A stretch of DNA of 64,000 nt, taken from the NCBI GenBank assembly GCA_018402545.1, contig JAGYIL010000001.1, positions 1,612,001 through 1,676,000 on the forward strand, written 5' to 3'. A model generated the notes under the pieces. It was not told where the DNA came from, did not search any database, and saw only the letters and a list, made by a program, of their open reading frames with translations. The translations under genes were made by a program, and so were the position numbers. The DNA is from Saccharospirillum sp. Lineage in GTDB: Bacteria; Pseudomonadota; Gammaproteobacteria; Pseudomonadales; Natronospirillaceae. This document shows, piece after piece, positions 1 through 64,000 of the stretch. Every line of letters begins with the position of its first letter. Position 1 is the stretch's first letter.

Positions 1-984
1 CCAGTGGTTAACAACATCGTTCAGCAGGGCATCGGGCGTCTCGATATGGAGCACGCCTTCTCCCTGGCCAATATAGCGGGCATAACGGGATTGAACCTCG
101 CTGAAATCCGGGGCGCTGAAGTAGCGCTCCCTAATTTGTCGAATGTGCGCCTCGTCCCGTGCCGGGCCGATCAGGAAACGGTACTCCTGGTGGTTTCCCG
201 GTTCGAGTTCAAGCCGGTATTGCAGGGCTGCAACCGGCGATTCGTACAGCGCGTCTCCCTTTGACAGTGTTTCCTGCTGCACCCCATCCGGTCGATGCAG
301 CCCGCCTTCGCCTTCAAACTGTTCACGTCGGGTCTCAAAGCTGAGCGGCGGCTGGTCGTGCAGAAAATAGGTGAGCTCCTGAAAGTCCTTTTGTTTGAAA
401 TAGTCATCCACTTTCTGATACGGCGTGACGTACCGTGCAACGATGCCGCCCAGGTCTTCCCGGTAGCCGGCGGACTGGTTCATCCAGCTCATGTAGCCAA
501 ATGGGGTATAAGGGTAAAAGCTGAGCGCTCGCGTCCGGTCGGATTCGTTGATCAGCTTTACCTGCCACAATTCGACCACATCGTCTTCGGTCAGGCTCAG
601 GGTCAGTTCAATGGTGGTGCCGGAATAGAGTATGCGCCAGCGAATGTCACTTTGACCCACCGAAAACACAAAGCGGTCCGGTTTGGCCCGAACCGGCTCG
701 TAGGGCGCGGAAAAGACTTCGCCACTGTGTTCATCCTTAATGTAGAAGAAGCGGCCCGGGTGATGAGCGTAGTAAGGTTGCTCGGGCTGCATGAAGGTTT
801 TGGCTTCAAGATTGGGGGCATAGATGTACTTGGCCGGTTCGGGCTGCATGAACTGTGCAGTGGCAAAACCCCGGCAGTTCATCTGTATCATCATTTTCGA
901 GTTCCATAGAAAACCCGCAGCGCGTGGCATTACGGTGGGGCTGTTTAACTCAAAACGCTGGCCAGCCTCGGTGGCTTTTATCAT
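1..984 (-). CDS. GH94-family glycoside phosphorylase, N-terminal part (cut by window edge)
   Basis: On the complement, the frame from the ATG at 984 stays open to the window edge for 328 codons, so the C-terminal catalytic part lies outside. The visible part matches the N-terminal beta-sandwich of the GH94 family (formerly glycosyltransferase family 36), with stretches such as GRFFYIKDEHSGEVFS and FYPYTPFGYMSWMNQSAGY. GH94 enzymes reversibly phosphorolyse beta-glucosides (cellobiose, cellobionate, chitobiose and others) in the cytoplasm, giving a sugar 1-phosphate. The substrate cannot be read from this part. The gene diverges from a gluconolactonase-family gene, and the region between them carries a gluconate-repressor-like palindrome, which makes an aldonate-containing substrate such as cellobionate an attractive but unproven guess. 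Confidence 0.8.
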   Translation of the reverse strand, partial: MIKATEAGQRFELNSPTVMPRAAGFLWNSKMMIQMNCRGFATAQFMQPEPAKYIYAPNLEAKTFMQPEQPYYAHHPGRFFYIKDEHSGEVFSAPYEPVRAKPDRFVFSVGQSDIRWRILYSGTTIELTLSLTEDDVVELWQVKLINESDRTRALSFYPYTPFGYMSWMNQSAGYREDLGGIVARYVTPYQKVDDYFKQKDFQELTYFLHDQPPLSFETRREQFEGEGGLHRPDGVQQETLSKGDALYESPVAALQYRLELEPGNHQEYRFLIGPARDEAHIRQIRERYFSAPDFSEVQSRYARYIGQGEGVLHIETPDALLNDVVNHW

Positions 985-1041
985 TGTTATGGCTCCTAGT
1001 GCCTGTCCGGTATGAGCAAGGTAAAGGGTCTGGCTTGTAAT

Positions 1042-1083
1042 GTTACCGGTAACTATTTAAAGTTTACTGAATTGAAACCGGTT
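1042..1083. promoter_or_regulatory. Paired LacI-family-type operators in a divergent promoter
   Basis: A perfect 12-bp palindrome, GTTACCGGTAAC, lies at 1042-1053 and an AACCGGTT palindrome at 1076-1083. Their centres are 32 bp apart, about three helical turns, so one regulator could bind both on the same DNA face. CG-centred palindromes of this type are typical of LacI/GalR-family repressors. The first closely resembles the gluconate repressor (GntR/IdnR) site of enteric bacteria. The position between the GH94 gene and the gluconolactonase-like gene suggests shared control. The regulator is not visible in the window nearby. Confidence 0.6.
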
Positions 1084-1109
1084 ACACAAGCCAGAGGAAT
1101 TCAAGCGAT

Positions 1110-1973
1110 ATGTCTGCACCGAGTGTTTTTGACAACCGTTGTTGTCAGTTGGGGGAGGGGCCCTTGTGGCACCCTCGTCGACAACAGCTGTTCTGGTTCG
1201 ACATCCTGGAAAACCGGCTGCATAGCCGTCTGCGGGGTGAGGCGATAAGCTGGTCGTTTGAAGAGGCGGTCTCAGCGGCAGGCTGGGTCAGTGAAACCGA
1301 GCTGCTGATTGCCAGCGAGACCTCGCTGTTCAGGTTTGATTTGGATACCGCAGAGCAGGTTCCCGTGTACTCGCTGGAAGCCAATAACCCTGCAACCCGC
1401 AGTAATGATGGGCGCGCAGACCCCTGGGGCGGGTTCTGGATCAGCACCATGGGCTGGCAGGGAGAGGCAGGGGCGGGCAGCCTCTATCGGTATTACCAGG
1501 GCGTACTTGAAAAACTGGTGTCTGATCTGAGCATCCCCAACGCCATCTGTTTCGCGCCAGATGCCTCCTGCGCCTATTGGACCGACACCGCCGAAGGGCA
1601 ACTATGGCGTCAGCCACTTGACCCGGTTCATGGCTGGCCCTCAGGCGACAAGCAGCGGGTGATCGATTTTGCTGCCCAGGGGCTTAACCCGGACGGCGCC
1701 ATTGTGGATGCCCGGGGTGATATCTGGAGTGCCCAGTGGGGCTCAGGCCGTGTAGTTCGCTACAGCCCGAAGGGTAGAGAGCAGCAGGTAATCACGCTGC
1801 CGACCCCGCAAACAACCTGTCCTGCTCTGGGCGGGGAGACGTTGGATACGCTCTATGTGACGACGGCTGCCCGAGGGCTGGAGGCGGGTGATGGTTTGGC
1901 CGGGCGGGTGTTTAAGTACCCCGTGGGTATTCGCGGGCAGGCTGAGCACCAGATTAGGCTGAAAGACGGGTGA
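1110..1973 (+). CDS. SMP-30/gluconolactonase/LRE family protein
   Basis: A 287-residue protein, normal for the six-bladed beta-propeller SMP-30 family of metal-dependent sugar lactonases. Predicted metal and active-site residues are present: Glu16 in LGEGPLW, Asn99 in RSNDGRADP, Asn144 in SIPNAICF and Asp195 in NPDGAIVD. Such enzymes open gluconolactone, xylonolactone or related aldonolactones in the cytoplasm. The start at 1110 follows GAGGAA at a suitable distance. It is divergent from a GH94 phosphorylase, with two LacI-type palindromes between them, so a role in an oxidative disaccharide route is plausible. The exact lactone is not determined by the sequence. Confidence 0.85.
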   Translation: MSAPSVFDNRCCQLGEGPLWHPRRQQLFWFDILENRLHSRLRGEAISWSFEEAVSAAGWVSETELLIASETSLFRFDLDTAEQVPVYSLEANNPATRSNDGRADPWGGFWISTMGWQGEAGAGSLYRYYQGVLEKLVSDLSIPNAICFAPDASCAYWTDTAEGQLWRQPLDPVHGWPSGDKQRVIDFAAQGLNPDGAIVDARGDIWSAQWGSGRVVRYSPKGREQQVITLPTPQTTCPALGGETLDTLYVTTAARGLEAGDGLAGRVFKYPVGIRGQAEHQIRLKDG

Positions 1974-2267
1974 ATATCGTCACGAGATAGCGCCATCAGC
2001 ATTTTTTTGAACACCCAAAGGTAATCAAATCAAGCAGTTAGAACCAGCGTTCGAAATATTTGCGTTTGGGTGCTGAGAAACCTTTGACATCACCGGTGGA
2101 ATCTATATCCTTGGTCACAGCTTAAAAAGAAAGACGCAAGATAGTTTAATTGCTCCATGCCGGTTTAGTTTTATTCCTGCCTTGAAGTTCTTAAGTACGT
2201 CAGCTCCAATTTTTATGCTAAAAGAGCTCAATTTCGGGCACAATTGTTAATTGATAGGAATACGACT
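1974..2267 (+). promoter_or_regulatory. Intergenic region and leader of the first cold-shock gene
   Basis: No gene was found in these 294 bases, which are visibly AT-richer than the flanks. Directly upstream of the start codon, 2244-2258 reads TTGTTAATTGATAGG. Almost the same 15 bases (one difference) precede the second cspA-type gene at 48486-48500, at about the same distance from its ATG. Shared leader sequence in otherwise unrelated upstream regions suggests a functional 5' untranslated element or ribosome-binding region. No clear promoter boxes could be assigned. Confidence 0.45.
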
Positions 2268-2474
2268 ATGTCTACAGTAACTGGCACCGTTAAGTGGTTT
2301 AACGAAGCAAAAGGTTTTGGTTTCATCGAGCAGGAAGGCGGCAAAGACGTCTTCGCACACTTCAGTGCTATCACTGGCTCTGGCTTCAAAACCCTGACCG
2401 AAGGCCAAAAAGTTGAGTTCACCGTAACTCAAGGCCAGAAAGGTCCTCAGGCTGAGAACATCACCCCTCTCTAA
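2268..2474 (+). CDS. Cold-shock domain protein, CspA family
   Basis: A 68-residue single cold-shock domain protein. The RNP1-like GFGFI and RNP2-like DVFAHFSAI motifs are intact, so it should bind single-stranded RNA or DNA and act as an RNA chaperone. An in-frame codon at 2244 could extend it by eight residues, but the ATG at 2268 matches the family N-terminus and the homologous start of the paralogue at 48509. The two window paralogues differ at few positions. It is followed by a strong terminator and appears monocistronic. CspA-type proteins are often induced by cold or on entry to growth; which applies here cannot be read. Confidence 0.95.
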
Positions 2475-2493
2475 GGGCTGATTGATTCTCCGA

Positions 2494-2521
2494 AAGGCTC
2501 TGCTCAGGCAGGGCCTTTTTT
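2494..2521 (+). terminator. Rho-independent terminator after the cold-shock gene
   Basis: A 10-bp stem (one G-T pair) pairs 2494-2503 with 2508-2517 around a TCAG loop and runs into a stretch of T. It ends the monocistronic cold-shock transcript. Confidence 0.9.
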
Positions 2522-2558
2522 GTATGCGTCCTATTTATAAAGTGGTAGCTCAGGGCGT

Positions 2559-2789
2559 TTACCTTACAAACCACGACTTTACAGTACCTCTGATTTCAGT
2601 GTAAAACCTCGACAAAAGTTCTACATAGCCCATTCCCGCTGCACTTTGATTTTGCCAGGAAGTCTCGTACACTGTTTCAATTATCCGTTTTTCAATCTCC
2701 GGTCGGTTGAATGCTGGCCGTGAGTCGCCAAAGCCAACCCATTGAGCTAATGTAAGATCACTGTGAAGGCCTGTGTGTAGTTGTGACAC
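2559..2789 (-). CDS. Possible small hypothetical protein, 76 residues
   Basis: An open frame with a GTG start at 2789 in the AT-rich gap between the cold-shock terminator and the diguanylate-cyclase-type gene. It is not antisense to any recognised gene, which is the main argument in its favour. The predicted product has an ordinary mixed composition, with no signal peptide, membrane segment or recognised domain. Against it: the only purine-rich stretch (AAAGGGG) touches the GTG, leaving no normal spacing, and the frame may be chance or a gene remnant. It would be divergent from the gene at 2825. Confidence 0.25.
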   Translation of the reverse strand: MSQLHTGLHSDLTLAQWVGFGDSRPAFNRPEIEKRIIETVYETSWQNQSAAGMGYVELLSRFYTEIRGTVKSWFVR

Positions 2790-2824
2790 CCCTTTAACCG
2801 TTTTTGCAAGAGGTCACCAGTTCG

Positions 2825-4687
2825 ATGCGACGCGAGTCTGACCTATCCTGGAAAACCTTTCTGGAGATGATTTCCAGTCTGTCTGCGCAGTTTGTTGCGA
2901 CGCCTCACCACAAAGTCGACAAGGTTATTCAGCAGGCGTTGGATCGGGTCGGGCGTTATTTCAATGCTGACAGAAGCTACATCTTTCTGTTTTCAGACGA
3001 TGCCCGGCTGTGCAGTAATACCCATGAATGGTGTGCCGAAGGGGTGACTGAGCAAATCGAAGGGTTGCAGAACCTCGAAGCGGACATTTTTCCGAACTGG
3101 CTGCGTTCGTTCAACGACGCAAAACCGGTTCATATTCCTCAGGTGAACGACATTCCCTCCGACAGCGTTGAGTACGGCATTCTGGCACACCAGAGCGTAC
3201 AGTCGGCCCTGATGGTACCCATGAATACCAAAGATGGCCTGTTTGGCATGTTTGGACTCGATCTGGTGCGCACCCACAAATGCTGGAGCGATGACGAAAT
3301 AGCCGCCATACGGCTATTGGCGGGCAATATATGCAGTTTGCTGCAACGCCAGCGTGCCGAGCAAAAAATTGATCGTCTGGCATTTTTCGATACGCTAACC
3401 GGGCTTGCCAACCGGTCACTGATTCGCGAGCGCATTCGCCAGAGTCTGCGTTCCAGCCAACGCTCGTCGCTTTACAATGCACTGATCATTATTGATCTCG
3501 ATCGTTTCAAGTCGTTGAACGAAGAATACGGGCATCATTGCGGTGACGAGCTGCTCAGCCAGATGGCGGAGCGATTGCGACGTTTTATTCCGGAAAGCGA
3601 TTCACTCGCCCGGCTGGGCGATGACGAGTTTGCGGTGCTGGTTGACAGTGTTTCTTCAGAACTGACTGATACCCTGACCCGGGTTAAAAAACTGTGTGAA
3701 ACTTTGAACGAGGTCTGTACGGAGCCTTATGAGCTTGAAGGGCAGCGGGTTCATGTCAGCATCAGTTTCGGCATCAGTATTTTCGACGGAGATATTACCG
3801 ACGTAGAAGTCCCGTTGCGACAATCCGACATAGCCATTCGCCGTGCGAAGGCATCCGGTGGGAACACCATTCGTTTTTACGACAACCACCTCGAAGTTCT
3901 GTCCGTTCAGCGGACCAGCCTGCTGCATGACATGAGACAGGCCTTGCTGAATGATCAGTTTGAACTGCATTATCAGGTATTGGTTGACGCCAACCAGAAG
4001 CCGGTTGCCTGCGAGGCGCTGGTGCGCTGGAATCACCCGGAGCGGGGGCTCTTGTTGCCCGGCGTTTTTATTCCGTTCGCTGAAGAGAGTGGCATGATCG
4101 TCCGCCTTGGGCGAAAGATTCTCAGCCTGGCCTGCGAGCAGCTGCAGATCTGGCAGGATGACCCCTTGCTTGGCCAGTTGCCAATGTCGGTCAACATCAG
4201 CATGAAACAATTCAGAGACCCGGGCTTTGCCAGCTTTGTTGCCAGTCTGGTCGACTTTCAACCCCAGCTTTGTCGGCAGTTGAAGCTCGAAATAACCGAG
4301 TCTCTGTTGGCCGTAAACCTTGAAGATGTCATCACGACCATGGATAAACTGGTGGCGCTGGGGCTGTCGTTCTCGCTCGACGATTTTGGCACCGGCTATT
4401 CATCGCTCTCCTACCTGCGCAGCTTGCCGCTTTCGCAGTTGAAGATTGATCGCAGTTTTGTGCGGGAAGTCGCCGAGCAGGCACAATCCAGAGCCATTGC
4501 TCAAACCATTCTGACACTGGGTACCAACCTCGGTCTCGATGTTGTGGCAGAAGGGGTTGAAACACCGGAGCAACGCGACGAACTGGTGGCTATGGGCTGT
4601 CGAATCTTTCAGGGCTATCTGTTTGCCAAATCGTTACCGGCGGCCGATTTTGAGGCGCTGGTGCGGTCCAAGAATATCCCCGGGTAA
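2825..4687 (+). CDS. GAF-GGDEF-EAL cyclic-di-GMP signalling protein
   Basis: A 620-residue cytoplasmic protein. A GAF-like sensor covers roughly residues 20-185, followed by a GGDEF domain (about 190-345) and an EAL domain (about 365-615). The GGDEF signature is altered to GDDEF at residues 265-269, so cyclase activity is doubtful. The EAL domain keeps EAL at 397-399, LEITES, DDFGTG, KIDRSF and AEGVET, so c-di-GMP phosphodiesterase activity is likely. No membrane segment was seen; the GAF domain probably senses a small ligand. An upstream TTG at 2804 is in frame, but AAGAGG sits well before the ATG at 2825, so 2825 is preferred. The gene is monocistronic and convergent with the transglutaminase-like gene. 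Confidence 0.93.
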   Translation: MRRESDLSWKTFLEMISSLSAQFVATPHHKVDKVIQQALDRVGRYFNADRSYIFLFSDDARLCSNTHEWCAEGVTEQIEGLQNLEADIFPNWLRSFNDAKPVHIPQVNDIPSDSVEYGILAHQSVQSALMVPMNTKDGLFGMFGLDLVRTHKCWSDDEIAAIRLLAGNICSLLQRQRAEQKIDRLAFFDTLTGLANRSLIRERIRQSLRSSQRSSLYNALIIIDLDRFKSLNEEYGHHCGDELLSQMAERLRRFIPESDSLARLGDDEFAVLVDSVSSELTDTLTRVKKLCETLNEVCTEPYELEGQRVHVSISFGISIFDGDITDVEVPLRQSDIAIRRAKASGGNTIRFYDNHLEVLSVQRTSLLHDMRQALLNDQFELHYQVLVDANQKPVACEALVRWNHPERGLLLPGVFIPFAEESGMIVRLGRKILSLACEQLQIWQDDPLLGQLPMSVNISMKQFRDPGFASFVASLVDFQPQLCRQLKLEITESLLAVNLEDVITTMDKLVALGLSFSLDDFGTGYSSLSYLRSLPLSQLKIDRSFVREVAEQAQSRAIAQTILTLGTNLGLDVVAEGVETPEQRDELVAMGCRIFQGYLFAKSLPAADFEALVRSKNIPG

Positions 4688-4718
4688 TCCCTCTCTATTT
4701 GGTTGCTACCTTTATCTT

Positions 4719-5621
4719 TTAGCTATCCAGTGGAAGCACATCCACCTCGACAGTCAGCTCATGCGCGCCGCCGCCATTCATCACGCCGCGCAAAGGGGTG
4801 ACATCACCATAGTCCCGGCCCCAGGCCAGAGTGAGGTAGCGTTCGCCGGGCAGGCTGCCGTTGGTCGGGTCGATATCGAGCCAGCCCCAGTTCGGAATGA
4901 AGACGCTTAGCCAGGCGTGACTGGCATCGGCGCCGACCAGCTTTTCCTGGCCCGGTGGTGGAAAGGTTTCCAGATAACCACTGACGTACCGCGCTGCCAG
5001 GCCGATTGAGCGCAGGGCGCCAATCGCCAGGTGGGCGAAATCCTGACAGACACCTTTGCGGTCTTTCAACACATCGTCCAGTGGTGTAGCCAGCGTGCTG
5101 TACTCGGAGTCGTAGCTGAATTCCCGGTAAATTCTCTGGTTCAGGGCCAGTACCGATTCGCACAGGGAGCGCTGCGGCGTGAAGCAGTCCAGCGCGAACT
5201 GTCTCAGCGATTCGCTGCGGTGAATGAACGGAGAGTTCAGGGTGAACAGGCGCGCCTCCAGACTATGCGGGTCTATTGCCGTGGTAACGCCACCGAGGCC
5301 CGTTGCCAGTTGTTCAACCACGGTTTCCCAGGCGGCATGCACCTCATCTCCAGCGGGGGCCGGCCGGGATTGTGTGGTGACCTGGCTGCGTATCGTGACC
5401 TCCAGGCTGTCGTGAATGTCCTGAATGGCGAAGTAGACGATGCGGTTGCCGAAGAAATCGAGCCGCTCATGCTGGCGCAGCGGCGTGGGCGATATCGACA
5501 GCCTGGTATTCTTGCAGTGCTGATAGTCGAGGTCTCTGGGCAGCAGGCGCGCCTCGTTGTGGCTGAGCGTCACCGGACTGCTGTAGTCGTAGTGGGTGGT
5601 GTGACGCAACTGGTATTTCAT
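4719..5621 (-). CDS. Transglutaminase-like cysteine protease-fold protein
   Basis: A 300-residue protein with an N-terminal beta-rich transglutaminase-associated domain (KYQLRHTTHYDYSSPV) and a transglutaminase-like core. The catalytic triad is visible: Cys192 in KGVCQDFAH, His235 in ASHAWLSVF and Asp251 in DIDPTNG. No signal peptide is seen, so it is probably cytoplasmic. Its ATG overlaps the stop of the upstream ATP-grasp/alpha-E gene by 4 bases (ATGA), so the two are translationally coupled. Families with this exact partner set (ATP-grasp, alpha-E, transglutaminase) are predicted to make and cleave or cross-link peptides; no substrate is known. A longer frame reading upstream to 5708 is rejected because it would run far into the neighbour. 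Confidence 0.9.
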   Translation of the reverse strand: MKYQLRHTTHYDYSSPVTLSHNEARLLPRDLDYQHCKNTRLSISPTPLRQHERLDFFGNRIVYFAIQDIHDSLEVTIRSQVTTQSRPAPAGDEVHAAWETVVEQLATGLGGVTTAIDPHSLEARLFTLNSPFIHRSESLRQFALDCFTPQRSLCESVLALNQRIYREFSYDSEYSTLATPLDDVLKDRKGVCQDFAHLAIGALRSIGLAARYVSGYLETFPPPGQEKLVGADASHAWLSVFIPNWGWLDIDPTNGSLPGERYLTLAWGRDYGDVTPLRGVMNGGGAHELTVEVDVLPLDS

Positions 5622-8233
5622 GTGTCGGATCCTTGCAGGGTGACCAGTTGTTTGGGCGTTTCGGCATGGCTGAAGTGGCTGTGGGAAATGGCATCCGACA
5701 GGGCACACAGCGGTGTCAGTAACTGGTCGAGCAGGGTTTCCAGTGCAGCCTGGGCTTTGGTTGAGTTCTCCAGATCAGTCAGCGTATCCAGGTCGACCAG
5801 GTGCAGGTAGCTGGTGGCCTGAATGATCAGACGCGTTTCCTGGCTGCGAAAAGGGGTGGTTTCCGGGTGGGGCAGATGTTCGATCTGGGTTTCCAGGCGT
5901 TTCAGCATGTAGCCCACCGAGCGGGGGTTGGTTTCATCAAACAACAACAGATCGAGTATGGCAGCCGGGTACAGTTGCGACCGGTAGCGGCGCCGATAAA
6001 CCGTCAGGTTATCGGTAGTGGCCAGTACCGTTTCCCATAAATCGGTGCCGGGTCTGCTGGCGCTGATCATCGCCAGTTTCAGCAACTCCAGACTGGCGAT
6101 GCAGCGTTCGGTAATGCGGCCAATGTCCATAAAACGCCAGCCAAAATGGTGCGGCATGGTCTCGTTGCAGAGCCCGAAAAAGGCGGCCAGCAAGGTGATG
6201 ATGTCTTCCAGTTTGCGCTGTCCGGCGTTAGCCCCCTGGGTGTTGGGCAGATCACTGAACGTCTGGTGCAGGGTGTTGATGGTGCGCCAGGCATCGTCAC
6301 CGAGGTGGTCGCGAACGGCACGGCTGTTGCGCAACATGGCGTTAAACATTCTGGGTAAGCCTTCGTCGTCGGCATTTTGAAACAGCCCCAAAAGGCTCTT
6401 ACGCAATATCATGAATTGTTCGACTGCCGGCGGTTGCTCGCCGTGTGGTTGGGTCGCCGGGTCGTGTTCCGGATCCAGAGCGTCCGGCAGGTCCAGTTTC
6501 AGGGCGGTATAGAGATCGGGCAGCAAGGTGTCGGCCAGGCGCAACTGGCCTTCCTCGACCAGGCTGGTCAGTGATTCCCGCATCAGGCGCGAGCGGTTGT
6601 CCAGGCGTTCGCCGTAGCGGCCGATCCAGAACAGGCTCTCGGCTACCCGGCTGGGTAAATCCATCCCGTCCCGGGTTACCAGAATGGGCCCTTTGGCACG
6701 TTGCAGTAAGCTGACATGGGGTTGGGCGACCGGTGACAGTACCCAGATATCCTTGACGATGGTGCTCTCCATCACCGGCGTACCCGGCTCAGCCACCCAG
6801 GCCAGGCCTCCGGGCATGATGCGATGCTGGCGGCTTTCCGGGTCGGATGTGCTATCGCCCGGGTCTGCCAGTGCGAAAAACCTCAGAGAGACCGGTTGTG
6901 GCGTTACCTTGTTATCTTTCAGGTTATAGCTCGGCGATGAGGCGGGTTTTAACGGTTGCTCGGCCACATAGAGATGTGGCGCCTGAAGAATCGACTGGTG
7001 CAGGCTTGCCAGGGCGTCGGGCGTCAGTTCAGCCGGTTTGATGGTCTGGGTGACGTCGTTCACGGCCCGTATCTGCCAGATGCTCAGGTCATTCAACACG
7101 GTACTGAGGTAAGTCGGTTCACCGCACCAGAGTACGTCGCGGCCGGCCAGTTGCAGGGGTTCGCCGAGCAAGTACTGACACAAACCCGGCAAAAAGGCGG
7201 CCAGTGCCGGGTGCTCCAGAACACCAACCCCCAGACTGTTGGCGATGGCGACTTCTCCACGCCGGGCGGCCTGCATTAAGCCGGGAACCCCCAGTAATGA
7301 ATCGCCGCGAAGTTCCAGCGGGTCACACCAGGGGTCGGTGATTTGCCGGACGATGACGTCGACAGCCTTCAGGCCACCCAGGGTACGCATCGACACCTGG
7401 CCATCACGCACCACCAGGTCACCGCCTTCGACCAGTGAGAAATTCATGTAGTTGGCGAGCCAGGCGTGTTCAAAGTAGCCCGAACTGCCCGGGCCAGGGG
7501 TGAACAATACAATATTGGGGTTCTCTCGACGGTGCGGCGCCAATTCTGACAGGCAGCGATGATAGGCCTGCAGAAAGCCGGCCAGACGGCTCAGCGGCGC
7601 ATCCCGGTAGAGTCGCGACAGGGCGCGCGAGAGAATAATACGGTTTTCCAGAGAATAACCGACGCCCGAGGCGGCCTGAGTCCAGTCGCCCAGCACACGC
7701 CATTCGCCGTGCTCGTTGCGCATCACATCCATGCCCTGAAAAATCACCCGGGGGCGCTCATACAGGTTGCCACTGTCTGCGGCCGGGAACAGCCAGCCCG
7801 GGTGGGTATAGATCAGTTCGGGGGGCAGAATGCCGTCTTTCAGCACTCGCCGTTCGCCGTACAGATCGGCCACCAGGCATTCCAGTAGGCGGGCCCGTTG
7901 CTTCAGCCCCTGTTCCAGCATGGTCCAGCTTTGCGGGCTGATCACATAGGGGATCGGGTCCAGTTGCCAGGAGCGCAGCTTGCGCACCTCGTCTTCATAA
8001 ACGTTGAAGGTGACCCCGTTTTCATACAGGAGGTTCTGGGCCTCCAGAGTGCGTTGTTGCAGGCCATCCAGCCCCAGTTCATCCAGCTCTTCGACCAGCG
8101 GCTGCCAGCGGGCCCGGAACTGGCCTTCGCGGGTGACCAGGTCATCGTACTGGTGCGTGCCCTGCGGTCGTTCGGCCTGGTAATCCTCTAGTAAGTGTTG
8201 CAACAGGGGGCTGTGCGGGGCTGAATTGCGCAT
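5618..8233 (-). CDS. Circularly permuted ATP-grasp (type 2) fused to an alpha-E domain
   Basis: An 871-residue fusion. About residues 1-500 match the circularly permuted type 2 ATP-grasp family (DUF404/DUF407), including YFEHAWLANYMNFSLVEGGD and SLLGVPGLMQAARRGEVAIAN. About 560-860 match the alpha-helical alpha-E family (DUF403), starting at LPSRVAESLFWIGRYGERLD. Compared with the stand-alone ATP-grasp at 12929, key motifs are degraded: LEDNLRVPSG becomes LGDWTQAASG, and VVKPANESGGYGM becomes QIRAVNDVTQTIK. This half may therefore be a non-catalytic partner. The ATG at 8233 matches the family N-terminus; a longer frame to 8404 is unlikely. The gene leads a two-gene operon with the transglutaminase-like gene and diverges from the zinc peptidase. 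Confidence 0.9.
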   Translation of the reverse strand: MRNSAPHSPLLQHLLEDYQAERPQGTHQYDDLVTREGQFRARWQPLVEELDELGLDGLQQRTLEAQNLLYENGVTFNVYEDEVRKLRSWQLDPIPYVISPQSWTMLEQGLKQRARLLECLVADLYGERRVLKDGILPPELIYTHPGWLFPAADSGNLYERPRVIFQGMDVMRNEHGEWRVLGDWTQAASGVGYSLENRIILSRALSRLYRDAPLSRLAGFLQAYHRCLSELAPHRRENPNIVLFTPGPGSSGYFEHAWLANYMNFSLVEGGDLVVRDGQVSMRTLGGLKAVDVIVRQITDPWCDPLELRGDSLLGVPGLMQAARRGEVAIANSLGVGVLEHPALAAFLPGLCQYLLGEPLQLAGRDVLWCGEPTYLSTVLNDLSIWQIRAVNDVTQTIKPAELTPDALASLHQSILQAPHLYVAEQPLKPASSPSYNLKDNKVTPQPVSLRFFALADPGDSTSDPESRQHRIMPGGLAWVAEPGTPVMESTIVKDIWVLSPVAQPHVSLLQRAKGPILVTRDGMDLPSRVAESLFWIGRYGERLDNRSRLMRESLTSLVEEGQLRLADTLLPDLYTALKLDLPDALDPEHDPATQPHGEQPPAVEQFMILRKSLLGLFQNADDEGLPRMFNAMLRNSRAVRDHLGDDAWRTINTLHQTFSDLPNTQGANAGQRKLEDIITLLAAFFGLCNETMPHHFGWRFMDIGRITERCIASLELLKLAMISASRPGTDLWETVLATTDNLTVYRRRYRSQLYPAAILDLLLFDETNPRSVGYMLKRLETQIEHLPHPETTPFRSQETRLIIQATSYLHLVDLDTLTDLENSTKAQAALETLLDQLLTPLCALSDAISHSHFSHAETPKQLVTLQGSDT

Positions 8234-8371
8234 GATCGGTCTGTGTCCGCTGGACGATCGGTAAGTGGTCGGGCCGGGTTTACGGGCTCTTGCTCCGAAA
8301 CCGCTTGAGTCTGGCTGGTAAAGGTTATATCTATGGATGATAAACCAACAGCACCCGACTGAGTACATTAT

Positions 8372-9475
8372 ATGCAATTGTTCCGGTGCGAATCCTGTGG
8401 TCATCGGGTTTACTTCGAAAACACCCAGTGTACCCAGTGCGGCGCTGCACTGGGGTTCGACCCCGACCGTTTCGACATGGCGGCGATCAGGCCGCTGGGC
8501 AATGGTCGCTGGCAGTCGGTGGCGACCGGCGCTCGGGGCAGTGGCGTCTATCGCCAGTGCAGTAATTATGCGGCGCAGGGGGTGTGCAACTGGTTGCTGC
8601 CGGACGGCTCACCCGAGGATTTCTGTGTAGCCTGTCGCCTTAACCAGACTATCCCTGACCTCAGTATTGATACCAATAAAGTGCTCTGGGCGCGGCTGGA
8701 AACCGAGAAGCGTCGGCTGGTTTACAGCCTGCTGAAATTGAATTTGCCGCTAACGCCAAAGACCGATGAGCAACAAGGGCTGGCGTTTCAGTTTCTGGCC
8801 GATACAGCGCCCCGGTTCAATGAAAGTGGCCGGGTAATGACCGGCCATGAGGATGGTGTTATTACGCTGAACATTGCCGAGGCCGACCCGGTAGCGCGCG
8901 AAGCCATGCGCAGCCAGATGGCGGAACCCTATCGCACCATTCTGGGGCATTTCAGGCACGAATCCGGGCATTATTATTGGGACCGGCTGGTCTGGAATAC
9001 CCCCTGGCTCGAGTCGTTCCGGCAGTGTTTTGGCGATGAACGGCAGGATTACAGCCAGGCACTGGAAACCTTATACAGCCAGGGCGCGGTCGCGAACTGG
9101 CAGGAACATCATGTCAGCGCCTACGCCAGCGCCCACCCCTGGGAAGACTGGGCGGAAACCTGGGCGCACTATCTGCACATGGTCGATACCCTGGAAACCG
9201 CCTACCAGTTCGGGTTGAGCCTGCACCCCAGAGTGACCGAAGACGCCGAAAAAAGCGTTGAACAGCAGTTCAACCCCTATTTCGATACGCATATCGACAG
9301 TTTGCTGGAGCACTGGCTACCGCTGACCTATGCTTTGAACAGCTTGAACAGAAGCATGGGGCATGGCGATCTGTATCCTTTCGTGCTTTCACCCGGTGCA
9401 GTGCGCAAGCTCAGTCTGGTGCACGATATCATTCACCGTGCGACGCCACCCCTCACCACCGACTCAGTGGTTTAG
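8372..9475 (+). CDS. Zinc-ribbon putative metallopeptidase (DUF2248/Peptidase_Mx type)
   Basis: A 367-residue protein. An N-terminal zinc ribbon uses Cys6, Cys9, Cys20 and Cys23, and further Cys residues follow in SPEDFCVACRLNQ. The centre carries an HExxH zinc-protease motif at residues 196-200 (RHESGHYYWDRL), followed by FGDERQDY, typical of the putative zinc-binding metallopeptidase family. No signal peptide is seen, so it is probably cytoplasmic. It is divergent from the ATP-grasp/alpha-E fusion by 138 bases and lies 59 bases ahead of the DUF2126 gene on the same strand. Its placement inside the peptide-ligase locus suggests that it processes or degrades the product; this is inference. 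Confidence 0.88.
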   Translation: MQLFRCESCGHRVYFENTQCTQCGAALGFDPDRFDMAAIRPLGNGRWQSVATGARGSGVYRQCSNYAAQGVCNWLLPDGSPEDFCVACRLNQTIPDLSIDTNKVLWARLETEKRRLVYSLLKLNLPLTPKTDEQQGLAFQFLADTAPRFNESGRVMTGHEDGVITLNIAEADPVAREAMRSQMAEPYRTILGHFRHESGHYYWDRLVWNTPWLESFRQCFGDERQDYSQALETLYSQGAVANWQEHHVSAYASAHPWEDWAETWAHYLHMVDTLETAYQFGLSLHPRVTEDAEKSVEQQFNPYFDTHIDSLLEHWLPLTYALNSLNRSMGHGDLYPFVLSPGAVRKLSLVHDIIHRATPPLTTDSVV

Positions 9476-9534
9476 CCAGCATTAACTGGCGTAGCAATTG
9501 CTACGTCAAACTCATACTCACAAGGATTGGAATC

Positions 9535-12500
9535 ATGACCCTTCGCGTTGCGCTCAAGCACTCCACCCGCTACGCCTTCGACCGGTCCGTCGCGCTCAGC
9601 CCGCACCTGATCCGTCTGAAACCAGCGCCGCACTGCCGGACACCCATTGATGCCTATTCGTTAAACGTCAGCGGTGGCCCGCATTTTATTAACTGGCAAC
9701 AGGACCCGTTCGGCAATCATCTGGCCCGCGTTGTGTTCCCCGACAAAGTCCGCTTTCTGCAAGTGGATGTGGAACTGATCGTACCGATGACGGTCATCAA
9801 CCCGTTTGACTTCTTTCTTGAAGACTATGCCGAAGATTATCCGTTTAACTATCCGGCTGCCTTGAAAAAAGAGCTGACCCCGTACCTTGAAGTCACTGAA
9901 GACGGCCCTTTGCTGAAGCAGTGGCTGGCCGGCGTGAGTCTCGATAAGCGCCCCACCGCCGATTTTCTCGTCAGCATCAATCAGCGCTTGCAGCAGGACA
10001 TCGAGTATCTGGTGCGTATGGAACCCGGCGTACAGGACTCTGATGTAACACTGGACATTAAACGCGGCTCCTGCCGGGATTCCGCCTGGCTGCTGGTGCA
10101 AATCTTCCGGCACCTGGGCCTGGCGGCGCGTTTTGTCTCCGGTTATCTGATCCAGTTAAAAGCCGATCTGCAAGCGCTCGATGGCCCGTCGGGAACCGAG
10201 GTCGACTTCACCGACCTGCACGCCTGGACCGAGGTGTTCATTCCCGGTGCCGGCTGGATCGGGCTGGACCCTACCTCGGGGCTGTTTGCTGGCGAAGGGC
10301 ACATTCCCCTGGCAGCAACACCGGAACCGACCAGTGCTGCACCCATTACCGGAGCGAGTGACAAAAGCGAGGTCGAGTTCAACTTTTCGATGAGTGTGAC
10401 CCGCATTCACGAAGACCCCCGGGTAACGCGGCCCTACAGCGAAGACCAATGGCAGGGCATTCTCGCGCTGGGCGACAAAGTGGACGATCAGCTGAACCAG
10501 CAGGATTTGCGGCTCACCATGGGCGGCGAACCGACGTTTGTTTCCATCGATGACATGGACGCCCCTGAGTGGACCATTGCTGCATTGGGCGACGATAAAC
10601 GCCGCCTGTCGGAAACCCTGCTGCACAAACTCCGGGCTGAATTTGCGCCAGGCAGTCTGGTGCATTACCAGCAGGGTAAATGGTACCCCGGCGAACCCTT
10701 GCCGCGCTGGGCACTGGCCTGTTACTGGCGTAAGGATGGCAAAGCTCTGTGGCAAAACGAACAATGGCTGGCGACCTTTAACGAATCAACTGCAACCGAG
10801 GGTAAAACCAAGGCCGCGCCGGTCAGCATTGATACGGCCAGAACCTTCGCTGCCCTGGTCGCCAATCGGCTAGGTGTGCGTGATCGTTTTCTGGTTCCCG
10901 GTTATGAAGACGCCTACCACTATTTGCTGCAGGAAGCACAGCAACCGACCGATGTTGATTTAAGCAGGGAAGACCTGAAAGACAGCGACAACCGGCGTCG
11001 CCTGGCGGCCTTGCTGCAGCGCGGTTTGGATGAAATTACCGGTTTTGTGTTACCGCTTGGGCGTGATGTGCGCCGCGATCGCTGGCAATCCAGCGAGTGG
11101 CCACTCCGTCGTGAGGCCCTCTACCTGATTCCGGGCGACTCGCCCATGGGGTTGCGTTTGCCACTGGACAGCTTGCCCGAAGCCAACCGGGCTGAAGAGC
11201 ATCAGCCACCGAGTGCCTTTGAATTACGCCAGCCTCTGGCTGACATTCATGGTGAAGTTGCAGCCCGTTATACCGCCTGGCAGAAAGACACTGGCACCCG
11301 ACATCCGGTGAGTGAACAACACCTCGATCAGCCCGCGTTGACGGATGAGGCCGAGGGCATCATTCACACCGCACTCTGTGTGGAACCGAGAGATGGCCAG
11401 CTTTTTGTCTTTATGCCGCCCGTTGCCCGACTCGAAGACTACATTGACCTGCTGGCCAGCGTTGAACAGACCGCCGCAGAACTGAAGCTGCCGGTCGGCA
11501 TTGAGGGCTATCCGCCGCCTTCAGACCCGCGCCTGGAAAAATTCATGATTACCCCCGACCCGGGCGTGATTGAAGTCAACATCATGCCGGCCAGCAACTG
11601 GCCCGATGTGGTTCGGGTGACCGAAACCATTTATGAAGCGGCCCGGCAAACCCGCCTGGGTGCAGACAAGTTCATGCTCGACGGCCGCCATACCGGAACC
11701 GGCGGGGGTAATCACGTCACACTTGGCGGCGCCACGCCAACGGATTCGCCGTTCTTGCGACGGCCCGATTTGCTGGCCAGTATGATCACGTATTGGCAGC
11801 ATCACCCGGCACTGTCGTATCTGTTCACCGGCATGTTCATGGGCCCAACCAGTCAGGCACCGCGCATCGACGAAGCGCGCCATGAAGCACTGTATGAACT
11901 GGAAATTGCTTTTCAGCAAATGCCACCGGGCGAGGTACCGCAGCCCTGGCTGGTGGATCGGCTGTTGCGCAATTTGCTGACCGATATCACCGGCAATACG
12001 CACCGCGCTGAGTTCTGCATCGACAAACTCTATTCGCCGGACAGTGCCACTGGACGCCTGGGCCTGGTCGAATTGCGCGGCTTTGAAATGCCGCCGCATG
12101 CGCGCATGAGCGTAATGCAGCAGTTGCTGATTCGGGCGCTGGTCGCCCGGTTCGCTGCCGACCCGTACCGCAAACCACTGGTGCGCTGGGGTACGGCGCT
12201 GCACGACCGGTGGCTGTTGCCGCATTATTTGTGGGCCGACATGCTCGATATTCTGACGGATCTGCGCGACCACGGGTTCGACTTCGACCCGGACTGGCTG
12301 GCGCCCTTTCTGGAGTTCCGCTTCCCGCTCTATGGTCAGGTGCAGTACGACCAGATTTCACTGGAGCTGCGGCAGGCGATTGAACCCTGGCACGTGCTGG
12401 GTGAGGAAGTCAGTGGCGGCGGTACCGCACGTTATGTCGACTCGTCGGTTGAGCGTCTGCAGGTCAAAGTCAGTGGCCTGACTCCGGAACGCCATGTGCT

Positions 12501-12903
12501 GACCTGCAACGGTCGCCCGGTTCCGCTCCATGCCACCGGGACCAAAGGGGAGGCTGTGGCTGGGGTACGTTTCCGGGCCTGGCAGCCTCCGTCAGCGCTG
12601 CATCCGATGATTCCGGTGCATGCGCCGCTGGTCTTCGACATCGTCGATACCTGGAATGACCGCTCACTGGGCGGTTGTACCTACCACGTTTCACACCCGG
12701 CAGGTCGGAATTACGAGCACTTTCCGGTTAACGCCAACGAAGCCGAGGCGCGCAGACTGGCCCGGTTCTGGTCGCACGGCCATACCCAGGGTCCATTACC
12801 GGTGACTGCATCGGTACCGCGCGGGGAATACCCGCACACCCTGGATATGCGCTTCGATCACATACGCGAAGCGGCACTCAAATCGGGCCGTACAGGCCAA
12901 TGA
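9535..12903 (+). CDS. Transglutaminase-like/DUF2126 two-domain protein
   Basis: A 1122-residue protein. The N-terminal 300 residues form a transglutaminase-like domain with a complete triad: Cys180 (RGSCRDSAW), His229 (DLHAWTEVF) and Asp245 (GLDPTSG). Residues from about 320 to 1115 are the large DUF2126 domain, beginning LTMGGEPTFVSIDD. Stretches such as LDGRHTGTGGGNHVTLGG and VELRGFEMPPHARMSVMQQL are characteristic. DUF2126 has been proposed to be related to glutamine-synthetase/COOH-NH2 ligase folds, which would make it another amide-forming enzyme; this rests on family knowledge. It lies 25 bases ahead of the ATP-grasp gene. AGGATTGG precedes the ATG. It looks intact. Confidence 0.92.
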   Translation: MTLRVALKHSTRYAFDRSVALSPHLIRLKPAPHCRTPIDAYSLNVSGGPHFINWQQDPFGNHLARVVFPDKVRFLQVDVELIVPMTVINPFDFFLEDYAEDYPFNYPAALKKELTPYLEVTEDGPLLKQWLAGVSLDKRPTADFLVSINQRLQQDIEYLVRMEPGVQDSDVTLDIKRGSCRDSAWLLVQIFRHLGLAARFVSGYLIQLKADLQALDGPSGTEVDFTDLHAWTEVFIPGAGWIGLDPTSGLFAGEGHIPLAATPEPTSAAPITGASDKSEVEFNFSMSVTRIHEDPRVTRPYSEDQWQGILALGDKVDDQLNQQDLRLTMGGEPTFVSIDDMDAPEWTIAALGDDKRRLSETLLHKLRAEFAPGSLVHYQQGKWYPGEPLPRWALACYWRKDGKALWQNEQWLATFNESTATEGKTKAAPVSIDTARTFAALVANRLGVRDRFLVPGYEDAYHYLLQEAQQPTDVDLSREDLKDSDNRRRLAALLQRGLDEITGFVLPLGRDVRRDRWQSSEWPLRREALYLIPGDSPMGLRLPLDSLPEANRAEEHQPPSAFELRQPLADIHGEVAARYTAWQKDTGTRHPVSEQHLDQPALTDEAEGIIHTALCVEPRDGQLFVFMPPVARLEDYIDLLASVEQTAAELKLPVGIEGYPPPSDPRLEKFMITPDPGVIEVNIMPASNWPDVVRVTETIYEAARQTRLGADKFMLDGRHTGTGGGNHVTLGGATPTDSPFLRRPDLLASMITYWQHHPALSYLFTGMFMGPTSQAPRIDEARHEALYELEIAFQQMPPGEVPQPWLVDRLLRNLLTDITGNTHRAEFCIDKLYSPDSATGRLGLVELRGFEMPPHARMSVMQQLLIRALVARFAADPYRKPLVRWGTALHDRWLLPHYLWADMLDILTDLRDHGFDFDPDWLAPFLEFRFPLYGQVQYDQISLELRQAIEPWHVLGEEVSGGGTARYVDSSVERLQVKVSGLTPERHVLTCNGRPVPLHATGTKGEAVAGVRFRAWQPPSALHPMIPVHAPLVFDIVDTWNDRSLGGCTYHVSHPAGRNYEHFPVNANEAEARRLARFWSHGHTQGPLPVTASVPRGEYPHTLDMRFDHIREAALKSGRTGQ

Positions 12904-12928
12904 ACGGGCGCGTAAAGGAGAACCATCG

Positions 12929-14380
12929 ATGAGTAAAATAAATTGGTCGGAATACGCCTGTAAGGGGTTCTATGATGAGCTGTTGGCTCAACCCGGCGTG
13001 CCGCATCCGGCTGCAAAAATGCTGTGTGATTATCTGGCCGAGCTCGGAGGCCGTGAACTGGCCGAACTGAAAAACGCCTCGGAAGTGGCGATTCAGGTGA
13101 TGGGGATTACCTTCACCGTCTATTCTGAAGGCAACATGATCGACCGCGCCTGGCCGTTCGATATTGTTCCGCGCATCATACCGCTCGATGAGTGGCAGCG
13201 CACCGAAGCCGGCCTGAAACAACGGGTCCAGGCTCTGAACATGTTCATCAACGATCTTTATCACGATCAGAAGATCATTCGCGACAAGGTGTTCCCGGCT
13301 GAAGTGCTGGCGCATTCGGCGAATTTCCGCAAGCAATGTGTGGGCATTAATCCGCCTAACAACATCTGGGCGCATATTTGCGGGTCGGACCTGGTGCGTG
13401 ACAAAGACGGTACCCTTTATGTGCTGGAAGACAACTTGAGGGTGCCTTCCGGTGTGTCCTACATGCTTGAAAACCGCAACGTCACCAAGCGCATTCTGCC
13501 CGAGTTGTTTGCCACCGGGAAAATTCAGCCGGTGGACGATTATACTGGTCAGCTCTACGACATGCTGGCCTCTATGTCGCCACGGCCAGGCGATGATCCG
13601 CAAATCGTGGTGATGACACCGGGTATCTATAATTCAGCGTATTTCGAACACTCCTATCTCGCCCAGCAAATGGGGGTCGAGCTAGTCGAAGGCTCTGACC
13701 TGGTGGTTGATGACGACGATGTCGTTCACATGCTGACCGTTAACGGGCTCAAAAGGGTGGATGTGATCTATCGCCGTGTTGACGATCTGTTTCTGGACCC
13801 GGAGGTATTCCACCCCGACTCTGCTTTGGGGGTGCCTGGCCTGATGCGCGCCTGGCGCAGTGGCAAGGTTGCGCTGGTGAATGCGCCAGGTGCTGGCGTT
13901 GCCGATGACAAGGTAGTCTATGCCTTTGTGCCCGAGATCATTCGCTATTACCTTGATCAGGAGCCATTGCTGGCCAACGTGCCAAGCTACCTGTGCATGC
14001 GCGAGGATGACCGCCGTTATGTGCTCGACCATTTGCATGAGCTGGTGGTCAAACCCGCCAACGAGTCGGGTGGTTACGGCATGCTGGTTGGCCCGCATTC
14101 AACGAAAAAGGAGCGGGACAAATTCGCTGAACTGATCAAGGCCGATCCGCGCAATTACATGGCGCAGCCGACGCTAAAACTGTCGACAACGCCCACGCTG
14201 ATTGATGATCAGCTGGAGCCCCGCCATGTGGATTTACGCCCCTTTATTCTATCTGGCAAGGGCAGCACCTATGTCACCACCGGCGGTTTGACACGTGTCG
14301 CGCTGACCAAGGGGTCGCTGGTGGTGAACTCGTCTCAGGGTGGCGGCAGTAAAGACACCTGGATTGTGGATTTGAACTGA
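12929..14380 (+). CDS. Circularly permuted ATP-grasp (type 2), stand-alone
   Basis: A 483-residue protein of the circularly permuted ATP-grasp type 2 family (DUF404/DUF407), predicted to form amide bonds on peptides using ATP. The family motifs are intact, including VLEDNLRVPSG, TPGIYNSAYFEHSYLAQQMG, DSALGVPGLMRAW, LVVKPANESGGYGM and the C-terminal SSQGGGSKDTW. A strong ribosome-binding site, AAAGGAG, is at 12914-12920, eight bases before the ATG. It lies between the DUF2126 gene (25 bases) and the alpha-E gene (33 bases), clearly as one operon. This is the probable active counterpart of the degenerate ATP-grasp half encoded at 5618-8233. Confidence 0.93.
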   Translation: MSKINWSEYACKGFYDELLAQPGVPHPAAKMLCDYLAELGGRELAELKNASEVAIQVMGITFTVYSEGNMIDRAWPFDIVPRIIPLDEWQRTEAGLKQRVQALNMFINDLYHDQKIIRDKVFPAEVLAHSANFRKQCVGINPPNNIWAHICGSDLVRDKDGTLYVLEDNLRVPSGVSYMLENRNVTKRILPELFATGKIQPVDDYTGQLYDMLASMSPRPGDDPQIVVMTPGIYNSAYFEHSYLAQQMGVELVEGSDLVVDDDDVVHMLTVNGLKRVDVIYRRVDDLFLDPEVFHPDSALGVPGLMRAWRSGKVALVNAPGAGVADDKVVYAFVPEIIRYYLDQEPLLANVPSYLCMREDDRRYVLDHLHELVVKPANESGGYGMLVGPHSTKKERDKFAELIKADPRNYMAQPTLKLSTTPTLIDDQLEPRHVDLRPFILSGKGSTYVTTGGLTRVALTKGSLVVNSSQGGGSKDTWIVDLN

Positions 14381-14413
14381 TGCGGCCCACACTGGACCAA
14401 AACGAGGTGATTT

Positions 14414-15385
14414 ATGCTTTCTCGTGTTGCTGAAAATATCTATTGGCTGGCACGTTATCTGGAGCGGGCGGAAGATACGGCCCGCTTGATCAACGTCACC
14501 AGTAACTTGCTGCTCGACTTTCCCCGGACAACCCGGCTCGACTGGGATTCTCTGGTTACCATTACCGGCGCTGAGGAGCTGTTCGATGAACATTACGAAA
14601 CGCGTAGTGCCGATAATGTTCTGAATTTTCTCTGTGTCGATCTGCATTACTCGGGGTCAATTATTTCGTCGCTGGAATCGGCGCGCGAAAACTTGCGCAC
14701 GACGCGTGACATTATGCCGCGCGAGGTCTGGGAAGAGTTGAATACCCTCTATCTGGATACGCTGAAGCAGGTGGAAGCCGGTATTACTTCGCGTAAGCGG
14801 GATGCTTTTTTAAAGCGCGTAATTCGCAGCTGCCAGGCCATCAACGGGCTGATCGAAGGTTCATTGAGCCACACCCAGGTACACACCTTTCTGATGCTCG
14901 GCCGAAACCTGGAACGTGCCGATATGACCACGCGCATCATCGATGTGCGCTCGGCCAACCTGCTGCCACGCAGCCCGGATGATCTGACGCCCTTTGAAAA
15001 CCTGCAATGGATGAGCGTGCTGAAATCCCTGACCGGCTATCAGATGTACCGCCAGCAAGTTCGACTGCGTGTGCGCGGCCCGGATGTGTTGCGCTTTTTG
15101 CTACAGGACGAGTTTTTCCCGCGGGCCGTGGCCAGTTGCCTGGGTCAGCTATCCTTTGAGCTCGAGGATCTGCCACGACATGAGGAAGTGCAGGCGCTGG
15201 TGGATGATTTGCTACCGCGCCTGGTCAATGCCAACATGGAAAAAATGGCACATACACCGGATTTGCTGCACGATTTTGTCGATACACTGCAGATCTCGTT
15301 CAACGAATTACACCAGGCCATCGCTGATCACTATTTCAGCGGTGAGTATCGGGGGCAGTCCCAGAGCCAGTCCGACGTTGCTTGA
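14414..15385 (+). CDS. Alpha-E domain protein (DUF403)
   Basis: A 323-residue all-helical protein of the alpha-E family, starting with the typical LSRVAENIYWLARYLERAED. The same domain is fused to the C-terminus of the ATP-grasp protein at 5618-8233, so the locus carries two versions. Alpha-E proteins accompany type 2 ATP-grasp and transglutaminase genes across many bacteria. Their biochemical role is unknown; a scaffold, carrier or peptide-binding function has been suggested from context. It is the last gene of the 8372-15385 run and is followed by a palindromic repeat element. No signal peptide or membrane segment is seen. Confidence 0.92.
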   Translation: MLSRVAENIYWLARYLERAEDTARLINVTSNLLLDFPRTTRLDWDSLVTITGAEELFDEHYETRSADNVLNFLCVDLHYSGSIISSLESARENLRTTRDIMPREVWEELNTLYLDTLKQVEAGITSRKRDAFLKRVIRSCQAINGLIEGSLSHTQVHTFLMLGRNLERADMTTRIIDVRSANLLPRSPDDLTPFENLQWMSVLKSLTGYQMYRQQVRLRVRGPDVLRFLLQDEFFPRAVASCLGQLSFELEDLPRHEEVQALVDDLLPRLVNANMEKMAHTPDLLHDFVDTLQISFNELHQAIADHYFSGEYRGQSQSQSDVA

Positions 15386-15407
15386 GCGGGCTGGTTGCCA
15401 CGGGTTC

Positions 15408-15534
15408 GTGCCAGGCACCGGATGTGCTTATCGGGTGGTGCGACACATCGCTCGGCGTGAATCCTTCCATGGAGCCTAGGCTTCGGCATCCATGCCTCAG
15501 ACTACCCCGGATAAGCACATCCGGCACCTGGCAC
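15408..15534. repeat. Palindromic intergenic element, copy A
   Basis: 28-base outer arms at 15408-15435 and 15507-15534 are complementary with two mismatches. The centre carries the family core TCCATGGAGCCTAGG followed by a short inner palindrome. It sits between the alpha-E and deaminase genes. The arms include CCGGATGTGCTTATC, which is unlike the arms of the other copies. Confidence 0.85.
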
Positions 15535-15593
15535 TTGGTGTTGTGGAACTTTGAAATTGAAATGACTGACTCTCAGAGTTATCGGAGTGCACT

Positions 15594-16604
15594 ATGACTT
15601 CAGAAATAATCGACCTTGCGGCCAAGGCACCCAAAGTTGAACTGCACTTGCACATTGAAGGTAGCCTGGAGCCGGAGCTGATGTTTGCTTTAGCCAAGCG
15701 CAATGGCATTACCTTGCCCTATGCCGACATTGAGGCAGTGCGTGAAGCTTATCAGTTTGGCAATCTGCAGGAATTTCTGGATCTGTATTACCAGGGTATG
15801 TCGGTGTTGCAAACCGAAGAAGATTTTTACGACCTTACTTGGGCCTATCTGAAACGAATTCACGCCGACAACGTCGTTCATACCGAAGTGATGTTTGACC
15901 CCCAGGCACATCTGGAGCGAGGCATTGCCTTTGACACTGTGCTTAATGGCATCGAAAGGGCGCTGCAGCAGGGTGAGCGGGAGTTGGGTATCAGCTATCG
16001 GCTGATCATGTCGTTTCTGCGGCATCTATCCGAAGAAAGCGCTTTTGAGACTCTGGCCATTGCGGAGCCGTATCTGGAACGGATACATGCTGTAGGACTG
16101 GATTCCGGCGAGAAAGGGCACCCGCCAGAGAAGTTTGAGCGTGTGTTTGCGCGCTGCCGGGAACTGGGGTTGGTCATCACCGTCCATGCCGGTGAAGAGG
16201 GGCCGCCCGAGTATGTCTGGCAGGCCATCGACCAGCTTAAAGTGGACCGTATCGACCATGGCAACCGCGCCATGGAAGACCCTGCGCTGGTGCAGGCGCT
16301 GGTAGATCGTGGTTATACACTGACGGTTTGCCCGCTATCGAATCACAAGCTGCAGGTTATTGATGATCTGAAGCAGCACCCGATAACTGCCATGTTGGCT
16401 GCCGGTTTGAAAGCCACCATCAACTCTGACGATCCGGCCTATTTTGGCGGTTATGTGAACGACAATTACTGTGCACTGATTGACCACGGCCTGATTGACC
16501 GGGACCAATTGCTGACGCTCCTGGAAAATGGATTTGACGGTGCCTGGATTGACGACACCACCCGGGCAGCGCACAAGGCCAGGCTGGCTCAGGTATTTGC
16601 CTGA
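15594..16604 (+). CDS. Adenine/adenosine deaminase family protein (adenine deaminase type 2 likely)
   Basis: A 336-residue zinc hydrolase of the adenosine deaminase superfamily. Metal and catalytic residues are present: His18 and His20 (LHLHIEGS), His198 and Glu201 ([12 protein letters not shown]), His222 (RIDHGNRA), and Asp279/Asp280 ([11 protein letters not shown]). The [12 protein letters not shown] form and the [10 protein letters not shown] stretch resemble the type 2 adenine deaminases described from Pseudomonas, so the substrate is more likely adenine (giving hypoxanthine and ammonia) than adenosine. The distinction rests on recalled family features, not a computed tree. CGGAG precedes the ATG. 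The gene stands alone between a repeat element and a GMC oxidoreductase gene 77 bases downstream. Confidence 0.88.
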
Positions 16605-16681
16605 CTGTCCTACTATCGTTCGATGGTAATGGCGTTTGTGAAGGTTAAGCTGGGCGCTACCAAAGCGCCCGGAGAGCGTTC

Positions 16682-18343
16682 ATGTCACAGTCTTTAGCGG
16701 CCGATGCATTCGACTACATCGTTGTTGGCGCCGGCACCGCCGGTTGCCTGCTGGCCAATCGGCTCAGTGCGAACCCCGATAACCGGGTATTGCTGATCGA
16801 AGCCGGTGGTCGGGACAATTATCACTGGATACACATTCCCGTTGGATATCTCTACTGCATCAATAACCCCCGAACTGACTGGCTCTATCGTACCGAGCCG
16901 GACCAGGGGCTGAACGGTCGCGCACTGATTTACCCGCGCGGCAAGACGCTGGGTGGGTGCTCCAGCATCAACGGCATGATTTATATGCGCGGTCAGGCCC
17001 GGGATTACGATGGCTGGGCCCGGGCGGTTGGGGATGATGCCTGGCGCTGGGAAAATTGCCTGCCGGATTTTATGCGTCACGAAAACCATTACCGGCTAGA
17101 CCCTGGTGCCGATGCGGATGAACAGCATCGTGACTTTCATGGCCATGGCGGTGAGTGGCGTATTGAAAAACAGCGGCTTAAATGGCCAGTACTGGATGAT
17201 TTTGCGGCCGCTATGGTACAGGCTGGTATTCCCTACACCCGCGATTTCAATCGCGGCGACAATGAAGGGGTCGACTATTTCGAGGTTAACCAGCGAAAGG
17301 GGTGGCGCTGGAACACGGCCAAGGCGTTTTTGCGCAATATTCGACACCGTTCCAATCTGAGTGTCTGGGATTCGGCGCAGGTGTTGAAGTTGAATGTCGA
17401 GTCCGGCGTTGACGGTCAGCCACAATGCATAGGGGTAACGCTCGAACGGGACCGGCAGACCCGTTCTGTGCAGGCCCGACGCGAAGTCGTGTTGTCGGCC
17501 GGGGCGATCGGCTCGCCACAGTTGTTGCAGGTATCGGGTATTGGCCCTGCCATTCTGTCTCAGTCTCACGGCATCGAGGTGGTGAAGGATCTGCCCGGTG
17601 TCGGCGAAAACCTTCAGGATCACCTGCAGATCCGTTCGGTCTACCGGGTCAGCGGCGCCAAAACATTGAACACCATGGCCAGGTCCTGGCCGGGCAAGGC
17701 GCGCATCGGGTTAGAGTACCTGTTTACCCGCTCCGGTCCGATGAGTATGGCGCCCTCGCAACTGGGTGCTTTTACCCGCAGCTCGCCTGACTATAAGCAT
17801 CCCAATCTCGAATACCATGTTCAGCCGCTGAGTCTCGATGCCTTTGGCCAGCCGCTGCACCCGTACCCGGCGATCACTGCCAGCGTCTGCAACCTCAACC
17901 CGACCAGTAGGGGCCGGGTTCAAATTCGCAGCAAGGATGCACGCAAGGCCCCTGGCATCGCTCCCAATTACCTGAGTTCAGAGGAAGACCGCAAAGTGGC
18001 CGCCGATTCGCTGCGGGTAACCCGTCGCATTGCATCCCAGCCAGCCTTTGCCAAATACAAGCCGCAGGAAATTAAGCCCGGTGTTGAGTATCAGACCGAT
18101 GATGAGCTGGTAAAACTGGCCGGTGACATTGGCACCACTATTTTTCATCCGGTTGGTACCACTAAAATGGGCGCTGTCGATGACCCGATGGCCGTGGTGG
18201 ATGCTCACCTGAACGTATTGGGTGTTAATGGCTTGCGCGTGGTGGATGCGGGCATCATGCCCACCATTGTCAGCGGCAACACCAACTCACCGACACTGAT
18301 GATTGCAGAAAAAGCCGCCTCCTGGATTCTGGCCGGTGAGTAG
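16682..18343 (+). CDS. GMC-family FAD-dependent oxidoreductase (choline dehydrogenase-like)
   Basis: A 553-residue flavoprotein. The N-terminal FAD-binding motif is VVGAGTAGCLLANRLS, the GMC signature region includes PRGKTLGGCSSINGMIYMRG, and the catalytic histidine is in FHPVGTTKMG, with the closing motif GNTNSPTLMIAEKAA. GMC enzymes oxidise alcohols (choline, glucose, polyethylene glycol, aliphatic alcohols); the substrate is not evident. No betaine-aldehyde dehydrogenase or BetI-type gene is adjacent, so calling it BetA is not justified. A GGAG site precedes the ATG. Its stop is only five bases from the convergent MscS-type gene. A second GMC paralogue is at 46409-48028. Confidence 0.92.
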   Translation: MSQSLAADAFDYIVVGAGTAGCLLANRLSANPDNRVLLIEAGGRDNYHWIHIPVGYLYCINNPRTDWLYRTEPDQGLNGRALIYPRGKTLGGCSSINGMIYMRGQARDYDGWARAVGDDAWRWENCLPDFMRHENHYRLDPGADADEQHRDFHGHGGEWRIEKQRLKWPVLDDFAAAMVQAGIPYTRDFNRGDNEGVDYFEVNQRKGWRWNTAKAFLRNIRHRSNLSVWDSAQVLKLNVESGVDGQPQCIGVTLERDRQTRSVQARREVVLSAGAIGSPQLLQVSGIGPAILSQSHGIEVVKDLPGVGENLQDHLQIRSVYRVSGAKTLNTMARSWPGKARIGLEYLFTRSGPMSMAPSQLGAFTRSSPDYKHPNLEYHVQPLSLDAFGQPLHPYPAITASVCNLNPTSRGRVQIRSKDARKAPGIAPNYLSSEEDRKVAADSLRVTRRIASQPAFAKYKPQEIKPGVEYQTDDELVKLAGDIGTTIFHPVGTTKMGAVDDPMAVVDAHLNVLGVNGLRVVDAGIMPTIVSGNTNSPTLMIAEKAASWILAGE

Positions 18344-18348
18344 TGATC

Positions 18349-20889
18349 TTACTGGTCTGTCTGGGGCGGCTGCCGGATGACCAGTTTGTCGAGGCCTTCG
18401 CTGTTGCGAAGATGGATGTCGATCTGCTGAAAGGCAATCTCGATACCCGCCAGTTTGAATTCCCGGTCGATGTAGCGGTTAATTTCGTCGATCACGGGGT
18501 TCCTGTCCTGCAGTTCCTTCACATGAATGCGTAATTCATGGTCCAGTGTGCTGGCCCCGAAATTAAGAAACAGAACCTGGGGTTCCGGATCATCCAGCAC
18601 TCGGTGGTTTGCCTTGGCGGCACTGAGTAATAGTGCTCGTGTTTTATCAAGGTCTGACCCGTAGGCAACGCCAACCCGGACGATGACCCGGGTGACGGTA
18701 TCGGTTAGCGACCAGTTGATGAGCTGATCGGTAACAAATGTTTTGTTGGGAACGATGATGTCTTTGCGATCAAAATCGGTAATGGTAGTGGCGCGAATGC
18801 GAATCTGCCGGACCACGCCTGATAAATCACCCAGGGTTACGATATCGCCGATGCGTATCGGCCGTTCGAACAGCAGAATCAGCCCGGAGACGAAGTTGGC
18901 AAAAATCTCCTGCAAACCAAAGCCAAGGCCGACACTGAGTGCGGCCACCAGCCACTGTAGTTTGTCCCAGCTGACGCCCAGGCTCGACAGTGCCAGTACC
19001 AGGCCAATACCGGTAATGATGTAGTTGAACAGGGTGGTCATGGCATAGGCGCTGCCTTGCCGCAAACTGAGCCGGGAAAGCACCAGCATCTCCAGCAGGC
19101 CGGGCAGGTTGGCAGCAAGAAACAGTGACAGCGAGACAATAAAGAAGAATGAAGCCAGATCCAGCAGGCTCATGCTGCCCGGGCTTTCAGCGCTGCCGTA
19201 CTGCCAGATGACCAGTGAGTCGAGATAGCCGAACACCCCCACCAGGTCAGCCCATACCCAATACAGCAGGCCGCCAAAGCCAGTCAGCAGCAGGAAACGA
19301 ACCAGGCGCTGGGTTTGTTGCCGCACTTGCCGCAATTCCGCCGTGGTATCGGGCAGCGGCTCCTGAATTTTGTCCGGATCTTTGGCGCGTTGGGCGTCGC
19401 GTTGTTCCCTTAGCAACTGGTTTTCAGCTTCCCGTTGCTGGCGCAGGCGGTTACTTGAGACTTCAATGGCCCGGCGTGCGCTGGCCTCCGCAATGACCCA
19501 GCCGCTGAGAACATAAAAGGTGGCCAGAAAGCGCCCGGTCAGTTGAAGGCTGGTGTAGTAATACCCCGACAACGTCAGCACCACCAGGCTCAGTGGTAGC
19601 AGCACCAGAACCAGATTGAGTACCCAGCGCACCCCGGCCGGGGCGAAACCGGGTGGTAGCTGTTTTAGCAGTACGCGGAAGTAATAGGCGACCAAAGCAC
19701 CTGCCACAATCAGGATGAGAGGCCCCAGCACGTCATTGCTCAACGTCGCACCCTGTTGAACGGCCAGCGTTAATACCGCACTGGTGGGTAGCAGCACCCA
19801 GGCAAAGCGACGAACAAAGGTGCGCAGCGTTTTTCGGGCGTGGTCCGGCCACTGAAAATCGACCTCGGCGATCTGTCCGGGCGCCAGGATGCTGCGCAAA
19901 AATTGCACGACGAACAAGCTCAGCGCAATGGCGGTCAGGGCCGGGCCCAGCACCAGAGTGTCGGTTGCCTGAGTGCCTGAGAGCAGGTTCCCGATGGCCA
20001 GCAAAGCCAGGCTGGCGGGTGCTGTAATCGCCGCAGTCAATGCCAGCGCCACCAGTGTGGACCAGGGGCTGGAGTTCGTCGTTTCTGCGTCCGATGTTGG
20101 CTCTGCCCGGGGTGCTGATAGGTAGAAGACGGCAGTACCCGTTTTTAACGTTGTTGCCAGTGCCGTTTTCAAACGAGGCCGTAGCCAGTACAGGGCGATA
20201 GCCGGCAGAAACAGCAGCGTGCCCAGCCATTGCCAGAGCGACAGGTCACCCGGCGTCAGGCTGACGGAGAACTGGGCAGGCAGGCGGATAAGTTGATCCA
20301 CCAAAGCCCCTGGCGCGGTGGTGAACCAACCGAGGCCGATGGCCGGGTTGCTCGGTATCCAGAACAGCTGTTCAATAATGCTGGAGCGAACCCGGTCAGC
20401 CGTCGCTGTAAGCTCTTGCTGGGCCTGTTGCAGGCTTACCGCAGTCACTACCAACTCCTGTAAGTGGTCCTGCAATTCAGACAGTCGCAAGTCGGCCGGG
20501 TAGTCACTTGGGTTGTCCTGTATCTCCCGTTGTTGCTGGCTCACAGTAAACTGTCTCAGTCGCGCATCGGCGATCAGGTCAGAAAGCCCGGGGTCGAAAT
20601 CGAAATTGGGCAGGTTGGTGTTTTGTTCCTGCAGCACGCGAAACACCTGACCGCTGCCTCTCAGGGCAACGATATGCTCATTCAATGCGGCTTCATTGGT
20701 CAGCAATCGGGCATGCTGTCGTTGAACGGAACTCAGCCGCTGGTTCAACTGGTTGGTCTGCGTGCCTAGCGAGTCCAGCGTTTCCTGGATGCTGGCATTG
20801 GTCGTGTACTCAGCCAATACCGACGGGCTGAGCACTAAACTCAGGGTGAGCAGCCAAAGCCCTGTGCTGTAACCTAATTGCTTGAGCAT
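18349..20889 (-). CDS. Large MscS-family mechanosensitive channel (MscK-like)
   Basis: An 846-residue inner-membrane protein. It has a signal peptide ending near SVLAEYTT, a periplasmic coiled-coil-like region (about 30-165), multiple membrane helices, and a C-terminal MscS core with GLGFGLQEIFANFVSGLIL and RPIRIGDIVTLGDLSG. The pore-lining and beta-domain region is intact. Such proteins open under membrane tension to release solutes after osmotic downshock, which suits a marine or saline bacterium. MscK of E. coli is larger, so this is an MscK-like family member rather than an orthologue. The gene is alone on its strand, convergent with the GMC gene and divergent from the acetyltransferase gene. 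Confidence 0.92.
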   Translation of the reverse strand: MLKQLGYSTGLWLLTLSLVLSPSVLAEYTTNASIQETLDSLGTQTNQLNQRLSSVQRQHARLLTNEAALNEHIVALRGSGQVFRVLQEQNTNLPNFDFDPGLSDLIADARLRQFTVSQQQREIQDNPSDYPADLRLSELQDHLQELVVTAVSLQQAQQELTATADRVRSSIIEQLFWIPSNPAIGLGWFTTAPGALVDQLIRLPAQFSVSLTPGDLSLWQWLGTLLFLPAIALYWLRPRLKTALATTLKTGTAVFYLSAPRAEPTSDAETTNSSPWSTLVALALTAAITAPASLALLAIGNLLSGTQATDTLVLGPALTAIALSLFVVQFLRSILAPGQIAEVDFQWPDHARKTLRTFVRRFAWVLLPTSAVLTLAVQQGATLSNDVLGPLILIVAGALVAYYFRVLLKQLPPGFAPAGVRWVLNLVLVLLPLSLVVLTLSGYYYTSLQLTGRFLATFYVLSGWVIAEASARRAIEVSSNRLRQQREAENQLLREQRDAQRAKDPDKIQEPLPDTTAELRQVRQQTQRLVRFLLLTGFGGLLYWVWADLVGVFGYLDSLVIWQYGSAESPGSMSLLDLASFFFIVSLSLFLAANLPGLLEMLVLSRLSLRQGSAYAMTTLFNYIITGIGLVLALSSLGVSWDKLQWLVAALSVGLGFGLQEIFANFVSGLILLFERPIRIGDIVTLGDLSGVVRQIRIRATTITDFDRKDIIVPNKTFVTDQLINWSLTDTVTRVIVRVGVAYGSDLDKTRALLLSAAKANHRVLDDPEPQVLFLNFGASTLDHELRIHVKELQDRNPVIDEINRYIDREFKLAGIEIAFQQIDIHLRNSEGLDKLVIRQPPQTDQ

Positions 20890-21017
20890 TTCCCGGTCCG
20901 AGCCAAATGAGATACGAATCAGTCTATCGTGGTTTCGGTGAGGTTGTCTGCTTTACCGATGTTTCAAACCGGATTGCGCAGCCGGGGTCAGCGCGCAATA
21001 ATCATCCCAACGAGACC

Positions 21018-21542
21018 ATGACAGCGAGCCACACAATGACCGTTAGTGAACCGCGGACAAGACCCGATTTTCTGATTCGGGTCGATGACCTGACCGGACC
21101 CGAAATAGCCCGGTTACTGGAAGAGCATCTGGCGGACATGAACGCCACCTCTCCCCCGGAAAGCAAGCATGCGCTGGATCTGGATGGTCTTAAGCAACCG
21201 GATGTCACCTTCTGGACGCTTTGGGCAACAAACAGCGACGGGCAGGGCGAACAGCTGGCCGGGTGCTGTGCCCTGAAGCGACTGACGGCGGATCATGGCG
21301 AAATCAAATCCATGCGCACAGCAACGGCCTTTCGGCGCCAGGGCGTGGCCCAGCGTTTACTGCAGCATCTTCTGGACCAGGCGAAAGTTCAGAACCTGAC
21401 CCAACTGAGCCTGGAAACCGGCTCCATGGACTATTTCGCAGCGGCCCGGGCACTCTATAGTCGCTTCGGCTTCGAAGCGTGCCCGCCCTTTGGCGACTAT
21501 GTTGAAGACCCAAACAGTGTTTTTATGACGCGGCTTGTTTAG
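21018..21542 (+). CDS. GNAT-family N-acetyltransferase
   Basis: About 174 residues from the ATG at 21018. The acetyl-CoA binding motif is seen as RRQGVAQRLLQHLLDQA, followed by LSLETGSMDYFAAARALY and FGFEACPPFGDYVEDP, the arrangement of small GNAT enzymes resembling YsnE/PhnO types. The acceptor is not known. Start choice is uncertain: the frame extends upstream to 20907, but the region before 21018 is not conserved-looking, and another ATG is at 21033. It is divergent from the MscS-type gene and followed by a palindromic repeat element. Confidence 0.85.
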   Translation: MTASHTMTVSEPRTRPDFLIRVDDLTGPEIARLLEEHLADMNATSPPESKHALDLDGLKQPDVTFWTLWATNSDGQGEQLAGCCALKRLTADHGEIKSMRTATAFRRQGVAQRLLQHLLDQAKVQNLTQLSLETGSMDYFAAARALYSRFGFEACPPFGDYVEDPNSVFMTRLV

Positions 21543-21577
21543 ATCGGTGGCTTGGTTGGCCTGGGTGCCTCTCTTTC

Positions 21578-21691
21578 GTGTTCGGCCACCGGGTAGACCT
21601 ATCCGGGGTCGGCGTAGATCCGTCCATGGAGCCTAGGCCGCAGCATCCATGCTGCGGACTCCCCCGTATAGGTCTACCCGGCAGCCGACAC
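21578..21691. repeat. Palindromic intergenic element, copy B
   Basis: Outer arms at 21578-21608 and 21661-21691 are complementary apart from a few mismatches. The centre holds TCCATGGAGCCTAGG and a perfect inner palindrome, CCGCAGCAT-CC-ATGCTGCGG. The arms include CCGGGTAGACCTAT. It lies between the GNAT and GFA-family genes. Confidence 0.88.
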
Positions 21692-21743
21692 TTGATTAGG
21701 TGGTTAAACTAAGTTGTAACGAAATAAAAACAAGAGGTTCAAA

Positions 21744-22166
21744 ATGACTAATGCATTAAATGCCGTCTCTGGTGGTTGTCTTTGCGGTGCAGTTCGTTTT
21801 GCGGTCAACGGGCCGGTGTCGGCTTTTCACCTGTGTCATTGCGACCGATGCCGGCATTCAACCGGGTCGGCTTTTGCCGCTAATTTGTTTACCGTGCCGG
21901 AAGCCATTACCTGGGAGCAGGGTGAGGATCAGATCAAACGGTTTGAATTGCCGACAGCCAAACACTGGACGCGGCAGTTCTGTGCGACCTGCGGGTCTGC
22001 GCTGCCCTATGTGAACCGCAGCGGTAAGTTTCTGGTGGTACCCGCCGGTAGCCTTGATGGGGACCCGGCGGTGACGCCGGACGATCGCATTTTCTGGTCG
22101 GAGCGTCCGCATTGGGTCGACGCTGTCGAGGAGTCACCGGCTTTTGATCGGTACCCGACTCGCTGA
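21744..22166 (+). CDS. GFA-family (Mss4-like, CENP-V/GFA domain) zinc protein
   Basis: A 140-residue protein of the glutathione-dependent formaldehyde-activating enzyme fold. The expected zinc-binding cysteines are present: Cys12 and Cys14 (CLCG), Cys31, Cys33 and Cys36 (CHCDRC), and Cys80 and Cys83 (CATCGS). Very few members have a proven activity, so formaldehyde handling should not be assumed. AAGAGG precedes the ATG. It is a single gene flanked on both sides by palindromic repeat elements (copies B and C). Confidence 0.9.
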   Translation: MTNALNAVSGGCLCGAVRFAVNGPVSAFHLCHCDRCRHSTGSAFAANLFTVPEAITWEQGEDQIKRFELPTAKHWTRQFCATCGSALPYVNRSGKFLVVPAGSLDGDPAVTPDDRIFWSERPHWVDAVEESPAFDRYPTR

Positions 22167-22226
22167 ATTAACTTAGCCAGGTGGGTTATTACTCCAGTTT
22201 TGGAGTTCGCTGAGTTGACTAGCGGC

Positions 22227-22329
22227 GGTTACCTGGGGTGCCCCTGTGGGGTAGTCCGCAGCAAGGACGCTGCGGTCTAGGCTCCATGGATGGATCTACG
22301 CCGACCCCACAGGGGCGCCCCAGGTGGCC
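22227..22329. repeat. Palindromic intergenic element, copy C (inverted orientation)
   Basis: Arms at 22227-22251 and 22305-22329, with the core in the opposite orientation to copies A, B, E and F (TCTAGGCTCCATGGATGGAT). The arm sequences, including their mismatches, match those of copy F at 54374-54476. Similarity between C and F continues into the flanks (for example TAGTTCGCTGA-like sequence). Confidence 0.88.
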
Positions 22330-22376
22330 GACGCGGGCGAGTGCCAACATAGCCGACCCGAACTCCAAGGCCTGAG

Positions 22377-24305
22377 TCACTGTTGCACGGTCAGCCAGCG
22401 TACCTGATGGGGTTGGAGCGTTTTCAGGTCAGAGCTCGGATTTGTTTCCAGCAGGTCGGTGGGGTTTCCGCCGGTCAGTAGTGAGTCGACCAGTGACTGA
22501 TCGAGGCTTTGTTCGAAGTCGGCGAAATTCGCCAGCACCAACAGGGTTTCGGCATCCCGAGTTCGGGTAAAGCCGAACACATGGGGGTTGCCCGTTTCGA
22601 TGATATGGGTGTGAGCATCGCCGAGTAAGGGGGTCTTCTTTCGGATTGAAATCAGCCGTTGCAGGCCGGCGTAAACCTGGCCATTGGGCGTATCGGCTTG
22701 GTTTCGCAGCTCCAGATCGGCGTCTTTTACGGCCACCCGGTTCACCCAGCGGCTGTCGTTCAGTTTGTTGACGTCCTGCTGATAGCTGTAGTCGTTGAGC
22801 AGCCCCAGCTCATCGCCCAGGTACAGCAGCGGCACACCGCCAATGCTGAGAATCAAGGCGTGCATCAGCATGATGCGGTTGATCGAACGCTGCACTTCGT
22901 CGGAGTTTTGATCGCTCAGCGCCTTCTCCAGACCAGCCAGTGAGGCTAACTGACCCGCAACCCGGCAGTCACCGGTGGTTTTATTTTCCTGAAAGGGAAC
23001 GCCCCGGGCAAAACTGCCTGGGAACTGGCCGGTGTAGAACTGGTTCAGGAAACGGCGGTGGTGGTCCGGATCGGTGCCCAGACTCCAGGCGATGGTGTCA
23101 TCGAAGGTCCAGCCGATGTCATCGTGGCCGCGAATGTAGTTGACCCAGGCGGTATCGGGCGGAATCGGGAAACGTGCCTGCAGGCTGCGGGTCATCAGGG
23201 TGACGTCGCGAGTGGCCAGGGTGTTCCAGAGCATGGCCATGGTCAGGGGGTTGTAGGATAGCTGGCATTCGTCGGTGCTGATGTAGCGCACCACGTCATC
23301 CGGATGCACGATGGCTTCGGATTTGAACAGCAGGCCCGGTGCGGCAATGCGAGCCGCGGCATTGAAGGCTTGAATCAGGCTATGCGCTTGAGGCAGGTTT
23401 TCACAGGGCGTGCCGGCTTCCTTCCAGACGAAGGCCAGCGCATCGAAGCGCAGTACGTCGGCACCAGCGTTCGCCAGAAACAGCAGCTCGCCGAGCATGG
23501 CATTGAATACGGCCGGGTTGCGGTAGTTCAGGTCCCACTGAAAGCTGTTGAAGGTGGTCCAGATCCAGCGTTGCATGTCGTCGCGCCAGGTGAAGCAGCC
23601 CTGGCGAATTTCCGGGAAGATCTCGCGCAGGTAGGGCTCGTAAGGGGCCATCTGGCTGCGGTGGTCAAAGCAGAAATAGTAATCGAGGTATTCCTGCTCG
23701 CCGCGCTGGGCTTTGACGGCCCAGTCGTGCTCATCCGAGGTGTGGTTGAACACGAAATCCAGCACCATGACGATGCCTTCCTTGCGCAGTGCCGCGGCCA
23801 GGCGTTTCAGGTCATTCATGGTGCCCAGCATCGGGTTCACCTGCCGGTAGTCGGATACCGCATAACCACCGTCGCTGTTGGCCTCGGGCGCCTTGAACAG
23901 CGGCATCAGGTGCAGATAGGTGAGGCCCAGTTCTTTCAGGTAGGGAATCTGATCGCGCAGGGCTTTGAGGTCACCGGCAAATAGATCAACGTAGCAAGCT
24001 GCGCCCAGCATAGCCTCGCGCTTGAACCAGAGCGGATCGGCCTGGCGTTTTTTGTCCTGATTGCGCAATACAGAGGGCCGCTCCTGGTAGGCAACCAGCA
24101 GGGTTTCCAGAGTGTTTTCCAGGTGATAGTAAAAGTCGTACTGGTCTCCGTACAAGGAGCGCAGTAGGGCGAATAAGCGGGGAAACTGAGTGTTCAGGTT
24201 CGCTTCAAAGGCCGCCCATTCCTTATCGCTGCTGGCCTTGGGTTTCAACCGGGGGAGCAGGCGATCAAGGGTGATGCGGACGTCGTAATCGAGCGAGTGA
24301 TCCAT
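22377..24305 (-). CDS. Amylosucrase-type glucosyltransferase (GH13 subfamily 4)
   Basis: A 642-residue GH13 enzyme that would use sucrose to make alpha-glucan and fructose. The catalytic residues are Asp288 (LRFDALAFVWKE), Glu330 (FKSEAIVH) and Asp395 (RGHDDIGW). They sit two positions after Asp286, Glu328 and Asp393 of the Neisseria polysaccharea enzyme, a very close length match over the whole barrel. The N-terminal helical region typical of amylosucrases is present, and there is no signal peptide. GGAAGG precedes the ATG at 24305; a longer frame to 24350 is less likely. It lies downstream of a CytR-like regulator gene, with its own LacI-type palindrome in the 101-base gap. Related sucrose hydrolases cannot be excluded. 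Confidence 0.92.
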   Translation of the reverse strand: MDHSLDYDVRITLDRLLPRLKPKASSDKEWAAFEANLNTQFPRLFALLRSLYGDQYDFYYHLENTLETLLVAYQERPSVLRNQDKKRQADPLWFKREAMLGAACYVDLFAGDLKALRDQIPYLKELGLTYLHLMPLFKAPEANSDGGYAVSDYRQVNPMLGTMNDLKRLAAALRKEGIVMVLDFVFNHTSDEHDWAVKAQRGEQEYLDYYFCFDHRSQMAPYEPYLREIFPEIRQGCFTWRDDMQRWIWTTFNSFQWDLNYRNPAVFNAMLGELLFLANAGADVLRFDALAFVWKEAGTPCENLPQAHSLIQAFNAAARIAAPGLLFKSEAIVHPDDVVRYISTDECQLSYNPLTMAMLWNTLATRDVTLMTRSLQARFPIPPDTAWVNYIRGHDDIGWTFDDTIAWSLGTDPDHHRRFLNQFYTGQFPGSFARGVPFQENKTTGDCRVAGQLASLAGLEKALSDQNSDEVQRSINRIMLMHALILSIGGVPLLYLGDELGLLNDYSYQQDVNKLNDSRWVNRVAVKDADLELRNQADTPNGQVYAGLQRLISIRKKTPLLGDAHTHIIETGNPHVFGFTRTRDAETLLVLANFADFEQSLDQSLVDSLLTGGNPTDLLETNPSSDLKTLQPHQVRWLTVQQ

Positions 24306-24380
24306 AGGCGGCCTTCCAGCAAAATGCAGAGTGAATGGGTGGTTATCCACTCAGTCTAACCAGCTTGGCGGCCAATGTTA

Positions 24381-24396
24381 ACTTAATCGGTTAAGT
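24381..24396. promoter_or_regulatory. LacI-family-type operator upstream of the amylosucrase gene
   Basis: ACTTAATCGGTTAAGT is a 16-base palindrome with one mismatched pair, centred on CG as is usual for LacI/GalR-family sites. It differs from the GC-centred palindromes upstream of the neighbouring regulator gene, so a different LacI-family protein may act here. Confidence 0.5.
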
Positions 24397-24406
24397 CTCT
24401 AAATCG

Positions 24407-25420
24407 TCAGAGTTTGGGCGCCTGCGCGGTGCTGGCCCGCACGATCAGTTGGGTGTTCAGCACCTGTTGATGAGGCACCTGTTTCTTGCGCAGCACATCG
24501 AGCAGCAGCCGCATTGCACAGCGGCCAATTTCGTCTCGGGGCTGGCTGACGGTTGTCAGTTCCGGCTGGCAGTATTCGCTGAAGCCGATGTTGTCGAAGC
24601 CGATGACTGACAGGTCTTCCGGCACCCGAACCGAGGCGTCTCGGGCAGCTTTCATCAGGCCAATGGCCATTTCGTCGCTGTGGCAGAAGATGGCGCTGGG
24701 TCGTGCTTCGGGTGGCAGGGCCAGCAACAGCTGGCCCTGCTGATAGCCGGAGAGAAACCCGAAATCGCCTTCGACGATCCAGCCCGGGTTAACGGCCAAC
24801 TGCTGGCGCGCCATTTCCGACTGGTAGCCTTTTACCCGATCGATGCAAATAGGGTTCTGCATCGGGCCGGTTATGGTGGCAATGCGCCGGTGCCCGAGCG
24901 ATGAGAGATACTCGATGGCCCGGGCGGCGGCCAGAGGGTTATCGATGCGTACCGTGGGCAGGGCCAGGTGATCAAAGTATTCGCAGGCCATGACTAAGGG
25001 TATCTGGCTGCCACGGGCCTGCTGGGTAACCAGCGACAGCGGAATTTCAGCGGTCAGTAGAATAATGCCATCGGCCTGATTGGTGGGCAGTAAATCGAAG
25101 TAGGCCTTGGCGCGGCCAGTATCGTGTTCGCAGTCGCCGAGCAGCACCCGGTAGCCTTCACGATGAGCGACATCTTCAAGACCCGCAATAATCTCCGAAA
25201 AAAACGGGTTGGCGATATCGGGCAGCAACACCACGATGGTGCGCGATTCACTGCGGCGCAGATTGCGCGCCGCGAGATTCGGAGAATAACCCACCTTCGC
25301 GATGGCGCTCGCCACTCTCTTGCGCGTGGCATCGGTTACTTTTTCCGGGTTGGCAAGTGCCCGTGACACAGTGGCAGTTGAGCAGCCAGCGGCCAGGGCA
25401 ACGTCTTTAATGGTGGGCAT
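24407..25420 (-). CDS. LacI-family transcriptional regulator, CytR-like
   Basis: A 337-residue repressor with an N-terminal helix-turn-helix (TIKDVALAAGCSTATVSRAL) and a periplasmic-binding-protein-like effector domain. Many stretches resemble E. coli CytR, for example VLLPDIANPFFSEIIAGLE, AIFCHSDEMAIGLMKAA and LSVIGFDNIGFSEYC. The ATG at 25420 fits the family start; an upstream start at 25459 is less likely. It diverges from a sugar uptake and catabolism operon, and two long palindromes lie in the shared promoter region, which it probably controls. The inducer is unknown; similarity to CytR does not prove a nucleoside effector. Confidence 0.92.
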   Translation of the reverse strand: MPTIKDVALAAGCSTATVSRALANPEKVTDATRKRVASAIAKVGYSPNLAARNLRRSESRTIVVLLPDIANPFFSEIIAGLEDVAHREGYRVLLGDCEHDTGRAKAYFDLLPTNQADGIILLTAEIPLSLVTQQARGSQIPLVMACEYFDHLALPTVRIDNPLAAARAIEYLSSLGHRRIATITGPMQNPICIDRVKGYQSEMARQQLAVNPGWIVEGDFGFLSGYQQGQLLLALPPEARPSAIFCHSDEMAIGLMKAARDASVRVPEDLSVIGFDNIGFSEYCQPELTTVSQPRDEIGRCAMRLLLDVLRKKQVPHQQVLNTQLIVRASTAQAPKL

Positions 25421-25524
25421 GGTACGTATCTGCAACGTGAACAGGGGTGATGTTACCACAGCGATACCATACAGGATAAACCGGCCCGGATCTGCGTGTT
25501 TGCTGTTCAGAATTCCGAGAGTTT

Positions 25525-25690
25525 ATGTAATGCATTACATTCAGTAACAGAGTTTTCTGCATAAAGTGATAGCCCGCAATGGCGCATTTCCTGTCGAATA
25601 TAAGCCATTTTACGTGGTTTCTCAAAATAAACTGATGGCGAAGGTGTTGACCTCGCCAAATCTCTCTGATTGAATGTAATGCATTACATT
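25525..25690. promoter_or_regulatory. Two GC-centred operator palindromes, 149 bp apart
   Basis: ATGTAATGCATTACAT at 25525-25540 and AATGTAATGCATTACATT at 25673-25690 are perfect palindromes sharing the same 16 bases, centre to centre 149 bp. They fill the 301-base divergent region between the CytR-like regulator and the sugar operon. The AATGCATT centre is reminiscent of CytR half-sites. The spacing would allow looping. The downstream copy ends 31 bases before the operon start codon. No other gene was seen in this gap. Confidence 0.75.
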
Positions 25691-25721
25691 ATACAAAAAC
25701 AAAAATGCAAGGTGTCTGTAT

Positions 25722-26774
25722 ATGAAGACGATCAAAGGGCCTGCGCTCTTTCTGGCGCAATATGCCAGTGATGAAGCTCCGTTCAACAGCCTCGACAGCA
25801 TTGCCCGCTGGGCCTCCGGTTTGGGGTTCAAGGGAGTGCAAATTCCCAGTGGCGACAAGCGTCTCTTCGATCTGGAGCGTGCCGCCGAAGACCTCGATTA
25901 CTGCCGCGAAGTAACCGCCTTTCTGGCCGGTTATGGCCTGGAAATCACCGAGCTTTCGACCCATCTGCAAGGCCAATTGGTCGCCGTGCACCCGGTGTAC
26001 GATGATCTGTTCGATGGTTTTGCACCGGAGTCTCTGCGCAAAAACCCGGAAGCGCGGCAAGCCTGGGCCGTCGATCAACTGTTGCTCGCCGCCAAGGCCA
26101 GTAAGAACCTCGGGCTGACCGCTCACGCCACCTTTTCGGGCGCATTGTTGTGGCCTTTCCTGTATCCCTGGCCGCAGCGTCCGCCTGGCCTGGTGGAGAC
26201 CGGCTTTGAAGAACTGGCCCGGCGCTGGGAACCGATTCTCGATGCATTCGACGAAGCCGGGGTCGACCTCTGCTATGAAATTCACCCCGGTGAAGATCTT
26301 CACGATGGCGCCACCTTCGAGCGCTTCTTAACGGCCGTTGATCATCACCCGCGCTGCTGCATTCTGTTCGACCCGTCGCATTTTGTGTTGCAGCAGCTCG
26401 ATTATCTGGGCTTTCTCGATCACTTCCGTGATCGCGTCAAAATGTTTCATGTCAAAGACGCGGAATTTAACCCGACGGCGTTGCAGGGCACCTATGGCGG
26501 TTACGAAGGCTGGGTTGAACGCGCCGGTCGCTTCCGCTCTCTGGGTGATGGCCAGGTCGATTTCAAAGGCATTTTCTCGCGCCTGGCGCAGTACGATTTT
26601 GCCGGCTGGGCCGTGATCGAATGGGAATGTGCGCTCAAACATCCGGAGCAGGGTGCAGCCGAAGGCGCGCGCTTTGTGGAAGACCACATCATACAGGTGA
26701 CCGACAAGGCCTTTGATGATTTCGCCGCCGCCGGTACCGATGAAGCCACTAACCGGTCGCTGCTTGGTCTTTGA
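25722..26774 (+). CDS. Sugar phosphate isomerase/epimerase-like TIM-barrel protein
   Basis: A 350-residue protein of the xylose-isomerase-like TIM-barrel superfamily. Likely metal-binding acids and histidines are seen in CYEIHPGEDLHDG, LFDPSHFVLQQLDY, MFHVKDAEFNP and VIEWECALKHPEQG. The family often isomerises or epimerises keto-sugars or inositol derivatives in the cytoplasm. It is the first gene of a five-gene operon with a Gfo/Idh/MocA dehydrogenase and a sugar ABC transporter, so it probably acts on the imported compound or its oxidised form. AAGGTG precedes the ATG. The specific substrate is not recognisable. Confidence 0.88.
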   Translation: MKTIKGPALFLAQYASDEAPFNSLDSIARWASGLGFKGVQIPSGDKRLFDLERAAEDLDYCREVTAFLAGYGLEITELSTHLQGQLVAVHPVYDDLFDGFAPESLRKNPEARQAWAVDQLLLAAKASKNLGLTAHATFSGALLWPFLYPWPQRPPGLVETGFEELARRWEPILDAFDEAGVDLCYEIHPGEDLHDGATFERFLTAVDHHPRCCILFDPSHFVLQQLDYLGFLDHFRDRVKMFHVKDAEFNPTALQGTYGGYEGWVERAGRFRSLGDGQVDFKGIFSRLAQYDFAGWAVIEWECALKHPEQGAAEGARFVEDHIIQVTDKAFDDFAAAGTDEATNRSLLGL

Positions 26775-26800
26775 TCGACGACCGATAAAGGATGTTTGTG

Positions 26801-27946
26801 ATGACCCAATCAACTCCCCTGCGCCTGGCGATGGTCGGCGGTGGTCCGGGTTCAATGATCGGTGCGGTGCACCGGTTTGCAGCCCGGATGGACAACCAGT
26901 TTGAGCTGGTCGCCGGCGTATTCAGTACCCGACCCGACAGCAACCGGGAAACCGCCTCGCACCTGAGGCTCGACCCCAGTCGGTGTTACGACAGCTATGA
27001 GTCGCTGGTTGCCGCTGAAGCTGAACGTGAAGACGGCGCTCGTGTCGTGGCGATTACCACGCCGAATCATCTGCATTACCCGATTGCGCTGGCCTGTATT
27101 GAGGCAGGGCTGGATGTGATCTGCGAAAAACCGATGACGGTGACGCTGGCCGAGGCTGAGCATTTGGCCGAACGTGTTGCTGCACGAGGTGTACGTTTTG
27201 TACTGATGCACAATTATTGCGGTTACCCGCTGGTGCAGCATGCGCGCGAACGTGTCCAGCGCGGCGATCTTGGTCGCATTCGCAGCCTGCAGGTTGAGTA
27301 TCTGCAGGAATGGCTGAGCGAAGTCCCTTCGGCCGATAACAAACAGGCCGACTGGCGGCTCGACCCAAAGCGTGCCGGGTCGGCCGGTGCTTTGGGTGAC
27401 ATTGGCACCCATGCCTTTCAACTGGCCTGTTTTATATCCGGATTAACGCCCGAGGCGGTCAGTGCGGAGCTGACTTGCCAGGTACCGGGGCGGGTGCTGG
27501 ATGACAACGTTCAGGCATTGCTGCGCTTTGACGGCGGTGCCACCGGCATGTTGTGGGCCAGCCAAACGGCGCCGGGGTTTGAAAATGCCTTGCGTATTCG
27601 TGTTGTTGGCGAAAAGGCGTCGCTTGAATGGGCGCAGGAGAATCCAAACGAACTCTGGTTCTCGCCCTTGAATCAGCCACGGCAACGCATTACCCGCCGG
27701 GACGACTGGTTCAGCGATGCCACCGGCGCGAGCGTGCGCTTGCCGCCGGGCCACCCGGAAGGCTACCTGGAAGGCTTTGCCAACTTGTATCGGGCATTGG
27801 CCGCTGATGTCATCACGGCATCCCGGGGCGGCTGGTTGCCGGATGTTTCAACCGGCGTTGACGGTCTGAAATTTATCGCGGCCACACTGCGATCGAACCA
27901 GAACAACGGCGTCTGGACGTCGCTTGAGTCGGGAGCGACGTCATGA
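26801..27946 (+). CDS. Gfo/Idh/MocA-family NAD(P)-dependent oxidoreductase
   Basis: About 381 residues from the ATG at 26801. The Rossmann motif is AMVGGGPGSMIGAVHRFAAR, and the family EKP motif is in CEKPMTVTLAEAEHLAE. GALGDIGTHAFQLACFISG is also typical. The alternative ATG at 26792 overlaps the AAGGA site, so 26801 is preferred. The stop overlaps the ATPase start by 4 bases (ATGA). Members oxidise or reduce sugars and inositols with NAD(P). Together with the TIM-barrel gene it suggests an oxidation-isomerisation route for an imported sugar or polyol. Confidence 0.9.
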   Translation: MTQSTPLRLAMVGGGPGSMIGAVHRFAARMDNQFELVAGVFSTRPDSNRETASHLRLDPSRCYDSYESLVAAEAEREDGARVVAITTPNHLHYPIALACIEAGLDVICEKPMTVTLAEAEHLAERVAARGVRFVLMHNYCGYPLVQHARERVQRGDLGRIRSLQVEYLQEWLSEVPSADNKQADWRLDPKRAGSAGALGDIGTHAFQLACFISGLTPEAVSAELTCQVPGRVLDDNVQALLRFDGGATGMLWASQTAPGFENALRIRVVGEKASLEWAQENPNELWFSPLNQPRQRITRRDDWFSDATGASVRLPPGHPEGYLEGFANLYRALAADVITASRGGWLPDVSTGVDGLKFIAATLRSNQNNGVWTSLESGATS

Positions 27947-29466
27947 CCGAACCGATTATCCGCTTGCACGATATTGGCAAGTCGTTCGGACCCAATGTGG
28001 TGTTACAGGGCATTAATCTGGACATTCGTCCGGGTGAGATCATCGGCATTCTGGGTGAAAACGGGGCTGGTAAATCGACACTGCTGAAACTGATCAGCGG
28101 GGTGTATCAACCAAGCTTTGGCTCGCTGGAAATCGGAGGCCGGCATTATACCGAGCTTGATCCGGTGACATCACGTCGGTTGGGCATCGCAATGATTCCC
28201 CAGGAATTCAATCTGGTGCCCACTTTGCGGGTTTACGAGAACGTCTTTCTTGGTCAGGAAATCCGCAAGCGGGGGTTTCTGGATCGCAACACCATGCGCC
28301 GGAAAACCCGGGAGGTCATGCAAAATTTGCAGTCCAGTCTGGATCCGAAAGCGGAAATCAGCAGTCTTAGCGTTGCTGAAAAGCAACTGGTCGAGGTGGC
28401 GCGGGTACTGGTCGATGACGCTCGCGTTGTGATTCTGGATGAACCGACCACGGTACTGACCGACCGTGAAGTCAGTGTGCTGTTTGATGTTGTGCGTCGT
28501 CTGCAGGGTGCCGGTGTGGCGGTGCTGTTTATTTCGCACAAGCTCAAGGAAGTGAAGGACCTCTGCCACAGTGTGCTGATACTGCGTGATGGTCAGGTGG
28601 TTGAGCAAAGCTCAACCGACGATCTGGATGAAGAGAACATGGCCCGGAAAATGGTGGGCCGCGAGTTGTCGCAGGTGTTCCCCGAAAAGCAGGGTCATGG
28701 CGGTGAGGTGGCGCTTGAAGTGCGTCAGTTGTCGCTGAATTCATTGCTGAGCGATGTGAATTTCTCGCTGCATCGCGGACAGATTCTGGGGTTATCGGGC
28801 CTGGTGGGTTCAGGGCGAACTGAAATTGCGGAAACCATTATGGGGCTACGCGGGAAAACCTCGGGTCAGGTGCTGATCAACGGTGAAGTCTGCAACATTA
28901 CATCACCGGAAGACGCGCATCGTCACAACCTGGCCTATCTGTCGGAAGACCGGCAGGGGAAGGGGCTGGTACTGAGCTTTAACCTGATCGAGAACATCAC
29001 ATTGCTGAGCCTGAAACGCTACATCAAAGGTCTGATACGTCACCGGGCTGAGCGCCGCCGGGCCGAGCATTATCAGCAGGCGTTAAACATCAGAACGGCA
29101 AGTCTGCAGACGGAGGTCGGGCTGTTAAGCGGTGGTAATCAGCAAAAAGTGTATCTCGCCAAACTGCTTGATATTGAACCGGAGATTCTGATTCTCGACG
29201 AGCCCACACGCGGTATTGATGTGGGTACCAAGCACGAGTTTTACCGGTTAATCCGGAGGCTTGCCAGCGAAGGCAAGGCGATACTGGTGATTTCGTCGGA
29301 GCTGGAAGAAATAATTGGCTTGTGTGATCAGGTACTGGTGGTGCGGGAAGGTCGTATCGTCGCTGATTTGCACGATGAACAGATCAATGAGGAAGACATC
29401 ATGTTGTACGCAGCGGGCGCCCGGGGCGCATCGGCTTTGAACGAGGCGGGAGTGGCTTTGTCATGA
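27943..29466 (+). CDS. Sugar ABC transporter ATP-binding protein (RbsA/MglA type)
   Basis: A 507-residue duplicated ATPase, the usual length for the ribose/galactose CUT2 class. The first half has Walker A GENGAGKSTLLKLI and Walker B ILDEPTTVL. The second half has the altered loop SGLVGSGRTEIAET, signature LLSGGNQQKVYLAK and ILDEPTRGIDVGTK, the usual asymmetry of this class. It overlaps by 4 bases with both the oxidoreductase and permease genes, so the three are translationally coupled. It powers import of the same compound the catabolic genes handle. Confidence 0.95.
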   Translation: MTEPIIRLHDIGKSFGPNVVLQGINLDIRPGEIIGILGENGAGKSTLLKLISGVYQPSFGSLEIGGRHYTELDPVTSRRLGIAMIPQEFNLVPTLRVYENVFLGQEIRKRGFLDRNTMRRKTREVMQNLQSSLDPKAEISSLSVAEKQLVEVARVLVDDARVVILDEPTTVLTDREVSVLFDVVRRLQGAGVAVLFISHKLKEVKDLCHSVLILRDGQVVEQSSTDDLDEENMARKMVGRELSQVFPEKQGHGGEVALEVRQLSLNSLLSDVNFSLHRGQILGLSGLVGSGRTEIAETIMGLRGKTSGQVLINGEVCNITSPEDAHRHNLAYLSEDRQGKGLVLSFNLIENITLLSLKRYIKGLIRHRAERRRAEHYQQALNIRTASLQTEVGLLSGGNQQKVYLAKLLDIEPEILILDEPTRGIDVGTKHEFYRLIRRLASEGKAILVISSELEEIIGLCDQVLVVREGRIVADLHDEQINEEDIMLYAAGARGASALNEAGVALS

Positions 29467-30449
29467 CTCAGGTAAAAAATATGGCCGACCGTTTTAACAG
29501 TTCCGTCAATCGCCTGGGTCTGGATCTGACGATTCTGGCACCGTTGATTGCCCTGGTTGTACTGTTGGTCGCGTCGTCGCTGGCGAGTGAGTATTTTCTC
29601 AATTCACGCAACCTGACCAATGTGATGCGTCAGGTTTCCTATACCGGCATCATCGCCATTGGGGTCACCTTTGTGATTATTGGCGGGGGTATCGATTTAT
29701 CCGTCGGGTCGATGGTGGCGCTGGTGGGTGTGTTGTTGCTTTATGCGTTGAATGCGGTCACCGATCCGGTGATGGCCATTGTGGTCGGCATTCTGGTGGC
29801 ACTCGGCAGCGGTGCGCTGTTCGGTGTGTTCAACGGTTTGCTGGTAACGCGGGGCAAAATCACCGCCTTTATTGCAACGCTGGCCACTATGTCCATTTTT
29901 CGCTCCGTAGCCTTGTATCTGACCGATGCCGGTGAAGTGGTGTCCCGTAATCCGCTGTTTCCCAACCTGGGCGGTGGCTATTGGCTGGGCGTGCCGATTC
30001 CGGTCTGGGCGTTTCTGATACTGGCTGTTGCGGCCCACATTCTCCTGTTCTACACCCGCTTTGGTCGTCATCTCTGTGCCGTTGGCGCCAATGCTCAGGT
30101 CGCTCGCTATTCGGGCATTCGGGTCAGAACGGTCATCCTCGGCAGTTTCACCATTGCCGGTGCCTGCGTGGGTTTGTCGGCGATCATGTTGTCGTCGCGT
30201 TTGAATTCAATCAGCCCCAGCGATGCCGGGGTGCTCTATGAACTGGATGCGATTGCCGCAGTGGTGATCGGCGGTACGGCGTTGTCGGGTGGCAAGGGCT
30301 CTATTTGGGGCACGGTCATTGGTGCGCTGATTCTGGGCATCATCAACAACATGCTGAACTTGCTGGGGGTATCACCCTATTTGCAAGGGCTGGTGAAGGG
30401 TTCGGTAATCCTGATTGCCGTGCTGGTGCAGTACAAGCGTCAGCAGTAG
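29463..30449 (+). CDS. Sugar ABC transporter permease (RbsC type)
   Basis: A 328-residue inner-membrane protein with about eight to ten hydrophobic helices. It carries the BPD_transp_2 family stretch VIIGGGIDLSVGSMVALVG and, near the end, VVIGGTALSGGKGSIWGTV. It forms a homodimeric channel with the RbsA-type ATPase in the CUT2 class. It starts inside the ATPase stop (ATGA). A 120-base gap with a hairpin separates it from the binding-protein gene. Confidence 0.94.
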   Translation: MTQVKNMADRFNSSVNRLGLDLTILAPLIALVVLLVASSLASEYFLNSRNLTNVMRQVSYTGIIAIGVTFVIIGGGIDLSVGSMVALVGVLLLYALNAVTDPVMAIVVGILVALGSGALFGVFNGLLVTRGKITAFIATLATMSIFRSVALYLTDAGEVVSRNPLFPNLGGGYWLGVPIPVWAFLILAVAAHILLFYTRFGRHLCAVGANAQVARYSGIRVRTVILGSFTIAGACVGLSAIMLSSRLNSISPSDAGVLYELDAIAAVVIGGTALSGGKGSIWGTVIGALILGIINNMLNLLGVSPYLQGLVKGSVILIAVLVQYKRQQ

Positions 30450-30513
30450 GTCGGGGTTTAATAAAAACCATGGCCGGTTCGTCATCGGCCTTGTTCGGCG
30501 CAAGCCAGGTAGG

Positions 30514-30537
30514 CATCCCCCTGCAACAGAGGGGATG
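30514..30537 (+). promoter_or_regulatory. Intercistronic hairpin before the binding-protein gene
   Basis: CATCCCC and GGGGATG pair around a 10-base loop in the 120-base gap between permease and binding-protein genes. There is no T-run, so it is not a terminator. It probably protects the 5' end of the binding-protein message after processing, which would raise its level over the membrane parts. Confidence 0.5.
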
Positions 30538-30569
30538 GTATAACAACAACCAGAGATGGGACGGAAATC

Positions 30570-31541
30570 ATGAAATTGAAAAAACTGTTAAAAACAGCGG
30601 CGGTCGCCACCGCATTATCGGTAACGCCTTTTGTTGCCTTCGGCGAAGACAGCTACCACATCGGGGTCAGCGTACCGTCGGCGGACCATGGCTGGACTGC
30701 CGGTCTGCTGTGGTGGGCGCGTCAGGCATCGGAAGATTTGTCGGCGAAATACCCGGACATTGAGTTCACCATTCTGGCGGCGAACTCGGGTACGGCTCAG
30801 GTAGGTGATGTGGAAGACTTGCGCGTGCGTCAGATCGATGCGCTGGTCATTCTGCCGCACAACCCGGCCACGCTGCAGCAGGTGATTGCCGAAACCTATC
30901 AGGATGGCATTTACACCGTTGTGGTTGACCGTGAACTGGAAACACCAACACAGGATGTGTTCCTGGCCGGTGACAACCCGGGCATGGGAGAGCAGGCAGC
31001 GGTATATATGGCCGATGCGATGGATGGCGAAGGCAATGTGGTTGTGATCGAAGGGCCTTCCATTCCAATCAACAGCCAGCGCGTTAACGCCTTTAATGCA
31101 GAAATGGAGCGTCATCCGGGCATTACCATTCTGGATTCGCAGTCTGGCGAGTGGAATCCACAAACGTCTTTGAATGTGATGGAAGACATGCTGGCGCGTC
31201 ACCCGCACATTGATGCGGTCTGGGCCGGTGATGACGATGCGCTCAAGGGTGTGCTGACGGCAATTGAAGAATCCGGTCGTGATGACATTAAGATTCTGGT
31301 CGGTGGTGGTGGTTCAAAAGACGTGATCGGCATGATCCGTGATAACCACCCGATTGTGAAAGCGACCGTTACTTACCCGCCCAATATGATTGCATCCGGT
31401 ATCGCACTGGCCGTACATGGTGTACGCGGCGAGAAGATGGGTGACATGTACCACGGTGTACCGTCACGCATGGTGCTGGCAGCCGATCCAATCACGGCCG
31501 ACAATGCGGATGAATTCTACGAACCCGATGCGGCTTACTGA
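30570..31541 (+). CDS. Periplasmic sugar-binding protein of the CUT2 ABC transporter
   Basis: A 323-residue protein with a clear signal peptide (MKLKKLLKTAAVATALS, cleaved near FVAFGED) and the periplasmic binding protein type I fold. Ligand-region stretches include SVPSADHGWTAGLLWWARQA, RQIDALVILPHNP and DAVWAGDDDALKGVL. It is the last gene of the sugar operon and is followed by a strong terminator. Placing the binding protein last is less common than first in Rbs-type operons. The ligand is not recognisable from sequence. Confidence 0.94.
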   Translation: MKLKKLLKTAAVATALSVTPFVAFGEDSYHIGVSVPSADHGWTAGLLWWARQASEDLSAKYPDIEFTILAANSGTAQVGDVEDLRVRQIDALVILPHNPATLQQVIAETYQDGIYTVVVDRELETPTQDVFLAGDNPGMGEQAAVYMADAMDGEGNVVVIEGPSIPINSQRVNAFNAEMERHPGITILDSQSGEWNPQTSLNVMEDMLARHPHIDAVWAGDDDALKGVLTAIEESGRDDIKILVGGGGSKDVIGMIRDNHPIVKATVTYPPNMIASGIALAVHGVRGEKMGDMYHGVPSRMVLAADPITADNADEFYEPDAAY

Positions 31542-31560
31542 TCAACGGTAGTAATTGAAA

Positions 31561-31590
31561 AAACCCGGCTAGAGATAGCCGGGTTTTTTT
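31561..31590 (+). terminator. Rho-independent terminator of the sugar operon
   Basis: An 11-bp perfect stem, AAACCCGGCTA at 31561-31571 with its complement at 31576-31586, GAGA loop and a T-run. It is 20 bases after the binding-protein stop. Confidence 0.95.
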
Positions 31591-31663
31591 GTTTGCGGAG
31601 GTCATGAGCTAGGAATTCGCGGGGAAAGTTGGATAAGTGGCACTTCATAACACAGTGCCAGAC

Positions 31664-31841
31664 GGACTGTCGGGTACGTCTACTGGAGGCACGCCATAAA
31701 CCCGTCCATGGGGGCTCGGAGACAGGATATGAATCCCATCCATGGGATCCACCCTTCGGGCTCGCTTCGCTCATGCTAAAACGCTCCTGGCGTTTTAGTC
31801 CATGCGGTCTAACGGCCCCCAGTAGACGCACCCAACAGTCC
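31664..31841. repeat. Palindromic intergenic element, copy D (long, diverged centre)
   Basis: Arms at 31664-31689 and 31816-31841 are complementary with a few mismatches and include CGTCTACTGG. The centre is longer than in other copies and only partly related: it keeps a CCGTCCATGG-like stretch and adds an extra hairpin, CTAAAACGC-TCCTG-GCGTTTTAG. It fills most of the 346-base gap between the sugar-operon terminator and the M42 gene; no gene is credible there. Confidence 0.75.
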
Positions 31842-31887
31842 TTGGGCTATCTGTGGTTAAATTTAGGCGAATTTCTAGCTCATGAGG

Positions 31888-32928
31888 CTAGTTGCTGAGC
31901 ACATACCCCGTCAGTAGCTGAGTAACAGCAATCAAACTTTTTTGATGGGTTCGTTCGTAGCCGTGGGTACTGTCTGTGCCAAACCCAACCAGAGCGGTGG
32001 ACGCATCATAGCCAGCGGTGAGCGTTGACGAGCAATCGCTGTGGTAGTGGCGGAAAACATCTCGTACAAAGCTAACCTGGTGTTCTGTTGCTATTCTATC
32101 GAGTCGATCGAGTAGTGAGCGACTGTGGGGGCCGAGGGCGTCTTTGTACCCGAGGGTGGCGCAGTCTTCCCGGCTGGCCTGGTTGCTGGCTACTGGTGCG
32201 ATGTCGACGCTGATTAATTCTTTAATTGAACGGGGCAGGGCGGTGCCCGCGCCCAGGCCAATTTCTTCAGCGTTGGTGAAGGCCAGTAACACCGGTTGTG
32301 CCGGTGTCAGGTTGTTTTCCTGCAGCATATGCAGCATTTCCAGAACACAGGCGATGCCGGCTTTGTTGTCGAGAAACCGGCTGATGAGGTAGCCGGAGTC
32401 GTCGAATTCCGGGGCCGGGTCAATGCTGACAATGTCGCCGGGTTGAACGCCGAGCGCGAGGGTTTCTTCCCGGCTCGTGGTGGGCCGGTCGAGTCGGGCG
32501 CTCAGTTGTGACCAGGCTATGGGTTGGGTATCGACGGCTTCGTTCCAGGCATGGCCGGATGATAGCAGGGGCAACAGAGTGGCCCGGATCGGGCCCTGGC
32601 GGGTTTTTACCGTGACCCGGGCGCCTTCTGCGAAGCGGGCGGACCAGGTGCCCAGGGGCGTAACTTCAAGCCGGCCGTCTTCGCGAATGAATTGCACCAT
32701 GGCGCCCAGGGTGTCGAGGTGAGCGGCGATAACGCGTTTGGGGTCATCGCCCGATTGCGCCAGTACGTTACCCCGGTGCGTTTGGCTAACTTTCCAGCCA
32801 AAGGGGGCCAGTCGCTCGCACATGGCTTGTTCCATGGCAGCTGTGTCGCCGGTGGGGCTGTCGATGCCTAGCAGTTGATCGAGGGTGGTCAATAGTCGTT
32901 TGATATTGACCGGGGGCAGGGTGCTCAT
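31888..32928 (-). CDS. M42-family metallopeptidase (glutamyl aminopeptidase-like)
   Basis: A 346-residue M42 peptidase. The two-metal site can be read: AAHLDTLGAMV, FLDNKAGIACVL, the catalytic NAEEIGLGA, SVDIAP and the final GTDSTHGYERTH. M42 enzymes are cytoplasmic aminopeptidases, or deblocking enzymes on short peptides. It is the third gene of a tightly overlapping set: its ATG overlaps the M20 gene stop by 4 bases. With the adjacent dipeptide-type transporter it suggests uptake and breakdown of small peptides or modified amino acids. Some relatives act in the osmolyte NAGGN pathway, but the NAGGN synthesis genes are not here. Confidence 0.9.
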   Translation of the reverse strand: MSTLPPVNIKRLLTTLDQLLGIDSPTGDTAAMEQAMCERLAPFGWKVSQTHRGNVLAQSGDDPKRVIAAHLDTLGAMVQFIREDGRLEVTPLGTWSARFAEGARVTVKTRQGPIRATLLPLLSSGHAWNEAVDTQPIAWSQLSARLDRPTTSREETLALGVQPGDIVSIDPAPEFDDSGYLISRFLDNKAGIACVLEMLHMLQENNLTPAQPVLLAFTNAEEIGLGAGTALPRSIKELISVDIAPVASNQASREDCATLGYKDALGPHSRSLLDRLDRIATEHQVSFVRDVFRHYHSDCSSTLTAGYDASTALVGFGTDSTHGYERTHQKSLIAVTQLLTGYVLSN

Positions 32929-34148
32929 GCCGGTGTCTCCCAGTTCAGCAGGGCGTGTTTGATAACCTGTGCTGCGGCATCCGCGTCGGCGTCGGTGATC
33001 GCTTCGTCGGGGTGGTGGCTGAGGCCGCCGGTGCAGCGCACGAAGAGCATGCCAATCGGCATGCTGCGGGCCATGGCCAGGCCGTCGTGACCGGCGCCGC
33101 TGAACAGGGTATGGGGTTTCCAGCCGCAGCTGGTTATGGCGTTGTGCAATTGTTGTTGAATGGCCTGTGAGCAGTCTACTTCCTGTTGTTCATAAACCAG
33201 GTCATGCGTCCACTGGCAAGCGTGTGTCGTTATCCGTTCATTCAACAAAGCCAGCAATTGCTGGCGAGCGGTTTCGCGAATGCGAGTGACCGGTGAGCGC
33301 AGTTCGATGGTCAGATCGACGGCGCTGGGAATGACGTTGACGGCGTTGGGGGTCACGTTCAGTTCGCCGACGACGCCGACCAGGTCTTCGGTGTTCTGGC
33401 ACAGGTCGTTGACGGCGCGGACCACTTCGGTGGCGGCGAGCAGGGCATCCTGGCGCAGGTGCATGGGCGTGGTGCCGGCATGGCCGGCTTTGCCGGTAAT
33501 GTGAACTTTGTGGCGTTCGATACCGGTGATGGCCGAGACTACACCCACTGGCAAATCGAGCGATTCCAGGATCGGCCCCTGTTCGATGTGAACTTCCAGG
33601 AACCCTGCCAGTTGGGATGGGTCCCGTTTCAGCTTCGGTATCTCATCCGGGTTGGCACCCAGGCCGCGCAGTGCACTTTCCAGTGTGGTGCCGTCACGGT
33701 CAGTCGCGTTGAGGATATCAGGGTTAAAGGTACCGGCCAGAGCCGAGCTACCGACCAGAGTGGATGAAAACCTGGCGCCTTCTTCGTCGCTGAAGGCGAT
33801 CAGTTCAATATTGACCGGCAGGGTTTCATGCTGATCATGAAGGTGTTGCAACACGGCCAGCGGCAGCAGTATGCCGAGCATGCCGTCGTAGGCGCCGCCC
33901 TGGCGCACGGTGTCCTGGTGCGAGCCGATGATCAGGGTTTTACGGTCTGGCTTGCGGTCGGTGCGCCCGACCAGGTTGCCGGCACCGTCGAGTTCGGTTG
34001 CAAGGCCGGCTTGCTTCATCCAGCCTTCCAGGTCGGTCAGTAGGGCTTTGTGTTCCGGTGAACCCAGCAGCCGGGTGACGCCCGGCCCCGGTTCGGAATG
34101 GCGTGCAGCCTGTTCAGACCAGGCCATGATGCGTTTGCCCAGAGACAT
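32925..34148 (-). CDS. M20-family Zn-dependent amidohydrolase (carbamoylase/allantoate amidohydrolase type)
   Basis: A 407-residue protein of the AllC/HyuC-like M20 subfamily. Metal-ligand regions are GSHQDTVRQGG, AFSDEEGARF, EVHIEQGPILE and SGAGHDGLAMA, and dimer contacts lie in GKAGHAGTTPM. Members hydrolyse N-carbamoyl-amino acids, allantoate or ureidoglycolate. No hydantoinase or allantoinase gene is adjacent, so the substrate is open. GGAGGT precedes the ATG. It overlaps the DUF1028 stop by one base (TAATG) and the M42 start by 4 bases, so the three genes form an operon. Confidence 0.92.
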   Translation of the reverse strand: MSLGKRIMAWSEQAARHSEPGPGVTRLLGSPEHKALLTDLEGWMKQAGLATELDGAGNLVGRTDRKPDRKTLIIGSHQDTVRQGGAYDGMLGILLPLAVLQHLHDQHETLPVNIELIAFSDEEGARFSSTLVGSSALAGTFNPDILNATDRDGTTLESALRGLGANPDEIPKLKRDPSQLAGFLEVHIEQGPILESLDLPVGVVSAITGIERHKVHITGKAGHAGTTPMHLRQDALLAATEVVRAVNDLCQNTEDLVGVVGELNVTPNAVNVIPSAVDLTIELRSPVTRIRETARQQLLALLNERITTHACQWTHDLVYEQQEVDCSQAIQQQLHNAITSCGWKPHTLFSGAGHDGLAMARSMPIGMLFVRCTGGLSHHPDEAITDADADAAAQVIKHALLNWETPA

Positions 34149-34837
34149 TAACGGACCTCCTTGCGGTTGACGTGCCCGGTTTTGGTGGGGTGAGCCAGGG
34201 TGGGTACCCCTGCCAGAAATTCCTGGAAGGGTTCGCTTTGGGTTTTGTGATACAGAATTTTCAACTGCTCGATGCAGTCGCGTTCGGCCCAGTCGACGCG
34301 CAGGTCGACCGGGGGTTTGTCGGGGTAGTGCACTTTCAGGGCGGCGCTGTGGGTGCCGCGAAAATCACCGCCGATGCGCTCACCTTCCATCATCGCTGCC
34401 AGCAGGCGGTCGTGCAGTGGTGCGGCTGATAATTGCTGAAAGGCGCGTTTCATCGCCAGCACAATGTCGGTGCTGTTGAGCATATTGCCGGCGACCGCGA
34501 AATTCGGTTCACACAGATGCAACTTGGCATCGAGATTGTCTGACCCGGTGTGGCCGGCGGTGTTACCCCAGCGGTCACAGACAATGAGTTGCCGCTGGGC
34601 CTTACCTTCGTCGGCCCCGATCAGCCGGTCTCTGACTTCATCAGCTTTTAATCCATCATTCAGCAACGCCAGCCCCCGGTCGCCATACAACCAGTTGGTG
34701 AACGCTCCCTGAGTCGCTATGGCGCCCTGATCGCAACGTACATGGGGCACAAAACCACCGACCGCAACACTGCCGGTTGCGGTGGCTACACCCACGGCGC
34801 CACTGGCCGGGTCAGTAGCGATGATGGAATAAGTCAT
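34148..34837 (-). CDS. DUF1028 family protein (Ntn-hydrolase-like)
   Basis: A 229-residue protein matching the DUF1028 family, including the N-terminal SIIATDPASGAVGVATATGS and the GNMLNSTDIVLAMKRAFQ region. The family is thought to share the Ntn-hydrolase fold of self-processing amidohydrolases, but no activity is firmly established that I can cite. It is the first gene of the overlapping hydrolase operon and diverges from the peptide-transporter operon across a region with paired palindromes. Context argues for an amide-bond hydrolase acting on the imported compound. Confidence 0.9.
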   Translation of the reverse strand: MTYSIIATDPASGAVGVATATGSVAVGGFVPHVRCDQGAIATQGAFTNWLYGDRGLALLNDGLKADEVRDRLIGADEGKAQRQLIVCDRWGNTAGHTGSDNLDAKLHLCEPNFAVAGNMLNSTDIVLAMKRAFQQLSAAPLHDRLLAAMMEGERIGGDFRGTHSAALKVHYPDKPPVDLRVDWAERDCIEQLKILYHKTQSEPFQEFLAGVPTLAHPTKTGHVNRKEVR

Positions 34838-34867
34838 GCAAGGTATCCGTTCAGGCTGTTGCGTTAA

Positions 34868-34914
34868 TTTATCATCATAAAATTTATTGCGTCCACATAT
34901 TTATAGTGATAAAT
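34868..34914. promoter_or_regulatory. Tandem TTTAT-N4-ATAAA inverted repeats in a divergent promoter
   Basis: TTTAT-CATC-ATAAA at 34868-34881 and ATTTAT-AGTG-ATAAAT at 34899-34914 have the same half-sites and spacer length. Their centres are 32 bp apart, about three helical turns. They lie in the 190-base AT-rich region between the DUF1028 operon and the peptide-transporter operon. The natural candidate to bind them is the GntR/FCD regulator encoded at the end of the transporter operon. Confidence 0.6.
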
Positions 34915-35027
34915 GTAATAGGGCAGTCTGGTTGACCCTGACCTTCCTGACTTGTGCAGGATGAGAAAAAGGGGCGCTGGCTGCACGCAATCACAATAAA
35001 AACGGTCAAAACAGAGAGGCACTCAAG

Positions 35028-36584
35028 GTGAAACGCGTCGTCCAATCCCTGCTTTTCGGACTGGTTGTACTGACCAGCAGTCCACTATGGGCCGAAACGC
35101 CCCCCAACGTCCTGATTGTCGGTCAGATTGCCGAGCCACAATCTCTGGACCCTCACGCGGTTACCGCGGTTAACGATTTCCGTATTCTGGTGAATGTCTA
35201 TGACGGGCTGGTGCGCTATGCCGACGGCACCCTGAACGTAGAGCCTTCGCTGGCAACAGACTGGACCATCAGTGACGATGGTCTGGAATACACCTTCAAT
35301 CTGCGCGAAGACGTGTCATTTCACGATGGCTCGCCCTTCAATGCCGAAGCCGTGGTGTTCAATTTCGAACGCATGCTGAACGAAGACCACCCTTATTACG
35401 ACACCGGCCCCTTCCCGCTGGCGTTCTATTTCGGTCAGGTGGATACCGTTGAAGCCGTGAGTGAGTATCAGGTCAAATTTACGCTGACTGAGCCTTTTGC
35501 CCCGTTTTTATCGAATCTGGCGTATCCCACCGGTCTGATCATTTCTCCGCAAGCGGTGCGTGAACATGGTGAAGAAGTCGGGCGTAACCCGTCTGGTACG
35601 GGAGCCTTTCAGTTTGAAGAATGGCAGGCCAATCAGCGCGTGGTGGTCACCCGCAATCCGGATTACTGGGACGGCGCGCCCTCACTGGAAGCCGTGGTCT
35701 TTCGGCCCATTACCGATGCCAATACCCGGGTGGCGGAAATGCTCTCCGGTGGTATCGATCTGATGGTTGAAGTACCGCCCGATAACGTATCGACCTTTGT
35801 CGACGACGGCTCATTTGAGCTGTACGAACAGGCTGGTCCGCACCTGTGGTTTCTGATTCTCAACATGAAGGAAGCGCCTTTTAATAATAAGGCGATGCGC
35901 CAGGCAGTGAACTACGCCATCGACAAGGAATCGCTGGTGAACGATATTCTACAGGGCACGGCCACGGTCGCCACCGGCCCAACACCGCCGGCCTTTGGCT
36001 GGGCGTACAACGATGATCTGGAGCCGTACCCCTACGATCCGGACCGCGCTCGCGAACTGATCGCCGAAGCCGGTGGTGAGGGCGCCGAAATAACCTTCTA
36101 TGTCACCGAAGGCGGCTCGGGCATGCTTGACCCCATTTCCATGGGCACCGCCATTCAGGCCGATCTGGCTGCCGTAGGCCTGAATGTCAGCATCGAAACC
36201 TATGAGTGGAATACCTTCCTCGGCGAAGTAAACCCGGGGCTGGAAGGCAAGGCGGACATGGCCGAAATGGCCTGGATGACCAATGACCCGGACACTCTGC
36301 CGTTCCTGGCATTGCGCACTGAGGCGTTCCCTGAAAACGGCGGTTTCAACTCCGGTTACTACAGCAACCCTGAAGTGGATGAACTGCTGAATCAGGCTCG
36401 TACCAGCACTGATCAGGACGAACGTGCGCGTCTGTACCGGGAAATGCAGGCCATCGTTTATGACGATGCACCCTGGGCTTTCATCGCCAACTGGCAGCAA
36501 AACGCAGTGGCGACCGACGCGGTCGAGAACTTCAAGTTACAGCCCTCCTTTCTGTTGCAATTACAGAATGTGAGCAAGCCGTAA
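35028..36584 (+). CDS. Dipeptide/oligopeptide ABC transporter substrate-binding protein
   Basis: A 518-residue SBP_bac_5-family lipidless binding protein with a signal peptide (KRVVQSLLFGLVVLTSSPLW, cleaved near AETPP). The family stretch DPHAVTAVNDFRILVNVYDG is present near the start, and DISFHDG-like NLREDVSFHDGSPFNAEAV follows. The start is GTG at 35028 after GAGAGG. Binding proteins of this class take up peptides, but also glutathione, nickel or opines. It is the first gene of a five-gene run, with a palindromic element lying between it and the permease gene. Divergence from three amide hydrolase genes argues for a peptide-like ligand. Confidence 0.93.
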   Translation: MKRVVQSLLFGLVVLTSSPLWAETPPNVLIVGQIAEPQSLDPHAVTAVNDFRILVNVYDGLVRYADGTLNVEPSLATDWTISDDGLEYTFNLREDVSFHDGSPFNAEAVVFNFERMLNEDHPYYDTGPFPLAFYFGQVDTVEAVSEYQVKFTLTEPFAPFLSNLAYPTGLIISPQAVREHGEEVGRNPSGTGAFQFEEWQANQRVVVTRNPDYWDGAPSLEAVVFRPITDANTRVAEMLSGGIDLMVEVPPDNVSTFVDDGSFELYEQAGPHLWFLILNMKEAPFNNKAMRQAVNYAIDKESLVNDILQGTATVATGPTPPAFGWAYNDDLEPYPYDPDRARELIAEAGGEGAEITFYVTEGGSGMLDPISMGTAIQADLAAVGLNVSIETYEWNTFLGEVNPGLEGKADMAEMAWMTNDPDTLPFLALRTEAFPENGGFNSGYYSNPEVDELLNQARTSTDQDERARLYREMQAIVYDDAPWAFIANWQQNAVATDAVENFKLQPSFLLQLQNVSKP

Positions 36585-36704
36585 TTGAGCTGAGGTCGGC
36601 CCCGGTGCCGACCAAACCCTGTCGGCCGGTGCCATGAAGTGAAGCACTGGCCGGGGGCTTCTATCACCAATTCAGCTTCGGAGTTGACTGGGTGGCTTTG
36701 GTCC

Positions 36705-36819
36705 GCGTCGGCATACCGGTTATGCCTCTGCAGGGTCGGCGTAAATCCATCCATGGAGCCTAGACCGCAGCATCCATGCTGCGGACTACCCTTGCAGAGG
36801 CATAACCGGCATCCGACGC
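36705..36819. repeat. Palindromic intergenic element, copy E (inside an operon)
   Basis: Arms at 36705-36735 and 36789-36819 include ACCGGTTATGCCTCTGCA and its complement. The centre carries TCCATGGAGCCTAGACCG and the inner palindrome of copy B. It lies in the 284-base gap between the binding-protein and first permease genes of the peptide transporter, so the transcript would cross it. Confidence 0.88.
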
Positions 36820-36868
36820 TCGCTTCGTGCGTCCTCCGAAACTTGAGTTACAGCAGGCAGGGTGAATC

Positions 36869-37828
36869 ATGCGCAGTCCTATCTGGCCTTATATAGGCAA
36901 ACGACTGGTAATGACCTTACCGGTACTGTTGGGCCTGACTCTTATTGTCTTTTTTATCATGGCGCTGATTCCGGGTGATCCTGCGACCGCCATTCTGGGG
37001 TCCTACGCCACGCCCGAAAACGTAGCCCGGCTCAATGCCCAATTGGGTTTGGATAAGCCCCTGGTCAGTCAGTATTTCACCTGGCTGGGCAATCTGTTGC
37101 AGGGCGATCTTGGGCGTTCCTTTAACCAGAACCGTGAGGTACTGGACATTGTGAACGAGCGGTTTGGAGCCACGTTAATTCTGGCCGGTACGGCGTTGGT
37201 GTTGTGTTCGATCATGGGGTTACTGGTCGGCATTATTTCAGCGGTCAAACAGTACGGGTTCGCCGATAAAGTGCTGACGCTGATTGTACTGATTGGCATT
37301 TCCACGCCCGCTTTCTGGCTGGGCCTGCTGATGATCATGGTCTTTGCCGTTGAGTTTCGCGTGTTGCCGGCCAGTGGCATGTACGCCGTTTATGGTGGGG
37401 GCGACTTGCCCGATCTGATCCGGCATCTGATTCTTCCCGCCGGTACGCTGGCCTTTATCGCCACCGGCGTCATCGCCCGGCTGACGCGTGCCAGCATGCT
37501 CGAAGTGCTGCGGCAGGATTACATTCGCACCGCCCGCGCCAAAGGCCTCGCCGAGCGACGGGTGATTTACCGGCATGCGTTCAAGGCAGCTCTGGTGAGC
37601 ATTGTTCCTGTAATCGGTATTCAGGCCGGCTTTGTACTGGGTGGTGCGGTGTACATCGAAACGGTATTCCAGTGGCCAGGCATTGGCAGCATGCTGGTGA
37701 CCGCGATCTCCACGCGAGACTTGCTGTTGGTTCAGGGCGGCGTGCTGGTTGTAGCGGCGGCCTACGTGTTTTTTAACCTGCTGGCCGATGTGGTACAGGT
37801 GCTGCTCGACCCGAGGGTCACCTCATGA
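36869..37828 (+). CDS. Peptide ABC transporter permease (DppB type)
   Basis: A 319-residue inner-membrane protein with about six helices. It begins with a DppB-like RLVMTLPVLLGLTLIVFFIM and has the cytoplasmic EAA-type loop RQDYIRTARAKGLAERRVI, which contacts the ATPase. It ends inside the start of the next gene (ATGA overlap at 37825). It forms the channel with the permease half of the following fusion protein. Confidence 0.94.
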   Translation: MRSPIWPYIGKRLVMTLPVLLGLTLIVFFIMALIPGDPATAILGSYATPENVARLNAQLGLDKPLVSQYFTWLGNLLQGDLGRSFNQNREVLDIVNERFGATLILAGTALVLCSIMGLLVGIISAVKQYGFADKVLTLIVLIGISTPAFWLGLLMIMVFAVEFRVLPASGMYAVYGGGDLPDLIRHLILPAGTLAFIATGVIARLTRASMLEVLRQDYIRTARAKGLAERRVIYRHAFKAALVSIVPVIGIQAGFVLGGAVYIETVFQWPGIGSMLVTAISTRDLLLVQGGVLVVAAAYVFFNLLADVVQVLLDPRVTS

Positions 37829-39747
37829 CCATTGCTGATATACCAACTGCACCCATCGTTAAAAAATCCGGCCGGGCAGGGCCCTTCAAGCTGCTGATGC
37901 GTAATCAGCTGGCGGGTTTTGGGCTGGTTATTCTGGCCATTATTTTGGCGTTGGTGGTGGTAACGCCCTGGCTGCCTTTGACCGACCCGGACGTCACCAA
38001 TCCGTCGCAGCGTTTGCTGCCACCCTTTACGCCCGGTAACTGGTTGGGGACAGACCAGCTTGGCCGCGACATGCTGTCGCGGTTGCTCTGGGGGACGCGT
38101 GTGTCATTGGCCGTCGGTATCGTCGCGACGCTGGTGGCGGCCACGCTGGGTTCCACCATTGGGTTGCTGGCCGGGTACTTTGGCGGCCGGGTCGATGGCA
38201 CGCTGATGCGCGGCATCGATATGCTGATGGCGTTTCCCTACATTCTCCTGGCTCTGGCCATTGTCGCGGTGCTGGGGCCCGGCTTGTTGAATGCGCTGTA
38301 CGCCATTGCCATTGTGAATATTCCTTTCTTTGCCAGAAATGTCCGCGGCGTGGTGGTGACGTTGCGCAACCGGGAGTTCGTGGATGCGGCCCGGTTGTCG
38401 GGCAAGGGCGATGCGCTCATTGTGCTGACCGAGGTGTTGCCCAATGTGTTGCCGGTGATTGTAATCACCATGTCGACCACCGTCGGCTGGATGATTCTGG
38501 AAACCGCCGGTCTGTCGTTTCTGGGGTTGGGCGCGCAGCCGCCCACTGCGGATCTGGGTTCCATTCTCGGCGAAGGCCGACGGCTGATCATCAACGCCCC
38601 TCATGTGGCGACCTTGCCCGGTCTGGTTATTTTTATACTGGTGATGAGCATTAACCTGCTCGGTGACGGCGTGCGCGATGCGCTCGACCCGCGCTTGAAA
38701 GCCGGCGCGCTGATGCGCCCGGCGGCCAGAACCCGGGTTGCCAGTGCTGCCAAAACAGCACCGGCACAGGCGCAACAGGGGCTACTGGATGTGGTTGAAT
38801 TGCGTACCGAGTTTCACATTGGTTCCGAAGTGCACCGGGCGGTCAACGGGCCCAGTTTTTCCATCGCGCCCGGCGAGTGCCTGGGTATCATCGGTGAATC
38901 GGGTTCTGGCAAGTCGGTCACGGCGATGTCGTTACTGGGGCTGGTGGCCTCGCCGCCGGGCACCATCATGGATGGTCAGGTGAATTATCGGGATGAAAAC
39001 TTGCTGGCGGTTGACGATAACCGGTTGCGCACGCTGCGAGGCGGTGAACTGGCCTATATTTTTCAGGACCCGCTGTCGACCCTGCACCCCCTGTTTTCAA
39101 TTGGTGATCAGTTGGTGGAAGCACTGAGAGCGCATCAGCCGTTGAGCTATCAGGCTGCCTGGCAAAAAGCCGTGGCCCTGCTTGAACAGGTGCGCATACC
39201 CAATGCGAAGGCAAGAGCGAAGGTCTACCCGCATCAGCTGTCGGGCGGTATGCGTCAGAGGGTTAGCATTGCCATGGCACTGGCTAACGAACCGCAACTG
39301 ATCATTGCCGACGAACCGACCACCGCACTGGATGTGACCGTTCAGGCACAGGTGCTGAAACTCCTGAATCAGCTTCGGCACGAACAAAACTCGAGCCTGA
39401 TGTTCATTACTCATGACTTTGGCGTCGTGGCGGAACTCTGCGACCGGGTTGCGGTGATGTATGCCGGTGAGCTGGTCGAGGTGGGCCCGGTCGCCGAGGT
39501 GCTGGCCCGGCCTGTACATCCCTATACCCGGCGACTGATCGCCTGTGTTCCTGATGTGAACCGGGTTTCAGACCGGCTGACGGAGATTCCCGGCCTGCCG
39601 CCCAAGGTGAATGACTTGCCGGTCGGCTGCAAGTTTGCCGATCGCTGCGATCAGGTGACCGACGCCTGTCGGGCCGCCCCGGTCGAACTGGAAACGCTGA
39701 CCGACAGCCGGCAGGCACGCTGCATCTTTGCGCGGGAGGTTTTATGA
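37825..39747 (+). CDS. Fused peptide ABC transporter permease-ATPase (DppC-DppD type)
   Basis: A 640-residue fusion. Residues 1 to about 295 are a DppC-type permease, with the N-terminal membrane segment GFGLVILAIILALVVVTPWL and the EAA loop NREFVDAARLSGKGDALIV. After an Ala/Arg-rich linker, residues from about 315 are a DppD-type ATPase: Walker A GESGSGKSVTAMS, signature LSGGMRQRVSIAMA, Walker B IIADEPTTALDV, and the C-terminal oligopeptide-ATPase domain with Cys residues around DRCDQVTDAC. There is no frameshift or stop at the junction. It overlaps both neighbours by 4 bases. Fusion of these two subunits is known but uncommon. Confidence 0.93.
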   Translation: MTIADIPTAPIVKKSGRAGPFKLLMRNQLAGFGLVILAIILALVVVTPWLPLTDPDVTNPSQRLLPPFTPGNWLGTDQLGRDMLSRLLWGTRVSLAVGIVATLVAATLGSTIGLLAGYFGGRVDGTLMRGIDMLMAFPYILLALAIVAVLGPGLLNALYAIAIVNIPFFARNVRGVVVTLRNREFVDAARLSGKGDALIVLTEVLPNVLPVIVITMSTTVGWMILETAGLSFLGLGAQPPTADLGSILGEGRRLIINAPHVATLPGLVIFILVMSINLLGDGVRDALDPRLKAGALMRPAARTRVASAAKTAPAQAQQGLLDVVELRTEFHIGSEVHRAVNGPSFSIAPGECLGIIGESGSGKSVTAMSLLGLVASPPGTIMDGQVNYRDENLLAVDDNRLRTLRGGELAYIFQDPLSTLHPLFSIGDQLVEALRAHQPLSYQAAWQKAVALLEQVRIPNAKARAKVYPHQLSGGMRQRVSIAMALANEPQLIIADEPTTALDVTVQAQVLKLLNQLRHEQNSSLMFITHDFGVVAELCDRVAVMYAGELVEVGPVAEVLARPVHPYTRRLIACVPDVNRVSDRLTEIPGLPPKVNDLPVGCKFADRCDQVTDACRAAPVELETLTDSRQARCIFAREVL

Positions 39748-40742
39748 CAACGCAAACCAAACTGGAAGTCAGTGATCTGGTCAAACACTTTGGCGGCGGG
39801 CTGACGCTGTTGCGCAAGCGCCGGCCATCAGTGCAGGCGGTTCGGGGTATTACGCTGAAGGTGGTTGCCGGTGAAATTTTGGGCGTGGTAGGCGAATCCG
39901 GGTGTGGCAAATCCACACTGGCCAAAATGCTGGTCGGGCTCGACCAGCCCAGCGAAGGCACTATTCAACTGGATGGCAAAGACCTGGTGGGCGCCAACGG
40001 CAAGGTGAACCTTAAACAGCACGCACGCCGGGTCCAATATATTTTTCAGGATCCGATCTCCTCGTTGAACCCGCGTAAAACCATTCGCGAGATCCTGTCG
40101 GCACCGCTGATCTATTTGCAGGGTCTGTCGGCAGAGCAACGCCAAAAACGCCTGGATGAACTGATGACGCAAGTGAATCTGCGTCCTGAATTTCTGGAGC
40201 GCTACCCCCATGAGTTTTCCGGCGGTCAGGCTCAGCGCATTGGTGTGGCCCGGGCACTGGCGGCCGAGGCGGAGGTGCTGATACTGGATGAGCCGGTATC
40301 GGCACTGGATGTATCGGTTCAGGCGCAAGTGCTGAACCTGTTCAAGGATTTGCGCGAATCGCTGCAATTGACCTACGTATTTATCAGTCATGACCTGGGC
40401 GTGGTGCGCAATTTCTGCGACCGGGTGGCGGTCATGTATTTGGGCCGGGTGGTCGAAGAAGGGCCGGTCGAGGCTATTTTCAGTCAGCCACGCCACCCCT
40501 ACACCCAGCGGTTGCTCGACAGTGTTCCCGGACAATCGGTGCGTAAGTTGCCGGCCGAGGATGATGCCGTCGAATTACCCGACCCGATGCACCCGCCGGC
40601 GGGCTGTGCTTTCGCGGCACGTTGCCCGGTGGCGACGGCCGAATGCCGGCAGTCTGATCCCGAGCTGGATGCCCTGGCGACCGGTCATCGGGTGGCGTGT
40701 TATCATCCGTTGTCTCCTCCGGATGCGACGACTAATGACTAA
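39744..40742 (+). CDS. Peptide ABC transporter ATP-binding protein (DppF type)
   Basis: A 332-residue ATPase. Walker A is GESGCGKSTLAKMLVG, the signature is FSGGQAQRIGVARAL and Walker B is LILDEPVSALDVSVQ. The C-terminal oligopeptide-transporter domain has the usual cysteine-containing stretch CAFAARCPVATAECRQ. It pairs with the ATPase half of the preceding fusion. It overlaps the fusion gene by 4 bases and the following regulator by 8 bases, so the operon is tightly coupled. Confidence 0.94.
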   Translation: MTTQTKLEVSDLVKHFGGGLTLLRKRRPSVQAVRGITLKVVAGEILGVVGESGCGKSTLAKMLVGLDQPSEGTIQLDGKDLVGANGKVNLKQHARRVQYIFQDPISSLNPRKTIREILSAPLIYLQGLSAEQRQKRLDELMTQVNLRPEFLERYPHEFSGGQAQRIGVARALAAEAEVLILDEPVSALDVSVQAQVLNLFKDLRESLQLTYVFISHDLGVVRNFCDRVAVMYLGRVVEEGPVEAIFSQPRHPYTQRLLDSVPGQSVRKLPAEDDAVELPDPMHPPAGCAFAARCPVATAECRQSDPELDALATGHRVACYHPLSPPDATTND

Positions 40743-41475
40743 ACGTTCTGACCAAGTGGCCGACGCGCTCAAAGGGTTGATCGCGGAACACCGTCTTAAG
40801 CCGGGCGACCGGCTGCCGCAGGAAAAAGACTTGATGGTGCAATTCGCTGCCAGCAAAGGCACCGTGCGTGAAGCGCTGAAAGCACTCGATACCCAGGGCC
40901 TGATCATCACCCGAACCGGTCCTGGTGGCGGCGCTTTTGTTGCCGATGTTCCGCCCGATCGTGCGATGTCGCTGCTCGCCAATTATTTCTACTTCAAAGA
41001 CATCACCATTCACGATATCTACCAATTACGCGTTCACCTGGAACCGGAACTCGCGGCTTCAGTCTGTGGCCGCTTGTCGAATGAAGACTTTCAGCGGCTG
41101 CAGAACACCATGACCATCTACGATGCACCGCCAAAAAACCAGCAGGAAGAACACTCACAGCGCCTGGCTGAATTGAGCTTTCATGAAGTGCTGGTCGATT
41201 TATGCCCCAACCCCATTCTGAGTTTTACCTGTCATTTTTTGTTGGGACTGCTGAAGAACCTGCGCCTGTGCCACGACATTTATGACCTGCCCAACCCGGA
41301 ACTCTGGGAAACCGGCCGGCACTTCCAGATGCAGTTGTTGGGCGCTCTTAAGCGTAAAGACGAAGAAGAGGTCAGACGCGTAATGCGTGCGCATATGATC
41401 AGAGCGGAAAGCCTGATGCAGGCTCAGGAAACCATCGTGCTGGATGAGTTTTTGCCGTCGAAACGACTGCCTTGA
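40735..41475 (+). CDS. GntR-family transcriptional regulator, FCD (FadR-like) type
   Basis: A 246-residue regulator. The N-terminal winged helix includes LKPGDRLPQEKDLMVQFAAS and GTVREALKALDTQGLI. The C-terminal FCD helical domain has potential metal-binding histidines in SFHEVLVDL and MRAHMIRAESL. The ATG at 40735 overlaps the ATPase stop by 8 bases; a longer frame upstream merely reads across the ATPase gene. Being the last gene of the transporter operon, it probably controls that operon and the divergent hydrolase operon through the paired TTTAT-N4-ATAAA sites. The effector may be the transported compound or a breakdown product. Confidence 0.92.
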   Translation: MTKRSDQVADALKGLIAEHRLKPGDRLPQEKDLMVQFAASKGTVREALKALDTQGLIITRTGPGGGAFVADVPPDRAMSLLANYFYFKDITIHDIYQLRVHLEPELAASVCGRLSNEDFQRLQNTMTIYDAPPKNQQEEHSQRLAELSFHEVLVDLCPNPILSFTCHFLLGLLKNLRLCHDIYDLPNPELWETGRHFQMQLLGALKRKDEEEVRRVMRAHMIRAESLMQAQETIVLDEFLPSKRLP

Positions 41476-41482
41476 TGGACCA

Positions 41483-43357
41483 CTAGCTGCTCTTCAACAA
41501 CACAGCCAATTGTTCAAATGGCATAGGTCGGTGCAGCAGGTAGCCCTGTAAATAGGCGCAGCCCTGTGCCTGGAGCCAGTCTGCCTGGGTCACTGTCTCT
41601 ACGCCTTCAGCGACCACCGACATACCCAACCCTCGTGCCAAGCCAAGTATCGACAGAGTGATGGCTTTATCGTCCTGTTTGTCGGGTAGGCCCGAAACGA
41701 AGGAACGATCAATCTTCAGATGGGTAAAGGGAAGGTGTTTGAGTCGAGACAGCGATGAGTACCCGGTTCCGAAATCGTCAATCGATAGACTGGCTCCCAT
41801 TTCAACCAGGGTGGTCAGATTGTCGAGAAGGGACCTGGTATCACTCTCAATGGCGTCTTCGGTGACTTCAAAATCCAGCGTCGAGGCGGGCAGCTGGGCG
41901 CGTTGCAACTGGTTACGCACAGACCCGGCGAACTCCGGATCGAGCAATTGTTCGGCTGACAAATTCAAACTGATGCCGGGAATCGATATACCCTGGTCAC
42001 GCAGTTTCAGTACGTCTTCCAGCACGGTTTCCAGCATGGCCTGACCCAGTTCCTTCATCAGGTTGGCAGAGCGTACCAGGTTCAGAAAACCATCGGGGCT
42101 GATCAGTCCGCGTTCCGGGTGTTGCCAGCGTACCAGAGCTTCAACACTGACGATCTTCTGACTAAACGCATCGACGATCGGCTGGTAATAGGCCACCAGT
42201 TCGCGCGAGGCGATGGCGTGGCGCATTTCAGCTTCGGCCTGGAATTGCTGACGGGCTTGAATGGACAGATCGGCATTGAAAAACCGGGCCTGACCGCGCC
42301 CGCATTCCTTGGCCTGGTACATGGCCGCCTCCGCTTGTTTGAGCAAGCTCTGAGGGTCTTTGCTATCGGCCGGGTAGAGACTGACGCCAATGGAGACGGT
42401 GGTCGCGACATCGACTTCCGTCATCGACAAGGGTTGGGACAACAACGTCTGAATCTGGTCTGCCACCTGACGCAGCGCCTCCGGTTCCGTTGTGTGGCGC
42501 AGCAGCAGTAGGAATTCGTCTCCACCACAGCGGGCAACCTTTTCCTTGCCACTGATGCGCAGAGACTGAAGCCGGCTGGCCGTTTCCTGGATCAGGTGAT
42601 TGCCAATGGTCTCGCCCATGCCGTCGTTGATGCTTTTTATTCGGTCGATGTCGATCCAGAATACGGCCATTGACGGCGTGTTCTTTTCAGTCTTGCACAG
42701 ATACTCCAGATGCTTGCGAAAGGCGCGCAGATTAGGCAGGCCCGTCAGTTCATCGTAGTGGCTGATAAAATCGAGGGCTTGCTGGGAGGCATGCCAGGCC
42801 TCGTAGGAGTTGATCAGGCTAATGGTGTCGGCAACCACCGTAACGATTGAAATTTCGGGCAGTGTCCAGGCGCGATGACTGGTCGCTTCCAGACAAATAA
42901 CGCCGCTGAGATTGCTGCCATCGAATACCGGTGCATCCAGAATGGATTTAATGCCCAGCGGTTGCAGATAGGAATTGTTGAATTGCCGGGTTCGGGGGTC
43001 GGTGGGTGCATGGCGGGCGTCGATGACTTCCGCGGTCAGCATGGCCTCGAAATAAAGAGGGTTTTGTTCGCGGCTCAGGGTGGTGTCGTCGGTAAAGATG
43101 CCGTCGCTGAGCGTGTTCAGACACTCCAGATTAATGGCGTCGCCGCTGTCAGTCAGTTTCCACACACTAACGCGTTCTACGCGCAGCAGACGGCCACAAA
43201 GATCCAGCAGTGCCGACATCTTTTCAATTCTGGAGCTCTGGATGAACGCGGAGTCATGGCTAAGTGACATCAGAGCTCGGTGGTATTCAATGAACTCTTC
43301 ATTTTGATTCATTGCGGAAACAGTACTGCCCGGGTCCGTCGTGTAGGGGGGTATCAT
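41483..43357 (-). CDS. GAF-GGDEF-EAL cyclic-di-GMP signalling protein
   Basis: A 624-residue cytoplasmic protein with a GAF-like N-terminal domain (about 20-195), a GGDEF domain (about 210-370) and an EAL domain (about 380-620). Unlike the protein at 2825, the GGDEF signature is intact (GGDEF at 278-282), so it may both make and break c-di-GMP. EAL residues are at 406-408, and DDFGTG, KIDRSF, AEGVET and QGYLLHRP follow. The start is ambiguous: ATG at 43357 or at 43312 (MNQNEEF). The gene is convergent with the GntR gene, 7 bases apart. The two GGDEF-EAL proteins share their architecture and length. Confidence 0.93.
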   Translation of the reverse strand: MIPPYTTDPGSTVSAMNQNEEFIEYHRALMSLSHDSAFIQSSRIEKMSALLDLCGRLLRVERVSVWKLTDSGDAINLECLNTLSDGIFTDDTTLSREQNPLYFEAMLTAEVIDARHAPTDPRTRQFNNSYLQPLGIKSILDAPVFDGSNLSGVICLEATSHRAWTLPEISIVTVVADTISLINSYEAWHASQQALDFISHYDELTGLPNLRAFRKHLEYLCKTEKNTPSMAVFWIDIDRIKSINDGMGETIGNHLIQETASRLQSLRISGKEKVARCGGDEFLLLLRHTTEPEALRQVADQIQTLLSQPLSMTEVDVATTVSIGVSLYPADSKDPQSLLKQAEAAMYQAKECGRGQARFFNADLSIQARQQFQAEAEMRHAIASRELVAYYQPIVDAFSQKIVSVEALVRWQHPERGLISPDGFLNLVRSANLMKELGQAMLETVLEDVLKLRDQGISIPGISLNLSAEQLLDPEFAGSVRNQLQRAQLPASTLDFEVTEDAIESDTRSLLDNLTTLVEMGASLSIDDFGTGYSSLSRLKHLPFTHLKIDRSFVSGLPDKQDDKAITLSILGLARGLGMSVVAEGVETVTQADWLQAQGCAYLQGYLLHRPMPFEQLAVLLKSS

Positions 43358-43451
43358 CCGGATACGCCCCGGTCACGGGGTTTGAACCAACAGCGGTACA
43401 ACCGGTACTGCTGCCTGCAGGAGGCCAGAGAATAAGCGCCCTGTAAAACGG

Positions 43452-44816
43452 TTAATCTACGCAAGGATGGCAGCCTGTCGGGTGTTTGTCTAGCGGCTGC
43501 TCGTTCACATTCAACCACTTTTCAAGCAAGGCGCGGACCGGCAGAGCGACGCCAAGCCGTTGAGCCAGCAAATAAAGCCCTGCCAGTTTTCTATGAAGGA
43601 ACAGCGAAGCGACCGGTGGGCTGTGCCAGTATCCCCGCTTCATGCTCAGCTCAAGGCCCTGTTCGCGGAGCCGGGTTGCGATATTGCTGCTGCCAAAATC
43701 GTAACGGGTGACGCGAAGCGGTTCCGTGGCGATGATGAACAGATCCAGTACCGCCTCAGCCTGGGCGTCATCAATGGTCTCACTGAAGTAGCCGATTCGA
43801 CGGGCAGCCTCAAACAGCGCCGTGCGGTCTGAATGCATGGCAGCCATAAACAGAGACCGGTAGCCGTCGATCATCCCGGGTTCGTAATCACGCACGGCGC
43901 CAAAGTCGAGCAGAGTGATAAGCTGGCGTGCGTCGTCGTATAAATAGTTGGCGTAGTTGGGGTCGGTTTGAACGCTGCCAAAACTGAACAGCTCCTCGAA
44001 GAAGAGCTCGAACAGGCGGCTCACCCAGCGTTCCCGGGGGCCGTGGTCAGCCTGTTCCAGCCGCTCCAGTGGCTCGCCTTGTGCATAGCTCATGGCCAGC
44101 ACCGACGGGCCACTCAGGGTGGTATCGACGTCCGGCACGGCCCATTCGGTGCGACCTGCCAGCCGGTCGCTGAACCGTTGCATCGAGCGAGCCTCCAGCT
44201 GATAGTCCGTTTCTGCATGAAGCTGGGCTTTGGCATCGGTCAGCAAGGGTGCCAGATCCAGTGAATCCGGCAGCAGGCGGGACCAGCGCATGAGGGTGGC
44301 CACGTTGTCGATGTCGCTGTCGATGCTGCGCCGGACCCCGGGGTACTGCACCTTAATGGCCAGTGTTTCACCCGTGCGTAGCACGGCTTTATGTACCTGG
44401 CCGATGGATGCCGCGGCGATGGGCTGGTAGCTGAACTGACTGAACTGGTTGATCCAGTCGCTACCCCAGGCTTCGGCCAGCACCGGTTCGAGTTGGGACA
44501 AAGGCAGGGCATCGGCGTCCGATCGCAGCCGGTTCAGCAGGGCCGACAATTCTGCGGGCATTAAATGCCCGGCATCCATGGACACCAACTGGCCGACCTT
44601 CATGGCAGCGCCCCGCATTTGCGACAGCCGGTCGGAGACACGCTCCAGATTGGCCGGCGTCAGCGCCAGGTCCCGGGCACTGAACCCTTCACCCTTAGAC
44701 CAGCGTTTTACACCCTCACTGAACATGCCACCTGCAACACCCCCGGCTAAACGCCCCAGTTGGCTAAAACGGCCCAGTCGGCTTTGGTGCAAGCGACGAT
44801 TTTTGGGTTGGCTCAT
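43452..44816 (-). CDS. ABC1/AarF (ADCK)-family atypical kinase
   Basis: A 454-residue protein of the ABC1/UbiB/ADCK protein-kinase-like family. Diagnostic motifs are the KxGQ stretch GAAMKVGQLVSMD, the alanine-rich loop AAASIGQVHKA, the VAIK-equivalent AIKVQYPGV, and TDPNYANYL and LLDFGAVRDYE, which hold the metal-binding Asn and Asp. It lacks a C-terminal pair of membrane helices, so it is not UbiB itself. Members support isoprenoid-lipid or quinone metabolism, but the role of stand-alone copies is unclear. It is divergent from the yejK gene and upstream of the GGDEF-EAL gene, separated by 94 bases. Confidence 0.92.
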   Translation of the reverse strand: MSQPKNRRLHQSRLGRFSQLGRLAGGVAGGMFSEGVKRWSKGEGFSARDLALTPANLERVSDRLSQMRGAAMKVGQLVSMDAGHLMPAELSALLNRLRSDADALPLSQLEPVLAEAWGSDWINQFSQFSYQPIAAASIGQVHKAVLRTGETLAIKVQYPGVRRSIDSDIDNVATLMRWSRLLPDSLDLAPLLTDAKAQLHAETDYQLEARSMQRFSDRLAGRTEWAVPDVDTTLSGPSVLAMSYAQGEPLERLEQADHGPRERWVSRLFELFFEELFSFGSVQTDPNYANYLYDDARQLITLLDFGAVRDYEPGMIDGYRSLFMAAMHSDRTALFEAARRIGYFSETIDDAQAEAVLDLFIIATEPLRVTRYDFGSSNIATRLREQGLELSMKRGYWHSPPVASLFLHRKLAGLYLLAQRLGVALPVRALLEKWLNVNEQPLDKHPTGCHPCVD

Positions 44817-44957
44817 GAAGAAGGCCCGTTAACAGTGTGTAAAAGGGTATACGAAAAGGCACCGGTTTTGGTGCAGTACAAACACTAACCCCGACAACTG
44901 AATGATAAACCCGTATACTGTGCCGCTGTGTCATTTTCAGCATATGGGGTTAAACCA

Positions 44958-45938
44958 TTGTCACTGAACCATCTGATTGTCCACCAACTGACCCGCCTTG
45001 ACGCCAAAACCGACCTTCATCTGCAGGATGAAGCGCTGACGATTGATGATGCCGCCCTAACGCTGGTCGCGGAAGTCAAAAGCAGCTTTGCCGGGCGTGC
45101 CAGCAAGCGCTATGGCGGTTTCTCCGAGCAAGCCGGGCACTTCAAGGCGCTGACCGGGCAGTGGTTGCGCGATGGCATCACCTTCAAGACGTGGAGCCAG
45201 CAATTGATTGAGCGACTGGCGCTGGCGCTGGAAAATGAAGGCGTGGAATCAGACGGGTACTGGCTGTTTGCCGATGAACAACTCGAATCCGGCCGTCAGG
45301 TCTGGTTTTTTCAACTGCGCCACAAACACGGTTTGTCGGTCACTCACGACCTGAACCTGAGCGACAGCCGCCTGATCGACTATGGTCGTCTGGGTTTTGG
45401 CGCCTGCCTGAATGTGACGGAGTGGGAGCAGGAGGCGCCCGGCCAGTATCTGACGGTCAGTTTTGGGTTTGGCGACAAGGCGTTGCAGGATGCGTTGCTG
45501 AATTTTGTGGATTTCGTGGCGACGGTCGATACCAGCGCCGATACCGAGGCATTTATGGCGGTGGTTGATGCGTTTTCGGTGCAGTTACCGGCCGATAAGG
45601 GGCAAAACTATCGCAAGAAGGCGGCTGAGTTCTGTATTGAACAGGATAAGATGGGCGAGCCGGTTTCCTATCGGGTGCTGTCGGAAGAGCTGCAAGCCGA
45701 TGCCGATGCCTCATTTTCGCAGTTTATTGAACAGGAGCAGCCGAGCCTCAAGGAAAGCTTTATCCCGGATCGGAAAAGCCTGAAGAAATACATACGTTAC
45801 TCGGGTCGCAGCAAGGATGTCTCCATCAGTTTCAGTAATATTAATTTGGGGAAAGATGTGCAATTTGATGCGGACAATGAACGCCTGATCATCCATGAAA
45901 TACCCGCCAGCCTGCTGAAACAGTTGAAAGGCGAATGA
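44958..45938 (+). CDS. yejK: Nucleoid-associated protein YejK/NdpA
   Basis: About 326 residues from a TTG at 44958. The start LSLNHLIVHQLTRLD aligns with the N-terminus of E. coli YejK (MSLDINQIALHQL), so this TTG is preferred; GTG at 44928 would add ten residues. The C-terminal part, with RKSLKKYIRYSGRSKDVSIS, is typical of the family. YejK binds the nucleoid and has been linked to topoisomerase modulation. Its stop overlaps the next frame, which may start later. It diverges from the ABC1-family kinase gene. Confidence 0.88.
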   Translation: MSLNHLIVHQLTRLDAKTDLHLQDEALTIDDAALTLVAEVKSSFAGRASKRYGGFSEQAGHFKALTGQWLRDGITFKTWSQQLIERLALALENEGVESDGYWLFADEQLESGRQVWFFQLRHKHGLSVTHDLNLSDSRLIDYGRLGFGACLNVTEWEQEAPGQYLTVSFGFGDKALQDALLNFVDFVATVDTSADTEAFMAVVDAFSVQLPADKGQNYRKKAAEFCIEQDKMGEPVSYRVLSEELQADADASFSQFIEQEQPSLKESFIPDRKSLKKYIRYSGRSKDVSISFSNINLGKDVQFDADNERLIIHEIPASLLKQLKGE

Positions 45939-46051
45939 GGTCTTCTGGAGGGTTTAAACGCCGGCATTTGCCCGAGGTTACCGCCGGTTCGGAAGCAGGC
46001 GTAAAATTTGCTAAACTTCGGGTTAGCGGGTCCAGTCAGCCGAGGCCAGTC

Positions 46052-46372
46052 GTGAAGCGTCCAGTTGATAAAAAAGACATTCGCAAAGATCTGGAATCTC
46101 AGGTTGATGCGTTCTTGCGCGAAGGTGGCAAGATCAAACCGATTGAGCGCGGTGAAACCGGGCTCGACCGCAACAAACCCTGGTCCAATCCGTTCCAGTC
46201 GGGTCAGAGCCATGAGCCGCCCAAAGAACGCACGCCCGTCCCGGAAGTGTTGGCCGCCATCGACTCGCGCAAGCACAAGGAAAGCAGGAAGGTTAAGAAC
46301 CGCGGGCCCAAAAAAGTCTGGATCTACGACGATTTTGGCGAGCCGGTGCGCTGGGTCTGGAAAGAAGGCTAA
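46052..46372 (+). CDS. Small basic protein with a SutA-like stretch
   Basis: About 106 residues from the GTG at 46052, which has GAGG six bases before it. The frame is open upstream to 45935, overlapping the yejK stop, but the earlier part looks non-conserved. The stretch SQVDAFLREGGKIKPIE resembles the RNA-polymerase-binding region of the Pseudomonas regulator SutA; this is a weak visual match. The C-terminus ends with an aromatic YDDFGEPVRWVWKEG. Overall it is basic, without membrane segments or a signal peptide, and probably cytoplasmic. It is downstream of yejK and convergent with the GMC gene. Function not established. Confidence 0.65.
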   Translation: MKRPVDKKDIRKDLESQVDAFLREGGKIKPIERGETGLDRNKPWSNPFQSGQSHEPPKERTPVPEVLAAIDSRKHKESRKVKNRGPKKVWIYDDFGEPVRWVWKEG

Positions 46373-46408
46373 GCGTTTTTACACTGCCGGAGCAACCATC
46401 GGCTTGCG

Positions 46409-48028
46409 TTACTCCCCCTTGCGAATCCAGTCGGCGGCCCGTTCAGCCAACACCTGAGTGGGCGCATTGGTATTACCGCTGATCAGCGTCGGCATCACGC
46501 TGGCGTCTACCACTCTTAACCCCGCAACCCCCTTCACCCGAAACCGGGCATCAACCACCGCACGGTCATCTACGCCCATACGGCAAGTGCCCACGGGATG
46601 GTAGATGGTATCGGCCCGCGCTCTGATGGATTCGATCAGTGCCGCGTCAGAGGCGTTGTCTTCAATATACAGAGGCTTGCCGCGCAGGGCTGACAGTTCC
46701 GGGCGCAGCACGATGTCCCGGCTGAGCTTCACCCCGGCAAGCAGCGTCGCCAGGTCCCGCTCATCGCTCAGGTAGCGCGGGTTGATCAGTGGCGGTGTAA
46801 GCGGGTGTTGGTCAGCCAGCCGGACCTCTCCCCGGGAGTACGGTTGCAGGGCGCAGGCATGCAGGCTAAACCCCTGGCCATAATGCAGTGTGCGATTATG
46901 GTCATCAGCCAGAGCGACAAGAAAATGCAATTGAATGTCGGGTTGGGTCAGGTCAGGGCTGGATTTTACAAAGCCACCCGATTCCGCAACGTTACTGGTG
47001 ATGATCCCTCGGCGGCGAAACAGGAAGTTAGGCAGGGCGGCGGCTACCCGGGCGATACCGGTCAGCCCGTATCCGATCAGATGCGGCGACGGGCTGCGCC
47101 AGGCGCTGATGTAGTCGAGGTGGTCCTGGAGGTTCTGGCCGACCCCGGGGGAATGAACCTGGGTTTCAATGCCCCGCGCCTGCAAGTGATCACCCGGACC
47201 GACGCCGGAAAGCATCAGCAGTTGAGGCGACTGGAAGGTGCCAGCAGAAAGAATAACCTCGCGGCGGGCACTGAACAGGCGCTGTGGGCCGTTGCCGGTC
47301 TGCACCCAGGCACCGCTGGCCCGGCCACCGTTCAATTCCAGCCGGAACGCATGACTGTTGGTGAGCACGTTCAGGTTGGGGCGGGACATGGCGGGAAACA
47401 GGTAAGCGCGGGCCGCACTGCAGCGCAGGCCGTCTCGCTGGGTTACCTGATAGCGGCCAACCCCTTCCTGATCCCCCTGATTGAAATCGAAATTCAACCG
47501 ATATCCTGCTCCGGCTGCTGCCCGGTGAAAGGCGTCGACAACGGGGTTGTGATAACGAATATCATCAACGCCCAGCGGTCCGCCCGCTCCATGTGCTTCA
47601 CTGGCACCTCGCTGGTTGCCCTCGTTGTGAATGAACCAGGGCAGCATCTGTTCCCAACTGAAGTCGGTCAGCCCCAGGCTGGCCCAGTTATCGTAGTCCT
47701 GAGGGTGCCCGCGGGTATAGATCATCGCATTGATGGCACTGCTGCCGCCCAGACCCCGCCCTCTGGGCTGAAAGGTCTGTCGATGTTTCAGTTCTGGTTG
47801 AGGTGTGGTTGAGAAATTCCAGTTATGGGCATAGCCCGGCACAGTTGCAGCTGTGCCCAGCGGTACCTGTATCAGGGGGCTGCGGCCACCTCCGCCAGCT
47901 TCTATTAGCAACACACGGCAGTCCGGATCTTCCGACAGGCGTGCCGCCAATACGCAACCGGCCGAGCCGCCGCCAATGATCAGGTAGTCGACGTCGTATT
48001 CGGCCTGGAGATTTCTTTGCCGGGTCAT
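46409..48028 (-). CDS. GMC-family FAD-dependent oxidoreductase (choline dehydrogenase-like)
   Basis: A 539-residue flavoprotein. The FAD motif is IIGGGSAGCVLAARLSED, the GMC signature includes PRGRGLGGSSAINAMIYTRG, the catalytic histidine is in YHPVGTCRMG, and the end motif is GNTNAPTQVLAERAA. It is the second GMC paralogue in the window, clearly different from that at 16682. Substrates may be long-chain or short alcohols; no aldehyde dehydrogenase is adjacent. It is convergent with the small basic protein gene and divergent from the second cspA. Confidence 0.92.
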   Translation of the reverse strand: MTRQRNLQAEYDVDYLIIGGGSAGCVLAARLSEDPDCRVLLIEAGGGGRSPLIQVPLGTAATVPGYAHNWNFSTTPQPELKHRQTFQPRGRGLGGSSAINAMIYTRGHPQDYDNWASLGLTDFSWEQMLPWFIHNEGNQRGASEAHGAGGPLGVDDIRYHNPVVDAFHRAAAGAGYRLNFDFNQGDQEGVGRYQVTQRDGLRCSAARAYLFPAMSRPNLNVLTNSHAFRLELNGGRASGAWVQTGNGPQRLFSARREVILSAGTFQSPQLLMLSGVGPGDHLQARGIETQVHSPGVGQNLQDHLDYISAWRSPSPHLIGYGLTGIARVAAALPNFLFRRRGIITSNVAESGGFVKSSPDLTQPDIQLHFLVALADDHNRTLHYGQGFSLHACALQPYSRGEVRLADQHPLTPPLINPRYLSDERDLATLLAGVKLSRDIVLRPELSALRGKPLYIEDNASDAALIESIRARADTIYHPVGTCRMGVDDRAVVDARFRVKGVAGLRVVDASVMPTLISGNTNAPTQVLAERAADWIRKGE

Positions 48029-48508
48029 CGGGGTGTGGCTCCGCTGGGTTGAACTGACACGCTATCCGGTCGGTCTGTGTTTGGCAATTAACGTGGCTGG
48101 CTCGTGATATTTCGACAAAAATTGCGACGGCCCCGGCTCGACATCCCGCAAAACAGGGCGGAATGAAAAATGTTTTGCGGTCTGTTCTTGGGCAATAATC
48201 ACATAGGATTCAAGGTGTTAGTTAAACCTTGAAATCTCTTTATAAGCCCGCCATAGCGGGCCCATCCCATTATTTATTGACAACATTTAGCAGTCGGTTA
48301 CCATGATTACAGCTTGAAAGTACGTCTTACTATTTATGAATGTTAGCTCGATGTGAACGCTGTATGTTCGGTTGTCAGTTGAACTCGTCGGTTATCCATA
48401 AGTATTAGCAACACTGAAAAGCAAAAAGGTTCCCATGGAACGGCTGGCCGCTAACACAGGTCACCGTTCGGGAACGACACATTACTTGTAAATTGATAGG
48501 TTATACTT
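48029..48508. promoter_or_regulatory. 480-base intergenic region and probable long leader of the second cold-shock gene
   Basis: No gene was found. Several inverted repeats are visible: TTCAAGG with its complement at 48209-48233, GCCCGC-CCATA-type hairpin GCCCGC/GCGGGC at 48246-48261, and GTTCCC...GGAACGG near 48430 pairing imperfectly with CCGTTCGGGAAC near 48466. Just before the start codon, 48486-48500 repeats the leader of the first cold-shock gene. Long structured leaders are known for cspA, where they switch fold with temperature; that role here is inference. Confidence 0.45.
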
Positions 48509-48715
48509 ATGTCTACGACTACCGGCACTGTTAAGTGGTTCAACGAAACCAAGGGTTTTGGCTTCATCGAGCAGGAAAATGGCCCAGACGTTTTTGCTCA
48601 TTTCAGCGCCATCTCTGGTTCTGGCTTCAAGACTCTGGTTGAAGGCCAGAAAGTAGAATTCACCATTACCCAGGGCCAGAAAGGTCCTCAGGCAGAGAAC
48701 ATCGTCGTTCTTTGA
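48509..48715 (+). CDS. Cold-shock domain protein, CspA family (second copy)
   Basis: A 68-residue cold-shock protein, the same length as the one at 2268 and differing at a minority of positions (for example [19 protein letters not shown] here). The RNP1-like and RNP2-like motifs are intact. It shares the 15-base leader with the first copy. It is monocistronic, with a terminator starting 81 bases downstream. Frames extending on the opposite strand across this gene are spurious. Confidence 0.95.
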
Positions 48716-48796
48716 TTCCGGTGAATTCCTATGCTCAGTGCCGTTTGCTCTAATGAGCCAGGCGGTATAGGGCGAGTCGCTGTAGAGCGACACTAC

Positions 48797-48831
48797 AAAA
48801 AAGGTGCTGTCTTCGGGCAGTGCCTTTTTTT
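48797..48831 (+). terminator. Rho-independent terminator after the second cold-shock gene
   Basis: An extended stem with two G-T pairs closes on a TTCG tetraloop at 48812-48815 and runs into seven T. The A-tract on the other side would allow use on either strand. Confidence 0.88.
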
Positions 48832-49409
48832 GTGTCTTTTTTCGGGTGACTCGTTGTTTGAGTAAGCCCGGCTGCACTCTTCGGATGCCCACAGCAACGG
48901 CGTTCAGGGTACAGACTAGGTTTTTCGAATCGGTCGCTGGGCATCTGTTTTCTGTCGTTTTCCGTCATGCTGAAAGCAGTGTCGTTCTTGCAAAATGCAG
49001 AAAACAATGTTTACTGTAATAAGAGAATGCTGACCTGTTCTTGTGCTGGCCGGGGTTGCGCTGAAGGGGAGTATTTGGGCATTGCCCCAAAGTTGAACAT
49101 CATGCACCATAAGCCTGCACTTTATTTGACCGCAACTGACTGCAACCTGTCCCATTCAGCGTTGTAATAACAAAAAAACTGGTCAAAAAGCCTGCGGTTA
49201 AAAAAAAGCGACAAATCTAGACAGTCGGCAAAGTATTTGCATACGCTTAGAGCACGATTGATTGGTCGGGTTGTCCGGTTTCGTGAACCTGTGTTGACTG
49301 ACACCCTACCGGGGTGCTTGTCACTCGGAGTGTCATCAGGGATTTCGTCGACAGAACCTGCTGGGCAGGCGCATGTTAAAGCAGTCAAAACAATACAGGA
49401 GATGCCACG
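48832..49409 (+). other. Long intergenic region ahead of the Pot-type operon
   Basis: No credible gene in these 578 bases. Short frames on both strands overlap the terminator or each other. The last 20 bases hold AGGAGAT at 49398-49404, the ribosome-binding site of the ATPase gene. The region probably contains the promoter of the transporter operon, but no boxes could be assigned with confidence. Confidence 0.5.
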
Positions 49410-50510
49410 TTGGAGAACGAAAATCCCGGTGAAGTATTCGTAGCCTTTGATCGTGTTCAAAAGAGTTATGACGGGGAGGAGCTGGTTGTCAAGGACCTGA
49501 ACCTTGCCATCAGCAAGGGCGAGTTTCTGACCATGCTGGGCCCCTCCGGTTCCGGCAAGACCACCTGCCTGATGATGCTGGCGGGTTTTGAAACAGCGAC
49601 CTACGGTGACATTCTTCTCGATGGCCAGGCAATTAATAACATCCCTCCTCACAAGCGCGGCATTGGCATGGTTTTTCAGAACTATGCCCTGTTCCCACAC
49701 ATGACCATTGGCGAAAACCTGTCGTTCCCGCTAGAAGTGCGTGGCATGGACAAGAGTGAGCGTGAAGCGAAAGTAATGAACGCTTTATCGATGGTGCAGA
49801 TGGAAGCCTTTGCGGGTCGGCGCCCGGCACAGCTGTCTGGTGGCCAACAACAGCGAGTGGCATTGGCGCGAGCGCTGGTGTTCGAACCTGAACTGGTGCT
49901 CATGGATGAACCGCTCGGTGCGCTGGATAAAAATCTGCGTGAGCACATGCAATATGAGATCAAACACCTGCATGAGAAGCTGGGAATTACCGTCGTTTAT
50001 GTAACTCACGACCAGACCGAAGCGCTGACCATGTCTGACCGCATTGCCGTCTTTGATGATGGCCGCATTCAGCAACTGGCATCCCCGGCTGACCTGTACG
50101 AGCGACCGGAAAACGCCTTTGTCGCTCAATTTATTGGTGAGAATAATCGCATGCAGGGGGAGGTCGAAAGCATAGAGGGAGACTTCGCTCAGGTGCGTCT
50201 CGACGATGGCTCAATGGTGAAAGCCCTTAAGGTCTGCGTTAACGAGGTAGGTGACAAGACCACCCTGTCGTTGCGCCCCGAACGCGCGTTGGTGGTTAAG
50301 GGCGATGCTCAGTACGCCAACATGTTTGATGCCACGGTCAAGGAATTGATTTATCTGGGTGATCATATTCGCTCCAGAGTCAGTGTCTGTGGCCGTGACG
50401 ATTTTATTATGAAGGTACCCAATTCTTCCGATCATCATTCCATGCGAGTAGGGCAGTCCGTTCGCATAGGCTGGTCGGAGCATGATTGCCGCGCATTGGA
50501 TGCAACCTGA
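49410..50510 (+). CDS. Spermidine/putrescine-type ABC transporter ATP-binding protein (PotA-like)
   Basis: A 366-residue ATPase. Walker A is GPSGSGKTTCLMML, the Q-loop is VFQNYALFPHMT, the signature is LSGGQQQRVALARAL and Walker B is LMDEPLGALDK. A C-terminal TOBE-type regulatory domain follows from about residue 285. The start is TTG at 49410 with a strong AGGAGAT eight bases upstream. It is the first gene of an operon with binding protein and two permeases. The class imports polyamines, opines or similar compounds; the ligand here is open. Confidence 0.93.
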   Translation: MENENPGEVFVAFDRVQKSYDGEELVVKDLNLAISKGEFLTMLGPSGSGKTTCLMMLAGFETATYGDILLDGQAINNIPPHKRGIGMVFQNYALFPHMTIGENLSFPLEVRGMDKSEREAKVMNALSMVQMEAFAGRRPAQLSGGQQQRVALARALVFEPELVLMDEPLGALDKNLREHMQYEIKHLHEKLGITVVYVTHDQTEALTMSDRIAVFDDGRIQQLASPADLYERPENAFVAQFIGENNRMQGEVESIEGDFAQVRLDDGSMVKALKVCVNEVGDKTTLSLRPERALVVKGDAQYANMFDATVKELIYLGDHIRSRVSVCGRDDFIMKVPNSSDHHSMRVGQSVRIGWSEHDCRALDAT

Positions 50511-50636
50511 GTGCGAGGTGAATGATTCGCTGAACTCTGGGTCGGATGCTTCAGTTTCCGGCATCTGTCCAGTAGGTTTGGTGGCAAAAAGCGGCCAGGC
50601 AGTGTTGCCTGGTTTATATCCAAAGAGGAGTTACCC

Positions 50637-51746
50637 ATGAAACAGCCGATGCTTAGAATGCTTGGAGTCAGCAGCGCGATCAGCCTGTTGGCTGTGACAG
50701 CGGTACACGCAGAAGACCCCGTTGAACTGACCATTGTCTCCTGGGGTGGTGCATACACGGAAAGTCAGGTTCGCGCCTACCATGAGCCCTACGTTGCCGT
50801 TAAAGATCACATCACGATCACCAACGATGACGGTTCAGCCAACGCCCTGGCAGGTCTGCGGTCGCAGAGCATGGCCGGTAACGTAACCTGGGATCTGGTT
50901 GACATGTTGCCATCGGATGCGCAGCTTGCCTGCGACGAAGGCATCATTATGCCGATCGATGCAGATGAAATGCTGGCACCAGCGCCCGACGGCACGCCGG
51001 CCAGCGAAGATTTCCTGCCGGGAAGCCTGGGTGAGTGTTTTATCCCGCAGATCGTTTATTCAACTGTTGTAACCTACAACACGGAAATGTTCCCGGAAGA
51101 CAACCAGCCGGGCAGTATTGATGACTTTTTCAATACCGACGATTTCCCTGGCCGTCGTGCCATTCAGGACCGGCCTGCCGGTAACCTGGAGTGGGCACTG
51201 TTTGCCGATGGCGTAGACCCTGATGACATTTACGACGTGCTGGCAACACCGGAAGGTGTCGATCGTGCCTTTGCCAAGCTCGATACCATTAAAGATAACC
51301 TGGTGTTCTGGACTGAAGGTGCACAATCTCCACAATTGCTGGCCGATAAGGAAGTTGCCTTTTCGACTGGTTATAACGGCCGGATTTTCAACGCCGCCGA
51401 AGTCGAAGGTCAGCCCTTTGATATCATCTGGGATGGCCAGATTGTTGAGTGGGACGGTTGGGTAATCCCTTATGGCCCGAACCAGGAAGAAGTGCTTGAG
51501 TACGTTTACTGGGCGACAGATACACAACGTCTGGCAGACCAGGCCAAGTACATTTCCTACGGCCCGGCCCGTGCTTCTTCAGCGCCACTGGTAAGTGAAC
51601 ACGCTGATCTGGGTATCGATATGCGTCCGCATATGCCGACCAACCCGCAAAACTACGAAACGCCCATCGTGCTGGATAACGATTTCTGGACCGATTACGG
51701 CGATGAATTGCGGGAGCGGTTCTCCAACTGGATGTTGCGTGGTTAA
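50637..51746 (+). CDS. Spermidine/putrescine-type ABC transporter substrate-binding protein (PotD-like)
   Basis: A 369-residue protein with a signal peptide cleaved near AVHAEDP. The mature start ELTIVSWGGAYTESQVRAYH is typical of SBP_bac_8/PotD-like proteins, and WDLVDMLPSDAQLACDEGII follows. AGAGGAG precedes the ATG. Between it and the permease gene are a terminator and a MITE-like repeat, so the binding protein and ATPase may be expressed more strongly than the permeases. Relatives bind polyamines, but also other cationic or amino-acid-derived ligands. Confidence 0.92.
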   Translation: MKQPMLRMLGVSSAISLLAVTAVHAEDPVELTIVSWGGAYTESQVRAYHEPYVAVKDHITITNDDGSANALAGLRSQSMAGNVTWDLVDMLPSDAQLACDEGIIMPIDADEMLAPAPDGTPASEDFLPGSLGECFIPQIVYSTVVTYNTEMFPEDNQPGSIDDFFNTDDFPGRRAIQDRPAGNLEWALFADGVDPDDIYDVLATPEGVDRAFAKLDTIKDNLVFWTEGAQSPQLLADKEVAFSTGYNGRIFNAAEVEGQPFDIIWDGQIVEWDGWVIPYGPNQEEVLEYVYWATDTQRLADQAKYISYGPARASSAPLVSEHADLGIDMRPHMPTNPQNYETPIVLDNDFWTDYGDELRERFSNWMLRG

Positions 51747-51763
51747 GCCACAGTGACTGACCC

Positions 51764-51803
51764 GCGAGCCGGATAACGCAATGCGTTGCCCGGCTCGCCT
51801 TTT
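51764..51803 (+). terminator. Strong hairpin/terminator after the binding-protein gene
   Basis: GCGAGCCGG at 51764-51772 pairs with CCGGCTCGC at 51790-51798, an inner ACGCA/TGCGT stem extends it, and CTTTT follows. It would limit read-through into the permease genes. Confidence 0.8.
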
Positions 51804-51810
51804 CAACCTT

Positions 51811-51979
51811 TTAACAGGTTGTTGAAAAAGGCGGCCTGCCTTTTTCAAAACACGAGAAGCGAAAATTGCTATTTCCGCTTCTCTCCCAAAATCAATGACT
51901 TAACAGTCATCGATTTTGCCGGAACATCCGTGTTCCGGTAGCTGGCGGCCGAAATTCTACGAATTTCAACAGCCTGCTA
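51811..51979. repeat. MITE-like repeat with terminal inverted repeats and three inner hairpins
   Basis: Ends TTAACAGGTTGTTGAAA (51811-51827) and TTTCAACAGCCTGCTAA (51963-51979) are inverted repeats with two mismatches. Inside are hairpins around GAGAAGCG, AATCAATGAC and CCGGAACA-TCCG-TGTTCCGG (51919-51938). A partial relative lies at 56212-56262. No transposase is present. It occupies most of the 410-base gap between the binding-protein and permease genes. Confidence 0.75.
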
Positions 51980-52156
51980 ACAACAGGCAAGAGTTATTCT
52001 AAACCAGGTTTCTTTCGCGGTAGAGCTGTCCTGTATGGCAACCCGTGCAAAGAATCCTGCTTCAGAGCAACTCGAGCAAGTGACCTCTGTACAGCCGTTT
52101 TAACAACAACGATAGCGGTGCAGTTAGAATCAGAACCAGGGTGAACAGGAGTGAGT

Positions 52157-53446
52157 ATGACCCAGTCAGACGGTACCCATAGCGGATCCGACGCCGGCCA
52201 TATGGTCAATGGACAGATGGTGACCGTTGACGGTACGCCGTTGAAAGCCAGCCTGAAACGGGCTGAGCGCAAGCGCACCCTCATTGCCTTTTTGCTGGTT
52301 GCGCCGCTTCTGACCTATTTGCTGATCTCCTTCATTTTCCCCATCGGGCAAATGATGTGGCGCAGTGTGGATAACCCCCAGGTTGTTACTACCTTGCCCA
52401 AAACCCTTGAAGCACTGGAAGACTGGGACGGAGAAGGCTTGCCCGATGAGCCTGTGTTCGAGGCGCTTGCAGAAGAACTGGCCATTGCCAGTGCAAACCG
52501 GACGGTCGGGCAACTGGCGGTTCGGCTGAATTATGAAATCAGCGCAGCCCGTGGCGCACTGATGAGAACGTCCCGGTCGGCGGAAGATTTCGAACCGCCC
52601 TATAAAGAGGCCTTTCTCGATGCACACCGGCTCTGGAACGACCCGGCGTTTTATCGAATCATAAAGCGGGAAGGCAATCCGCTGACGGCCTCCTATTACA
52701 TTGCGGCGTTTGATGGCACCTACAACGAAGACGGTGAGGTGGTGCTGCAAGATGAAAACCGCCGTATTTACACCGATTTGTTCATTCGAACCTTCGCCAT
52801 GAGTCTGGGCATTACACTGATCACTTTGTTGCTGGGTTTTCCGATCTCATTTCTGATGGCCAGTTTGCCCATGCGGCATGCCAACCTGCTGATGATCTTT
52901 GTCTTGTTGCCATTCTGGACATCCTTGCTGGTGCGTACCACGTCCTGGATCGTTCTGTTACAGCAGCAAGGGGTTATCAATGAATTGTTGATTGCGCTGG
53001 GCTTTATTGGCGACGATGGCCGGCTGGGCATGATCTACAACATGACCGGGACCATCATCGCGATGACCCACATTTTACTGCCCTTTATGGTGCTGCCACT
53101 CTACAGCGTGATGAAAACCATTCCGCCTTCCTACGTTCGGGCCGCGAAGAGTCTGGGTGCCACCCCCTGGACGGCGTTCTGGCGCGTCTACGTACCGCAG
53201 ACGCTGCCAGGTATCGGAGCAGGTGCTGTGCTGGTCTTTATTATTTCCATTGGTTACTACATTACGCCTGCGCTGGTGGGTGGTCAGTCTGGCCAAATGA
53301 TCTCCAATCTGATTGCGCATCATATGCAGACGTCTCTGAACTGGGGTCTGGCGGCAGCACTGGGGTCAGTATTGCTGGTCAGTGTGTTGATTCTCTATTG
53401 GGTCTATAACCGCCTGGTCGGTGCAGATTCCCTGAAGCTGGGTTGA
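52157..53446 (+). CDS. Spermidine/putrescine-type ABC transporter permease (PotB-like, large periplasmic insert)
   Basis: A 429-residue inner-membrane protein. After a first helix (AFLLVAPLLTYLLISFIFPI) there is an unusually long hydrophilic stretch, about residues 70-205, before the remaining helices and the EAA-type loop IPPSYVRAAKSLGATPWTAF. Usual PotB proteins are about 280-310 residues, so the insert is the main difference. The ATG at 52157 has AGGAG five bases before it; a GTG at 52151 overlaps that site. It lies 13 bases ahead of the PotC-like gene. Confidence 0.92.
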   Translation: MTQSDGTHSGSDAGHMVNGQMVTVDGTPLKASLKRAERKRTLIAFLLVAPLLTYLLISFIFPIGQMMWRSVDNPQVVTTLPKTLEALEDWDGEGLPDEPVFEALAEELAIASANRTVGQLAVRLNYEISAARGALMRTSRSAEDFEPPYKEAFLDAHRLWNDPAFYRIIKREGNPLTASYYIAAFDGTYNEDGEVVLQDENRRIYTDLFIRTFAMSLGITLITLLLGFPISFLMASLPMRHANLLMIFVLLPFWTSLLVRTTSWIVLLQQQGVINELLIALGFIGDDGRLGMIYNMTGTIIAMTHILLPFMVLPLYSVMKTIPPSYVRAAKSLGATPWTAFWRVYVPQTLPGIGAGAVLVFIISIGYYITPALVGGQSGQMISNLIAHHMQTSLNWGLAAALGSVLLVSVLILYWVYNRLVGADSLKLG

Positions 53447-53459
53447 AGGAGCGTTTATC

Positions 53460-54311
53460 ATGGCAGTACCAACGTATGCAGGCCCACTGGAAAGAATCTG
53501 GTATTACGCGTTTCGTGTCTTGTGCGGGCTCATTTTCTTTTTTCTGATTGCGCCCATTCTGATTATGGTGCCTCTCAGTTTTAACGTTGAGCCTTATTTC
53601 ACCTATACCCGGGAAATGCTGACATTCAATCCGGACGGTTTTTCACTGCGCTGGTATCGGGACTTGTTCTCGTCGGAATCCTGGATGACGTCGATTCAGA
53701 ACTCTTTGATTATCGGTGTCGCCTCCACCCTGATTGCGACGTTTCTGGGTACCCTGGCAGCCCTGGGTCTGTCCCGGTCCGAAATGCCATTTAAAGGCCT
53801 GATTATGGGCTTGCTGATCTCGCCAATGATTGTGCCGCTGATCATTTCCGCCGCGGGTATGTTCTTTTTCTATTCGAGCGTCGGCCTTGCCAATACGCTT
53901 CCCGGTGTCATTCTTGCGCACGCAGCGCTGGGCACGCCCTTTGTGGTAATCACCGTCACTGCAACCCTGGTGGGGTTTGATCACTCCCTTACTCGCGCCT
54001 CTGCTAGCCTGGGTGCCGGGGCAGGGCGTACGTTTTTCAAGATACAGATGCCACTGATTCTGCCGGGTGTGATTTCGGGTGGCTTGTTTGCCTTTATCAC
54101 CTCGTTCGATGAAATTGTCATTGTGCTGTTTCTGGCCGGGGTAGAGCAGAGAACCATTCCACGTGAAATGTGGTCGGGTATTCGCGAGCAGATCAGCCCG
54201 ACGATCCTCGCCGTGGCCTCCATTCTGGTCGCCTTCTCGATACTGCTGCTGACGACGGTGGAGGTGCTAAGGCGCCGCTCTGAAAGGTTGCGGGGCATGT
54301 CACCGGGGTGA
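53460..54311 (+). CDS. Spermidine/putrescine-type ABC transporter permease (PotC-like)
   Basis: A 283-residue inner-membrane protein with about six helices. It carries the PotC-type MVPLSFNVEPYFTY region and the EAA-type loop DHSLTRASASLGAGAGRTF. Length is normal. GAAGGAG precedes the ATG. It completes the transporter with the ATPase at 49410, binding protein at 50637 and permease at 52157. It is followed by palindromic element copy F. Confidence 0.94.
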   Translation: MAVPTYAGPLERIWYYAFRVLCGLIFFFLIAPILIMVPLSFNVEPYFTYTREMLTFNPDGFSLRWYRDLFSSESWMTSIQNSLIIGVASTLIATFLGTLAALGLSRSEMPFKGLIMGLLISPMIVPLIISAAGMFFFYSSVGLANTLPGVILAHAALGTPFVVITVTATLVGFDHSLTRASASLGAGAGRTFFKIQMPLILPGVISGGLFAFITSFDEIVIVLFLAGVEQRTIPREMWSGIREQISPTILAVASILVAFSILLLTTVEVLRRRSERLRGMSPG

Positions 54312-54373
54312 TCCGGTGATTTACTAACTCAAATTTCGGAGTTCGAGTCAGTTCAGTGGCATGAGTCCGCACC

Positions 54374-54476
54374 GGCCACCTGAGGCGCCCCTGTGGGGTC
54401 GGCGTAGATCCATCCGTGGAGCCTAGGCCGCAGCATCCCTGCTGCGGACTACCCCACAGGGGCACCCCAGGTAACC
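54374..54476. repeat. Palindromic intergenic element, copy F
   Basis: Arms at 54374-54398 and 54452-54476 include GGCGCCCCTGTGGGG. The centre carries GGAGCCTAGGCCGCAGC. It is nearly identical to copy C read in the opposite direction, including the same arm mismatches (GGCC versus GGTT at the outer ends). Confidence 0.88.
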
Positions 54477-54577
54477 GCTGCTTATCTATTCAGCGAACTA
54501 CTAATCTATTAAATCAATTTCCCCGGAGTTGCCAGGCCTCACCCGGCGACACATTCTTTATTCTTTCCTTCTCTCCC

Positions 54578-56128
54578 TTACGCTTCCGGTGCGTAACCGA
54601 TTCGAAAGCCACCCCAGTGCTTTCCATTCACGTAGATGGGAGACGAAAGGTCGTGCATGACTTCACCGGTGTCCCGCTTGTAGGTTTGCAGTAGAAAGCG
54701 CTCGGTATTGGAGCCGCAGCGGGCACCGGTGTAATCGTTGAATATCCGCTTGGTGCGGTTGGCCACCAGATCAGTCTCTGGGTTGCCGGTTAGTGGTTTT
54801 GAGAACTTGAGATTATGGGTCGGGAAGTAGCCGTTCACATCAACCGCGCCCGCGTAGACGATATCGGAGTTGGCCTGAAGAATGGGCTCTTGAATGTCTG
54901 GTAGAATCTTGTCGGTAAAGGCGTCGAAACCGGTCTTGTACTTGGGTGGCTCTGTGTTTGGTATTCGCTGATAGTTGAAATCGAACAGTGCCTCGCGGGT
55001 GATTTCTCCCTGTTCGATGGCCTGCTCAAACCGCTTGCCAATCCGCTCCGCAGTTGCCAGGCACAACGCCTGAATCTTGTGGTTGCGATCGTCCAGTTCA
55101 AAATCGTGCAGCTGTCGAAAAATGTCTTCGGTTTCGTGACTCAGTTGAATGGCCTTGGCTGAGGTTTCTTCCAGGTCCTTGTCGATTCTGGTGATGGATT
55201 CGTGCAAGGCCGTGACATCACTCGAGATGCCTCCCTTGGCTTCGTCAAAGAGTGCAAGCGATTCACTGACCGACTCCATGGCCTGACTGGCTTTGCGGGT
55301 GCTCTCGGCGGTGTTGTTGACATCTTCGCTGGCCTGGCTGATCTGAGCTGACATGGCATTGGCGATGTCGCTCAGGGTCGACATGGCAGCAACTGAGCTG
55401 ACGCTGTCTGCTGACACTCTGGACAACAGGGTTTCAATCCCTTTGGTGGCTTCGCTGGTCTTGTTGGCCAGGTTGCGGACTTCATCGGCCACAACCGAGA
55501 AACCACGTCCGTACTCACCGGCACGCGCCGCTTCAATGGCGGCGTTGAGGGCAAGCAGATTGGTCTGGTCGGCCAACTGATTGATGGTGTGCGTGATATG
55601 GCTGATGGAGTCGGCTTTGTCTTTCAGCTCGGTCAGAACTGCGTTGGTGCTCTCCATTTGGGTCAGTAAGGTGTCGCGCTGTTTGGCGATATCCACAAGG
55701 GCACTGTCTATACGGCTCATGTCTTGGGTGGCGATGGATACATGCTCATGAGACTGGCTGACATTGGATGACAGTTGCGCACCCGATGTTTCTAGCACGT
55801 CAATGCGGTCGGCGACCTGCTGGGCATGTTTGACCTGCATCGCCAGTGCGCGGGCCAGTTTATCGAGAAAATTCGAGAGTGTGGCGCCACCGATGGCGAT
55901 ACGCTGAGCGGCACCAGCAATGTGTGTCAGAGATTCTGAATCGGCTGATACCGCTCGCTCAGAGTGGTTGGTCTGATCTCGCGGGGCGAGCAGTCGGCGG
56001 TGAACCTCGTGACTGGCTAACACCAGCAATGCCAGCGCTAACGCAACTAGCCAGGCTGGCAGTGGAATGAGAAGCAGTAACCAGACCGCCAGGCCCAGAA
56101 TAACTCCGGAAAGTAGTGAGAGCAGCAT
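54578..56128 (-). CDS. Methyl-accepting chemotaxis protein with C-terminal sensor-like domain
   Basis: A 516-residue protein. Two N-terminal hydrophobic helices (about residues 1-45) are followed by a cytoplasmic signalling domain with the conserved hairpin tip [20 protein letters not shown] at about residues 187-210. The C-terminal 170 residues, ending [15 protein letters not shown], look like a ligand-sensing module rather than a periplasmic sensor between the helices. This reversed order, with the sensor after the signalling domain and on the cytoplasmic side, is known for some receptors but not the standard form. It would signal through CheA/CheW to the flagella. The gene is alone on its strand. 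Confidence 0.88.
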
Positions 56129-56211
56129 CGGTAGTGGTCTTCTGTTGAGACGTTACTCTTAAATTAGCATTCCAACAGAAAATGTCTATTCCACTAAGGT
56201 GGGGGTCGGAG

Positions 56212-56262
56212 GCCGGAACATCCGTGTTCCGGTAGGAGTCCGTCGAATTCAACAGCCTGTTA
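56212..56262. repeat. Partial copy of the MITE-like repeat overlapping the ychF stop codon
   Basis: GCCGGAACATCCGTGTTCCG, followed by GTAG, and then the end sequence TTCAACAGCCTGTTA match the right half of the element at 51811-51979. On the complement the terminal TAA at 56260-56262 is the stop codon of ychF. The left half of the element is missing. Confidence 0.7.
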
Positions 56263-57351
56263 GACGTTGAAGCGAAAATGCATTACATCGCCGTCTTTTA
56301 CGATGTATTCCTTGCCTTCAAGCCGCCATTTACCCGCTTCCTTTGCTCCGGCTTCACCGTTATAGGCGACAAAGTCGTCGTAGGAGATGGTTTCTGAGCG
56401 GATAAAGCCTTTCTCGAAGTCAGTATGAATGACACCAGCGGCCTGAGGTGCCGTTGCACCCACCTTGACGGTCCAGGCGCGGACCTCTTTTACGCCGGCG
56501 GTAAAATAGGTTTGCAGGCCCAGCAGCGAATAGGCCGCCCGGATGACCCGGTTCAGGCCGGGCTCTTCCATGCCCAGATCCGCCAGGAACTCGGTTTTTT
56601 CATCGTCTTCCAGCTCTGCAATCTCGGATTCGAGCTTGTTGCAGATGGCCACGACCTCGGCGTTCTCGGCGGCGGCGATCTCCTGCACCCGGTCGAGCAT
56701 GGGGTTGTTCTCGAAGCCATCTTCATCGACGTTGGCGATGTAGAGCGTAGGCTTGGTGGTCAGAAAGAAAAAGGGCTTCAGATCCGCTTTTTCATCGTCG
56801 GTCAGCGTTACGCTGCGAATTGGGCGTGCTTCGTTCAGTGCCGGGCGGATCTTCTCCAGAACGGCGACCTGACGAATGGCGTCCTTGTCTTGTCCCTTGG
56901 CTTTCTTCTGCAGTTTCAGCAGTTGTTTTTCGAGCATGTCGAGGTCGGCCAGGGCCAGCTCGGTGTTAATGATTTCGATATCCGACGCCGGGTCGATCTT
57001 GTTGGCAACATGGATGACGTTGTCGTTCTCGAAGCAGCGCACAACGTGCGCAATGGCATCGGTTTCGCGAATGTTAGCCAGAAACTGATTGCCGAGCCCT
57101 TCACCCTTGGATGCACCGGCGACCAGGCCGGCAATATCCACGAACTCCATGGTGGTTGGAATGGTACGCTCGGGTTTAACGATTTCGACCAGCTTGTCCT
57201 GACGCGGGTCCGGTACCGGTACGACACCGGTGTTGGGTTCGATGGTGCAGAACGGGAAGTTTTCCGCATCGATACCGGCCTGGGTCAGGGCGTTGAAGAG
57301 GGTGGATTTACCGACGTTGGGTAGTCCGACGATGCCACATTTAATGCCCAT
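56260..57351 (-). CDS. ychF: Redox-regulated P-loop ATPase YchF
   Basis: A 363-residue protein, the exact usual length of YchF (OLA1 family). Walker A is [14 protein letters not shown] at about residue 9-22. The guanine-specificity motif is of the YchF type (CNKLESEI), which favours ATP. The C-terminal TGS-type region is present. YchF binds ribosomes and restrains the oxidative stress response. The ATG at 57351 fits the family start; a longer frame to 57438 overlaps the space before pth. It is 26 bases downstream of pth on the same strand, the usual order. Its stop codon comes from a repeat remnant. Confidence 0.97.
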
Positions 57352-57377
57352 GCTGGGGGGTCTCCTGAAGGCAGAGG

Positions 57378-57968
57378 TCAGTCTGCTTTGAATTGGTGTA
57401 ATTGGTTCATGGCTTTCTGCCAGTGTCCGGCAACGCACAGGGGTGTTTGCTCGACTGCGGCATCCAGGGCTCTGGCCAGGCTGATCCGGTCGTCAGGGTG
57501 TGCTTTTGACAGCACATAGCTGACCACCTGGCTCGCCGATCCCGGGTGGCCAATGCCCAGGCGCAACCGGTAAAAATCCCGATTGTTCGCCAGGCAGGCA
57601 ATGATGTCGCGCAAGCCATTGTGACCGCCATGGCCACCGCCTTTTTTAAGGCGGGCCACGCCGGCGGGCAAGTCCAGTTCATCATGTGCTACCAGAATTC
57701 GTTCGGCCGGTATTTTATAGAACTGGGCCAGCGCAGCGACGCTCTGGCCACTGCGGTTCATAAAAGTCATGGGCTTGAGCAACCAGACGTCGGCATTGCC
57801 AATGCGGACTTTTGCGGTCATTGCCTGGTATTTGCTGTCGAGCTTCCATTGGCCACCGACGGCTTCAGCCAGCGCATCGACGTACTCGAAGCCCGCATTG
57901 TGCCGGGTGTGGTCGTATTGGGTTCCGGGGTTACCCAGACCGACAATCATCTCAATAGGGTCATTCAT
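57378..57968 (-). CDS. pth: Peptidyl-tRNA hydrolase
   Basis: A 196-residue enzyme that frees tRNA from prematurely released peptidyl-tRNA. The substrate-binding [18 protein letters not shown] stretch holds the catalytic histidine at residue 23, and [12 protein letters not shown] holds the partner aspartate. The usual [13 protein letters not shown] follows. The ATG at 57968 matches the family N-terminus; a frame reaching 58022 adds a non-conserved leader. It lies between rplY and ychF in the order usual for Pseudomonas-like bacteria, with a terminator-like hairpin separating it from rplY. Confidence 0.97.
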
Positions 57969-58042
57969 GAGGGTGTCACTGTGCAACCTTGGTAAAAAAG
58001 CAGTTTGGAGAATGGGGGCCATTTTCCAAGCTGCCTGAGCAA

Positions 58043-58066
58043 AAAAAGGGCCCAGAGGCCCTTTTT
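58043..58066 (-). terminator. Bidirectional-looking terminator after rplY
   Basis: A GC-rich stem, GGGCC with complement GGCCC, is flanked by an A-run and a T-run (58043-58066) with a CAGA loop region. On the complement it follows the rplY stop by about 19 bases. It would reduce read-through into pth. Confidence 0.85.
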
Positions 58067-58084
58067 ACGTTCAGATGACGCTGC

Positions 58085-58720
58085 TTATTCTTCAGCAGCG
58101 TCTTCTTCGGCGTCGTCTGCGTCGTCAACAATGCCAGCTGGCTTAACAACGGAAACAACCGGCGCGTCGTGGTCTGCACCCTTGTTCAGTTCAACCAGTT
58201 CGACACCTTTTGGCAACACCAGGTCGCTCAGGTGCAGGACGGTACCCAGCTCAACCTTGGCCATGTCGACCTCGATGAACTCGGGCAGGTCGCTGACTTT
58301 ACAGGTGATGTCAACGTCGGTGGCGCTGTGCTGGATCTTGCCGCCTTGCAGTTTCACCGCTTTGCACTGGTCTTCATTAACGAAGTGCAACGGCACCTTC
58401 TTGTGGACTACGCTGGACTTGGTGACACGTTCAAAGTCAGCGTGCAGCGGGTGACCCTTGGCAGGGTGGCGCTGAAGGTCCATCAGAATGGCCTGCTCTT
58501 CCTTGCCATCGATGTTGATGGTCAGGACGTGAGAAAAGAAGGCTTCGTTGTTCAGTGCCTTGACCAGTTCGCGAGCTTCCAGAGTCAGGCTGGTTGGCTT
58601 GCGGTTCTTGGCGCCACCGTAAATGATGGCAGGTACTTTGCCTTCTTTACGCAGGCGGCGGCTCGCACCCTTTCCTGCAAGCTCACGCACTTCGGCGTTT
58701 AATGCAAAAGAATCGGACAT
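58085..58720 (-). CDS. rplY: 50S ribosomal protein L25 (Ctc/TL5 long form)
   Basis: A 211-residue long form. The N-terminal L25 domain binds 5S rRNA (VRELAGKGASRRLRKEGKVP at residues about 11-30), followed by the TL5-type beta domain and an acidic tail rich in Asp and Glu. It is called rplY or ctc in different genomes. Its leader contains a long hairpin (58739-58772) that might mediate autoregulation. It lies between prs and pth in the common gammaproteobacterial order. Confidence 0.96.
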   Translation of the reverse strand: MSDSFALNAEVRELAGKGASRRLRKEGKVPAIIYGGAKNRKPTSLTLEARELVKALNNEAFFSHVLTINIDGKEEQAILMDLQRHPAKGHPLHADFERVTKSSVVHKKVPLHFVNEDQCKAVKLQGGKIQHSATDVDITCKVSDLPEFIEVDMAKVELGTVLHLSDLVLPKGVELVELNKGADHDAPVVSVVKPAGIVDDADDAEEDAAEE

Positions 58721-58738
58721 GGTGTTTCTCCAAATATA

Positions 58739-58772
58739 GGTACCACAGACCGCGACCAGTCTGGGCGGTACC
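58739..58772 (-). promoter_or_regulatory. Hairpin in the rplY leader
   Basis: GGTACC at each end and CAGAC/GTCTG inside form a two-part stem with a 3-base bulge on one side and one base on the other. It begins 19 bases before the rplY start on the complement. It could be a binding site for L25 itself, as seen for other ribosomal protein leaders; this is inference. Confidence 0.5.
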
Positions 58773-58783
58773 GTTTTTAAAAG

Positions 58784-58802
58784 TATCGGGTGACTCCCGA
58801 TA
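58784..58802 (-). terminator. Probable terminator after prs
   Basis: TATCGGG and CCCGATA pair around a 5-base loop, and on the complement CTTTT follows directly. It lies about 39 bases past the prs stop. Confidence 0.65.
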
Positions 58803-58840
58803 AGCGAATTTAGCTGGGAAAAGTCGGTAAATGTTCCGAA

Positions 58841-59779
58841 TTAACGGAACATTGCACTGATTGATTCCTCATTACTTACACGGCGCATGGACTCTGCGAG
58901 AATCCCTGCCATAGAAAGCTGGCGGATATTAGCACAGTTTTTTGCAGCATCCGAGAGGGGAATCGTGTCGGTGACCACCAATTCGAGGTTTGAGTTGGCA
59001 ATCCGTTCTACAGCTGGCCCACTGAGTACCGGATGAACTGCATAAGCGACCACTTTCTGGGCGCCGTGCTTGACCAGAGCCTCAGCTGCCTGGCACAGGG
59101 TGCCAGCGGTATCGACCATATCATCGACAATGACGCAGGTTCGGTCTTTGACATCACCAATGATGTGCATGATTTCTGCCTGGTTGGCTTTGGGCCGGCG
59201 CTTGTCGATGATGGCCAGGTCAGCCCCCAGTTGCTTGGCGACAGCCCGCGCCCGGACCACGCCACCGACATCGGGCGAGACCACAATCAGGTCTTCAAAG
59301 TCCTGCCGTTGTATGTCGTCCAGCAGAATGGGCGAGCCATAAATGTTGTCGACCGGAATGCTGAAGAAGCCCTGTATCTGGTCGGCGTGCAAGTCTACCG
59401 TCAGAATGCGGTCGATTCCCACCACGGTCAGCATGTCGGCAACCACCTTGGCTGAAATGGGAACGCGCGAACTGCGAGGGCGGCGATCCTGGCGGGCATA
59501 ACCGAAATAGGGCATGACTGCCGTTATACGGCCTGCAGAAGCCCGGCGCAAGGCGTCGGCCAGCAGTATGACTTCCATCAGGTTATCGTTTGTCGGGGCG
59601 CAGGTAGGCTGAATAATGAAGACATCGGCACCGCGGACGTTCTCATTGATGTCAATGGCGGTTTCACCATCGCTGAACTGGGTTATGGTGGCGTCCCCCA
59701 TGGGAATACAGAGACGCTCAACCACCTGGTTGGCGAGTTCGGGGTTGGCGTTCCCCGTGAATACCATCATTTTCGACAC
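58841..59779 (-). CDS. prs: Ribose-phosphate pyrophosphokinase
   Basis: A 312-residue enzyme making PRPP from ribose 5-phosphate and ATP, for nucleotides, histidine, tryptophan and NAD. Conserved stretches include [20 protein letters not shown], the ribose-binding [11 protein letters not shown] and the PRPP loop [11 protein letters not shown]. The start is GTG at 59779 (read as [15 protein letters not shown]), as in Pseudomonas Prs; a frame reaching 59833 is less likely. It is downstream of ispE by 81 bases; the tRNA-Gln gene found in that gap in Pseudomonas is not there. Confidence 0.97.
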
Positions 59780-59860
59780 TTCGAACCACCCTTGTTGGCG
59801 TTTTCTTGAACTTGGATCAGGTGGTTCTCGCAACCACCTGCCTGGAAACTGGTGTTGCGA

Positions 59861-60724
59861 TCAGCCCTGATTGGCCAGGGCCTGGTGCAGAGGCGACTGA
59901 TTGACCCCCCGGGCGACAAAAGCGCGGTAGCCGGGGTGGTGATCTTGAATGCTGCTCAGAATCTGTTGGGCTGCCATTTCGCTTCGCGTCTTAATGAACA
60001 TACAGGACCCGCTCCCGCTGAGTCTGACCGTATCGGCCTCGTCGCCGATTAGGGCGCTGAGCGCTGTAAAGGCAAGATCAATATCGGGATAGAGTGCTCG
60101 GACCAGGGGTTCAAAATCGTTGTGTCCGGCCCCGGTCAGCGCGGAGCGTATTGTGCTGACTGGGGTATGACGTGTCAATTGAGGATGGCTGAACAATTCA
60201 GCCGTACTGACGTGAACCCCGGGGTGTACCACTACAAACCAGGTTGGCGGCAATTCGACAGGCGTTAGTTGCTCACCGATCCCCTCAGCCCAGGCAGAGT
60301 GCCCGCGCACAAAAACCGGAACATCGGCGCCGAGCGACAAGCCAATGTCCGCCAACCGGTCAACGGAAAGGTTGAGTGACCAGAGTTGATTCAACCCCAG
60401 TAACGCAGTCGCGCAGTCAGAACTGCCGCCACCGAGGCCGCCACCGGCTGGCAGCTGTTTATTGAGGTGCAGTCGGGCTCCGGTGCGGGCTCCTGTGTGT
60501 GTCTGAAGTGCCCGGGCAGCACGCACCACCAGATTATCGTCAGAGGCCAGTTCAGAGTCTGAGCAGGACAGTTCAATGTCGGGCTGCGCCAGGGGTTCCA
60601 GAGTCAGGGTGTCGCCAAAATCAAGCAGTTGAAACAGTGTTTGCAGGCGGTGATAGCCGTCTGGCCGACGCCCGACTATGTGCAGCATCAGGTTTATTTT
60701 GGCGGGCGCAGGCAGGGTCAGCAC
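59861..60724 (-). CDS. ispE: 4-diphosphocytidyl-2-C-methyl-D-erythritol kinase
   Basis: A 287-residue GHMP kinase of the non-mevalonate isoprenoid pathway. PAPAKINLMLHIVGRRPDGY marks the start, and the ATP loop is PAGGGLGGGSSD. The GTG at 60724 is preferred: AGGAG sits eight bases before it, and the protein then begins just ahead of the conserved PAPAKINL. A frame open to 60820 would add about 32 proline-rich residues not expected for the family. It heads the prs-containing block. lolB, which precedes it in Pseudomonas, is not upstream here; a TRAP transporter diverges instead. Confidence 0.96.
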   Translation of the reverse strand: MLTLPAPAKINLMLHIVGRRPDGYHRLQTLFQLLDFGDTLTLEPLAQPDIELSCSDSELASDDNLVVRAARALQTHTGARTGARLHLNKQLPAGGGLGGGSSDCATALLGLNQLWSLNLSVDRLADIGLSLGADVPVFVRGHSAWAEGIGEQLTPVELPPTWFVVVHPGVHVSTAELFSHPQLTRHTPVSTIRSALTGAGHNDFEPLVRALYPDIDLAFTALSALIGDEADTVRLSGSGSCMFIKTRSEMAAQQILSSIQDHHPGYRAFVARGVNQSPLHQALANQG

Positions 60725-61128
60725 CGGTTTGAGCTCCTGAGCAGGGGGGGTGAGTGGGGTTGCGGGCGCCAGTTTACCGCATTGTCGCCGGGCTGACTGC
60801 CCCGAAATGGGTTTTGGCACAGTGGCGGCGCGGGTGTATCCGGATTGGGCTTGTGCATATGGGTGAGTTTACACCCATCTTACGTCTGATGGTGGGTAAT
60901 AGCTGACCCAGTATCAGCCTGATGCTGCGTTGAAAGCCCCGGTTTGCCTGCTTTCGGTGCATTGGCCCGCGCTTTGCAATCGTCTTGGTGCACAGAGCCG
61001 GTGGCCGGTGAAATGCCGGTTGACTGATCGCTCGAATAAGAACGAAAACGCACTACACTGGTACCCGCCAGATGTTAACCCTAACGTTTACGTGTTAACC
61101 ACAACGACAACAACAAACTGGAGTTTCA
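60725..61128. promoter_or_regulatory. 404-base divergent region between ispE and the TRAP transporter
   Basis: No gene is credible. It contains the inverted repeat ATGGGTG-AGTTTA-CACCCAT at 60859-60878. It should hold promoters for both directions. Small frames here overlap the TRAP binding-protein start in another phase and are rejected. Confidence 0.5.
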
Positions 61129-62109
61129 ATGATGTCCAAACGTATGTTTGCCCTTGCGGCACTGTCTGCCTCTGTCATGACCGCCGGCGTTGCGATCGCC
61201 GAAGACCGTTCAGACTGGCCCTCCAACTTTACCATCGGCACTGCCAGCCAGGGCGGAACCTTCTTTGCCTACGGCACCGGCTGGGCCAACTTCGTTGCAG
61301 AAAACCTGGGTGTAAGTGGTGGTTCTGAAATTACCGGCGGCCCAATGCAGAATATGGCGCTGGTTCATACCGGTGAAGTGGCTTTTGGTCTGACCACCAT
61401 GGGCCCGGCTCGTGAATCGATGGACGGGAATAGCCCGCTCGCTCCCGGTTTGATGATGGACAACGTTTGTGCTGTCTTCCCGATGTATGAGACTCCGTTC
61501 TCGGTAACCGCCCTGTCTGATTCCGGCATTGAAAGCATCAGCGACATTCCGGCGGGTGCCCGCATTGGTTTTGGTCCGGCCGGTTCTACGTCGGATACCT
61601 ACTTCCCGGACATGCTGGAAACCCTGGGTGTCGATTTCGAACGTCGTAACGGTGGCTGGAGCGATCTGGGTACCCAGTTGCAGGATGGTCTGCTTGACGT
61701 TATCGCCTTTGCTGCTGGTATTCCGATTCCTGCTGTAAGCCAGCTGGAAGTTCAGACTGATGTAAACATCATCGAATTTACCGAAGATGAAATGAACACC
61801 ATCATCTCTGAATACCCGGTTTCCGAGTTCACCATTCCGGCCAGCACCTACACAACGCTGACTGAAGGTGCCCGCGCCGTATCCATGTGGAACTTTGCCA
61901 TCGCAGATTGCACCTTGCCAGAGAGCTTTGTGTATGAAGCGACCAAGCTGACCATGGAAAACAACGATCAGATGGTGTCTATCCACAACTCGGCCAGAAC
62001 CTCTATTCCAGAGAACTACGATAAAAACACCTTTATCCCCTGGCATCCGGGTGCAGCACGCTGGTTTAACGAAAATGGCTATACCATTGACGCGAGCCTG
62101 ATCAAGTAA
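61129..62109 (+). CDS. TAXI-family TRAP transporter solute-binding protein
   Basis: A 326-residue periplasmic protein with a signal peptide cleaved near AIAEDRS. TAXI-type features are FTIGTASQGGTFFAYGTGWA, SDIPAGARIGFGPAGSTSDT and WSDLGTQLQDGLLDVIAFAA. TAXI proteins work with a fused 4TM/12TM permease, which is the next gene. Ligands are mostly unknown; glutamate-like compounds have been suggested for some. ATG at 61129 and at 61132 are both possible. TGGAG precedes it. Confidence 0.94.
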   Translation: MMSKRMFALAALSASVMTAGVAIAEDRSDWPSNFTIGTASQGGTFFAYGTGWANFVAENLGVSGGSEITGGPMQNMALVHTGEVAFGLTTMGPARESMDGNSPLAPGLMMDNVCAVFPMYETPFSVTALSDSGIESISDIPAGARIGFGPAGSTSDTYFPDMLETLGVDFERRNGGWSDLGTQLQDGLLDVIAFAAGIPIPAVSQLEVQTDVNIIEFTEDEMNTIISEYPVSEFTIPASTYTTLTEGARAVSMWNFAIADCTLPESFVYEATKLTMENNDQMVSIHNSARTSIPENYDKNTFIPWHPGAARWFNENGYTIDASLIK

Positions 62110-62146
62110 TCATTCGGGTTTTATAAAAGCCTTTGTTCCAGAAATA

Positions 62147-62166
62147 GGGTGGCCTTTGGGCCACCC
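62147..62166 (+). terminator. Attenuator-like hairpin between TRAP binding protein and permease
   Basis: GGGTGGCC and GGCCACCC pair around a TTTG loop, followed by GTTTG rather than a full T-run. It probably lowers expression of the permease relative to the binding protein. Confidence 0.6.
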
Positions 62167-62195
62167 GTTTGCCTGTATGGGTATGGGTCAGACTT

Positions 62196-64000
62196 ATGAC
62201 AACTGAAAAAAACACCCCGGAGTCGACGGAAGTCGAGTCCATTGAAGATGTGGTCGTAGCAGAGGGGGTCGACGAGGAAATGATCGAGCCCAATCGGCGG
62301 GAATTTACCGGGCCGATGCTGTGGCTGATCATGGCTTTGTCGATACTCTATTCAGCCTTTCACCTCTACACACTGAACATTGCACCGCTGGAAACCTGGG
62401 CGTTTCGAATTCTTCACGTCTGCGGTGCCTCCATTCTTGGTTTTATCCTGTTTTCCGGTGCTCGCTTTGTCGAAAGCGAGAAAGGTGAGCAGGGCGCATC
62501 ATGGACTACCTGGGCGGGCGTAGCCTTGCTGGTGCCTGCTTTCTATATACTGGTGCAAACGGCCCTCATGCAAAATATCCTGGCTGGTGGCACCTTGCGC
62601 TTGCCGGTTGAGATGGAAACCTGGCGATTTGGCTGGCCATTGCTGGCCGTGACCGGGCTGGGCATTGTGCTGAGCTGGTTGCATCGTCGAGACCGAAGTG
62701 TGTTCTCTGTGCCGGATCTGGTATTGGTGGTATGCGCCATGTCGGTGGCCAGCTATCTGGTGATCGTCTTCAATACCCCCATTCGTATGAGTACAGGTAC
62801 GTCTTTCGCACCGGTTGGAATTTCGTTTGCCGCTGTTGCCGGCACAGCGCTGATTTTCGAGCTGACGCGTCGCGTCGCAGGCTATGCGCTGGTGGTTATT
62901 TCCCTGGTGTTCCTGGGCTATGTATTCTTTGGTCCTTACCTGCCGGGCTTTCTCGGCTACCCTGGTCTGAGCGTGCAGCGCTTCTTCAGCCAGGTATACA
63001 CCGATGCCGGTGTCCTGGGGCCGACCACGGCTGTGTCATCGACCTACATTATTTTGTTCATTATTTTTGCCGCCTTCCTGCAAGCGTCCAAAGTGGGTGA
63101 CTACTTTGTGAACTTCGCCTTTGCGATGGCCGGACGCGCCCGTGGCGGCCCCGCCAAAGTGGCCATCTTTGCCTCCGGTTTGATGGGGATGATCAACGGC
63201 ACCAGTGCCGGTAACGTGGTGTCCACTGGCTCACTGACCATTCCGCTGATGAAGAAAGTCGGCTACAACAAGACCTCAGCCGGTGCGGTTGAAGCGGCGG
63301 CGTCTACCGGTGGCCAGATCATGCCACCGATCATGGGTGCCGGTGCCTTTATCATGGCTGAAATTACCGGTATTCCCTACACGGAAATCGCGATCGCTGC
63401 CATCATTCCGGCCATTCTGTACTTTGCCTCGGTCTATTTCATGGTCGACCTGGAAGCGGCCAGAACGGGCATGCGCGGCATGCGCGATGACGAACTGCCT
63501 TCGCTGCGGCGCATGGTGCGCCAGGTGTATCTGTTTATCCCCATCATTATCCTGATCGGTGCTCTGTTTATGGGGTATTCGGTGATTCGCGCCGGTACGC
63601 TGGCGACGGTATCTGCGGCGGTAGTCAGTTGGATATCGCCCAACAAGATGGGGATAAAATCGATTCTGAAGGCGCTTGAAATTGCCGCTTACATGTCGAT
63701 TCAGATTATTGTCGTCTGTGCCTGTGCCGGTATTATTGTCGCCGTTATTTCGCTGACGGGTGTGGGCGCGCGCTTCAGTTCGCTGTTGCTGGGTGTGGCT
63801 GAAGCAAGCCAGTTGCTGGCTCTGTTCTTCGCCATGTGCATTTCCATTTTGCTGGGCATGGGTATGCCGACAACTGCGGCCTATGCCGTTGCAGCATCGG
63901 TGGTTGCACCGGGCCTGGTGCAAATGGGTATCCCGGCACTGACAGCGCACTTCTTTGTGTTCTACTTCGCAGTTGTGTCTGCCATAACGCCACCGGTAGC
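62196..64000 (+). CDS. TRAP transporter fused 4TM/12TM permease (cut by window edge)
   Basis: The frame opens at the ATG at 62196 and stays open to the window edge for more than 600 codons, so the C-terminus is missing. After an acidic cytoplasmic start (residues 1-35) come many hydrophobic helices. The DctM-like part includes FASGLMGMINGTSAGNVVST, AAASTGGQIMPPIMGAGAFI and LLGMGMPTTAAYAVAASVVA, all characteristic of TAXI-TRAP fused permeases. It couples uptake to the sodium gradient, which suits a marine organism. It lies 86 bases after the binding-protein gene. Confidence 0.93.
   Translation, partial: MTTEKNTPESTEVESIEDVVVAEGVDEEMIEPNRREFTGPMLWLIMALSILYSAFHLYTLNIAPLETWAFRILHVCGASILGFILFSGARFVESEKGEQGASWTTWAGVALLVPAFYILVQTALMQNILAGGTLRLPVEMETWRFGWPLLAVTGLGIVLSWLHRRDRSVFSVPDLVLVVCAMSVASYLVIVFNTPIRMSTGTSFAPVGISFAAVAGTALIFELTRRVAGYALVVISLVFLGYVFFGPYLPGFLGYPGLSVQRFFSQVYTDAGVLGPTTAVSSTYIILFIIFAAFLQASKVGDYFVNFAFAMAGRARGGPAKVAIFASGLMGMINGTSAGNVVSTGSLTIPLMKKVGYNKTSAGAVEAAASTGGQIMPPIMGAGAFIMAEITGIPYTEIAIAAIIPAILYFASVYFMVDLEAARTGMRGMRDDELPSLRRMVRQVYLFIPIIILIGALFMGYSVIRAGTLATVSAAVVSWISPNKMGIKSILKALEIAAYMSIQIIVVCACAGIIVAVISLTGVGARFSSLLLGVAEASQLLALFFAMCISILLGMGMPTTAAYAVAASVVAPGLVQMGIPALTAHFFVFYFAVVSAITPPV

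What the first reader, a model, noticed from the sequence alone, without database searches (positions are those of the whole stretch)
15408..54476. Family of six palindromic intergenic elements whose arms differ between copies but stay complementary within each copy
Copies A (15408-15534), B (21578-21691), C (22227-22329), D (31664-31841), E (36705-36819) and F (54374-54476) share a centre built on TCCATGGAGCCTAGG plus, in most, CCGCAGCAT-CC-ATGCTGCGG. The outer arms differ: GGATGTGCTTATC in A, GTAGACCTAT in B, GGCGCCCCTGTGG in C and F, CGTCTACTGG in D, GGTTATGCCTCTGCA in E. In each copy left and right arms still pair over about 25-31 bases. This is compensatory variation: either RNA or cruciform structure is selected, or one arm is repeatedly copied onto the other. 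REP/BIME-type repeats are known, but conserved centre with variable paired arms is unusual. No transposase or RAYT gene is in the window.
Basis: seen in the sequence. Interest (0 to 1): 0.85.

Follow-up and report, generated by a model that had tools for sequence, protein, structure and literature searches.

The report
Scattered palindromes carrying twin CsrA-type hairpins
The six look-alike palindromes belong to a family of at least 150 copies scattered through this marine bacterium's genome; read on one strand, most copies can fold into an RNA with two small loops of the kind bound by the regulator CsrA, held on a long stem whose sequence differs between copies but stays paired.

Summary
A, B, C, E and F are strong members of one family and D is a diverged one. 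Compensatory changes far exceed shuffled and slid controls and also separate the same copies in two species. Predicted folds show two or more GGA loops on that strand in 94 of 108 copies examined, on the other strand in 0. Best reading: a high-copy interspersed RNA-encoding palindrome whose fold is kept up copy by copy, by constraint on one strand plus arm-to-arm copying; CsrA binding is inferred, not shown. It is not a REP/RAYT system, and no consistent target duplication was found. Unexplained: adjacent copies in this genome always face the same way (12 of 12), and mismatches are biased to one strand whatever the gene or replication direction, a bias not seen outside the genus.

The parts
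15408..15534 (-). Copy A (strand given is the RNA strand). Tip of hairpin A at 15485-15496, hairpin B at 15462-15473; carries an extra module near the base of hairpin B
   Evidence: (88.7 bits); orthologous copy in G001
21578..21691 (-). Copy B. Hairpin A 21638-21657, hairpin B 21619-21630
   Evidence: (144.2 bits); orthologous copy in G001 with two compensated arm pairs
22192..22376 (+). Hairpin A 22256-22275, hairpin B 22283-22294
   Evidence: 171.8 bits; terminal repeats 14 and 16 of 18; orthologous copy in G001
31664..31841 (-). Copy D, diverged member
   Evidence: 34.2 bits, filters off; no complete copy at this site in G001
31725..31801 (-). Hairpin-rich insert at the tip of hairpin A of copy D; same kind of insert in 8 of 108 aligned copies
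36670..36847 (-). Copy E with terminal repeats (12 and 16 of 18). Hairpin A 36765-36784, hairpin B 36746-36757
   Evidence: (160 bits); no complete copy at this site in G001
54328..54511 (-). Copy F with terminal repeats (17 and 11 of 18). Hairpin A 54428-54447, hairpin B 54409-54420
   Evidence: (164.2 bits); no complete copy at this site in G001

Best explanation
The six copies belong to a dispersed palindromic element, about 185 bp when both ends are kept, with at least 150 copies in this Saccharospirillum genome. Shown here: kinship by covariance models, strand-specific loops, covariation within the genome and between species, placement beside gene 3' ends. Inferred: when that strand is transcribed, the twin loops bind a CsrA/Rsm dimer, so copies act as dispersed CsrA sites or decoys. 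The external stem differs between copies yet stays paired because the fold is constrained on the RNA strand and because one arm is copied onto the other (template switching). Spread was by a non-autonomous mobile process whose enzyme was not found.
For: RF01731 matches elements of other genera full length on the strand opposite to R1 (L231 39.2 bits; L218 31.6 bits; cut-off 43). In G010 one copy scores 73.5 bits with R1 and 43.5 with RF01731, over the cut-off. Of 11 RF01731 matches in G000 (E<=0.1) five coincide with R1 copies and one with a motif hit, always on the opposite strand; 0 of 14 control genomes match. Predicted folds: two or more GGA loops on the RNA strand in 94 of 108 copies, other strand 0, reversed control 0. 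Without inserts, hairpin A reads ANGGA in 93 of 97 (N = U 43, G 30, A 20) and hairpin B in 105 of 106. GGA-to-GGA spacing 20 nt in 84 of 95. Published passages: RsmE binds ANGGAN hexaloops, a CsrA dimer bridges sites 10-63 nt apart, best above 18 (PMC7652899); TwoAYGGAY was proposed to bind CsrA (PMC4333381). Covariation. Residual stem mismatches are 85 G.U to 13 A.C counted on the RNA strand, 69 to 13 as inferred events.
Against: No expression or binding data. Window copies do not reach Rfam's cut-off and one Saccharospirillum copy gives no RF01731 match at E<=10. Neither strand is preferred relative to neighbouring genes, and the mismatch bias also holds where the RNA strand is antisense to both neighbours, so who transcribes it there is unknown; a promoter-like score is only slightly higher on the RNA side (7.66 vs 7.40, p 0.016). 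The bias is weaker in the terminal repeats (41 to 25) and absent in pooled copies of eight other genomes (23 to 19). Hairpin A is a stable 7-bp GC-rich stem, whereas most selected CsrA ligands have four or fewer contiguous pairs (passage).
Confidence: 0.6

Rival explanations
1. A selfish MITE/ERIC-like DNA palindrome without RNA function. Arm complementarity is made mechanically by template switching or arm-to-arm conversion at quasipalindromes, and the conserved loops are only inherited consensus.
For: Terminal repeats, high copy number, intergenic placement, random orientation. On the tree, transversion-type pair changes (64) are as common relative to their mismatch states (35) as transition-type ones (117 to 82), as copying predicts. 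Template switching is reported to homogenise arms and invert spacers (PMC8604942 passages; PMC8794818 abstract and Discussion).
Against: It does not predict ANGGA kept in 93 of 97 tips while N varies, nor GGA loops on one strand only, nor a mismatch bias tied to one element strand whatever the replication or gene direction. No consistent target duplication.
Confidence: 0.25
2. A 3' end element: transcription terminator or mRNA 3' stabiliser, selected as a hairpin in the host mRNA.
For: 99 of 108 copies border at least one gene 3' end, 9 lie between divergent genes.
Against: If the host mRNA were the selected molecule, the mismatch bias should reverse with gene direction; it does not (17:4 and 33:2). 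It does not explain the GGA loops.
Confidence: 0.08
3. A REP/BIME-type system moved by a RAYT transposase.
For: In the genus the four genomes at the 77-copy cap have a Y1 transposase and the two low-copy ones (14 and 6) have none. Adjacent copies have a fixed mutual orientation.
Against: The Y1 proteins of G000 and G001 are 27% identical. G000's is flanked by its own tandem repeats. Of six Y1-bearing stretches fetched from G000, G001, G003 and G004, five hold no R1 match and one holds a copy about 3 kb away. Outside the genus presence does not track copy number.
Confidence: 0.04

Closest known systems
TwoAYGGAY RNA motif (Rfam RF01731; table row seen in PMC2864571; CsrA proposal in PMC4333381)
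   Same: [quoted passage not shown] some copies are found by both models
   Different: Window copies fall below Rfam's cut-off; here it is a repeat of at least 150 copies with terminal inverted repeats, tip inserts and facing pairs
CsrB/RsmZ-type CsrA-antagonist small RNAs (PMC7652899 passages)
   Same: GGA motifs in hairpin loops, several per RNA
   Different: Dispersed short elements instead of one dedicated sRNA gene; binding not shown
ERIC, YPAL, Correia and other bacterial MITE-like repeats (PMC2229807, first of three parts read)
   Same: Under 200 bp, intergenic, terminal inverted repeats, long stem-loop
   Different: No consistent target duplication found; core is a TwoAYGGAY-type RNA
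REP/BIME with RAYT (PMC2817692 and PMC3733652 seen in search listings only)
   Same: High-copy extragenic palindromes with ordered mutual orientation
   Different: About 185 bp instead of 20-40 bp; not flanking the genome's RAYT

Membership tests
TwoAYGGAY (RF01731) | Two A-Y/N-GGA hairpin loops on one strand joined on an external stem | tested here: met
   94 of 108 copies on the RNA strand, 0 on the other; loop tallies
TwoAYGGAY (RF01731) | Rfam gathering score of 43 bits reached by the window copies | tested here: not met
   0 matches in the window; hence filed as relatives, not members
TwoAYGGAY (RF01731) | A copy of the same family found by R1 reaches the gathering score on the predicted strand | tested here: met
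   G010:C1:438389-438524, 43.5 bits; R1 73.5 bits on the opposite strand
CsrA/Rsm-binding RNA | ANGGAN loops in hairpins, two sites at bridging distance | tested here: met
   against passages
CsrA/Rsm-binding RNA | Binds CsrA | not testable with these tools
   csrA present in 38 of 38 genomes, so its presence says nothing
Bacterial MITE | Terminal inverted repeats | tested here: met
   140 places vs 6 control; both ends at least 13 of 18 in 35 of 108 copies, 56 with neither
Bacterial MITE | Target-site duplication | tested here: not met
   isolated 6-7 bp matches only, 1 of 35 and 2 of 14 copies; no consistent length
Bacterial MITE | Ends shared with an autonomous transposon | not tested
REP/BIME | Repeats of the same family flank the RAYT gene | tested here: not met

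The most novel reading that the evidence does not exclude
A genome-wide, self-spreading CsrA sponge: a mobile palindrome has seeded at least 150 twin CsrA sites, some copies gaining more by tip insertion of further GGA hairpins, beside gene 3' ends. Each copy's fold is kept working by arm-to-arm copying plus selection on one strand, so that free CsrA, or the stability of many mRNAs, depends on a repeat family instead of one dedicated small RNA.
Probability: 0.25. Interest if true: 0.88.

Novelty: new variant of a known kind. Interest (0 to 1): 0.64.

Why it matters
TwoAYGGAY was listed in 2010 as a probable RNA of unknown function. Here its relatives turn out to be a high-copy interspersed palindrome with a copy-specific, compensating external stem and CsrA-type loops. 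That recasts the motif as a repeat family and offers hundreds of natural replicates for asking how a paired stem survives mutation: by selection on RNA, by template switching, or both. If the loops bind CsrA, a repeat family would be acting on a global regulator. On print: 7 papers of the library hold the name TwoAYGGAY, 5 were listed and passages were read in two; those passages do not describe an interspersed repeat, and the listings showed no paper on this family. The other papers were not opened and subscription journals are not covered.

Tried and rejected
RAYT/REP origin: rejected. Fixed orientation relative to the upstream gene: the five strong window copies suggested it, but over 108 copies both strands are used alike (with a simple gene finder of my own). 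Host mRNA structure or replication strand as cause of the mismatch bias: rejected. Clean insertion with target duplication: not supported; D, E and F lack a complete copy in G001 but none leaves a clean empty site. Simple in-place inversion: 7 same-site pairs hold the element inverted in the other species, but their identities are 0.71-0.95 and they are not reciprocal best matches, so the two species mostly hold different copies there; differential loss from facing pairs is my guess. Plasmids and phages: one copy searched, no match. miRNA-like Rfam matches treated as noise.

Rows dropped before counts: one search kept 108 of the 150 aligned matches (weaker ones, nearly all antisense readings of the same elements, and two repeats of loci already held were dropped); these 108 are copies whose DNA I held, not all copies. 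One search kept 42 of 58 matches (weak or antisense 11, duplicates 5). One search used 41 of the 82 aligned matches. Of 14 ortholog pairs sent, L088/L118 could not be placed and L081/L120 aligned to another neighbouring element; both were left out, which added A, B and C.
Full report
OBSERVATION. A, B, C, E and F fold far better than shuffled sequence (z -7.7 to -10.0, 0 of 200 shuffles as good for each). D is a diverged member, 34.2 bits with covariance model R1 only when filters are off. Copy C is on the opposite strand to A, B, E and F.

SCALE AND ANATOMY. The window is G000:C1:1612001-1676000 of a 4.25 Mb genome. The core word has 239 places with up to 3 mismatches against 12 for the reversed control. 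R1, built from 22 copies, scores 150 copies, the cap, all at E 2.3e-24 or better. The unit ends in an 18-bp inverted repeat, CTCAAGTTTCGGAGTTCG (140 places vs 6). Both ends are recognisable in 35 of 108 aligned copies, one end in 17, neither in 56; 29 of the 35 are 182-188 bp long. By motif counts 92 of 108 cores are standard and 16 carry one of five modules, the commonest a hairpin insert of about 71 nt (8 copies). R1 matches 18 of 38 relatives at E<=0.001 and 39 of 145 genomes of the order at E<=1e-6.

COVARIATION IS REAL AND HAPPENS IN PLACE. On 22 copies 20 of 46 pairs have two-sided changes against 8.9 +/- 1.8 in shuffles, and 84 cells against 25.0 +/- 5.5, none of 500 shuffles as high. 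G001 is syntenic with the window over about 53 kb. Core plus stem identity is 0.897 against 0.786 for the outer parts of the element.

WHAT THE CORE IS. This recalled the TwoAYGGAY motif, and Rfam RF01731 then matched elements of other genera full length on exactly that strand: L231 39.2 bits, L218 31.6 bits, both below the cut-off of 43. In whole genomes RF01731 finds 11 places in G000 at E<=0.1, one over the cut-off; 18 of 38 relatives match, 8 over the cut-off, and 0 of 14 control genomes. Five of the 11 coincide with R1 copies and a sixth with a motif hit, always on the opposite strand; the other five, including the one over the cut-off, are not in the capped R1 list. In G010 one copy passes Rfam's cut-off (43.5) and scores 73.5 bits with R1. 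The window copies do not reach the cut-off, so I call them relatives. Seven RF01731-matched loci that I folded have long external stems, whose sequences differ between loci except in the similar pair L244/L245; six of the seven show two GGA loops on one strand, L248 none. In the class 16 of 274 genomes match at E<=1e-4, with only 9 candidates scored per genome; five genomes fill that cap.

CSRA-TYPE LOOPS. Predicted folds have two or more GGA hairpin loops on the RNA strand in 94 of 108 copies, on the other strand in 0, in reversed sequences in 0. Of hairpin A tips without inserts 93 of 97 read ANGGA with N = U 43, G 30, A 20; of hairpin B tips 105 of 106. The two GGAs are 20 nt apart in 84 of the 95 copies where the pattern was found. 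Passages of PMC7652899 say that RsmE binds ANGGAN hexaloops, that a CsrA dimer bridges sites 10-63 nt apart, best above 18, and also that most selected ligands have four or fewer contiguous pairs, which hairpin A exceeds. A passage of PMC4333381 already proposes CsrA binding for TwoAYGGAY. In the whole 64 kb only six hairpins have an ANGGAN loop on a perfect stem of 6 bp or more, 0.05 expected from 20 simulations: those of B, C, E and F on the RNA strand, and two stand-alone ones. Of 42 copies from eight other genomes, two of them of the same genus, 37 have two or more such hairpins on the RNA strand and none has two on the other, where six have one. csrA is present in 38 of 38 genomes, which is uninformative.

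HOW THE ARMS STAY PAIRED. Two signals. (1) On a tree of 108 copies, pair-to-pair changes are 117 transition-type and 64 transversion-type, against 82 transition-type and 35 other mismatch states: mismatches that cannot wobble are resolved as readily as those that can, as arm copying predicts. Template switching is reported to do this (PMC8604942 passages; PMC8794818 abstract and Discussion). The bias is the same whichever way the neighbouring genes run (17:4, 33:2, 25:4, 9:2) and on either replication strand (30:1, 27:6), so it belongs to the element. Against it: terminal repeats give only 41 to 25, and copies pooled from eight other genomes give 23 to 19, of which the two same-genus genomes give 10 to 3 and the others 13 to 16.

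PLACEMENT AND ARRANGEMENT. 99 of 108 copies border at least one gene 3' end and 9 lie between divergent genes; the RNA strand is in sense with the flanking gene in 69 and the other strand in 66, copies between convergent genes counting for both. In the 150-copy listing plus six neighbours seen in fetched loci, all 12 adjacent pairs (under 300 bp apart) have the same mutual orientation, with the RNA 5' ends facing each other. By my own reading of the R1 listings of other genomes (partial lists) 24 adjacent pairs agree, 6 junctions are same-orientation (G030, G015, G011), and none has the opposite facing; three partial matches on G001:C53 also stand in tandem. At seven sites the two species hold copies in opposite orientation that are not reciprocal best matches.

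VERDICT. A real, high-copy, interspersed TwoAYGGAY-type RNA palindrome with compensating arms. The RNA motif was known; its life as an interspersed repeat with in-place compensation was not seen in the passages and listings reached here. CsrA binding, transcription and the mobilising enzyme remain to be shown.

Noticed in passing
window 51919-51938 and 56213-56232, minus strand: Two identical stand-alone hairpins CCGGAAC-ACGGAT-GTTCCGG with a CsrA-type ANGGAN loop; the genome has 13 such places with up to 3 mismatches against 0 for the reversed control, and N varies while GGA is kept.
   Followed up: partly
G000:C1:1871362 (L145:1696-2139): The genome's only Y1 transposase (RAYT-like) found; it is flanked by its own tandem repeats of 142-149 bp containing GTAGGAAGCCAGTCC-type palindromes, unrelated to the element.
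   Followed up: partly
L019:1441-1669 against L122:1001-1158: The 71-nt hairpin insert is present in one species and absent in the other in otherwise near-identical orthologous copies, so tip modules come or go in place; the insert brings further GGA loops in some copies.
   Followed up: partly
seven G000/G001 ortholog sites, e.g. L073/L117, L067/L125: The same site holds a copy in opposite orientation in each species, starting at nearly the same base but mostly of different subtype.
   Followed up: partly
G030:C27:404760-405380 and G030:C22:165534-166083: In a genus of another family the element stands in tandem same-orientation triplets, unlike the facing pairs of Saccharospirillum.
   Followed up: no
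window 25525-25689: Long inverted repeat ATGTAATGCATTACAT... between divergent genes, operator-like, not related to the element.
   Followed up: no
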